Source of the DNA: a virus
Strand: one strand, 5' to 3'
IMG/VR virus record: IMGVR_UViG_3300029448_000220
Location: 1 to 31,661 of that record
Length of the DNA stretch: 31,661 bases
The position numbers were made by a program, and so were the translations under genes. The notes beneath the pieces are model-generated. The model was not told the DNA's origin, made no database searches, and saw nothing but the letters and a program-made list of their open reading frames with translations. Positions 1 through 31,661 of this stretch are shown here, piece after piece. Positions within the stretch are counted from its first letter, which is position 1. Each line of letters opens with the position of its first letter.

Positions 1-858
1 CACAATGTTAATTAAATTTTCAGTGGTCAACCTATCATGTAGTGTATTCCAATGGTTTACATCTTTGACGAGCATAGGTATGTGTCCTGATGATGGTTTA
101 ATCTTTAAATCCTTTTGCTTAGACAGATGCACATTATGATCATCTACATCATATGTTAAAGGCAACTTTTTATCGTTGTGTGATGCATTAAATTGATCCA
201 ACAGGTTGTAATCTTGCATTGCATACATAAAATCTCTGCGGTGATATCGTGGCGTAAAATTAAGGCACAAAAATTTTTTGTAGTTAGATTTAAATTTTTG
301 ATCTAAACCAATACTAAACTTCATTAAACGCACAGCAGTTTCAAAGTAATTCCATTTTACAAAGTTAAAACAGTTACTTGTATCTGCATTTTGTGATGTT
401 TCTAACATGATTATCTTTCTCGGATCTGTAAAGCCACAATCAATAAAAAAATTGTGCAAGTCATTTTCGACTTGTGTGTCTCCTTCATATTGTTCTTTAC
501 AATTATGCACTACAAAAGCACACCTACCTTCATTCACACATTCTATTATCATTGGATCAATGTTTGTAAAATAGGATTTTAACTTTGTGTATTGTTCTGT
601 AAACAGTGCAAAAATATTTGGCTGTGGCGATATCAAATATATAAATGGCTCTTCATCTGATTCTATGTAGGCTTTTTTGATGGACTTATGCACAACTTGA
701 TATCCATTGTCTTGATAAACTTTGTCCAAAGGAGCATGATAATCTGGAATAAACATTGGTCTAGTTTTGTTGTTTTTTTGTGCTATGTCATCGTGCATGT
801 ATGGATATACATATTCATTGTGGTTAATGTTGGATTTTGCAAATACTATTTTTTTCAT
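1..858 (-). CDS. Glycosyltransferase-like protein, 3' end cut by left window edge
   Basis: Translating the minus strand from the ATG at 858 gives 286 codons without a stop to base 1, so the C-terminus lies outside the window. The protein starts MKKIVFAKSN. At about residues 195-212 it has KKFLCLNFTPRYHRRDF, an N-x-x-P-R-x-H-R pattern that I associate with exostosin-like or other phage sugar-transfer proteins. No DxD pair typical of GT8 is evident, and I see no signal peptide or membrane segment. Its ATG overlaps the stop of the methyltransferase gene as ATGA, so the two are probably translationally coupled and share the divergent promoter near 1446. The reading frame is certain. The glycosyltransferase call is tentative and rests on one motif plus its neighbours; an unrelated conserved phage protein is the alternative. 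Confidence 0.75.
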   Translation of the reverse strand, partial: MKKIVFAKSNINHNEYVYPYMHDDIAQKNNKTRPMFIPDYHAPLDKVYQDNGYQVVHKSIKKAYIESDEEPFIYLISPQPNIFALFTEQYTKLKSYFTNIDPMIIECVNEGRCAFVVHNCKEQYEGDTQVENDLHNFFIDCGFTDPRKIIMLETSQNADTSNCFNFVKWNYFETAVRLMKFSIGLDQKFKSNYKKFLCLNFTPRYHRRDFMYAMQDYNLLDQFNASHNDKKLPLTYDVDDHNVHLSKQKDLKIKPSSGHIPMLVKDVNHWNTLHDRLTTENLINIV

Positions 859-1442
859 CTGCCCACAATCATGTATCTAGTGTAAGCGTCAGTGGGTAAT
901 TCTTGTTGATCAATTATTTTTAAGTTGATGCTGTCTGCGAATTCATCTAAACTGTTCTTACAATTTACATGATCGGGCCTTGAAAAATAATTGTTGCTTT
1001 GTAAAACAACAACTGTGTTAGGTTGTTTGCGAGAAATAAACTCATTGATAGTTTTATCTGACACGTGTTCGCATGACGTAGAAACAATCACATCATATTT
1101 GTTTGGATTAAAATTTTCTATGGTGTTCCATTCAAAGTCAATTTTGTTGTTAGGATACATCTGATGTCCAATGTTACTGCATTGTTTGTCTCTATCAAAT
1201 GATGTCAATTTTGTTATTCTTGATGCATACTTTTGTCTCAATTTGTATGCAAGTAAACCATACCAACCTGCGGCAATGCACACTGTGAACTTGTCTTTGA
1301 GTCCAATGTAATCTTCTGTTTGTTCAACCAACCAATCTTTGCAAGCATGTTGCCTAGCGTTTTCTGAATTAATAATTGATTTAACAACACCATCGGTGGT
1401 AATATTTTCAATGACGTTTAGTAAATTATCAGACATAATCAT
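855..1442 (-). CDS. Class I SAM-dependent methyltransferase-like protein
   Basis: The protein has 195 residues from this ATG. After an N-terminal helical stretch, residues 52-62 (FTVCIAAGWYG) look like the first strand and glycine-containing SAM loop of a Rossmann methyltransferase. SFDRD at 81-85 fits the acidic end of strand 2, and YDVIVSTSCEHVSD at 116-129 fits strand 4 with its active-site loop. The length suits a compact single-domain enzyme; the substrate is unknown. It is first of a two-gene leftward operon and overlaps the next gene by four bases. The start is uncertain: the late-promoter-like motif at 1446-1453 ends only three bases before this ATG. By T4 spacing transcription would begin near base 1440, so the ATG at 1436 (MSDNLLNV) may be the true start. 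Its place in a glycosyltransferase cassette suggests sugar or surface modification (inference). Confidence 0.7.
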   Translation of the reverse strand: MIMSDNLLNVIENITTDGVVKSIINSENARQHACKDWLVEQTEDYIGLKDKFTVCIAAGWYGLLAYKLRQKYASRITKLTSFDRDKQCSNIGHQMYPNNKIDFEWNTIENFNPNKYDVIVSTSCEHVSDKTINEFISRKQPNTVVVLQSNNYFSRPDHVNCKNSLDEFADSINLKIIDQQELPTDAYTRYMIVGR

Positions 1443-1445
1443 GCA

Positions 1446-1453
1446 TACTTATG
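1446..1453 (-). promoter_or_regulatory. Late-promoter-like element CATAAGTA, leftward
   Basis: Read on the minus strand this is CATAAGTA followed by T, one mismatch in the TAAATA core and one in the flank against the T4 late consensus TATAAATA. It forms one arm of an 8-base inverted repeat (ATACTTAT at 1445-1452, ATAAGTAT at 1460-1467) with a 7-base spacer. It should serve the methyltransferase and the partial gene after it. Confidence 0.5.
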
Positions 1454-1458
1454 GGGTC

Positions 1459-1466
1459 TATAAGTA
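1459..1466 (+). promoter_or_regulatory. Late-promoter-like element TATAAGTA, rightward
   Basis: TATAAGTA differs from the T4 late consensus TATAAATA at one base. It ends 8 bases before the ATG at 1475, and no Shine-Dalgarno sequence lies between. With T4 spacing the predicted transcript would have a leader of about 3 bases. It is the only candidate promoter for the five-gene rightward operon up to 5644. Confidence 0.55.
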
Positions 1467-1474
1467 TCATATAA

Positions 1475-2350
1475 ATGAAAAGAGTGATATACAGTTTATA
1501 CATTGATATTCCTAGTGACCAATTAGATAATCAAAATCCATATTTTTGGGACTCTATATCTAAATCAGAACGCACAAAAATAAGTCTCAAAGAAAATTAT
1601 GATAGACTATTGTCTGTGAAACAACAATATAGTAAACAAATTGATGTCGATTTCAAAATGTTTGAATACGACCAAGCATATCAAGAATATGAACAGTATT
1701 TTGCAAAGCATTATCCAGATATGTCGTCATACAATGTAGTCAACTTTTATAAAATACATTTGCTTTATCAATTAGCACAAGAATACGATGAAATATTGTA
1801 TCTAGATTTTGATGTAGTTCCAACCAGCAAAATATCCTTTTTTGACACATGGGATCTCAGTAAAGGAATATGTTTGTTAGAAAACAACAACGATGTCAAC
1901 AAACGCAAGTTATCTATTTTTGATATTAATCATTCTGTCAGAAGTCCCACAGCAAAATTTTACAATGCACAAGCCATGTTACATGAAGAAGGCATGAGTG
2001 GTGACAATGATGTGATAAACACAGGAATAGTAGGCGTGAGCAGAGCACATCTGGAACAACTGCAATATTTCAGTGACTTTGAATATGTGTTAAACATGAT
2101 GCGTACATTACAGCAGGAAGATAATGACACAATCTATCCTCCTAATATTGTAAAAATGTTTGGTTACGACAACGAAACTGTGTGCAGTTACAAATTACGT
2201 ATGACTAATACTCCTGTGCAATGGTTAAATTCTGAGTGGCATTATTTTTATGACACTGAAATGCACATACCTACTGATACAAAATTGCTACATGCAATCA
2301 ATAAAAAATTTGATTTTGTTTGGAGATTCTATGAAAAATGTAATCTTTAG
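1475..2350 (+). CDS. GT-A fold glycosyltransferase, GT8-like (copy 1)
   Basis: The protein has 291 residues and begins MKRVIYSLYIDI, a typical first beta-strand for a GT-A sugar-nucleotide domain. The metal-binding DxD is D111-F-D113 in YLDFDVVP, preceded by YKIHLLYQLAQEYDEILYL as in GT8-type enzymes. A later N-T-G-I-V-G segment (about residue 190) fits the conserved acceptor-side asparagine region, and a WHYFYD segment lies near the C-terminus. Length is normal for the fold. No membrane segment is seen, so it probably acts in the cytoplasm. It is the first gene of the rightward operon, and its 3' end overlaps the next gene by 20 bases. The next gene is a clear paralogue (both open M-K-x-V-I-x-S-x-Y-I-D-I), so this looks like a tandem duplication. 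The sugar donor and acceptor cannot be told from sequence. Confidence 0.75.
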   Translation: MKRVIYSLYIDIPSDQLDNQNPYFWDSISKSERTKISLKENYDRLLSVKQQYSKQIDVDFKMFEYDQAYQEYEQYFAKHYPDMSSYNVVNFYKIHLLYQLAQEYDEILYLDFDVVPTSKISFFDTWDLSKGICLLENNNDVNKRKLSIFDINHSVRSPTAKFYNAQAMLHEEGMSGDNDVINTGIVGVSRAHLEQLQYFSDFEYVLNMMRTLQQEDNDTIYPPNIVKMFGYDNETVCSYKLRMTNTPVQWLNSEWHYFYDTEMHIPTDTKLLHAINKKFDFVWRFYEKCNL

Positions 2351-3254
2351 CATATACATTGATATAGAAGATGAGAGTTTAGAATCTTTGGAAGGTTATC
2401 TTGGCGACAACATGTCAAGATCACATAGGACTAAACAGCAACTGGCAAAATACAAACAAAAACTTGTTGAATGTAAACAAGAATACGCTGAATTTTGTGA
2501 AGCAGATTTTATCCTATATTCACATGATAATCAATATAAAAAATTTTTACAACACATGAACATACTTGACAACCAAGAGTTTGACAAAATTAATTTTTAT
2601 AAAATATATCTGATGGAACAACTGGCACAAAAATATGATAATGTGCTATATTTGGATCTTGATGTTGTGCCTCAAACAAAAACATCATTTTTCTCTGCAC
2701 ATGACATGGATAAATTTTGTGTTCATTGCATTCCAGCCACTAAAGAAAACACGTGGGGAGGATTTGCTAGTGGCAAAAACAAGCAGGCTAAATGTGAAGA
2801 ACATGATTGCATTTACACCTACGACCATATTGTAGAACAACATCTGGACCAGTATCATTGGTATATAAAAAAATTGTGCAAGGATGCAATGTTGATGCAT
2901 CACGGTTTGTCAGATCCTAATCACATGTTAGCTAACACCGCAATTATGGGTGGATCCAGCAATGCAATACAACAAATAAACTTTTTTGATAGATTGAATG
3001 AAATGTTAGACACATTCAATGAAGCAAAGAATGAACAAATAATGGGCGCGGCAATAACAGATAAATTTTTTATTAACAACGAAGTATTGATGACATATGC
3101 AATAATAAAATACAAATTAGACTGTTGCTATTTGCCTGCACAATGGCACTATGTTCAATTAGACATATACAATAATATGTGTAGCAAATCAGAAGCACAT
3201 TTATTGCATATTGTTGACAAACAGTTTGAAAAAATAGGAAAGTTAAATGTATAG
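2331..3254 (+). CDS. GT-A fold glycosyltransferase, GT8-like (copy 2)
   Basis: I place the start at 2331 (MKNVIFSIYIDIED), because that opening aligns with the start of the preceding paralogue and GGAG at 2322-2325 lies 5 bases upstream. An in-frame ATG at 2250 would only add residues shadowing the previous gene. The product is 307 residues. The DxD is D109-L-D111 in YLDLDVVP, after FYKIYLMEQLAQKYDNVLYL, and a later L-A-N-T-A-I-M-G segment matches N-T-G-I-V-G of copy 1. Both copies also share a W-H-Y segment near the C-terminus. Between DxD and the N-T segment it carries a longer Cys/His-rich stretch (HCIPATKENTWGG onward) than copy 1. The genes overlap by 20 bases upstream and 8 bases downstream, so translation is probably coupled. 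Substrates are unknown. Confidence 0.75.
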   Translation: MKNVIFSIYIDIEDESLESLEGYLGDNMSRSHRTKQQLAKYKQKLVECKQEYAEFCEADFILYSHDNQYKKFLQHMNILDNQEFDKINFYKIYLMEQLAQKYDNVLYLDLDVVPQTKTSFFSAHDMDKFCVHCIPATKENTWGGFASGKNKQAKCEEHDCIYTYDHIVEQHLDQYHWYIKKLCKDAMLMHHGLSDPNHMLANTAIMGGSSNAIQQINFFDRLNEMLDTFNEAKNEQIMGAAITDKFFINNEVLMTYAIIKYKLDCCYLPAQWHYVQLDIYNNMCSKSEAHLLHIVDKQFEKIGKLNV

Positions 3255-4299
3255 CACACAGAGATTACAGGTTTTTGTTGATCTTTCGACTTTATGCAAT
3301 GCTGGATGTCCACAATGTCATAGAACAAGTGTGAATGGATTGGGGAAACAAGATTGGTTACCAATGGTGCAATGGAGTTTGGAAGAATTTAAAACAGCAT
3401 TTCCTTCAAATATACTAAAAGAAAATGTTTCACAACTTAGCATTTGTGGCACCTGGGGCGATCCTGTGATGAACAAAGACATCAAGGAGATCATCACATA
3501 TGTTGTGGAAGAAAATCCAAATATTTCAATTAACCTTGACACTAATGGATCTATCAGAGACGAACAATGGTGGTGGGAACTTGGAATGTTGGCGGGCAAA
3601 AGTCTTAGAGTAATTTTTGCTGTGGATGGCATTGATCAAATAATGCACCAAAAATATAGAAGATTTACAAACCTAGAAAAAGTATTGGCCAATATGAGAG
3701 CCATAAGCGAGACCAAAACAAATGTGGAGGGACAGACCATATTATTCAAGCACAACCAAGATTATGTCAAACAAATTAAACAGTTGTGCATCGACAACGG
3801 TGCCACTGTTTATAGAGTAACACAGTCTGATAGATTCGATAATGAAGACTCTACAGAAGGCAAGTATTTTCATTTTACAAATGAGCACGGACAAAAAGAA
3901 AGTTTAGAAATAACAGACTATGAGCCACCTAATTCATTTGTGGCTCATACAAATCAAAACACTTTAGACAAAAAAATTGTTTGTCGTTGGCAAAAAGTAA
4001 ATCGTGTGCTGGTCAACATCGACGGCCAAGTGCTTCCGTGTTGTTATCTAGTCAATACATATTACAAAAATAAATTTGCAATGCACAACAAAAAATTTAG
4101 TAATCATCCTGTAATGCAAGCCTACAATGATAATGACAACAACATATTCAAAAGCTCTTTGCTAGAAATAATTCAACACAGCAAATGGTTCAACAAAACC
4201 TTGCCTAATAGCTGGAACACAGATAATCCTGTCAAACAGTGTGCAAAACAGTGTAGCACAATGACTAAAACCAAGCATCAATTGAAAGCATATCTATGA
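3247..4299 (+). CDS. Radical SAM protein with C-terminal SPASM-like cysteines
   Basis: The protein has 350 residues. C17-N-A-G-C21-P-Q-C24 is the CxxxCxxC motif that binds the SAM-cleaving [4Fe-4S] cluster. LSICGTWGDPVMNKDI (about residues 64-79) takes the place of the usual GGEP motif region, and INLDTNG follows as the next strand. The C-terminal part has C246, then C265-C266 within GQVLPCCYL, then C332 and C336, spaced like a SPASM/twitch auxiliary cluster region. SPASM radical SAM enzymes usually modify peptides or proteins, or act in cofactor or sugar chemistry; no peptide precursor gene is visible nearby. The start is supported by AGGA at 3236-3239, 7 bases before the ATG. The gene overlaps the upstream GT by 8 bases and the downstream GT by 4. 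It lies in the middle of four GT-like genes, which suggests that its product belongs to the same modification pathway. Confidence 0.85.
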   Translation: MYSTQRLQVFVDLSTLCNAGCPQCHRTSVNGLGKQDWLPMVQWSLEEFKTAFPSNILKENVSQLSICGTWGDPVMNKDIKEIITYVVEENPNISINLDTNGSIRDEQWWWELGMLAGKSLRVIFAVDGIDQIMHQKYRRFTNLEKVLANMRAISETKTNVEGQTILFKHNQDYVKQIKQLCIDNGATVYRVTQSDRFDNEDSTEGKYFHFTNEHGQKESLEITDYEPPNSFVAHTNQNTLDKKIVCRWQKVNRVLVNIDGQVLPCCYLVNTYYKNKFAMHNKKFSNHPVMQAYNDNDNNIFKSSLLEIIQHSKWFNKTLPNSWNTDNPVKQCAKQCSTMTKTKHQLKAYL

Positions 4300-5051
4300 T
4301 AAAAATTTGCACAGTATACTTTCAAGGCATGTATTCGCCACAGTATGTTACCAATCTTTATCGCAGTTTGAAAAAACATTCCACAGTTGACTTCGAATTT
4401 ATTTGTCTTAGTGATACAGATGACATTGAAGCAGATCTAATTTTGCCTTACAATCATCACACCTACATCAAGTTGCATTGGCACAAGTTAAAATACTTCA
4501 GTGAACTATTTGCAAACCAACAGCCAGGAGATGATATAATTGTAATGGACATTGACCAACTGATTGTGTCTAATATCGATAACTTGTTAAAATATCCTGT
4601 GCAGGATGGCCAATTAGTGTCATATAACAAATGGTGGGACACCAATCCTAAGCCTCCAGTAAGCATCAATGGAGGATTTTACAAGTTTAAATCTGGATCT
4701 TTAAATTGTGTATGGAACAAATTTATCGAAGATCCAGAATACTGGCAGTTACATTATTACAGTCAAAATGTTGTGCATCACAAATATTATGGTGAACAAA
4801 ACTTTGTTGAATTTGTGTGCAAAGATAACGGTGTTGACATACTGCATGTGCCAGGCGAATGGGTTGGAAAATATACTAATAATAGCACAACCAATAGAAA
4901 ATTAAACCTCATGTATGCAGAAAAATTTGAACAAGACTACATGGTGCTAGACGGGCCTAATGAAAACATAAAGATTTTGCATTTTGCTAATCCTGATTCA
5001 ACTATCCACGATTGTTCTGAAGACTGGATCAAGGAGTATTGGCTGATATGA
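4296..5051 (+). CDS. GT-A fold glycosyltransferase, GT8-like (copy 3)
   Basis: The protein has 251 residues and opens MIKICTVYFQGMYSPQYVTN, with a YVTNLYRSLKKH helix as in GT8 proteins. VDFEFICLSD follows as the second strand. The DxD is D85-I-D87 in IIVMDIDQLIV. S-I-N-G-G-F-Y (about residue 125) matches the N-x-G/S-I/F segment seen in the other copies. ILHFANPDSTIHDC near the C-terminus fits the HF/HxxG-like metal- and phosphate-binding end of these enzymes. The ATG overlaps the stop of the radical SAM gene as ATGA, and its own stop overlaps the next ATG in the same way, so it sits in a tightly coupled chain. Product and acceptor are unknown. The family call is fairly safe; the exact CAZy family is not. 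Confidence 0.75.
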   Translation: MIKICTVYFQGMYSPQYVTNLYRSLKKHSTVDFEFICLSDTDDIEADLILPYNHHTYIKLHWHKLKYFSELFANQQPGDDIIVMDIDQLIVSNIDNLLKYPVQDGQLVSYNKWWDTNPKPPVSINGGFYKFKSGSLNCVWNKFIEDPEYWQLHYYSQNVVHHKYYGEQNFVEFVCKDNGVDILHVPGEWVGKYTNNSTTNRKLNLMYAEKFEQDYMVLDGPNENIKILHFANPDSTIHDCSEDWIKEYWLI

Positions 5052-5644
5052 GAATAATATGTGTAAACACTGGAAAAAAATATAATCAATGGCACACTGA
5101 TAATCTTAAACATATGATTGATACATACTCAGGAATCGAATATGATGAGTTTGTTTGTATGGACACTGATCTTTATGATGGAGTGTTTAATAAGTTAATA
5201 ATCTTTGATCGATTCCGTGATGGTCAAAACATATTCTTTGATCTTGATGTTGTGATTTACAACAAACTGCCCGACCTCACAGCAAAAGACTTAACTTTAG
5301 TTCATTGCTGGTGGCGAGATGCTTGGCATACTCCATTGAATTCTTCTATAATGAGTTGGACCGGAGACTGTTCACATGTGTATCAAAAATTTTTACAGCA
5401 GGAAGACTACTATCTATTAAAATATAACAAAGGCATTGATGAATTTGTATACAAAGAAATAGAATATAAAACATTCGATCATGTGTGCTACACCATACAA
5501 GGAAATGAATACGCCCCTAAAGATCCAAAATACAGCATGTGTCTGTTAAACCAAAGACAGTTTTTGATGGAGCCAGGTTGGCAAGGCTGGTGGAAAAATT
5601 ATTTTATATCAGATATGGCTTTAACAACATCTAAGGGTGATTGA
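5048..5644 (+). CDS. Short GT-A-like protein with DxD (copy 4)
   Basis: The protein has 198 residues and starts MRIICVNTGKKYNQWHTDNL. I chose the ATG at 5048 because it makes an ATGA overlap with the preceding stop and has AGGAG at 5032-5036; a TTG at 5039 is only two bases from that AGGAG and is less likely. IFFDLDVVIY contains the DxD D65-L-D67, and P-L-N-S-S-I-M (about residue 100) aligns with the N-x-x-I/F segment of the other copies. It is shorter than usual for GT8, so it may be a reduced enzyme, a partner subunit or a decayed copy. Its last 46 bases overlap the oppositely oriented gene at 5599-6093. It is the last gene of the rightward operon, and no terminator hairpin was seen after it. 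Confidence 0.65.
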   Translation: MRIICVNTGKKYNQWHTDNLKHMIDTYSGIEYDEFVCMDTDLYDGVFNKLIIFDRFRDGQNIFFDLDVVIYNKLPDLTAKDLTLVHCWWRDAWHTPLNSSIMSWTGDCSHVYQKFLQQEDYYLLKYNKGIDEFVYKEIEYKTFDHVCYTIQGNEYAPKDPKYSMCLLNQRQFLMEPGWQGWWKNYFISDMALTTSKGD

Positions 5645-6093
5645 GCCTTGCGTATTGCTGCCTTTTGATTTTTGTCTTTGCAATTTTTTACAATATCCAG
5701 TTCAAAACTTGCAAGTTTGAAAGCAAATAAATCTTCTTTTTCTTGATCAACTTTAAAATTAAAAAGAAAATCCATCATTGCAGTATGAAACTTTGTTTCC
5801 GATTTGTGTGTGCTAAACACCAGGCCTTCGTCTCTTGCAATTTTGATCACACTTCTTTCAAATTGTTTTCTTTGATTTTGTATTCTTGTCCAAGTGTTTT
5901 CATGCAGTGTATCAAGATCACAAACTTTTAAAAGTTCCTGGCACCAAGGATGATTGGTGTCATATTCAATCACTGTTGATATCTGAGTGTCACTTGACGG
6001 TGATTCTAGTGTCATCACTTCAATCTGAGTCCTGTTATTGTCTATAAAATGTGCAGTAACAAATTGTTTTTCTAATATTTCAGCAGTGATCAT
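5599..6093 (-). CDS. Conserved-looking phage protein of unknown function
   Basis: The protein has 164 residues and is soluble, with no signal or membrane segment. The first half (MITAEILEKQFVTAHFIDNN, then IEVMTLESPSSDTQISTVIEYD) looks beta-rich. The second half is helical and charged (NQRKQFERSVIKIARDEGL, then HTAMMDFLFN, then DLFAFKLASFELDIVKNCKD) and ends in a basic tail. I recall similar small proteins beside tail-fibre genes in marine T4-like phages but can assign no function. It lies 11 bases after the triple-repeat gene and is probably the last gene of that leftward operon. No strong Shine-Dalgarno precedes its ATG. Its C-terminal codons overlap the 3' end of the GT copy 4 gene on the other strand by 46 bases. 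Confidence 0.7.
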   Translation of the reverse strand: MITAEILEKQFVTAHFIDNNRTQIEVMTLESPSSDTQISTVIEYDTNHPWCQELLKVCDLDTLHENTWTRIQNQRKQFERSVIKIARDEGLVFSTHKSETKFHTAMMDFLFNFKVDQEKEDLFAFKLASFELDIVKNCKDKNQKAAIRKAQSPLDVVKAISDIK

Positions 6094-6104
6094 ACAAATA
6101 TGTA

Positions 6105-7040
6105 TTAGCCTTTGCTGATACGTAGGAATGTTGTGGATTCTGTGGATGCGACACCGTCCGGAAATTCTTGTGCTCTGTAGTCATCTGCACCTACGTCACG
6201 TGTCTGATAATTGCCTGAACCATTTAATATAGTGTTTGTCATACCAGAACCTCTTGTAGTGCCTGAAGACAAACTGTAAGAAATTGCAAAACCATCAGAG
6301 GATGATGTTGCAACGTGTCTCACGTGCGATAGTAGTAATGACTCCCATGTGGCCTCTGGATACACTTGTAAATCTCCGTCTCCTCTAACAAACAGTGGTG
6401 TTTGTGAATAAGCAGTGTCTGAACCGTTTACCCTTTGTAGGAAAAAACTTGTTACTGTGGTTGGATTATCAAGAGCATGATCTCCTATTGTGCCAGCACT
6501 GTAGGCAGATGTATCTGCTCTGGTGTCAATAAACACTGCTGTGCCTGCCCCACTAACTTCTGTGGATCCTGTAACACTGGCGGCAGTTGAAATATGATAT
6601 GTGCCACCTTGTTGTGTGCCAGTTGAACCTGATACCAACAAGTCAATAGCAGGATGTATGAAAGTGTCATTAAAGTCAGTCAAAGACATTGCATATATGT
6701 CGCCACTAGATTGATACACTGGAAATGTTCTGCCTGTGTCAGCAACAATACTAGTTGATGCATTTGCACTGTTAATTTTAGCAAAGTTGGTTGTAACTTC
6801 TTGTGGCTCCTGGGTAGTTGCCTCATTTGGCGTGGCGCTGGTGCTTGTTGAAACAGCTCCTGCTTGTAATCTAGTATCAGCAATGGTGCCTAGGTTGCCG
6901 CCGGATCCTTGCACACTTAAAGCCACAGATGGATTTGTAGAATATTGATATACCACTTGATCGATAAGTTCATCAATCATCCCTGAGGTCATCTCCTGCA
7001 GGTTTCCGCTGTTGTTGTAAAGGGGTGTTCGCACAGTCAT
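6105..7040 (-). CDS. Triple-repeat tail/virion structural protein
   Basis: The protein has 311 residues and is rich in Ser, Thr, Gly and Ala, with few Lys or Cys, as in virion beta-structure proteins. It is built from three repeats of roughly 105 residues, each opening with a P-x-(Y/F)-x-x-x-G-x-(L/I) pattern: TPLYNNSGNLQEM at 5-17, TFPVYQSSGDIYAM at 105-118 and TPLFVRGDGDLQVY at 214-227. Each is followed by a short helix with I/L/F pairs (MIDELID, FNDTFIH, WESLLLS). AGGAG inside the end of the upstream fibre gene, 6 bases before the ATG, serves as its Shine-Dalgarno; the intergenic gap is 3 bases. It is thus co-translated with the S74 fibre and probably belongs to the same fibre or to its attachment point. 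The assignment as a tail component rests on composition and context. Confidence 0.7.
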   Translation of the reverse strand: MTVRTPLYNNSGNLQEMTSGMIDELIDQVVYQYSTNPSVALSVQGSGGNLGTIADTRLQAGAVSTSTSATPNEATTQEPQEVTTNFAKINSANASTSIVADTGRTFPVYQSSGDIYAMSLTDFNDTFIHPAIDLLVSGSTGTQQGGTYHISTAASVTGSTEVSGAGTAVFIDTRADTSAYSAGTIGDHALDNPTTVTSFFLQRVNGSDTAYSQTPLFVRGDGDLQVYPEATWESLLLSHVRHVATSSSDGFAISYSLSSGTTRGSGMTNTILNGSGNYQTRDVGADDYRAQEFPDGVASTESTTFLRISKG

Positions 7041-7043
7041 GTG

Positions 7044-8234
7044 CTACTCCTGTTTTGCTTTGAGCTGATCTACTTCTTGCTTGAGTGTTTTGACTGCTTC
7101 AATCAAATATGCTGTGAGTTTAGAATAATTTATACCTTCTGGATTGCCTTGCTCGTTTTTGGACACAACATTTGGAATGACAGGATAAACTTCTTCCGCA
7201 ATTAATCCTGCTTCATTTTTGTTTTTTCCATTTATTCTATCATAGGTAACACCTGTTAGTTGAATAAGTTTGTCTAGTGCATTGTTTATTGGGTTAACAT
7301 TTTCTTTGTATACAATACTTGAAGTTTCTGTAACACTTTGACATGATAAATTTCCTGGCATTGATACATCTGCAGTTCCTGTTATAGTAAGTGCAGAAGT
7401 TACAGTTGAGCCTTGATTAATTTTAAAGATGATCGGCTGATCAGCGTTGTTCTGTGTGATAATAAAATCACTGTCAGTCACTGACATGGTGGCATCGGAA
7501 GCTGCGCCAACTGTGAGTCCTGTGTTGTTAAGCACACCAAATGTGCCTGATGTTGTTTGGTTTACATCATTTTGTAAAAACACAGAAGCCGCTCTACCTC
7601 CCAATTCCAAGGCATTTTGTGCTGTGCCATGCAATCTAAATGTAGTTGAGTCTGTGTCTTCGTAAAAGGTAATTCCTTTGGCAAGTTCAGCTGATCCAAA
7701 ACCTGTTGGAGTAGCATCTAATGTTCTTGCTGTTTTTGTGAGAATAGCAACTCTTGTTCCATCTTGATACAATGATAAAACATTTGCAGTGCCGCCACCT
7801 GATAAATTTTCTACATCAACAAGCCATCCTGACTTGCCGTCGCCTGTCTTAAAGATTGGTCCAATTAAATCAAATGCCGCACCATCATACATGAACAATT
7901 GATCATTGGTTGTGTCATTCCACAGTGTGCCAGTGGTCAATCCAACTGTAGGAGTTGTTGCAGAATTTCTTACACCCACTTCAACAAAGTTACTGCCATC
8001 ATAAATCTTAAGTTCAGTATTAGTTGAGTCATACCAAAGTTCTCCTTTGATTGGAGCTGAAGGAGCAGTGCTTGAAGATGAATTTTCTAAAAGTTTAACT
8101 AGGTTTTCATTGAATGGTTCGCCATATGATTGATAGTTTCTACCAATCAGTTGTAAAGTTGTTGTGGTGTCAAGTGCACCATCCTGCACTGTTGCAACTA
8201 CTGTGCCATCTGTTTTGTTAATTGTGTATGCCAT
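7044..8234 (-). CDS. Tail fibre with C-terminal S74 intramolecular chaperone
   Basis: The protein has 396 residues. Residues 305-396 form a peptidase S74 / intramolecular chaperone of endosialidase domain: SSIVYKENVNPI (305-316) around the self-cleavage serine, TGVTYDRI, then GLIAEEVYPVIPNVV, then INYSKLTAYLIEAVKTLKQE ending in a coiled coil. In this family the domain guides trimerisation of the fibre and then cuts itself off. The N-terminal ~125 residues contain two similar GxLWYD/GTLWND-x-x-x-x-(E/Q)LxxYDG units (about 64-80 and 102-118). The middle is a Ser/Thr/Gly beta region such as DATMSVTDSDFIITQNNADQ. This points to a trimeric host-recognition fibre at the tail end. A TAAATAT motif ends just before the start codon. 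The next gene begins 4 bases after its stop, reading AGGAG from its last codons. Confidence 0.88.
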   Translation of the reverse strand: MAYTINKTDGTVVATVQDGALDTTTTLQLIGRNYQSYGEPFNENLVKLLENSSSSTAPSAPIKGELWYDSTNTELKIYDGSNFVEVGVRNSATTPTVGLTTGTLWNDTTNDQLFMYDGAAFDLIGPIFKTGDGKSGWLVDVENLSGGGTANVLSLYQDGTRVAILTKTARTLDATPTGFGSAELAKGITFYEDTDSTTFRLHGTAQNALELGGRAASVFLQNDVNQTTSGTFGVLNNTGLTVGAASDATMSVTDSDFIITQNNADQPIIFKINQGSTVTSALTITGTADVSMPGNLSCQSVTETSSIVYKENVNPINNALDKLIQLTGVTYDRINGKNKNEAGLIAEEVYPVIPNVVSKNEQGNPEGINYSKLTAYLIEAVKTLKQEVDQLKAKQE

Positions 8235-8240
8235 TTGTTA

Positions 8241-8248
8241 TATTTACC
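8241..8248 (-). promoter_or_regulatory. Late-promoter-like element GGTAAATA before S74 fibre gene
   Basis: On the minus strand the sequence is GGTAAATATAACAAATG. The TAAATA core ends 6 bases before the ATG. AGGAG occurs further upstream (before the motif), too far to act as Shine-Dalgarno. TAAATATAACAAATGGC is the same here and before the gp25 gene. Confidence 0.6.
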
Positions 8249-8252
8249 GCTC

Positions 8253-8906
8253 CTATACATCCACAAAGTTGGTCAAACTTTGAATCCTTATTGTGTAATC
8301 AATTTGTATCAACCTGTTCAAAGACTTCTGCACAGGATGGAATATCACATGTGTCAACAAGTTGCCAGCACCAGCTGTGCCTTCCCATGAAAACAGTGAG
8401 ATTTCATCAAAAACAAATGTGTCATTGACTGTGGTTGTGTTGTCAAATGCCTGTTGTCCTGCAGGCTCACCAAAATCTAACAAACATGACACAATACAAT
8501 CTGTGTATGTGGTAGCGTTGGTGTGTGCAATTGTGATTTTGTTTCTAGTGGTGTCTGTGTTCAATGATGATTGATCATTCACACTTTTAAAATATGTTCT
8601 GTTGTATAAATTTGCATTTGATCCTGAGGTATTTGGCGTAAGATATGTTATTATTCCAGTGTTGTCCACTGATGTGCCACCATTTCCAAAGTGCATTTCT
8701 TCTATAAATCCAGTTGATCTGTTTGCAATTGAATTGGCAAGTGCAACAGAAAAGTTTTCATAGTGTATTGCGTTTTTCTTGTCTACATACACATTACCGG
8801 ATTCAGGGTCATATATCTTAATATAACCTTGTATATCTAGTCCCTGTTGCTCATCAGGTTTAACACTGGTAGGCGCATCAGGTTTTTTATTATCTGAGGA
8901 TGTCAT
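8253..8906 (-). CDS. Fibre-associated virion protein
   Basis: The protein has 217 residues. The N-terminal 25 residues are Lys/Asp/Pro-rich and probably disordered (MTSSDNKKPDAPTSVKPDEQ). GYIKIYDPESGNVYVDKKNA and HYENFSVALANSIANRSTGF follow, then a helix-poor stretch FIEEMHFGNGGTSVDNTGII. The rest is beta-rich and ends VQKSLNRLIQIDYTIRIQ. Similar proteins occur among fibre genes of marine T4-like phages as I remember them; no enzymatic motif is seen. It begins the leftward fibre operon and has a TAAATAT motif 6 bases before its ATG with no Shine-Dalgarno. Transcription may continue into the S74 fibre gene, which has its own motif in the 18-base gap. Its role in tail or fibre assembly is inferred from context. 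Confidence 0.7.
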   Translation of the reverse strand: MTSSDNKKPDAPTSVKPDEQQGLDIQGYIKIYDPESGNVYVDKKNAIHYENFSVALANSIANRSTGFIEEMHFGNGGTSVDNTGIITYLTPNTSGSNANLYNRTYFKSVNDQSSLNTDTTRNKITIAHTNATTYTDCIVSCLLDFGEPAGQQAFDNTTTVNDTFVFDEISLFSWEGTAGAGNLLTHVIFHPVQKSLNRLIQIDYTIRIQSLTNFVDV

Positions 8907-8912
8907 ATCGTA

Positions 8913-8920
8913 TATTTAGT
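8913..8920 (-). promoter_or_regulatory. Late-promoter-like element ACTAAATA, leftward
   Basis: On the minus strand the sequence reads ACTAAATATACGATATG. The TAAATA core ends 6 bases before the ATG at 8906, predicting a leader of about one base by T4 spacing. It is one half of a divergent promoter region, 8907-8967, with the element at 8953-8960. Confidence 0.6.
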
Positions 8921-8952
8921 CACTGCAATTAACACTATTGTTTTTTTCCGAC

Positions 8953-8960
8953 CATAAATA
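8953..8960 (+). promoter_or_regulatory. Late-promoter-like element CATAAATA, rightward
   Basis: CATAAATA differs from T4 TATAAATA only at the first base, the closest match in the window. It ends 7 bases before the ATG at 8968. No Shine-Dalgarno sequence lies between. It serves the only + strand gene in the structural region. Confidence 0.65.
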
Positions 8961-8967
8961 TATGCAC

Positions 8968-9936
8968 ATGGCAACCCAAGTTCAATTTAGACGTGGCACA
9001 ACAACTGAACACAACAGTTTTACTGGTGCTGCCGCTGAAGTTACAGTAGATACCACACTTGACACCCTAAGAGTGCATGATGGCTCCACAGCAGGCGGTG
9101 TGCGTATTGCAAAATTTTCAGAAATCCCATCAACATTTAATTTCATACTAGAAGCAGACGACAGTGCTGGCGTTCCTATCAACACAGATGGAACTGGCAC
9201 TTTGCGATTTGCAGCTGGCGGAGAAAACATAACCACATCGTCAGATTCAGCAGGCACAATTGTTATCACTGGAGCTACAGACATCACAGCAAATAATATT
9301 GCATCATCAGATTCAACTGCTATTCAAATCAATGATGCAGTTAATATCTCTGGAGTTTTAAGTGTGAATAACATTGATACCAACAATATTCAATCAGGTG
9401 ATTCCACTGGTGTTGTTGTAAATGACATATTAAGAATTAATGGCACTATATCTGCTGTTGATTCAACAGCTCTTGTGGTTCAAGATGCTCTTGAAGTAAA
9501 TGGTGCATTAACCGTAGCAGGAGCGTCAACAGTGGCGGCTCTAACAGCTTCTGGCACAGTTACTCACAATGCGGCAACTGTTTACTCTGTGCAGGATGAT
9601 TTAGCAACTTCAACGACTGCTTTGTCATTGACTAAAACTATTCATTCATTAGCAGGTGGCGAAGCTGATTACACACTAGCTGCTGGCACAGAAGGACAAA
9701 TCATGCACTTTGTTGTTGCAGGTGGTTCTTCCACTGCCAATGAAGTTGCCTTAACAGCAATCACAGTATCACAAACACGAAATCCAAGAGACGGTGATGT
9801 GTTAGCCACATATGTATGGCAACCATTTATTACCGGCAACGACGAACTAGGCGACTCCACTGTTCCACAAAGGACATTGGCAACATGTATCTTTGCCAAT
9901 GGTGCATGGAACTTAGACTTCTTTACTAAAATATAA
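8968..9936 (+). CDS. Tail fibre with phage fibre N-terminal domain
   Basis: The start at 8968 gives MATQVQFRRGTTTEHNSFTG, the usual opening of a phage fibre N-terminal domain (FRRGT, then GEVTVDTT-like EVTVDTTLDTL, then VHDGSTAGGVRI). ATG at 8962 and TTG at 8938 lie too close to, or upstream of, the promoter. The product is 322 residues. The middle has at least three copies of a short unit, S-D-S-T-(A/G)-x-(Q/V)-(I/V)-(N/Q)-D-x-x-x-(I/V)-(N/S)-G, that should form a trimeric beta-helix shaft. The C-terminal part (LSLTKTIHSLAGGEADYTLA to GAWNLDFFTKI) looks like a compact tip with a GQIMHFVVAGGSS strand pair. It is expressed opposite to all neighbours, from its own promoter, and ends 13 bases from the stop of the giant gene. 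Likely a receptor-binding or short accessory fibre. Confidence 0.8.
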   Translation: MATQVQFRRGTTTEHNSFTGAAAEVTVDTTLDTLRVHDGSTAGGVRIAKFSEIPSTFNFILEADDSAGVPINTDGTGTLRFAAGGENITTSSDSAGTIVITGATDITANNIASSDSTAIQINDAVNISGVLSVNNIDTNNIQSGDSTGVVVNDILRINGTISAVDSTALVVQDALEVNGALTVAGASTVAALTASGTVTHNAATVYSVQDDLATSTTALSLTKTIHSLAGGEADYTLAAGTEGQIMHFVVAGGSSTANEVALTAITVSQTRNPRDGDVLATYVWQPFITGNDELGDSTVPQRTLATCIFANGAWNLDFFTKI

Positions 9937-9949
9937 TTTTCTTTAAAAT

Positions 9950-12900
9950 TTAAATTAAACTTATATCTGCAGGTTTTTCTTGTAGGAATGCTATCTCAAC
10001 ACCTGTTGCCTGTTGCAGTCCTAGTCCGTTTGAAGCAGATGTCGTGCCTTGATCATACCACACCAGTCCAGTTTTTCTAATAATATCAACTTGCACTCCA
10101 ACAGATGGAGCACTGTCTAAAATGACAGCAGTAGTTGAGTCGGATCCGATGCTGAATGCTGTTGACTTAGCACCACCTATCGTTACCACAATGTCTTCTT
10201 TTGCACTAGGAAGATAAGAAAGAGCAAATGACACTGTGGTGCCATCGCCAGTAAATGTTGTGGTTGCTGTGGTGTCTTCATATGGCATTGACTGTAATCC
10301 ACTTGCATCTACGATTTTACTTTTCAATGCATGTGTCTGCACTGCTGTGCCGAATGTGCCTCTGTATAATCTTTTGAGGGTGTTGCCATCCTTTTCAAAA
10401 TATGCTATTCTTTCAGTGCCAATAAAGATCACGCCTGGTGTATTGATGTCTGTATTTGGTGTGCCAAGCACAGTTGCATCTTCTACAAGTATTTCTGTAG
10501 CATCTTTGCTTAGTTCCGCTTTTAATACAGTGGAGTGTGCAGATGAAATACGTTTGTAATGATATCTATTGATAATGTCTTTGAATACTCTGTATGCAAT
10601 AGGATTTTTTTGTATTGTGCCACTAATATATGTCACTGTGACCACATCGCTCAATCCTAAACTACGTTGAGGTAAAAACAATTGATTGCCTTCTAAAACG
10701 TAATCAATGTTTGCAGTAAGATATTGCTTATTAACTGTGACAAATACAAAACTTGAATTCAGAGGAGTTTTAGATAATTCATATTTTTTAGCATCAATGT
10801 CATCAGCTAAAATATTTCCGCTTGTGAATCCAAGATCTTGGTTGAATTGATCTCCTGTATCAAGATCACCAAAGTCTTCTGTGGTTGTCGGACTGGCAGT
10901 AATTAATCCTCTGTCCACAGTCAGTGTTGTGACATCACCAGTGGATCCGGAAAACAGTTCAGTCCTTAATGATTGTGTATCATGATTACTAAAAGTGGTT
11001 ACGAAAATAGTTTCTGCATCAATGGATGAATCATCGTTCCATCCTGACTGAAGCACTAATTTGCCATTGCCATCTAATGTGTAATCATGTCCTGACAAAT
11101 AAATCACAGCAATAACATCTCCAACTGCTGGTGTCACAGACAATACTGCGGCAGTGTTTCCTAAGGCATTTGACCCAATTGTAAAGTCTTCACCAGGAGT
11201 AAGTTTGATACCATTTTTAAAAACTTCTGTATCGGTTATGTTTGCTAGTGCGGAACTTACAGGTTCTGTAGGAATTATAAAACTTGTAGTTGATGCATCA
11301 CCTTCATAGTATGCAATTTGTGGCGGATCTAATCTATATCTGTTAGTTCCATTTGATCCAGCAACACCTTCTACAATGACTTTATGATGATATGGACCAG
11401 TCACCAATGACACAGGATCAATCTGTATTTCAAATCTTGAAGAGTCTGTTGGAATATCAGTGTATTGTGTTGTGACAACTTCACTGAAAGCTTTGGTTCC
11501 CACAGGTAAGTCAAACAGATAAACTTCAATTTTGGCCCCATCAACTGGTGCAGATGAAAACCTTATCAAAGCAGTTACAGAATCTTCATTGAGTACTTTT
11601 GTTGTGGTTGTTTTAACACCATTAACTAAAACATATGTTTGCGTAATCAAGTCAGAATTAACAGTGGTTGCAAAATCAACTGTGCTTGCGTCGCCTGTAA
11701 ATTCAAATCTGCCAAGTAAACTGTTGGTTGATACTTCAATCACACTTATTTCAATGATATCATTATTGCTTGGTGCAGTTGTGAATGTAATTTTATTGGT
11801 TGCAAAATTAACTGTGTAATCTGTGCCCTGTATTTTGAATATGTTGTTAACATACACCCTAAGACCATCTGTGTTGGTAAGTTCTGGTGTTGTGAACACA
11901 ACAGTTGATCCATCTCCTGAATATCTTTTTTTGAAAATGTTTGATGCACTGTCAGTTTGCCTTGTGTATACTTTAAGATCAAGTGTGTCATACACACCAC
12001 CTGGTAAAACTTCTTCAGGACCATGAGCAGAATATTCAGAAATAAAATCATCACCTACCACATTTATATCTTCTGCACGTGTGCCCAAACTTGTTGTGAA
12101 GGATTTGGAATCCAACACTTGATCAAGATTGACTGGATCTGTAGCCTCTGCCAAACTTACGTTGGTATCATATTCTGTGTTGTCGTATCCAATGATGTCA
12201 TACCCTGATGACTCAGAAAATGTCAGTGCCTGCACTCTTACTCCAGGATATTCAATTCCTGTCATTAATTGTGCATACGCATTATTAGTGGTTGATCCAT
12301 CTCCTATCAAACCAGCCATGCCAGCTGAAGGATCATAGTATGCATGGATTCTATCAGTTGCAGACCATTCTACTAGCGGATGCTGTGATGTTGCACTTGA
12401 TGAATCAGGCAATAACACATTATCCCCAAATTTATCTCCACTTGTGAACGGCTCATGCACACGATAAATTTTATCCAAGTATCTAACATTTTGTCCTGCT
12501 GTGTAAGATGTATATTTGCTCCATTCTACTATTGTATTAGACTGTGTTTCACGTAATGAATTCAGTCTATCAAATTTAATAGTAGTATCCACTGATCTAA
12601 CTTTGTTATTAACAAGTTCTGCATGTGCAAGAGCAGTGGTTTGGATTGATGCCCCTCCGCCGCCTGTAATAGATACTGTAGGAATACTCACATAGCCTGT
12701 GCCAGCGTTAGTGACTTTTATCTCAGTTATTTTGCCATTTCCTATTGTTGCAACAGCTTTAGCTCCTGTGCCGCCACCGCCTGTGATAGTGACTGTTGGA
12801 ACTTCTGTGTAACCGTCTCCTTGTCTATCAACCACAATGGATCCCACAGTAAGTTTAAAGTTGTTGGCATACTCTTTCCATGGATATGTGTCATAAATGC

Positions 12901-15900
12901 TTGGCAGATCAGTCTGCGATGGATTTATATTAGGAGTTTCATAGGTTGCTGTGTCTTTGTTGTAATATGTTCTGTTATCAAAGTCAGTGAAATCACCAGC
13001 GACTGTGTCTTTATTGAGATATGAAGTTACATCTTCACGCACAGTAGTTTTGAAAGGTAAAACTTCTCTAAAGAAATCATTCACTGCATCAGCAGTGTCT
13101 ATTTGGAATTCACGTAACTGTTGTAAGTTTGAGTATGTGTTGATTGCTTTAACAAAAGATGTTTTAAATGCCCAATCTAGATTTTTATTTTGTAGTTGTG
13201 CAATTCTCACTCCAATAAAGAATAGTTTGTTGTATAAAATTGCATCTTCATCAATTGCAAAATTTTTGACAGCATCTAAAATATTTCTAAGTTCTGTCAC
13301 TGCTTCTGCATCATACAAATCAGCTCCGTATGCATCTGCTCCAAATCCAATTTGGTTTGCAGAGTAATCAAATAATGAAGTGGACAATTCAAGTGTTCCA
13401 TTTTCTATTCCGACAGTTTCAAAACTACTAGATGTTTTCAAGTATAATCTAAATTCGCCACCATATGATTGTTTAACTTTGACAATGTCACCTTTTGAAT
13501 AGTTGCCGTTTAATCTTGTTCTTTCGTCTGTTACCAAATGATCAGCAACAGTGTTAATGCTGTATCCTTCAGCATACCAATCAGCAAACGACCAATATTT
13601 TTTAGTGTCATATGTTTGCTGTAAAGTCCTGTCCCATATGTCGCCTGTCCATTGATACACTGCCCAACCATTATCGACATTGGTATCTGCAATTACTAAA
13701 ATTTTATAACCAATTGATATTTCATTTGTGTTTACATATGTTAAATCTGTATCAGTGTCTACTTCTTTGTCATATTCACCTAGTTTTAAACTTGGCAGTG
13801 GATCTATTTTGTTGAATAATGATAAGTCCTTTGTTGTTGCGTATGCTTGTGTTTTCAATTGATCATTTACAAATTGCACAATAATTTTAAGTGCTCCTAT
13901 TCTATCAGGATACCAACTCTGTCTTGGTCTATTGAGTGTGCCATATCTCAGTGATGGAGGCTGGTTGACGTCAGGCACTGTTCTACCAAATTTGTCAAAA
14001 CCAATCAAACTATCAAAAAATTTGTCTGTAAGAGATTGCGGAATTGCACTGTTGGCATCATCTTTGGCAATCAACACATGTTCTGTGTGTTTGTGTATTG
14101 GTTCACTGTCAGTGGTGTTTTCAAACTGCAATGCAATAGAATTTTGGGCCAGTTGGTTTCTGTTCAAGTTTAATATGATAGAATCTTTACTTACAAAACC
14201 TGCAAAATTATTTGAAAACAGTGTTGGATTTGTAAGCGAGTTTGCTATTTCTAAAGCAGACAGTGTGTTGTTATTGCCAAGACTGGTGCTGTTGGAGACC
14301 CAATAAAAATATTTGTTTACAAATCTTGATTTGTTTTCATCATACACTCTTTTAGTAACAAAAGTATTGTTGGCAGTGCCAGTGATGTTTTGACTTTGTC
14401 CTTCATTTGTATTGGACACTGCATTGTATTGTGTTGGAGTTAGACTACTACTGATCCATTCTTTGACTTGCACATCGGATGATGGATGCAACTTGGCCCA
14501 ATTGTTTAGTTTGTCGTCATCTGAACCTTGTTCATACCAAAAGTATTTGAATGTGCTGATATCAAGCCAAATTTCACCAAGATGATCTTCATCCCAAGAA
14601 TCATATTCTGCAGGATCAAATGCAATTTCAAAATTTATGTTTTTCCTAACTTCAGCAAACAATTTTCCTTTGATCGGATCAATGATAGGCATTTGATTCA
14701 CTATTCTGTTAGTGGATGTGTCATATAGGAATGCTTTTTCAATCTTGTTTACGTCAACTAGGCTAGGTTGAGTTGCAATTGTTTCCCAACCCAAAGAATC
14801 TGTTATTTTTTTGAATATAAAAAATCTTCCACTGCCAGATAATGAGCCATCTAGACCTGATGCTCCGATATATGCATTCAATTTAGAAAATGCAATAGCA
14901 GATCCATAATCTGCTCCTGAAGGCAATGTTTGACTTGGCCTAATATTTTGCACTGCAATAAATTTGAGATTTATTTTGTTAAACACATGCACCTGTCCAC
15001 TGTCATTTTGCACATCAACAAAACTTGTTGTGCCTGCATCAAATGTGGTTTCACTTAAAACTGTGGACCCGTCTGTTGCAAGTCGATCAAATGTTGTGCT
15101 TAGTTTGGCATCTCCAAATATGCTTTGCGCCATCATGTTGTTGTCTTTGACTGTGACATTTTTTCCAAACTGTTGATTGACATGAGATGATCTCACAGTG
15201 ATTGTGTCAGTCAATGTGTATTGTGTGATTACCACTGTCGATCCACTGGCTGGAGCACTTGATAGAGTCACTGAGTTTGTTGAGCCATCTACTCTGTAAA
15301 AATTTGTTGTGGAACTGTCGTTGCCATCATTGTGTGCATAATTGTCATTGCCCACAAACACACCAATAAATTCGTTGTGATCTACAGTGAACCCAACATC
15401 AAACTGTGTTGTGCTTCCGTCACCTATGGCTGTAAATGTATTCTTAGTGAAATGAAACACACCACCTTGTTTACGCACAGCGCCAGAATACAACGGAGCA
15501 CCAACAAGCACATCTGTGCCATCAGATGATATTGCTAATGAAGTGCCGAACTGTATGTCATCGATCAAGTTAGCAGTCAACGATTCATGTTCATAAAACA
15601 CATCATTTTTCAATCTAAACACATACACCCTGCCGCCGTCGTTGGTTGTGGAATCGTTGTCTTGTTTAGGTGATGATATGATAATTGTTTTGCCATCATT
15701 GGAAATCTCAACCTGCTCTCCGAACCTTGAGCCAAGTTGGCTGTTTGCTGTAGGCACCAGTGTTTGGTGTAGATCATATCTTGTTGAGGATCCATCTTTT
15801 GCATACTTGTAGACGTAGACAGTGCCCCTATCAGCTGCTGTAGAATCATCAGGCCCGCCCGGTGCACCTATCACAAGATATGTGCCATCGCCGCTGACTG

Positions 15901-18900
15901 CAACTGCACTGCCAAATTCGCCTCCTTTGTCTACATTAGGTGCCACAATAGTTTGAGTAATGCCATAACTTGATCTAGCATCTCTGTTGATCCAATGCAC
16001 AGCACCCTGTGATGTTGCATCACTGCCTTCAACTTTCGTCACACTTATTGTGGACGATGAATCGCCAACATCTAAAGGCTCTGATTGGAAATTGGTGGCC
16101 GCAGTGTTCTTTACCCAGATTATGTCATTATCCCAATCCACATCTAAAATTTTACCTGTAGCACCAGACTCTGATCCAATCACTGTTGTGCCTCTAGTGT
16201 ATGCTCTAAATGTGGCACTTAGAGTTAATTTCACAATGTCGGCAGTTTGTGGTGATCCTGCAAATACTCTTCCACCGTCAGATACCATTGCAATGCTATG
16301 ACCAAATCTATCATCAGCGTCAGAGTTGCCTATGTCTAGTAGAATTGAATTTCTCAGATAAAAACTATCTGCTGTGCTGTTTCTAATATACACAAATGTT
16401 TTGTTGACACCAGGTGCAGTGGATGCCAAATATAGATTGCTATCATCAACAGCAATTGCGGATCCCATTTCGCCGCTGGCTTGTTCTTCTTCTATCAATG
16501 TTTCATCTGATATGCTATATTCTGTTGACTGTGATTTTTGATACACTTTCCAAAGTCCGTTGTCAGGATACTGTTTTTTATAATCATTATCAACATACAC
16601 ATAATCGCCTATGGCAAAATCTTTGGTTGGTAAAATTGTGTTGATATCATCCATCTTGTTGATTCTGACACTACCAAACTTTCCTATTGTGCCCTGTAAA
16701 TTTGTGCTGTCGACAGTGCCACTGAAAGCCACTGTGAAGCTTCTATCATCATCTGTGCTGTCTGCTGTCAAAACTTGATACACACCATCAATGGAATCGT
16801 TTACATCAAAAATTGCAACATAATCATTTTCATTTAGGCCATGTGGTTCTTTAGTTGTAATTTGTAATACATCATCAAATTGTTTGTATGCTTCAGTGCT
16901 TGTGTTTACACTATTGAATCTCTTAACGTCCCAATCACCAGTGGGTGTATTTGCTACCCACACTGTTTGACCTTCCTTAAGCTGTGTTGCATCTAAATTT
17001 AACAATTCGGATTCATCAAACACAGTGTAGTTCACTTGATTAGGTAAAACATAGCCTGCTGATGGCAGTTGGAAAATACTGTCTATGGTATTTTGATGTT
17101 GATTGTAATCAATGGTTTGATTGATTGATCCATCAAAAGCATATGGCTTGAGAAGCAATTCATCACTTTGTTGATTGATATTGATCACAGTTTCTGTATC
17201 ATCTAAATTGTCTTCGCTTACTTTGTAAACCAGTCTATCTCTAAGATGTTTACTTTCTGGCACTACAAATGCAAATGCTTGTTGTGTTCTGTGTCCACCA
17301 TATTCGCCCACCCTAAAAGCATATTCTTCAAATAAATCATAAGACACATCCTGATCTGACTGTGGCTGTGATTTAAATTTGTTGATTGGACCTATAGTCC
17401 CTTTTTCTTTCAACATACCTTGATAAAATTTAAATTGTGTAAGTTCTTCTAGTCCTAAATTATTCATATATTGTCTTGGTTGATAAGCAATAAGATGCTG
17501 TGCATATCTTTGTTGCTCTGAGTCAAAATTATCTGAATCTAAAGAATAAAAATCTCTAAATGCCTCTGCCTTGGCATCCCAGTTAGGCAACATTTGTTTT
17601 TCTGGTGCTTCTTCTTTATATTGATAAAACTTTCTCTCAAAGGTTTCGCCGCTGGTGTGGTTGATTGTCACTGCATAATACTTGCCTTGATGCACAACAT
17701 TTTCTCCAATTCTATAATCTGTAAATGGAGTCCAATCTAATATTTTTGCCTGATCCAACACATATCCTGGAGCATATAAGTCTCCGTTCCAATTAGCAGT
17801 CCTAAATCCAACAAGTTTAATTCTATCCTGTCTATTTCCTGTGATGTCGTCGAATATAACATCGCTGAACTGTGAAATATTATCAAACACAACAAGATGT
17901 TCTTTTTGCACTGCACGAATGTCTGCATTGTATATGCCATCTTCTGTAGGATTTGTAACAAGCCTAAACACACCATCCTGTCTATTTGTGGTGAAATTGT
18001 TTGGATTGATTGGCAGGCCATCTTGTTGTAACACAGAATAAAACTGATCTGTGTCTGTGAGATCATCACCAATGGTGTTTTCTTTTTGGAATGTTAAACT
18101 TTGAGCAGAAGGTGACAGTGTAATCACTGAATCTGTGTTCCATCCTTGCGTGGTCCAGAACAAAAATTCTTTCACACTTAGGTCCCAATTAGCTGGCTGT
18201 TGAAGTTCGTTGACAAAGTCATCGAATACAAATCCTTCTATTTCAAGGTGTTGTGCATAGCCAAACAAAAAGTCCGCAGTATCTTGTGCTGTGTTAAACT
18301 GTTGTCCATATGGAACTGTGGTTATCGTTGGTTCGTAGTTTTTGTATTTTTTTACAGACACTCCGCCTTTTAATGGAAGTGTAGCTCCTATTTCGGACCA
18401 ATTAGTTGCATCAAAATTTTGTCCACTTGTGATAGTGTTTAATGATCGATAAAACACACTTTCGTTTCTCACAATGACTCCTTTGTTGTAAAATCCACCT
18501 GCTTGCCATTCTGTAAATGACTCTGTGGTTGCACCTATGCGTATTGTGGAAGAATTTGAAAACTGTTTTGGTTTGTAATATTTGAATGTCCTATCAAAAT
18601 TAGAATAACCAGATACTTTGAATCCAGTGCCAGTTTTTTGCACTATCACTCCACTGTAGTGTGCTGTGACCACTGGAGCACTTTTATAAATTAGTATGTT
18701 AAAATTTTCTCGTGGTAAAAACACGCCTTGTGATGTGCTTTGTGGTGACACACTGCCCACAGCCACTTGCAAATTATCTTTGTTTGTAAAGCCACCTAAT
18801 TTATAAGATAACTGCACAGCAATGTTATTGAATTTATCTGAAATATAAGTGTTGGCTGTGTATCCTAAATGCTTAATGTAATCGGAAATTGCATTTATGT

Positions 18901-21900
18901 AACCTGCTGTTTGCACAGTGGATGAAGGAATAATATAGTTTGTAACATCTTGCCTGTAAAGACCGTTGTATACCCACTGTCCAATGTTGTTTTTGTTGGA
19001 GCGTGATGTATCAAACCAAATGCCGGCATACTTGCTTGGTTTGGCTAAAAATTTTGCAACTTGCTCTGCAAATAGATAAGAAGAAGATCTACGCCAAGCT
19101 GATTCTGCTGGTGCATAATCTCCATAGTTCCAATTTTTTTGATGATCAGCATCTACCACATATCCTGTGTTCAAAAAACCTGCTTCCATTGGACTTAATA
19201 GATTGCCACTGTCGTCAATTGGCAAAATATCTATTACATTAGGTTTAGCATATTTTGTATAGTAGCCTTTTCGTGATCCTTGTGCAATAAAACCAGATGC
19301 TACATCATCCCATAATAATAAGTTTCCTTTTGTGTAAGGACTAGCACCATATCTTGTGTCCCACCAATCAGGCTTGATTGTAAAATCAAATATCTCCCAC
19401 GGATGTGTATGTGGTTGATCTGTATTAAAAAACTGCTTGTATATGCCACGCCAATATCCTGGCAGTGCAGAATTGTCTAGTCTATTGATATAAGAACTAA
19501 AATTCCATGTTAAGTCGTTTGTTGCTGAATAGGTGTCATTGGTACTGTAGTCTACTGCAAAAGTGCCTGACCAACTAAAAAAGTCTTTGGCAAAAAGATC
19601 AAGCACCTCTTGTGCTGTGTATTCATTCGACTTGTAATATCCATAGTCAATGTCAATTGTTTCATCCAGATAAGATGTCTTGATATTGTTGTAAATTCTC
19701 TTTTCAAATTCCAATAATATATTGTCACGATAATCGCCATAAGCAATTGTGATCGCACCATCATGTCCTCTAATCACATCAGTGCTTGGTTGATATGTGT
19801 CATCTGTGTATTTGGATGGTTGGTATGCTGGAGCCAGTCCTAATTTTGTAGGAGTTGCTGGAATAAAGTTGCTGTCTGTGGAATCATATTCAACAATCTG
19901 TAATATATCATTAGGAGCCAGTGTTGTTTTGACTTCAATCCCGTCTTGATTAGACGAATCATCTGTTGCTGTAAATTCGTAATCTAAGCCATGCACTAAC
20001 TGGACATCATTGAGATAAACGTAGATTGCTTTTTTAGATAAAGTTGTTAAGTTGTGGGCAAACGAAATAGGATAGTTGATTACTTCATCATCTATCACAG
20101 TGTATTTGGTTATGGATTTTGTGTTGCCTGCACCCAACATGTCCGAATCAAAAAACGGCATGGTATTGGTTTTATTTTGATTGATCAACTCTAAGACATT
20201 GTCTAAATTTTGCTGAACTGTGAAGTCTGATGACACTTCATTCAATCTTTCAATAATATTTTGTTTTACTTTTTCGTATTCTTTGCCTGCAAATCTCATT
20301 GCTTTGGCAAGGTTCAAAACTTTGTCTTTGACTAATATATGTGCCAAAGGATCATTACCTGAGTGTTGCATCATGAGTGATGAATGTCCAAACACGTTTG
20401 ATAAATCACGTGAGTTGTTTGGACCATTTGCTGTGCCTACAAAGTCTGTCATGTCGTTGACACCTAATCTGTAGTGTTTGACCATATCACCTAGTGTAAA
20501 TTGTGTAACATTTTTGTTTTGTGCATTTCTTTGCAACGACACTGGCACTTCAAAAAATCCAAATCCGGATGGAGTGCCAACAGATGAATGTGCTTTTACT
20601 GTGATGACATCATCAGTGAGCATCACATCATTTGTTTTAACGTATATTTTTGTGTTGATATTTTCTAGCACATAGTCAGTATACATGTCGCCATTTTTTA
20701 AAACTTGCACTGTTAAATCTGTTAATGTTTGTGGATTTTTGTAATGATCGACTTCGAAGTAGTGTTGGTTAGTATTGTTTTCATACACTTTGATAATTTT
20801 TTGATTTGCCACCACAGCATATTTTTTCCAGTTGTTTGTGACAATTGCGACTGTGGAGCCTTTTTTGTATAGATTAAAATGATACTGCCTTATACTTCTT
20901 TCAACAATATTGCCTGCATCCACAAATTGCACTTTGTCACTGTTAAATGTGTCCTGTAATCTAATATCATTGATCAGTCCAAGCCTTTCATATATCACAT
21001 TGGTTCCATAAACAGTATCCGGTGTGCCTTGCGTATCAGTAGCAACTTCGAACAAAGTTGATCCAGTAAAGTTTGTGGAAGGATATGTAGTAAGATTGCC
21101 TAAAGATACTTGATCAGCGTCAAACACGTCAAATTTTGGTTTTTGATTAACTTTTGTTTTTTGCTGTGATTTTGTCCATAAACCGTTTTCCACATGATAA
21201 GTGACACCTTTGTTAGATCCTTTTCTTGACACCACAGATAACATTTCTTGTGCTGTCAATGTTTCACTTAGAACCAATTGAATTACAGTTGTGCTGTCTA
21301 ATTCGTTGGCTACTTGCACAAAATCAACAGTAAAAATTTTCCGTTGTTGTTCTTGATCTGCTGTGAAAATAATTGTGTCTCCCTTTTTGAGTTCGGCAGT
21401 GTCAGCAAAATATCCTGCTTGACCTTGAACATTTGACAAAGCATCTGTGGTTGTAGTATCAATTACATCAACTAGTCTTCCATTGTTGCCGTGATTAAAC
21501 AATTCAATGTTAGGCAAAAATTCAACAATTGGTCTTTTGGCTCTGATGTCTTCTGTCAAAGTAATTGTTGAATCAAAATGTGTTTCTGTTAATTTTATTG
21601 CATCAATGTGTGTCCAACGATTTGCTCTTGACCATGCATTCAAATCTTGTGAAGATCTATTAATTGTAAAATAATCAAGTACCTTGCTTTCGGACACAGA
21701 ATTATCGAACCCTGTTGTGTCAAATCCAACAACGCCATTTTCGTCCCATACTTCTCCAGTTTCTGTGCCATATGATTCAACCACTTCATGGCTAACAATA
21801 TCAGTCAGTGAGATGCTTTCGCCTACTCCATCAACAAAATATTTTTTATTGATGTAAGACGATGTCACACCTGTGTTGATTTGGATATTCACAGTATCTG

Positions 21901-22765
21901 TCAGAGTAAGTCCATTTGCATCTGTAAATTTTAAAGATCCTTCAATTGCTTCACTTGGATCAAAGTCAACCAAGTCTAAATCTTTTACAATGATTCTGCC
22001 TTTCATGTTTACATGATTGCCACATTGATAGAACAACACTGTATCAATGTTGGAAGAAGAATCATTGCTAGGAACTTTTAAAGTTACAATGCCGTCCATT
22101 GCACCGTTGTTGGTCACATGTTCATCTGACACTTGATCACTTGAGCCGGTGCCATATTGTGTTTTGATGTAAAAAGGATGGCCTGGTGCATTGATTGAAA
22201 ATTCATATGTGCTGCCTTTGTAAACTATTATGTCTGGATTGTCCTGATCAATTTTGTTTGAAAACACATATGCTCCAAGTGCATTGTTTACAACACTAAT
22301 CCTTGAAGTGGTGCCAGGGCCAACATCCAATATGATTGGGGACAAGTTTTTTGACATCCAATAATACTGTCTATAGTTTACAAGTTTGTCAGGATCTACT
22401 GGAGGAGCATATGAATAAGATTCTTGTTCCCAAAGTCTATCATGCTTTTCATTACTGCCGCCTTGTGCTTTTATTTCATTTACTGCGTCGATATACTGAC
22501 TAGCAAAGTCAATGTTGGAACCATCTGTCTTGTATGTCACTGTTGGTTCAAGTTGATAACTTTGACGTTGTAGAGAACTTTCTTCTAAATATATGTCTGT
22601 GGTTCGATATGATGGCTTATATCTCTGTCCAATGTATGCACTAAGCCTATCTAACACAGATGGTTCGATCAATTGATCGATGGTTGAATTAATAAATCTT
22701 TTGTTCTTTTCTGTTTGAAAAATTTGTGGTAAAAGTTGTGAAGAAGATCTAGTAGATTTGCTCAT
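9950..22765 (-). CDS. Giant multidomain virion protein (4271 aa) after gp6
   Basis: One uninterrupted minus-strand frame encodes 4271 residues. The position directly after gp6 is that of gp7/gp8 and the fibre-attachment proteins in T4, so it is probably a baseplate-peripheral or fibre protein. No catalytic motif was found. Residues 1-140 (LLPQIFQTEKNKRFINSTID, YAPPVDPDKLVNYRQYYW) form a distinctive head that I recall from other large marine phage structural proteins. Residues ~1415-1465, 1675-1713 and 3410-3448 resemble carbohydrate-binding modules. Residues ~2095-2650 are a seven-repeat FG-GAP propeller. Residues ~3312-3380 are a Gly-rich double repeat, and ~3610-4235 hold several GDGST/GDAST beta-sandwich repeats. 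FIGTERIAYF near 4110 is a motif common in baseplate proteins. The start is firm: TAATG overlap with gp6 and GGAGG 9 bases upstream. Dominance of Thr, Asn, Asp and Ser with few Cys fits an extracellular assembly. Confidence 0.85.
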   Translation of the reverse strand: MSKSTRSSSQLLPQIFQTEKNKRFINSTIDQLIEPSVLDRLSAYIGQRYKPSYRTTDIYLEESSLQRQSYQLEPTVTYKTDGSNIDFASQYIDAVNEIKAQGGSNEKHDRLWEQESYSYAPPVDPDKLVNYRQYYWMSKNLSPIILDVGPGTTSRISVVNNALGAYVFSNKIDQDNPDIIVYKGSTYEFSINAPGHPFYIKTQYGTGSSDQVSDEHVTNNGAMDGIVTLKVPSNDSSSNIDTVLFYQCGNHVNMKGRIIVKDLDLVDFDPSEAIEGSLKFTDANGLTLTDTVNIQINTGVTSSYINKKYFVDGVGESISLTDIVSHEVVESYGTETGEVWDENGVVGFDTTGFDNSVSESKVLDYFTINRSSQDLNAWSRANRWTHIDAIKLTETHFDSTITLTEDIRAKRPIVEFLPNIELFNHGNNGRLVDVIDTTTTDALSNVQGQAGYFADTAELKKGDTIIFTADQEQQRKIFTVDFVQVANELDSTTVIQLVLSETLTAQEMLSVVSRKGSNKGVTYHVENGLWTKSQQKTKVNQKPKFDVFDADQVSLGNLTTYPSTNFTGSTLFEVATDTQGTPDTVYGTNVIYERLGLINDIRLQDTFNSDKVQFVDAGNIVERSIRQYHFNLYKKGSTVAIVTNNWKKYAVVANQKIIKVYENNTNQHYFEVDHYKNPQTLTDLTVQVLKNGDMYTDYVLENINTKIYVKTNDVMLTDDVITVKAHSSVGTPSGFGFFEVPVSLQRNAQNKNVTQFTLGDMVKHYRLGVNDMTDFVGTANGPNNSRDLSNVFGHSSLMMQHSGNDPLAHILVKDKVLNLAKAMRFAGKEYEKVKQNIIERLNEVSSDFTVQQNLDNVLELINQNKTNTMPFFDSDMLGAGNTKSITKYTVIDDEVINYPISFAHNLTTLSKKAIYVYLNDVQLVHGLDYEFTATDDSSNQDGIEVKTTLAPNDILQIVEYDSTDSNFIPATPTKLGLAPAYQPSKYTDDTYQPSTDVIRGHDGAITIAYGDYRDNILLEFEKRIYNNIKTSYLDETIDIDYGYYKSNEYTAQEVLDLFAKDFFSWSGTFAVDYSTNDTYSATNDLTWNFSSYINRLDNSALPGYWRGIYKQFFNTDQPHTHPWEIFDFTIKPDWWDTRYGASPYTKGNLLLWDDVASGFIAQGSRKGYYTKYAKPNVIDILPIDDSGNLLSPMEAGFLNTGYVVDADHQKNWNYGDYAPAESAWRRSSSYLFAEQVAKFLAKPSKYAGIWFDTSRSNKNNIGQWVYNGLYRQDVTNYIIPSSTVQTAGYINAISDYIKHLGYTANTYISDKFNNIAVQLSYKLGGFTNKDNLQVAVGSVSPQSTSQGVFLPRENFNILIYKSAPVVTAHYSGVIVQKTGTGFKVSGYSNFDRTFKYYKPKQFSNSSTIRIGATTESFTEWQAGGFYNKGVIVRNESVFYRSLNTITSGQNFDATNWSEIGATLPLKGGVSVKKYKNYEPTITTVPYGQQFNTAQDTADFLFGYAQHLEIEGFVFDDFVNELQQPANWDLSVKEFLFWTTQGWNTDSVITLSPSAQSLTFQKENTIGDDLTDTDQFYSVLQQDGLPINPNNFTTNRQDGVFRLVTNPTEDGIYNADIRAVQKEHLVVFDNISQFSDVIFDDITGNRQDRIKLVGFRTANWNGDLYAPGYVLDQAKILDWTPFTDYRIGENVVHQGKYYAVTINHTSGETFERKFYQYKEEAPEKQMLPNWDAKAEAFRDFYSLDSDNFDSEQQRYAQHLIAYQPRQYMNNLGLEELTQFKFYQGMLKEKGTIGPINKFKSQPQSDQDVSYDLFEEYAFRVGEYGGHRTQQAFAFVVPESKHLRDRLVYKVSEDNLDDTETVININQQSDELLLKPYAFDGSINQTIDYNQHQNTIDSIFQLPSAGYVLPNQVNYTVFDESELLNLDATQLKEGQTVWVANTPTGDWDVKRFNSVNTSTEAYKQFDDVLQITTKEPHGLNENDYVAIFDVNDSIDGVYQVLTADSTDDDRSFTVAFSGTVDSTNLQGTIGKFGSVRINKMDDINTILPTKDFAIGDYVYVDNDYKKQYPDNGLWKVYQKSQSTEYSISDETLIEEEQASGEMGSAIAVDDSNLYLASTAPGVNKTFVYIRNSTADSFYLRNSILLDIGNSDADDRFGHSIAMVSDGGRVFAGSPQTADIVKLTLSATFRAYTRGTTVIGSESGATGKILDVDWDNDIIWVKNTAATNFQSEPLDVGDSSSTISVTKVEGSDATSQGAVHWINRDARSSYGITQTIVAPNVDKGGEFGSAVAVSGDGTYLVIGAPGGPDDSTAADRGTVYVYKYAKDGSSTRYDLHQTLVPTANSQLGSRFGEQVEISNDGKTIIISSPKQDNDSTTNDGGRVYVFRLKNDVFYEHESLTANLIDDIQFGTSLAISSDGTDVLVGAPLYSGAVRKQGGVFHFTKNTFTAIGDGSTTQFDVGFTVDHNEFIGVFVGNDNYAHNDGNDSSTTNFYRVDGSTNSVTLSSAPASGSTVVITQYTLTDTITVRSSHVNQQFGKNVTVKDNNMMAQSIFGDAKLSTTFDRLATDGSTVLSETTFDAGTTSFVDVQNDSGQVHVFNKINLKFIAVQNIRPSQTLPSGADYGSAIAFSKLNAYIGASGLDGSLSGSGRFFIFKKITDSLGWETIATQPSLVDVNKIEKAFLYDTSTNRIVNQMPIIDPIKGKLFAEVRKNINFEIAFDPAEYDSWDEDHLGEIWLDISTFKYFWYEQGSDDDKLNNWAKLHPSSDVQVKEWISSSLTPTQYNAVSNTNEGQSQNITGTANNTFVTKRVYDENKSRFVNKYFYWVSNSTSLGNNNTLSALEIANSLTNPTLFSNNFAGFVSKDSIILNLNRNQLAQNSIALQFENTTDSEPIHKHTEHVLIAKDDANSAIPQSLTDKFFDSLIGFDKFGRTVPDVNQPPSLRYGTLNRPRQSWYPDRIGALKIIVQFVNDQLKTQAYATTKDLSLFNKIDPLPSLKLGEYDKEVDTDTDLTYVNTNEISIGYKILVIADTNVDNGWAVYQWTGDIWDRTLQQTYDTKKYWSFADWYAEGYSINTVADHLVTDERTRLNGNYSKGDIVKVKQSYGGEFRLYLKTSSSFETVGIENGTLELSTSLFDYSANQIGFGADAYGADLYDAEAVTELRNILDAVKNFAIDEDAILYNKLFFIGVRIAQLQNKNLDWAFKTSFVKAINTYSNLQQLREFQIDTADAVNDFFREVLPFKTTVREDVTSYLNKDTVAGDFTDFDNRTYYNKDTATYETPNINPSQTDLPSIYDTYPWKEYANNFKLTVGSIVVDRQGDGYTEVPTVTITGGGGTGAKAVATIGNGKITEIKVTNAGTGYVSIPTVSITGGGGASIQTTALAHAELVNNKVRSVDTTIKFDRLNSLRETQSNTIVEWSKYTSYTAGQNVRYLDKIYRVHEPFTSGDKFGDNVLLPDSSSATSQHPLVEWSATDRIHAYYDPSAGMAGLIGDGSTTNNAYAQLMTGIEYPGVRVQALTFSESSGYDIIGYDNTEYDTNVSLAEATDPVNLDQVLDSKSFTTSLGTRAEDINVVGDDFISEYSAHGPEEVLPGGVYDTLDLKVYTRQTDSASNIFKKRYSGDGSTVVFTTPELTNTDGLRVYVNNIFKIQGTDYTVNFATNKITFTTAPSNNDIIEISVIEVSTNSLLGRFEFTGDASTVDFATTVNSDLITQTYVLVNGVKTTTTKVLNEDSVTALIRFSSAPVDGAKIEVYLFDLPVGTKAFSEVVTTQYTDIPTDSSRFEIQIDPVSLVTGPYHHKVIVEGVAGSNGTNRYRLDPPQIAYYEGDASTTSFIIPTEPVSSALANITDTEVFKNGIKLTPGEDFTIGSNALGNTAAVLSVTPAVGDVIAVIYLSGHDYTLDGNGKLVLQSGWNDDSSIDAETIFVTTFSNHDTQSLRTELFSGSTGDVTTLTVDRGLITASPTTTEDFGDLDTGDQFNQDLGFTSGNILADDIDAKKYELSKTPLNSSFVFVTVNKQYLTANIDYVLEGNQLFLPQRSLGLSDVVTVTYISGTIQKNPIAYRVFKDIINRYHYKRISSAHSTVLKAELSKDATEILVEDATVLGTPNTDINTPGVIFIGTERIAYFEKDGNTLKRLYRGTFGTAVQTHALKSKIVDASGLQSMPYEDTTATTTFTGDGTTVSFALSYLPSAKEDIVVTIGGAKSTAFSIGSDSTTAVILDSAPSVGVQVDIIRKTGLVWYDQGTTSASNGLGLQQATGVEIAFLQEKPADISLI
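12625..12830 (-). repeat. Glycine-rich double repeat inside giant gene
   Basis: Two copies about 110 bases apart encode G-Y-T-E-V-P-T-V-T-I-T-G-G-G-G-T-G-A and G-Y-V-S-I-P-T-V-S-I-T-G-G-G-G-A (about residues 3312-3380), joined by IGNGKITEIKVTNAGT. The unit is a known style of beta-repeat in phage and surface proteins. The high-glycine runs are also visible at the DNA level as GCC-rich blocks at 12651-12672 and 12763-12783 in an otherwise AT-rich gene. Confidence 0.75.
14815..16485 (-). repeat. Seven FG-GAP-like repeats (beta-propeller region) inside giant gene
   Basis: Seven segments match (F/Y/M)G-x-x-(I/V/L)-(A/E/T)-(I/V/M/F) followed by D/N-rich turn and G-A/S-P-like ends: GEMGSAIAV, DRFGHSIAM, GEFGSAVAV, SRFGEQVEI, IQFGTSLAI, QQFGKNVTV and ADYGSAIAF (residues ~2095-2650). 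Several are followed by a G-x-V-(Y/H/F)-(V/H)-F strand (GTVYVYKY, GRVYVFRL, GGVFHFTK, GQVHVFNK, GRFFIFKK). Seven is the blade number of integrin-alpha-type propellers. Two blades carry inserted domains, one a GDGST repeat. Confidence 0.75.
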
Positions 22766-25700
22766 TAGTAATAGCCTCCACTAGACGAACTTGAACTTGA
22801 ACTCGAACTCGGTGTTGTTGAACTGGTTGTTGTTGAACTCGATGTTGATGAACTTGCAGTCGCCACAGTGGTTGCTACTGTACCTGTTGCTGTAGTTGTG
22901 GCATCTGTTGAACTTGTCACAACTGCTCCGCTGGCTTTTAATTTCTCCGCAGAAATATTATTAATAATTTCTACATTATCGACTGTTGCGGATGATATGA
23001 ACAGTTCGTTGTCTTCTGCAAAAATTTGGAATAATGAACCAAATCCAGATGTAGACTGTGCTGGCACTATGACCACACTTAAAATATCTGGAGTCAATTG
23101 ATTATGAATGAAAGCTGCCAACTCTGTAAAATAAAAAGTGTCACCAAAATCCCAAAAATCAATTTGGAAAAAAGTATCAACTGCTCTTATTACATCTGAC
23201 TTTACTTTGTTGTCGCTGACAGAACTAGATGGGTTCTTGACAATTTTAAACTGTGCTTGTAAACTTGCATCGGATCCCGGGCCAAACAGTAATTTATACT
23301 CACCTGGATTGAAAATTATTTCATCACTCACAGACTTAACTTTATCCAATGATGACAAATATTGATCTTCTAAGTTGAAAATTGTAGGAGCAACAGGCCT
23401 AGTAGTTGCTTGGCTATTGGCTAGCCATGTTCTTAGTGCTGTGTTATAACTTTTTGTCATCACATAGATGTCTACAAGATTAGATACACCAGGATCAATT
23501 CTTCTTGATCTACTTGCACCGTGGTTGTAGTTATAAATTAAATCCTGTCTTCCTAACTTTGCTGTGTAGCCAGTCACACTACTGGTTGTGTCTGTGGCAG
23601 AGTCATATTGTAAAAAAGTATTAGTGTCATAAAAATAAAACAATTGGTTGTCAGTATACACTGAGAAATCAGTGATATCAGATAATTTTTCATTAACTAC
23701 AAAAGTTGTCTGGTCAACTACATTCAGTTGATCAAATCCTTCTACTGTTGCAGTTTGAAAAAACACATATTTGTCAGACAGGCTGGTGTCAGGTGCAACA
23801 ATGGTTGTAAACAGATCTGGATTATCAATTATTCCGTCATCGTCTGAATCAAAAAATCCTACTTTGATTTTCCTAGTGTCATTGTATCCATCATCGCCTG
23901 TGACATTGCCAACAATTGCCCAATCATAGTCATAAACTAAACTGCTAACAAAGTCAGGTCCAACATTGCTTTTAGTAATTCTAATCTTGTCTTTGATCGT
24001 AAAGCCAGTTTCAGGATCAACTATTTTGGCATTTGGATCAAAATAAAATTTATTTCTTGTTTTAGATTCAAATATGTATTCAGTAACCCTGTATGTCACT
24101 GTGTAACTTACTCCATTAGTGGTAAATTTTAACAACCATGAATTATCCTTGTTGGCTTCAGTGGTGTCACCTTGAAAAGATAAGTCAAATTCGCCTGAAC
24201 CTAAATTATCTGATGTAACCACATTCCATTTTTGATCATCAACATTGTATGACAAGCCAAAGTTTTTGTAGTCTGTAACATTGCTGATAATTGAATTTTT
24301 AAGTGTTTCATCTACAGAATCAACAAATGCAGGAATAATTTCTGTAAGCCTTGCATCAGTTGGCACTAGGTCATTTAAAATAATCGGGCCGGTGCCGTCT
24401 GCAAGATTGCCTGTGCCACCGTTTGATCCATCAAGCGTGATTGTTGAAGGCTTACACCAAATTACTCCAGCAGAGCCAGGATGGCCGCCAGCACCTGTCA
24501 TTTGTGTGCCTGACTTAGGCATAAAATGTGACCCTGCAGTGGGTTCAAATTTTAATAATGACCCTACTGTGGCATATTTTAAGTTATTGGTTGTGTTGGA
24601 TCCTACACTAGTTGCATCGCCATTGGCATCTTTAAAATATCCTGTGACTTGATTTGTGGTTTGTGTGGTTTTGTTCCATGTTGTTGTGGGGGCAGTTATT
24701 TTATCATAATTTTTGTAATAAAATTGTTTCAATGGATTAGCAGTTAACACATCTGTAAGACTTGTGTTGATCACTTTCTCAATGTCATCTGCTGTGGTAA
24801 ATTGAAAATCAAATGTTGACGTGCCTTCTTCTTGATACAGCAATCCATCATCTGCAACTATGTTGGTCTGCGAATACACACCAGTAGGATCAGTGATGTC
24901 TAAGAACCTTGATACTCCAGAAGAAGATCTTACTTGAGACTTAGCTTTGGCAATGGATTGATTCTCAGTGATAGGCAATATTTGATAATCTTCTGCAGTG
25001 ATCATTCTACCGTTTGTATAAAAAGATTGTGGTGCCTGTGTCTTGATATCTTGTATGGTTTGAGTTGATGAAGCATTGGTCACAGTTGATTGCAATGACG
25101 CATTCACTGTCAATGTATTTGTTTGTCCGCTTTTTGAAACATAATCAAGTTCAATGGAAATATTTTGCATGTCGCTAGTGCTGATGTTGTAAGTTAAATT
25201 GTTGCTTTGTCTAAAGTAACATCTAAAGTTTCCTTGTGGCAATGCTCCATACACGCCATCTGAAAACACTAGGTCAACTTGATCATTTGTTTTGGTTACC
25301 ACAGCAAATTGACGTGTGATATTATTGGCTAATTCATTGTAGATTATGTTGTTGCCAATAATGGCTGGCACTTTGTTCCATCTCTGTTCCAGCAAACCAT
25401 TCTGATCCAGTTTGTATAAAAATACATCTTCATTGTTAATATTGTTTTCTTGTATAGACACCACTGTGTTTGGCGCTGTGTTCTTAATTGCAAAATCTTT
25501 TGAATTTAATGTACCTTGTCTAAAATGGAAAAAATACCCAGTGTTGTTTGACCCAAATCCTTTGTTGTCATTTCTATACAACAGACTTAGTGAATTGCCA
25601 GACACTGGTGGTTCTTCGTAAATGTAAGATTCGTTTGCAAACGAACATGGAGTAATTTCGAACTGCATGTTAACTCCATTTATATTTTTTGTAAATGGCA

Positions 25701-26295
25701 CTATTGGTAAGCCAAGATTAGATCCATTTACTCTATACAATTGCGACTGTAATCCAGCAATTGTATCACTCATTTCAGGTTTGTTAACAAATTGACCTTT
25801 TGGCAAACTTGCATTCAACACAGCGTTGAATTGATCTTCCCAATTGTCATTTGTTAAATCATTCCAAAGTATTGCAGTGTTGGAAATATCTTGTCCGTTG
25901 GAATCAGAAACACTTTCAGTTGTAGCAATCGAAGTAATTTTTAAGAATCCAGATGCAGGCACATTTCTTTTGGGTTGATACGAAATCAATCGTGCAAGTC
26001 TAAGCACAGATTCTTTACGTTCAGCAAGGTCAATAAAATTTTCTCTTGCATTTAGATCAACTCTGTAAGAAATACTTTGTGCCACATATGATATCATATC
26101 AATAAGTGCAACGTATTCTGAAGATTCAATAAAGTCATTGAATGACTCTGGATAGTTCAATTGTAGATAATCAATCAGTGTGCGTCGAATGGTGTCAAAA
26201 TCATATGATTTGAAGTCTGCTTGTTGAAATGTACGATAAATTTTTTGCCACACTGTGTTGGCTAGTAAAGTGTTCTGTCGGGTGTTAGAAGCCAT
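22765..26295 (-). CDS. gp6: Baseplate wedge protein gp6
   Basis: The protein has 1176 residues, much longer than T4 gp6 (about 660). The N-terminal ~110 residues carry the family signature: FDTIRRTLIDYLQLNYPESF, FIESSEYVALIDMISYVAQS, then SYRVDLNARENFIDLAERKE and ISYQPKRNVPASG. In T4 gp6 dimers form the inner ring of the baseplate and join the wedges. NITRQFAVVTKTNDQVDLVF and a GVYGALPQGNF loop further on fit the gp6/gpJ-like core. A Gly-rich insert lies near residue 605 (TGAGGHPGSAG), and the part near 1010-1120 includes a SDVIRAVDTFFQIDFWDFGD segment close to a gp6 C-terminal domain. From about residue 1125 it ends in a disordered Ser/Thr tail. It has its own TAAATAT motif 6 bases before the ATG, and its stop overlaps the giant gene start. 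Confidence 0.93.
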   Translation of the reverse strand: MASNTRQNTLLANTVWQKIYRTFQQADFKSYDFDTIRRTLIDYLQLNYPESFNDFIESSEYVALIDMISYVAQSISYRVDLNARENFIDLAERKESVLRLARLISYQPKRNVPASGFLKITSIATTESVSDSNGQDISNTAILWNDLTNDNWEDQFNAVLNASLPKGQFVNKPEMSDTIAGLQSQLYRVNGSNLGLPIVPFTKNINGVNMQFEITPCSFANESYIYEEPPVSGNSLSLLYRNDNKGFGSNNTGYFFHFRQGTLNSKDFAIKNTAPNTVVSIQENNINNEDVFLYKLDQNGLLEQRWNKVPAIIGNNIIYNELANNITRQFAVVTKTNDQVDLVFSDGVYGALPQGNFRCYFRQSNNLTYNISTSDMQNISIELDYVSKSGQTNTLTVNASLQSTVTNASSTQTIQDIKTQAPQSFYTNGRMITAEDYQILPITENQSIAKAKSQVRSSSGVSRFLDITDPTGVYSQTNIVADDGLLYQEEGTSTFDFQFTTADDIEKVINTSLTDVLTANPLKQFYYKNYDKITAPTTTWNKTTQTTNQVTGYFKDANGDATSVGSNTTNNLKYATVGSLLKFEPTAGSHFMPKSGTQMTGAGGHPGSAGVIWCKPSTITLDGSNGGTGNLADGTGPIILNDLVPTDARLTEIIPAFVDSVDETLKNSIISNVTDYKNFGLSYNVDDQKWNVVTSDNLGSGEFDLSFQGDTTEANKDNSWLLKFTTNGVSYTVTYRVTEYIFESKTRNKFYFDPNAKIVDPETGFTIKDKIRITKSNVGPDFVSSLVYDYDWAIVGNVTGDDGYNDTRKIKVGFFDSDDDGIIDNPDLFTTIVAPDTSLSDKYVFFQTATVEGFDQLNVVDQTTFVVNEKLSDITDFSVYTDNQLFYFYDTNTFLQYDSATDTTSSVTGYTAKLGRQDLIYNYNHGASRSRRIDPGVSNLVDIYVMTKSYNTALRTWLANSQATTRPVAPTIFNLEDQYLSSLDKVKSVSDEIIFNPGEYKLLFGPGSDASLQAQFKIVKNPSSSVSDNKVKSDVIRAVDTFFQIDFWDFGDTFYFTELAAFIHNQLTPDILSVVIVPAQSTSGFGSLFQIFAEDNELFISSATVDNVEIINNISAEKLKASGAVVTSSTDATTTATGTVATTVATASSSTSSSTTTSSTTPSSSSSSSSSSGGYY
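22775..22779 (-). promoter_or_regulatory. Shine-Dalgarno GGAGG of giant gene, within gp6 codons
   Basis: GGAGG on the minus strand lies 9 bases before the ATG at 22765. It is formed by the Gly-Gly codons (GGA GGC) near the end of gp6, which terminates GGYY-stop. The stop and the start overlap as TAATG, so translation of the giant protein is probably coupled to that of gp6. Confidence 0.75.
22777..22915 (-). repeat. Ser/Thr low-complexity codon repeat at gp6 C-terminus
   Basis: The coding strand has AGTTCN repeats (four near-identical hexamers at about 22785-22811) preceded by ACA/ACT/GTT-rich triplets. It encodes about 45 residues of mostly Ser and Thr, ending in ten serines and GGYY. The pattern looks like slippage-driven expansion. 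Confidence 0.8.
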
Positions 26296-26301
26296 ATAGA
26301 A

Positions 26302-26309
26302 TATTTATT
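26302..26309 (-). promoter_or_regulatory. Late-promoter-like element AATAAATA before gp6
   Basis: On the minus strand the sequence reads GCAATAAATATTCTATATG. The core ends 6 bases before the gp6 ATG, in the 33-base gap after gp25. There is no Shine-Dalgarno between motif and start codon. Confidence 0.6.
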
Positions 26310-26328
26310 GCAAATAAAATGTGTGTAG

Positions 26329-26793
26329 TTAATAAGTTGATGATTGACTGGTGAATACTTGCCCTGGTCCAACTAATAATCCTTGATTTTGATCAAACAA
26401 AAGATTGATTGTTTCACCTATGGCATATCCTATATACAACACAGTCATTTTGACTGACAGTCCGTGATCAGACTCTTGAACTTCTATCTGGTCAAGTGTT
26501 ACTCTAGGATCATAGTTGACCACTGTTTCAACGTCTTCTATTACTAAATTTTTTGTTTCTTCATCTAATGGATCGAACACATAAAGCCATATGTTGGTGC
26601 CAAAGTCAGGATTTTCAAGTTTTTCGCCTTTGCGTATGTTGAAATGATTCAAAAGATCTTGTTTGACCAACTCAACATCATACAATTTAGGATCTTTGAA
26701 TTCTCGGCCTTGTGTGGAAAACCCTTTGAATATTTGTGAATTCACCGAAGTTTGTTTGGTGTTTTTGCTATCTGAAAAATTTACAACTGCCAT
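26329..26793 (-). CDS. gp25: Baseplate wedge protein gp25
   Basis: The protein has 154 residues, close to T4 gp25 (about 130). The family core is clear: VKQDLLNHFNIRKGEKLENP (43-62) followed by DFGTNIWLYVFDPLDE (63-78), where R-x-G-E/K-x-x-x-x-P-x-F-G is the diagnostic motif. DVETVVNYDPRVTLDQIEVQ, and a C-terminal beta-pair with LSVKMTVLYIGYAI, follow. In T4 gp25 joins gp6 and gp53 in the wedge core and helps to start sheath assembly. The N-terminal 35 residues (MAVVNFSDSKNTKQTSVNSQ) extend beyond the usual start. The promoter-like motif TAAATAT lies 6 bases upstream, partly inside the PAAR stop codon, and no Shine-Dalgarno is seen. Order PAAR-gp25-gp6 fits the baseplate operon. Confidence 0.93.
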   Translation of the reverse strand: MAVVNFSDSKNTKQTSVNSQIFKGFSTQGREFKDPKLYDVELVKQDLLNHFNIRKGEKLENPDFGTNIWLYVFDPLDEETKNLVIEDVETVVNYDPRVTLDQIEVQESDHGLSVKMTVLYIGYAIGETINLLFDQNQGLLVGPGQVFTSQSSTY

Positions 26794-26799
26794 TTGTTA

Positions 26800-26807
26800 T
26801 ATTTAAC
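26800..26807 (-). promoter_or_regulatory. Late-promoter-like element GTTAAATA before gp25
   Basis: On the minus strand the sequence is GGTTAAATATAACAAATG. The TAA stop codon of the PAAR gene (26803-26805) lies inside the motif, and the core ends 6 bases before the gp25 ATG. Compare the identical TAAATATAACAAATGGC at the S74 fibre gene. Confidence 0.6.
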
Positions 26808-27060
26808 CAACAAAAACATCGGAAGATCCTGTGGCTGCATCTCCGCATGTGGCTAAATCACCTGCATTGCACACTGCTGTGCCTCCAACAAACACATTGT
26901 TGGAACCAGCAACCATAGTGGGTGCGGCGTGTGGAGGTAGTCCATGATTGGCTACGTCATCACCATTAACTATTATTTCTTCACCATTAGCAAACACTGT
27001 GGACTGGCTTGGTATAAGATCGCCAACTGCGGCATCATTATCTCTGCATACGCCAGGCAT
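26803..27060 (-). CDS. PAAR-domain spike tip protein
   Basis: The protein has 85 residues and begins MPGVCRDNDAAVGD, the usual PAAR opening (P-A/G-x-x-R-x-x-D). H39, H44, C64 and C72 are positioned to bind the metal at the tip (NHGLPPHAAPTMVAGSNNVF, then AVCNAGDLATCGD). NGxxxAxxGD-like repeats with VFVGGTAV and a final DVFVG complete the cone fold. In contractile tails such proteins sharpen the gp5/VgrG needle. It sits directly downstream of gp5 (2 bases between stop and ATG), with GGAG inside the last codons of gp5 about 11 bases upstream. It is a single-domain tip with no effector extension. Its stop codon lies inside the gp25 promoter-like motif. Confidence 0.93.
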   Translation of the reverse strand: MPGVCRDNDAAVGDLIPSQSTVFANGEEIIVNGDDVANHGLPPHAAPTMVAGSNNVFVGGTAVCNAGDLATCGDAATGSSDVFVG

Positions 27061-27062
27061 AA

Positions 27063-28652
27063 TTATGATTGCTCCTTGATAGGATCAGGATTTTCTCTGT
27101 CTGTAATTCCTGGCACATTACGTTCACGGTTGATGTTTTCATGTTGTTCGTATGGTTCAACAGTTGGCACACGCTTCATGATGGATTTGGTTTGATTTAC
27201 TCCTACATTGTCGAAAAGACTCAATTGTTGCACCACAGTGGTTCCAACATGACCAGATGATACCTTGCCACTGGTGTTAAAATGTATTTCACTGCCTGTG
27301 TTAACCAAAAAGTCTGTGCCTGCAAACACATCAACATTTGTGCCTACCTCAATCTTTCCGTTGGCAGTTGCAAACACTTTAAAATCATTGTTGGCATTTA
27401 TTTTAATATCTCCGCCGTCAGTGTCTTTTTTTGCAATCATTTCAATGTTACGAGCATCCAAGTGCAGTCTGCCAGTGGTAGCTGATGTAGTTGAATTTAC
27501 AAGATTATCTCCTGCGTTTTGCCCAGTGGCTTTGATGTTAACATTTCTGCCTGCTTCTAAATTTAAATCACGTTCTGCTCTGAGATTAAAATCGTTCTCA
27601 GTGTGCAAACTCACAGAGTCTTTGGCGTAGATGTCAATTTTGCCATCTTTGGAAAATTCAATCCATGCAGTGCCATCATTGTTGATGATGTAAGCCAATC
27701 CTTCTGTGTTGTGCAACAATAACTGTGCTCCGGACCGTGTTCTCAAACGAATTAACTCATTTTCAATTTCTGTGGCATTAGTATTGCCTTCTCTCAGCAC
27801 TGGAGTGCCGTCATCCATTACAAATGTGTTGCCTCCCAATCTTGAATGTGCCACACGTTCAAAATCAAATTCGTCACCAGAATCACCATAAATTTTTCCA
27901 TGTCTGTTAATGGATTCGCGTTTCGCTGTGCGTTGTCCTTCAAAGTCAATAGGTCCTGGTGTCGAAATGCCAAACACCTGTGAGGGAGTTTCTCTTCTTG
28001 CTGAGCTTGAAGTGGTGCCTCTCACACTATCTTTGGCAAGTCCTTGGTCAAGTAGTGTATCAGTTTGGAAGGGATGCACTGGACGTACAGTGTATGCAAC
28101 ATCATCTCTTGCAGTTTGATTTATTCTTGCTACATTATTTGATTCGCCTAGGCGTTGTGCTTCAGCAACTGGAGCATTATCTAATTCTTCCTCAACATAA
28201 TATTTTTCATTCTGTGCAGAGTTACCAACAAACTTGTTTGATTTACTTGTGGCTATGCCAGGGGTCATATGATTCATGGAATCTTCATACACGCAACCTA
28301 TCCAATATGCATCGTTAGGATTGCCATCAGCAAACATAACCAAAACCTTTGTATCTACATCTGGTGGCACCATCCAAAATCCATATGATTTTTGTGTGTT
28401 GGCAAATTCTCTATCCACTGATGTTTCACTTAAAGGAGTTTGTCCTGCAAAAGGAGAACAATATGAACAAGACACGGTGCTTGTGCTAGGATTTGTGTCA
28501 TCATACTTGCCATGCAGATCAGGAATATGCACAAATAGTCTGCCCATACGGTTAGCATCTGTGGGGTTTTTGACATATCCAACATATGGCCCGGGACTTA
28601 CTTTAATCTGTTGATCAATATCACTTATTCTTTTAGCTCTATTTTCTGCCAT
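27063..28652 (-). CDS. gp5: Baseplate central spike protein gp5 (OB fold plus beta-helix, no lysozyme)
   Basis: The protein has 529 residues. Residues ~18-125 form the gp5/VgrG OB fold: GPYVGYVKNPTDANRMGRLF, VHIPDLHG, then YGFWMVPPDVDTKVLVMFAD and GNPNDAYWIGCVY. A linker rich in polar residues follows (to about 290). Residues ~300-490 are a repeated beta-helix (IRLRTRSGAQLLLHNTEG, GTAWIEFSKDGKIDIYAKDS, then short D-x-N-(L/I/V)-x-A units such as DLNLEAGRNVNIKA). This would be the trimeric needle capped by the PAAR protein encoded next. T4 gp5 has a lysozyme domain between these parts; none is visible here. It starts directly after the hub gene stop (TAGATG), so it is probably coupled. Its C-terminus has GGAG used by the PAAR gene. 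Confidence 0.9.
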   Translation of the reverse strand: MAENRAKRISDIDQQIKVSPGPYVGYVKNPTDANRMGRLFVHIPDLHGKYDDTNPSTSTVSCSYCSPFAGQTPLSETSVDREFANTQKSYGFWMVPPDVDTKVLVMFADGNPNDAYWIGCVYEDSMNHMTPGIATSKSNKFVGNSAQNEKYYVEEELDNAPVAEAQRLGESNNVARINQTARDDVAYTVRPVHPFQTDTLLDQGLAKDSVRGTTSSSARRETPSQVFGISTPGPIDFEGQRTAKRESINRHGKIYGDSGDEFDFERVAHSRLGGNTFVMDDGTPVLREGNTNATEIENELIRLRTRSGAQLLLHNTEGLAYIINNDGTAWIEFSKDGKIDIYAKDSVSLHTENDFNLRAERDLNLEAGRNVNIKATGQNAGDNLVNSTTSATTGRLHLDARNIEMIAKKDTDGGDIKINANNDFKVFATANGKIEVGTNVDVFAGTDFLVNTGSEIHFNTSGKVSSGHVGTTVVQQLSLFDNVGVNQTKSIMKRVPTVEPYEQHENINRERNVPGITDRENPDPIKEQS

Positions 28653-31058
28653 CTATTGTCTGCCGCCTAAAGCACCAGGAGACAGCCTGCGACTGCCATA
28701 TCTTTCTTCAAGTCTTTTCTGAGGATCGCTATACACTCCTACATTGTTGTTGAGGACATAATCATATGCACCCTGAGCAGTCAAAGGATCTCTTTGAGCA
28801 GTTGGACTCATAAGATTGTCAAAACTGTTTTGTTGTGTTGGATTCAATTGAGTGCGTAGAAAAGAAACATTGTTTGTGGTGCTGGATTGTTCAAATGATT
28901 CAAAGTTTTCTCCCTTAGTTCTTACATTTCCTGAACCATCAAGTACATTGTTGATATCAAATTTAGGACGGTCATACTTTGCTGTTGATTCTGGTACCAC
29001 TGGTACTCCTCCTGGTGCATTATTAGTTACTGTGTCGCCACTATCCTGTTCCCTTGATTGATCTTCTTGTTGGTGTCGCATTCTCACCATCTGCAACACA
29101 TTTGTAAACACTCCGCCTGAAAACCTATTTTCACAAATAAACACTTTGTATTTTCCTTGAAAGAATGCCGCATCAGCAATTTTGAATAGACCTGTTTCGT
29201 CATCAAGATCTGTTGGAGTCTTAAAATTCAATTGAATGTAAACCTCATACTCATCTGTGGTTACAGCACCATTACTGTCTATGCTTGGAGAGCCAGGTTC
29301 AAATGAATCAATATAGGATTTATTAGTTACACTTTTTTGTTCGATCCACAAAGGATCGCCTATAATTTCTAATTGAGAAACAATTAAATCTGCTGATGGG
29401 TCTTGTATAATTTTTTCGAATATAGTAGCTACTTCACCATTGGCTGTGTTTAGGTCTGTAACAAATCCGTCTTTATATTGTCTAATAGCTTCAGTAGTAA
29501 CTTGAGAGTTGCCTGACCCACTTGTGCCTGTGGTGTCTTCATTTTCATTTTCTTCAACACCTTTACCATTAAATGTGCTGGTGGCTGCATCATCTTTGCC
29601 ACCTTTTTTGAAATATTGCCTTGCGTCGTAGAATGCAAATTTGTATGTGATTTCAAAATCCAGTATGTCTTGGTTTTTTCCTGTATACAAATAGTTGTAT
29701 TCTCTTACAGGCAAAACATTACTAGCAAGATCATTAGCATCTTTTTTGAAATAGTTTGCACTTACAATAAAAGGACGCACTGCCCAAATGAATTCATATC
29801 GTGGTCTGTTGCCACCACCGCCACCTGTTTCGCTTAGTATGTTGAGTCGTGTCATTGTTCGCATAGCAGTGAGAGTGTCAGTATTTCCTAGTGCTTCTCC
29901 ATTTTCATCAAATTGGTTTCTATAAAAGTCACTCTCTCTAACAACTGCTTCTATAAACGCCTGCATGGCTGTGCCAGCTGGCACTGTGATGGTCCGTTTG
30001 CTGAATGTGTTGCCTTTAATGTTAGCTTCTGTGTTTTTTATTGTAACAGTATTTTGTCTGCTGGACTCCGCATTATATGGAATTTTAGCTTTAAGAATGT
30101 CTTCTGCTGACTCTTCTATACTAAAGGTGTATAAATCCGGTTCAACAATTCTTTTCTGATCTGCAAGTTTTTGCAACACCGCTGAGTGTTGATCGAAAAA
30201 GTCTTGTAATACTTCTCCTACTGTTTCGCCACGCACTGTCAAAGTTTCTTGTATAATGCCATGCAATTCAGTAGTGGCCAGCATGGTGGCTGGTCGTGCT
30301 TGAACTTGATATAAGGTTACACCTGCTTCCACACGCATGTCAACAGCATATATGTGTATCGGAATCATTCTTGATGCGCCTTCAATTGGAACACTTGATG
30401 GATTGCCATCATCATCCACACCTTTGAAGTCAATGTTTAATTTGTAGACTGTCTTTAGATGGTTTTCAAATCCTAATTTTTTTGCCGCTGTAATCAATGC
30501 GTCAACAAATGATGTGCCATATGGTTCTGTGATATCAAACTGCACATTATACACTATGCCTGACTTACCTCCTGATGTAGGAGACACTGTGTTTATAACA
30601 AGTAAATTGTCAATGAAATAATCAGCACCAAGCACTCCTGGCCCTTGTTTTCCTTTTCCGCCACTTTTTGCAATTATAATTTCTTCACCTTCGCCAGCAC
30701 CTCCTGAATTAAAAGCATTTTTAGAAATTGCTGACAGTGTAATCACATAATTTACTGGCTCAAAATCAAACAGTGGATTTTTTCGATCAAGTGCTGGTGC
30801 AGTTGCATTAGGAGTAGTGGATGATTCAGAAGCCTGTGTATTGCCAAAAGGAGCAAAATTAGTTTGTGGTGCACCTACTTGATCAACTATTGCATTGTGT
30901 TTTTGCACTGCTTCTATATCATCAAGAATGACTTTGTTGTTGGCAGGTTTGCTTGTGTCTCCGGTGGATTTTAAAAAACTAACATCATCAATGCTGTCAA
31001 TTTTGTTTCGCAATGCATTGTTCTTGTCAGTTGCATAATTTTGAAGTCTATTCACCAT
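28653..31058 (-). CDS. Baseplate hub-region structural protein (candidate gp27 equivalent)
   Basis: The protein has 801 residues with a disordered N-terminal ~105 (Asn/Ser/Thr/Pro-rich, FAPFGNTQASESSTTPNATA). A beta-rich part begins near DFEPVNYVITLSAI. VYNVQFDITEPYGTSFVDAL, LNIDFKGVDDDGN and MIPIHIYAVDMRVEAGVTLY look like a tail-hub first domain. A middle part holds VTVPAGTAMQAFIEAVVRES-like sequence (TITVPAGTAMQAF) and RPRYEFIWAVRPF. A later domain has FVTDLNTANGEVATIF, DLIVSQLEIIGDPLWIEQK and a C-terminal disordered tail ending SPGALGGRQ. Position between gp53 and gp5 and hub-like features make a gp27-type hub protein the best guess; it lies too far from T4 sequence to be sure. Four bases separate it from the gp53 stop, with GGAG in the end of gp53. 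Confidence 0.7.
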   Translation of the reverse strand: MVNRLQNYATDKNNALRNKIDSIDDVSFLKSTGDTSKPANNKVILDDIEAVQKHNAIVDQVGAPQTNFAPFGNTQASESSTTPNATAPALDRKNPLFDFEPVNYVITLSAISKNAFNSGGAGEGEEIIIAKSGGKGKQGPGVLGADYFIDNLLVINTVSPTSGGKSGIVYNVQFDITEPYGTSFVDALITAAKKLGFENHLKTVYKLNIDFKGVDDDGNPSSVPIEGASRMIPIHIYAVDMRVEAGVTLYQVQARPATMLATTELHGIIQETLTVRGETVGEVLQDFFDQHSAVLQKLADQKRIVEPDLYTFSIEESAEDILKAKIPYNAESSRQNTVTIKNTEANIKGNTFSKRTITVPAGTAMQAFIEAVVRESDFYRNQFDENGEALGNTDTLTAMRTMTRLNILSETGGGGGNRPRYEFIWAVRPFIVSANYFKKDANDLASNVLPVREYNYLYTGKNQDILDFEITYKFAFYDARQYFKKGGKDDAATSTFNGKGVEENENEDTTGTSGSGNSQVTTEAIRQYKDGFVTDLNTANGEVATIFEKIIQDPSADLIVSQLEIIGDPLWIEQKSVTNKSYIDSFEPGSPSIDSNGAVTTDEYEVYIQLNFKTPTDLDDETGLFKIADAAFFQGKYKVFICENRFSGGVFTNVLQMVRMRHQQEDQSREQDSGDTVTNNAPGGVPVVPESTAKYDRPKFDINNVLDGSGNVRTKGENFESFEQSSTTNNVSFLRTQLNPTQQNSFDNLMSPTAQRDPLTAQGAYDYVLNNNVGVYSDPQKRLEERYGSRRLSPGALGGRQ

Positions 31059-31062
31059 TGTG

Positions 31063-31362
31063 TTAGACTCCCAAATATTTTGTTAGTGTTGTTTTTTTTG
31101 GTATTCTTATTGTGGTGCCAGCTGAAAAATCCCATATAGGATCCTTAATTGTGTCCATGTTGCGATGCATAAACACCCACCAAAGCTTGGAAGAATCATA
31201 TAGATCATGTGCTAACAGATCAGGTCGACGCTCATAGAATGAATCAATCTCGTATATAATGTCATCCGATTCAAATGCAAATAATCGTTTGCTTAGAAAT
31301 CCTAAAGTTTCTTGTCCTTGCCGTGTGTTGTGATAAGGAGAAGTTTTACTATACTGTGCCAT
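31063..31362 (-). CDS. gp53: Baseplate wedge protein gp53 (short form)
   Basis: The protein has 99 residues; T4 gp53 is about 196, so this is the short form seen in marine relatives as I recall. YEIDSFYERRPDLLAHDLYD, SKLWWVFMHRNMDTIKDPIW and the ending DFSAGTTIRIPKKTTLTKYL are typical of gp53, where D-L-L-A-x-x-x-Y-x-x-x-x-x-W-W is the recognisable core. The RIPKK-like end resembles the start of the LysM-like part. In T4 gp53 clamps two wedges together. Its ATG overlaps the preceding stop as TAATG, with AAGGA 8 bases before it, so it is coupled to the upstream gene. Confidence 0.85.
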   Translation of the reverse strand: MAQYSKTSPYHNTRQGQETLGFLSKRLFAFESDDIIYEIDSFYERRPDLLAHDLYDSSKLWWVFMHRNMDTIKDPIWDFSAGTTIRIPKKTTLTKYLGV

Positions 31363-31661
31363 TAAATGAATCCTTGTCCTCTTGTTAATTTACCTGATGC
31401 AAAGTCTTTGAGATTGAAATTGTTAGAAATTTTGTTGCGTGAGTATACAGGCACCACTGTGATTGATATCAATGAATCTGTTGGCACATAGTTTATGCCA
31501 CCTGAACTTTCAACTGCCTGTATTGGATCTGATGCTAAGAAATCATCTGCAAAGTTTCCATTCTGTGGTCCAACATTCCTTACGTCAGCAAATCTATTTT
31601 GTCTAGGCACGTTATTTTGTGTGCTACCTGCAAGGTCATTGAGAGTGCTGCCTGTGGACGC
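31362..31661 (-). CDS. Structural protein, 5' end beyond right window edge
   Basis: The frame is open from the right edge to the stop at 31362-31364, so 99 codons are visible. A GTG at 31608-31610 could be read as a start, but the 17 codons upstream of it to the edge (ASTGSTLNDLAGSTQNN) have no stop and continue in the same style, so the real start is probably outside. The visible part has RNVGPQNGNFADDFLASDPI, then SLISITVVPVYSRNKISNNF and ends FASGKLTRGQGFI. I do not recognise the family. Its position just before gp53 suggests a baseplate or tail-cap component. Confidence 0.65.
   Translation of the reverse strand, partial: ASTGSTLNDLAGSTQNNVPRQNRFADVRNVGPQNGNFADDFLASDPIQAVESSGGINYVPTDSLISITVVPVYSRNKISNNFNLKDFASGKLTRGQGFI

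Follow-up and report, generated by a model that had tools for sequence, protein, structure and literature searches.

A glycosyltransferase and radical SAM enzyme cassette that travels with a putative fibre-tip protein in marine phages

Introduction

Pelagimyophages carry a host recognition cluster for which the published reading is a change in the O-chain of the host (Zaragoza-Solas et al. 2020, PMC7029224). An interchangeable radical SAM cluster is found in the Campylobacter phages CP220 and CPt10, for which a metabolic benefit was proposed by the authors (Timms et al. 2010, PMC2853527), and glycosylation of the virion is attributed to mycobacteriophages (Freeman et al. 2023, as cited in PMC12619734). 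In open-access full text we found no paper on tail-fibre modules combining radical SAM enzymes with glycosyltransferases or carbamoyltransferases, or on a glycosylated tail, and an earlier description elsewhere is possible.

The DNA analysed here (the window) is the full 31,661 bases of an IMG/VR record, which is probably a genome fragment of a marine giant phage. Positions 1–5644 hold a cassette of four GT-A glycosyltransferases, a radical SAM/SPASM enzyme, a probable methyltransferase and one unassigned protein, g1.

Results

Gene layout and phage lineage

The seven open reading frames at positions 1–5644 are tightly packed in two divergent groups, as in the original prediction, and the coordinates agree with its range of 4–20-base overlaps: 4 bases between g1 and g2, 20 between g3 and g4 (ATG at 2331) and 8, 4 and 4 in the next pairs. 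The features of the cassette and the adjoining fibre region are as follows.

1–858, minus strand: g1, 286 aa, cut by the contig end; open reading frame list, no family or relative
855–1442, minus strand: g2, probable class I SAM methyltransferase (family MT); Mosig_00090 relative, family profile
1443–1474, no strand: divergent promoter gap with the late-type motif TATAAGTA at 1459–1466 (plus strand); motif search
1475–2350, plus strand: g3, GT-A/GT8-like glycosyltransferase (family A), DFD motif; weak Pfam GT8 match, Mosig_00091
2331–3254, plus strand: g4, GT8 glycosyltransferase (family B), paralogue of g3, DLD motif; Pfam Glyco_transf_8
3247–4299, plus strand: g5, radical SAM protein with a SPASM-like C-terminus; Pfam, PHROG 21308, PDB profile, NCBIfam
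4296–5051, plus strand: g6, GT-A glycosyltransferase (family C), DID motif; PHROG 1962, Mosig_00092
5048–5644, plus strand: g7, short GT-A glycosyltransferase (family D), DLD motif; Mosig_00094, jackhmmer, predicted fold
5599–6093, minus strand: g8, small partner protein, 164 aa; Mosig_00095, co-occurrence, structure model
6105–7040, minus strand: g9, putative type II fibre-tip protein and candidate acceptor; Mosig_00097, families, swaps, composition
7044–8234, minus strand: g10, fibre protein with an S74 endosialidase-type chaperone; Pfam Peptidase_S74, Phosso and Atu_ph07 homologues
8253–8906, minus strand: g11, structural protein and lineage marker (Atu_ph07/Phosso jumbo type); 55% and 53% identity
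8938–9936, plus strand: g12, Ser/Thr-rich tail protein on the opposite strand within the structural operon; short Mosig match

The gp6-like baseplate protein of the window and g11 (55% identity to Phosso and 53% to Atu_ph07) are closest to those of jumbo phages such as these two. By sequence comparison, the baseplate and structural genes are of the Atu_ph07/Phosso jumbo type, and g9, g8 and the enzymes match those of the pelagimyophage Mosig. At the same site after the S74 fibre gene, the cassettes of Phosso and Atu_ph07 are different ones, in which several radical SAM genes occur, and the insertion point of the module in the window likewise follows g10, the fixed S74 fibre gene. Elsewhere in the structural region, g12 is found in the closest relatives (contigs L258 and L260) and is missing from most of the lineage. 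A 4271-aa open reading frame (9950–22765, minus strand) corresponds in position to giant structural proteins in the virions of Phosso, Atu_ph07 and PA5oct, the last of which has mass-spectrometry support according to the PA5oct annotation.

Enzymes of the cassette

The four DxD proteins predicted to be glycosyltransferases (g3, g4, g6 and g7) are GT-A glycosyltransferases, with g3 and g6 assigned by homology. The g4 protein scores 27.2 bits against Pfam GT8, above the cut-off of 24.3, while g3 has a weak match to the same family and is a paralogue of g4 (30% identity). The g6 protein matches the glycosyltransferase PHROG 1962 (3e-16), and g7, grouped with family C by jackhmmer, has a predicted GT-A fold (pLDDT 92) with Foldseek matches to GT6/GT8 enzymes at 7e-6; the best two-way TM score of this model among the matches listed (0.61/0.60) is to the capsid glycosyltransferase of PBCV-1. 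The Asp pairs of the DxD motifs are invariant in the glycosyltransferase alignments, including D111 and D113 across 27 relatives of g3. A PDB profile search gave weak GT8/glycogenin matches for g6 and g7 and no match for g3 or g4. A fifth glycosyltransferase-like protein had also been proposed, with g1 as 'exostosin-like', and this is unsupported: neither Pfam nor NCBIfam gave an Exostosin domain, and g1, which is cut by the contig end, had no match in Pfam, PHROGs, NCBIfam, INPHARED or IMG/VR.

The g5 protein contains the CxxxCxxC core (CNAGCPQC, residues 17–24) and passes the Pfam cut-off for Radical_SAM, which secures the radical SAM part of its assignment. The SPASM part falls slightly short, with 20.8 bits against a Pfam cut-off of 21.5. 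This protein also matched PHROG 21308, NCBIfam and, by PDB profile, MoaA and others, and a single-sequence scan of IMG/VR with g5 gave no relative. The proposed SAM methyltransferase, g2, is below the Pfam cut-off as a single sequence and takes on this appearance only through the profile of its family (148 open reading frames in related loci), which matches the PDB 3dtn methyltransferase at 3e-6. Judged from this profile, g2 is probably a class I SAM methyltransferase.

The gap between the divergent groups is 32 bp long (1443–1474) and contains the window's sole copy of TATAARTA, a motif with 2.9 copies expected by chance in the whole window. A T4-late-type motif is present in five of seven homologous divergent gaps compared with 0.39 expected from shuffles, which supports the late-type promoters of the original prediction. 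This suggests that the cassette is expressed late in infection.

Recurrence in marine phages

Relatives of g2, g3, g6, g7, g8, g9 and g12 are present in matching order in Mosig, a Pelagibacter phage of the Kyanoviridae, with identities of 24, 49, 56, 53, 35, 58 and 43%, respectively, the last over a short match. The first six are Mosig_00090, 00091, 00092, 00094, 00095 and 00097. IMG/VR was scanned with g7, g3 and g9 alignments, giving a set of 102 dereplicated loci that includes the window and Mosig. The order of a methyltransferase on one strand, two glycosyltransferases, a radical SAM enzyme and two glycosyltransferases on the other, and g8 and g9 again on the first was found in other marine viral contigs. 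The gene order thus recurs in other phages, and the claim that this exact set was undescribed does not hold, since pelagimyophages carry close relatives. Within the 102 loci, g8 lies on the opposite strand directly after a g7-type glycosyltransferase in 53 of 87 cases, and the g3 plus g4 arrangement of the window is seen, with variations, in L010, L011, L082, L083, L089, L106, L142 and L161.

Many related loci hold several radical SAM genes, and the pelagimyophage loci among them include carbamoyltransferase, DegT-like aminotransferase, NAD epimerase and PP-loop enzymes. The cluster that we had labelled 'CarbT' was rejected as a single family, as it joins true carbamoyltransferases to a second radical SAM family through a few fusions; the extra gene of window-like loci in this cluster encodes a radical SAM protein. 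Six proteins of more than 900 aa in cluster c0 have both radical SAM and carbamoyltransferase-type motifs and are apparently fusions.

A search of 84,980 bacterial and archaeal genomes for the g3/g4 family, made with one conserved pattern, returned only four contigs (L339, L340, L341 and L342). These are filed as bacterial metagenome-assembled genomes (MAGs; Flavobacteriaceae, Gammaproteobacteria and Rhodobiaceae) and carry the module; since all four have g8 and g9, they are pieces of phage mis-binned into MAGs. The possibility that the cassette is a fragment of a host LPS locus, set against a phage cassette in the original prediction, is rejected on this result.

Association with putative fibre-tip type

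Two samples, seeded with VrlC and with g11, were drawn blind to the enzymes, and the proposed tracking of the cassette with fibre type was borne out in both. Among VrlC-seeded contigs offering 6 kb or more of space, cassette-family glycosyltransferases are present in 24 of the 26 with g8, the two exceptions running off the contig, and in none of the 10 without g8; the contigs negative for glycosyltransferases resemble a single cyanophage-like group, which makes this count non-independent. Five glycosyltransferase-bearing contigs have g8 and no recognisable g9, which shows that the partner is not g9 in every case. The idea that g9 is the sole determinant is weakened, as g8 follows the glycosyltransferases more closely in this sample.

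The g11-seeded sample represents the window's own jumbo lineage and comprises 62 dereplicated contigs. L262, L274 and L277 have g10 followed by g9, g8 and C/D glycosyltransferases, and L260 and L276 stop at g9. Of 34 copies of the other tip (~300 aa), 33 are followed by a small protein and DxD proteins particular to it, and no mixed sets of tip and enzymes occur among the 62 contigs (Fisher 0.0016 for tip type against enzyme set, with only two type II contigs long enough to be counted). One contig with 94% identity to the window in g11, L258, has the alternative tip and the beginning of the set that goes with it. Some jumbo contigs have extra g10-type fibres ahead of the tip. The second, unrelated tip module, seen at L271:12426–16962 and in ~33 further jumbo contigs, has a fixed order of tip, small protein, two related DxD proteins, a third and radical SAM genes.

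In a tree of g9, the jumbo rows fall into two groups that were joined in 0 of 200 bootstrap trees, so the tip entered the jumbo lineage at least twice. On the phylogeny and gene content, g9 arrived each time with g8 and glycosyltransferases.

We infer that g9 is a fibre tip. Its Ser plus Thr content is 27%, with tips of both types at 27–30% and g11 and g10 at 18–22%. The g8 model (pLDDT 94) consists of three strands and a long helix, and a fold search of PDB and viral structure libraries at E 0.001 gave no match; g8 (alignment A14) may have a new fold. Rows from Mosig were left out of the alignments used for structure models.

Discussion

We propose, with a probability of about one half, that the fibre tip, or its partner, is the target of the cassette enzymes, which would modify it in the cytoplasm at a late stage of infection. 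The swappable fibre-tip module would consist of the tip g9, the small partner g8 and then the enzymes. At that stage a glycan on g9, or on the fibre that g9 caps, would be built or altered in the cytoplasm by g2 and g5 acting with the four soluble glycosyltransferases, while g8 may present or chaperone the tip. The decorated tip would then join the virion and affect host binding or shielding. The choice of g9 as acceptor, the sequence of reactions, what g8 does and any effect on binding are all inferred here. By hydropathy, transmembrane segments are lacking in all cassette families, and multi-transmembrane genes are nearly absent from the loci. The soluble enzymes, the phage-only g3/g4 family, the Ser/Thr-rich tips and the late motif together favour a virion acceptor. 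Other findings count against this model. PA5oct virions contain a distant relative of the other tip, with counterparts of g10 and g11 (mass spectrometry, according to the annotation), and no such enzymes lie beside this homologue in PA5oct; in addition, the fibre c1, a neighbour of g9, has a Ser plus Thr content as high as that of g9 (27%).

The alternative that survives best, and which we consider somewhat unlikely, is that a host surface glycan (LPS or O-chain) is altered late, so that progeny avoid debris and rival phages are shut out. Fibre and enzymes would then travel together because both match one receptor, and this reading stays in consideration since linkage to a fibre is also expected if the enzymes alter the receptor of that fibre. 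It is the published reading for pelagimyophages (PMC7029224), whose module has sugar-nucleotide enzymes typical of O-antigen clusters, and it fits the frequency of GT8 enzymes in LPS synthesis as well as the carbamoyltransferase, aminotransferase, epimerase and PP-loop enzymes of their loci. However, the window module has glycosyltransferases and no sugar-nucleotide enzyme, and a membrane glycosyltransferase, flippase, polymerase and ligase are absent among the cassette families. The restriction of the g3/g4 family to phages in the genome search and the late-type promoter motif also argue against a host glycan, as does g8, which tracks with the glycosyltransferases yet resembles no envelope protein.

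SPASM radical SAM enzymes frequently have peptide substrates, and a modified peptide or small product could therefore be made, or the radical SAM enzyme could cross-link or epimerise the tip, with the glycosyltransferases acting only on that product. Several radical SAM genes in related loci, CP220 and Phosso/Atu_ph07 are in keeping with such chemistry, but four glycosyltransferases would be unusual and no conserved short precursor peptide was recognised, short of a systematic search, so that we regard this as improbable. Least probable is DNA hypermodification, in which the enzymes would glycosylate modified phage bases: this is a common role of phage glycosyltransferases, with literature on DNA-glycosylating viral enzymes among that cited in PMC12619734, but it is unlikely for a cassette that swaps with fibre genes, has a late-type promoter motif and, by family search, contains no recognised base-modifying enzyme of the hydroxymethylase or TET type, in a record that covers a 31.7-kb fragment of the genome.

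Should the tip prove to be the acceptor, host recognition in abundant marine phages would involve protein glycosylation and radical SAM chemistry, which would help to explain the large enzyme islands beside fibres and bear on the prediction of host range from fibre sequence alone. More tentatively, jumbo and T4-like marine phages may share exchangeable adhesin-maturation modules, each tip having its own partner, glycosyltransferases and radical SAM enzymes, with host range set by the tip sequence and the modification that travels with it. The fixed pairing of tip type and enzyme set is a checkable rule even if a host glycan is the target, and direct testing is possible in a cultured carrier, Mosig on Pelagibacter HTCC1062.

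Comparison with known systems

The cassette proteins lack transmembrane segments, unlike a serotype-converting gtr cassette with its GtrA flippase and membrane-bound GtrB. The capsid glycosyltransferase of PBCV-1 (PDB 2p72) shares the small GT-A fold of g7 (TM 0.61/0.60), but it belongs to a virus of eukaryotes, has 12% identity to g7, and the shared fold says nothing of the acceptor. Mycobacteriophages, as described through the citation in PMC12619734, likewise encode glycosyltransferases that modify virion proteins. In that system, where glycans were observed, the modified structures are the capsid and tail tube; for the window such modification is predicted, and the cassette has a radical SAM enzyme and linkage to a fibre. 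In CP220 and CPt10, too, an exchangeable block lies upstream of a tail fibre gene, and it encodes two NDP-sugar transferases alongside several radical SAM proteins. Unlike the window, their glycosyltransferases have no detectable similarity to those described here, an amidinotransferase is present and g8 and g9 are absent. The CP220 block corresponds to L175:11194–19813, in which three radical SAM proteins are matched by the g5-family profile.

The pelagimyophage cluster (Mosig EXVC030M 00090–00098) is like the window in its glycosyltransferase families, homologues of g2, g8 and g9, gene order and position beside fibres, and in having GT8 enzymes and radical SAM cassettes. Mosig has no counterpart of g4 and adds a nitroreductase, carbamoyltransferase, aminotransferase and epimerase, and the window phage differs from it in its jumbo-type baseplate genes. 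The pelagimyophage cluster is defined by its location between VrlC and gp14 in T4-like phages; in the window gp6 and g11 are of jumbo type and no VrlC family match adjoins the module, although its content otherwise matches. The block of enzymes is thus already known in pelagimyophages, and what is new here is the putative fibre-tip module to which it belongs.

Follow-up and report, generated by a model that had tools for sequence, protein, structure and literature searches.

A 31.7-kb viral fragment carries the heptamer TAARTAT immediately before the start codons of seven genes; this raises the question of whether late promoters of the T4 type can stand so close to an ATG that their transcripts would have practically no leader. 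The fragment, hereafter the window, is the whole stretch of DNA analysed and at the same time the entire record; the wider enrichment check was therefore run on contigs of its relatives. Exact matches to TAARTAT number 8 on both strands of the window (14.4 expected from dinucleotide shuffles), and seven of them are sense-oriented, 3-9 nt 5' of an ATG; the eighth, a TAAATAT at 22586 on the plus strand, lies antisense within a 4271-aa ORF. The first-pass annotation had listed these seven sites, and all were confirmed at the positions it gave, with matching re-measured distances between the core (TAAATA or TAAGTA) and the ATG.

The core is TAAATA in five cases. On the minus strand, it ends 6 nt before the ATG in gp6 (core 26302-26307, ATG at 26295; ORF 22765-26295, 1176 aa), gp25 (core 26800-26805, ATG at 26793; ORF 26329-26793, a GPW_gp25 Pfam match), an S74-chaperone tail fibre (core 8241-8246, ATG at 8234; gene 7044-8234, a Peptidase_S74 Pfam match) and p217 (core 8913-8918, ATG at 8906; gene 8253-8906, 217 aa, matching phrog_11259 of PHROG, which is of unknown function); on the plus strand, it ends 7 nt before the ATG at 8968 of a tail fibre with an Mtd_N match (core 8955-8960; gene 8968-9936). 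The two other sites carry the variant TAAGTA, at 1446-1451 on the minus strand (ORF 855-1442; 3 nt to the ATG at 1442, 9 nt to the one at 1436) and at 1461-1466 on the plus strand (ORF 1475-2350; 8 nt to the ATG), forming an inverted repeat in the 32-bp gap between these divergent starts. The case for this pair as promoters is weaker: ORF 855-1442 has no orthologue upstream among the relatives' loci examined, and the under-representation of TAAGTA in the window's clade supports the variant sites only indirectly. The labels 'methyltransferase' (1442) and 'GT' (1475), which these two ORFs had been given, could not be confirmed, neither ORF matching anything in Pfam or PHROG at E 0.001. The window has no copy of the complete T4 octamer TATAAATA.

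Starts were taken from our own ORF caller (the first ATG of the longest ORF), unless a GenBank annotation is named; contexts more than 70% identical were dropped from counts (75% for the count of start codons and flanking bases, 60% in one SAR11 analysis), and starts lying too close to the end of a contig were likewise left out. For the 19 starts so called in the window, the 60-nt upstream stretches together contain 6 motif sites at 3-9 nt; shuffling these stretches gave 0.19 on average and never more than 2, and none of 1000 shuffles reached the observed number. The caller finds six rather than seven because it takes the first in-frame ATG of the Mtd_N-type fibre, 1 nt from the core. TAAATA is also strongly depleted, with 6 copies in the window versus 30.2 expected from shuffles and 37 from a third-order Markov model, and five of the six stand at gene starts; TAAATT, TAAAAT and TAATAA, unlike TAAATA, show no depletion. 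On the shuffle counts and this depletion, chance was rejected.

The motif and its spacing are conserved across relatives, the spacing being constant where the spacer sequence is variable. It is found in all 22 distinct orthologue upstreams of gp6 (21 at 6 nt, one at 5 nt), in 27 of 28 of gp25 (24 at 6 nt, two at 5, one at 8), in all seven of p217 (six at 6 nt, one at 5) and in all ten of the Mtd_N-type fibre (nine at 7 nt, one at 6). The distinct upstreams of hits to the S74 fibre are less uniform: nine of 20 have it at 6 nt, two at 10-11 nt, and nine lack it; this set contains paralogues, yet some hits of 57-68% identity also lack it. In an unbiased count of 6-mers and offsets over the clade, TAAATA at 6 nt ranks first (34/255 contexts), and it occurs there in 29/207 versus a shuffle mean of 0.27 and a maximum of 3. 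Among 84 distinct motif hits in the clade, 53 have a start in range, 40 of these at 5-8 nt; the enrichment near starts that the first-pass annotation anticipated is thus borne out on the relatives' contigs as a sharp excess at 5-8 nt. Contigs reached via S74 are more mixed (G013-G015, 24/37 at 4-10 nt; G016-G020 entered only the pattern and gp55 searches). The two bases preceding the core show no conservation in the clade. A misplaced start codon in gp6 was considered and rejected, since the tblastn match begins at residue 1, which is the annotated CDS start (five jumbo phages fetched, of 64 matching).

We read these sites as gp55-type late promoters abutting the start codons, which would leave some of the late genes with leaders of roughly 0-4 nt, and give this a probability of roughly 0.8; leaderlessness remains an inference because no 5' ends have been mapped. 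TAAATA, and perhaps TAAGTA, would be the -10-type late promoter of a T4-superfamily phage, read, by inference, by a gp55-family phage late sigma on the host RNA polymerase. If the T4 rule holds, with the box ending at -6, transcription would start 5-6 nt past the core and 0-4 nt before the AUG; the predicted +1 is at 26296 for gp6 (a 1-nt leader) and at 26794 for gp25. For the Mtd_N-type fibre it falls at 8966 and would pick the second of two in-frame ATGs (8962 and 8968), and for ORF 855-1442 at 1440, inside the first ATG, so that the second (1436) would be the start. Such a promoter would set transcript start and start codon together, and translation would proceed from a leaderless or nearly leaderless 5' AUG. 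In the window's clade and, it seems independently, in pelagimyophages, certain late genes would have neither leader nor Shine-Dalgarno (SD) sequence, with most internal genes of the same presumed units retaining SD sites; a loss of the leader, as opposed to its never having been acquired, is likewise inferred.

Homologues of gp55, sought as the sigma factor of such promoters, occur on six of the 16 contigs from relatives (E 1e-67 to 1e-77), an outcome in favour of the first-pass annotation, which had proposed this check; they were found neither in the 31.7-kb window fragment nor on the other 10 contigs, which are fragments as well. Of 11 relatives' contigs (fragments), 10 yielded no T4-type gp33 and one, G014, a marginal match (E 0.005), and gp45 was found on none of the 11; RaK2 and Munch have no matches to T4-type gp33 or gp45 either. 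Both proteins were detected in HTVC008M and T4.

The absence of an SD sequence between motif and ATG, claimed for all seven genes, is observed: none has AGGA, GGAG, GAGG or AAGG at -17 to -5. The companion claim, that internal genes have one, is true for most and not for all (8 of the 12 other window starts); the PAAR gene upstream of gp25 (26803-27060, minus strand; AAGGAG) and the 4271-aa ORF downstream of gp6 (9950-22765, minus strand; GGAGG at its start), both without motif, are such internal-gene controls. SD words at -18 to -5 occur in 6/38 near-motif starts of the clade versus 65/161 motif-less ones, and in 3/48 versus 176/334 in pelagimyophages. In genes with the motif at 17-45 nt, SD is the rule (21/23 in T4, 22/25 in RaK2, 20/24 in Munch).

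The gene layout supports only part of the proposal that all seven starts could begin a transcript: this is forced for four (1442 and 8906 on the minus strand, 1475 and 8968 on the plus strand), and gp25, gp6 and the S74 fibre sit 3' of a same-strand gene, at gaps of 9, 33 and 18 nt, respectively. The divergent start codons of p217 and the Mtd_N-type fibre leave a gap of 61 bp (8907-8967) that holds both putative late promoters, facing apart; in relatives (L060, L100, L104, which equals L089, and L092) the interval is again 61 or 60 bp long and contains both motifs. With the automatic caller, the motif stands at 3/5 divergent versus 3/14 codirectional starts of the window (p 0.26); a manual assignment that starts the fibre at 8968 gives 4/4 versus 3/15. 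The clade shows a marginal excess at divergent starts for TAAATA alone (10/31 versus 28/168, p 0.05).

The same arrangement is found in the isolate HTVC008M and other pelagimyophages, where the motif stands 5-6 nt from the start. In HTVC008M, all 13 sites at 4-8 nt precede GenBank CDS starts, and misplaced starts were rejected there on this ground. Its relatives have 36/172 contexts at 4-9 nt versus 4 at 18-45 nt, and in pelagimyophages pooled, TAAATA at 5 nt occurs in 35/393 versus a shuffle mean of 0.69 and a maximum of 4. Start codons can be extremely close here: those of gp2 and gp4 are head-to-head 25-35 bp apart with a core each, and those of gp4 and gp48 are 13 and 12 bp apart in L246 and L251, again each with its own core (the identity of the pairs held in 10/10 cases besides HTVC008M for gp2/gp4, and in 2/2 for gp4/gp48). 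As to a class of late genes, the motif marks some and not others: in HTVC008M, the genes for gp23 and the tail sheath carry an SD sequence and lack the motif within 48 nt. In the same phage it also precedes oxygenase, curli-type and cyclase genes. A gp25-based pelagimyophage set has 6/97 contexts at 4-9 nt and none at 18-45 nt; two more distant sets show both placements (of 79 contexts in a gp25-based set at 53-59% identity, 11 are near and 7 far; of 120 in a gp48-based set at 32-35%, 9 are near and 17 far). According to the accessible portion of a pelagimyophage survey, middle and late promoter prediction was 'unsuccessful in PMP genomes' (PMC7029224); promoters that abut the start are one possible reason, which we have not demonstrated.

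Related viruses usually retain a leader of about 15-40 nt where the window's virus has none predicted. The motif lies mainly 20-45 nt upstream in T4, RaK2, Munch, Atu_ph07, PA5oct, Syn9 and P-SSM2. T4 late promoters, as described in the part consulted of the review by Geiduschek and Kassavetis (2010, PMC2988020), depend on gp55, gp33 and gp45 and share with the window the TAAATA core, here only presumed to be a -10-type box, the structural genes they serve and, judging from the relatives' contigs, the gp55-family sigma; T4 itself, however, has leaders that include an SD (21/34 TAAATA sites at 20-45 nt, 1/34 at 4-9 nt), whereas the window's clade has it at 5-8 nt without SD. For the jumbo phages CBB and GAP32, the sections available of their description give a putative late promoter ATAAATA before structural genes, as in the window, and a gp55-like sigma without gp33 or gp45 (PMC5259590); judged by gp6, the nearest isolates include RaK2-like jumbo phages. 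In the stretches of RaK2 and Munch that were analysed (CBB and GAP32 were not included), the motif stands 24-51 nt upstream in 30/34 and 27/30 cases, with SD, unlike in the window; Munch gp6 thus has TAAATA 30 nt upstream with GAGG between, and the window's gp6 has it at 6 nt. The cyanophage late promoter is given as NATAAATA, with gp55, gp33 and gp45 reported in all, in the excerpt available of PMC2984593; its core is the same as the window's, but the commonest distance is 20-28 nt (17/24 in Syn9, 29/56 in P-SSM2). Late promoters have been printed for phage Melnitz as well (PMC9004378), which lay outside this comparison. A clean contrast across four phages is available for gp4 alone: TAAATA lies 26 nt from its start in T4, 24 nt in Syn9, 25 nt in P-SSM2 and 5 nt in HTVC008M; most other T4 and cyanophage orthologues compared have no TAAATA within 48 nt. 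Fixed spacing with a changing spacer, the lack of SD, the pelagimyophage starts 12-35 bp apart and these leadered orthologues together strengthen the leaderless reading, still an inference; the interpretation of the first-pass annotation is supported.

The rival that deserves most attention, although we consider it unlikely, accepts TAAATA as a real late promoter and has translation proceed mainly from longer read-through mRNA, the start-proximal promoter acting as a booster and initiation being SD-independent on an AT-rich, unstructured region. Three of the seven sites (gp25, gp6 and S74) have a gene on the same strand just upstream, so that read-through could supply a leader; 17/28 codirectional motif starts of the clade have a gap below 30 nt, and a 400-kb Pelagibacter genome stretch has hardly any excess of SD words (41/360 versus 27 in the control), so that SD-free initiation seems usual in such hosts. 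At divergent starts, however, where the motif is commoner, the transcript would have to cross an opposite-strand gene, start-to-start gaps of 12-35 bp are too small for leaders, and nothing in read-through requires a near-constant spacing per gene. That TAAATA is no promoter but a non-SD ribosome site seems improbable to us: the nearly fixed distance, the scarcity of SD at the motif and the start codons there (ATG in 68/68 clade and 95/96 pelagimyophage cases, a weak test with a codon pool that includes false starts) would suit it, but T4, RaK2 and Munch carry the hexamer mainly 20-45 nt upstream with SD between, it is depleted elsewhere on both strands as a promoter would be, 12 of 19 window starts do without it (eight of them with an SD word), and it is commoner at divergent starts.

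A -10 box of the host main sigma, which would leave the mRNAs leaderless either way, can be given no more than slight credence. TAAATAT does resemble -10 boxes, and -10-like signals about 10-12 bp before starts have been used to predict leaderless bacterial genes (Zheng et al., 2011, PMC3160421, as far as the available portion goes); the logic is the same, applied there to cellular genes and sigma-70 and here to phage late genes and a presumed gp55-type sigma. Yet the conserved carriers are structural (gp6, gp25, fibres), the non-structural genes of HTVC008M notwithstanding, gp55 homologues occur on the relatives' contigs, and TAAATA is depleted in most of these phages (T4, RaK2, Munch and P-SSM2 as well as the clade, though not Syn9), whereas the SAR11 stretch shows little depletion, with 1148 copies for 1271 expected. 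The depletion is thereby not peculiar to the clade, which tells somewhat against the preferred reading. Gene packing, finally, in which AT-rich spacers and an upstream stop TAA overlapping the next start would create the motif by accident, is as good as ruled out. The TAA of the gp25 core is indeed the stop codon of the PAAR gene, and in 27 of 55 motif contexts the TAA could serve as the stop of a frame running in from upstream (open for some 45 nt); but 18 of the other 28 still have the motif at 6 nt, which led us to reject stop-codon overlap as sole cause, no shuffle reached the window count, and the motif is kept over orthologue upstreams with differing spacers.

Beyond the preferred reading of start-abutting late promoters in the window, we lean, with reserve, towards a broader one: that a set of late genes lost its leaders separately in at least two lineages of the T4 superfamily, the jumbo-like marine clade of the window and the SAR11 pelagimyophages, each of which joined a gp55-type promoter directly to the start codon. 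A single 6-bp element would then fix both starts, down to head-to-head starts 12-13 bp apart, and leaderless mRNAs would result. Searches of an open-access library brought up no report of start-abutting late promoters. A further parallel is phiKZ, whose nvRNAP late promoters have TATG at the transcript start according to the excerpt available (PMC7598289); the promoter overlaps an ATG-like sequence there, one that the excerpt does not identify as a start codon, as it is predicted to do here, but the polymerase is a multisubunit phage enzyme and the motif another. If true, a leaderless late-gene set would be an unusual mode of late expression, testable in the cultured pair HTVC008M and Pelagibacter HTCC1062; ribosomes could be biased to late phage messages via 5' AUG initiation, start codons in such phages could be checked by a simple rule, and leadered cyanophages and apparently leaderless pelagimyophages would form a natural comparison for what drives leader loss.

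Use of leaderless genes by the host itself was considered and not shown, and the window's host is unknown. Genes of the 400-kb SAR11 stretch, which comes from one genome, carry no -10-like signal 6 nt from their starts; in 80 SAR11 loci from around 16S, out of 120 retrieved, a -10 signal is likewise missing at this distance and SD sequences show almost no excess. The pattern TAAATATN{3,9}ATG exceeds its reversed form in SAR11 genomes (161 v 99, 174 v 106, 131 v 87), which may reflect AT composition. The same comparison gives 52 v 44 in SCTP-2, 31 v 29 in PA5oct, 10 v 10 in Munch, 19 v 32 in Atu_ph07, 15 v 31 in RaK2 and 9 v 12 in T4; for TAAATAN{5,8}ATG, the counts are 25 v 14 in HTVC008M, 12 v 9 in Syn9 and 18 v 18 in P-SSM2. 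In the window, the S74 fibre has an AGGAG 15 nt 5' of its ATG, outside the usual SD range.

The 31,661 bases of the window, the entire IMG/VR record, are a fragment of a T4-superfamily phage, encoding gp25, gp6, PAAR, a gp5-like protein, an S74 fibre and an Mtd_N fibre. Seven of its eight TAARTAT copies sit 3–9 nt ahead of a sense-direction ATG, and the observed motif count was reached in none of 1000 shuffles of the upstream sequences. The core TAAATA is scarce (6 copies, versus about 30 expected from dinucleotide shuffles or 37 from a third-order Markov model), with five of the six copies located at starts; no such depletion is seen in the window for the sister words TAAATT, TAAAAT and TAATAA. 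A Shine-Dalgarno (SD) word at −17 to −5 precedes none of the 7 motif genes, versus 8 of the 12 remaining starts.

The same arrangement recurs in related viral contigs (33 relatives for gp25, additional ones via gp6 and S74), where starts were called by a simple ORF caller, only near-identical contexts were removed before related sequences were counted, and no complete clade genome was available. Among 255 non-redundant start contexts of this clade, TAAATA at 6 nt from the ATG is the top of all 6-mer/offset pairs (34 occurrences); TAAATA or TAAGTA at 3–10 nt precedes 60 of the 255, spread over 16 of 92 protein families. The larger of these are gp25, a mixed fibre family, p217, gp6 and two of unknown function; ten of the sixteen have a single motif member, and chance hits are possible among them. 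Across orthologues, spacer length is nearly constant while spacer sequence varies: the core lies at 6 nt in 21/22 gp6 upstreams (5 nt in the other), in 24/28 for gp25 (5 nt in two, 8 nt in one, absent in one) and in 6/7 for p217 (5 nt in one), and at 7 nt in 9/10 for the Mtd_N fibre (6 nt in one). S74 upstreams, in which orthologues and paralogues are mixed, have it at 6 nt in 9/20, at 10–11 nt in two and not at all in nine. The Mtd_N fibre (8968–9936, plus strand) carries at its N-terminus the Mtd_N domain (Pfam PF18454) of major tropism determinants.

Most other T4-like phages place the core differently. With the identical caller, TAAATA sites within 53 nt of starts, given as those at 4–9 nt, those at 20–45 nt and the total, number 1, 21 and 34 in T4 and 0, 22 and 24 in Syn9 (whole genomes); 0, 26 and 34 in RaK2 (120 of 346 kb); 1, 24 and 30 in Munch (100 of 350 kb); 2, 39 and 56 in P-SSM2 (240 of 252 kb); 2, 22 and 36 in PA5oct (160 of 287 kb); 5, 32 and 51 in SCTP2 (160 of 440 kb); and 0, 25 and 33 in Atu_ph07 (160 of 490 kb), against 13, 5 and 30 in the whole genome of the Pelagibacter phage HTVC008M. 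Genes with the motif at 17–45 nt mostly have an SD word in T4 (21/23), RaK2 (22/25) and Munch (20/24), less often in the cyanophages Syn9 (9/21) and P-SSM2 (7/39); among near-motif genes it is found in 6/38 for the clade and 3/48 for pelagimyophages. For gp6, Munch has TAAATA, 30 nt containing GAGG, and ATG, where the window has TAAATATTCTAT-ATG. For gp4, the core lies 26 nt from the start in T4 (with AAGGAG), 24 in Syn9, 25 in P-SSM2 and 5 in HTVC008M; of nine HTVC008M genes compared, gp4 alone gives a clean four-way contrast, with TAAATA absent within 48 nt in most other T4 and cyanophage orthologues of these nine. The gp4 leaders of T4 and Syn9 contain a reverse core (TATTTA) downstream of the forward core, an arrangement that would make the two opposed promoters overlap; HTVC008M has the two cores in the other order, pointing apart.

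In HTVC008M, isolated on Pelagibacter, the top 6-mer/offset pair is TAAATA at 5 nt (11 starts), and all 13 sites at 4–8 nt fall at GenBank starts, including those of gp2, gp4, gp48, gp25, gp13 and gp3 as well as oxygenase, CsgF-like and cyclase genes. TAAATAN{5,8}ATG occurs 25 times in the whole genome, 16 of them at annotated starts, whereas the reversed pattern gives 14 matches. The gp23 and tail sheath genes of this phage carry an SD but lack the motif within 48 nt, which limits the close arrangement to a subset of late genes. Among 172 contexts from 59 contigs whose relationship rests on gp48 (at least 41% identity), 36 have the core at 4–9 nt and 4 at 18–45 nt. Head-to-head gp2 and gp4 starts are separated by 25–35 bp in HTVC008M and 10 relatives, with a separate core for each gene; gp4 and gp48 also start head to head, at 13 bp in one pelagimyophage relative (L246, 5783–5795) and 12 bp in another (L251, 4176–4187), with TAAATA on one strand of the gap and TAAGTA on the opposite one, nearly a single shared two-way promoter. 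Since HTVC008M is listed under Kyanoviridae, as are the leadered cyanophages, two lineages show close placement; two separate origins are an inference, made without a tree. Pelagimyophage genes lacking the motif often have an SD word (176/334), unlike a stretch of SAR11 genome (L476–L495), where SD words precede 41 of 360 starts versus 27 in the control window; this SAR11 genome seems hardly to use SD.

Motif, spacing, conservation and lack of SD are observed; recognition by gp55, which has homologues on 6 of 16 relatives' contigs and is encoded with gp33 and gp45 by HTVC008M, is inferred. The T4 late box acts as a −10 element, roughly one turn ahead of the transcription start, and has its first base at −13 (PMC2988020); the 8-bp box therefore ends at −6. 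If this rule holds here, transcripts of gp6 (ATG at 26295), gp25 (26793), p217 (8906) and the S74 fibre (8234), all on the minus strand, would begin one nucleotide before the ATG, and those of the plus-strand genes at 8968 and 1475 two and three nucleotides before it. For the minus-strand gene at 1442/1436, the rule places the transcript start within the first ATG, which predicts 1436 as start codon, with a 4-nt leader. Such start positions, and leaderless translation with them, remain inferences in the absence of RNA data. TAARTA at 3–9 nt is commoner at divergent than at codirectional starts, both in the clade (14/31 versus 28/168) and in pelagimyophages (27/66 versus 26/313); with TAAATA alone the clade excess is marginal (10/31, p 0.05). 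Late promoters of this kind are already known; no report of their abutting start codons was found in searches of an open-access library, a scope that leaves out most subscription papers and the paper describing HTVC008M. In a pelagimyophage survey, prediction of late promoters is reported to have failed (PMC7029224).

Among T4 (225 versus 392), RaK2, Munch, P-SSM2 and the window's own clade, TAAATA is clearly rarer than expected in most genomes, and not in Syn9 (132 observed, 132 expected); the shortage looks like avoidance of stray late promoters. TAAGTA falls short of expectation in each of the 12 contigs counted from the clade and the S74-linked set, and not in RaK2, Munch, PA5oct or T4; this supports, indirectly, that TAAGTA is read. 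Two divergent TAAGTAT copies (1446–1466) form an inverted repeat inside the 32 bp that separate two start codons and may be one symmetrical element serving both genes; no orthologue upstream for this pair was found among the loci examined. On its plus-strand side lies an ORF cassette (1475–5644) around a radical SAM gene, in which the ORFs at 1475, 4296 and 5048 have no Pfam match, 2331–3254 contains Glyco_transf_8 and 3247–4299 Radical_SAM.
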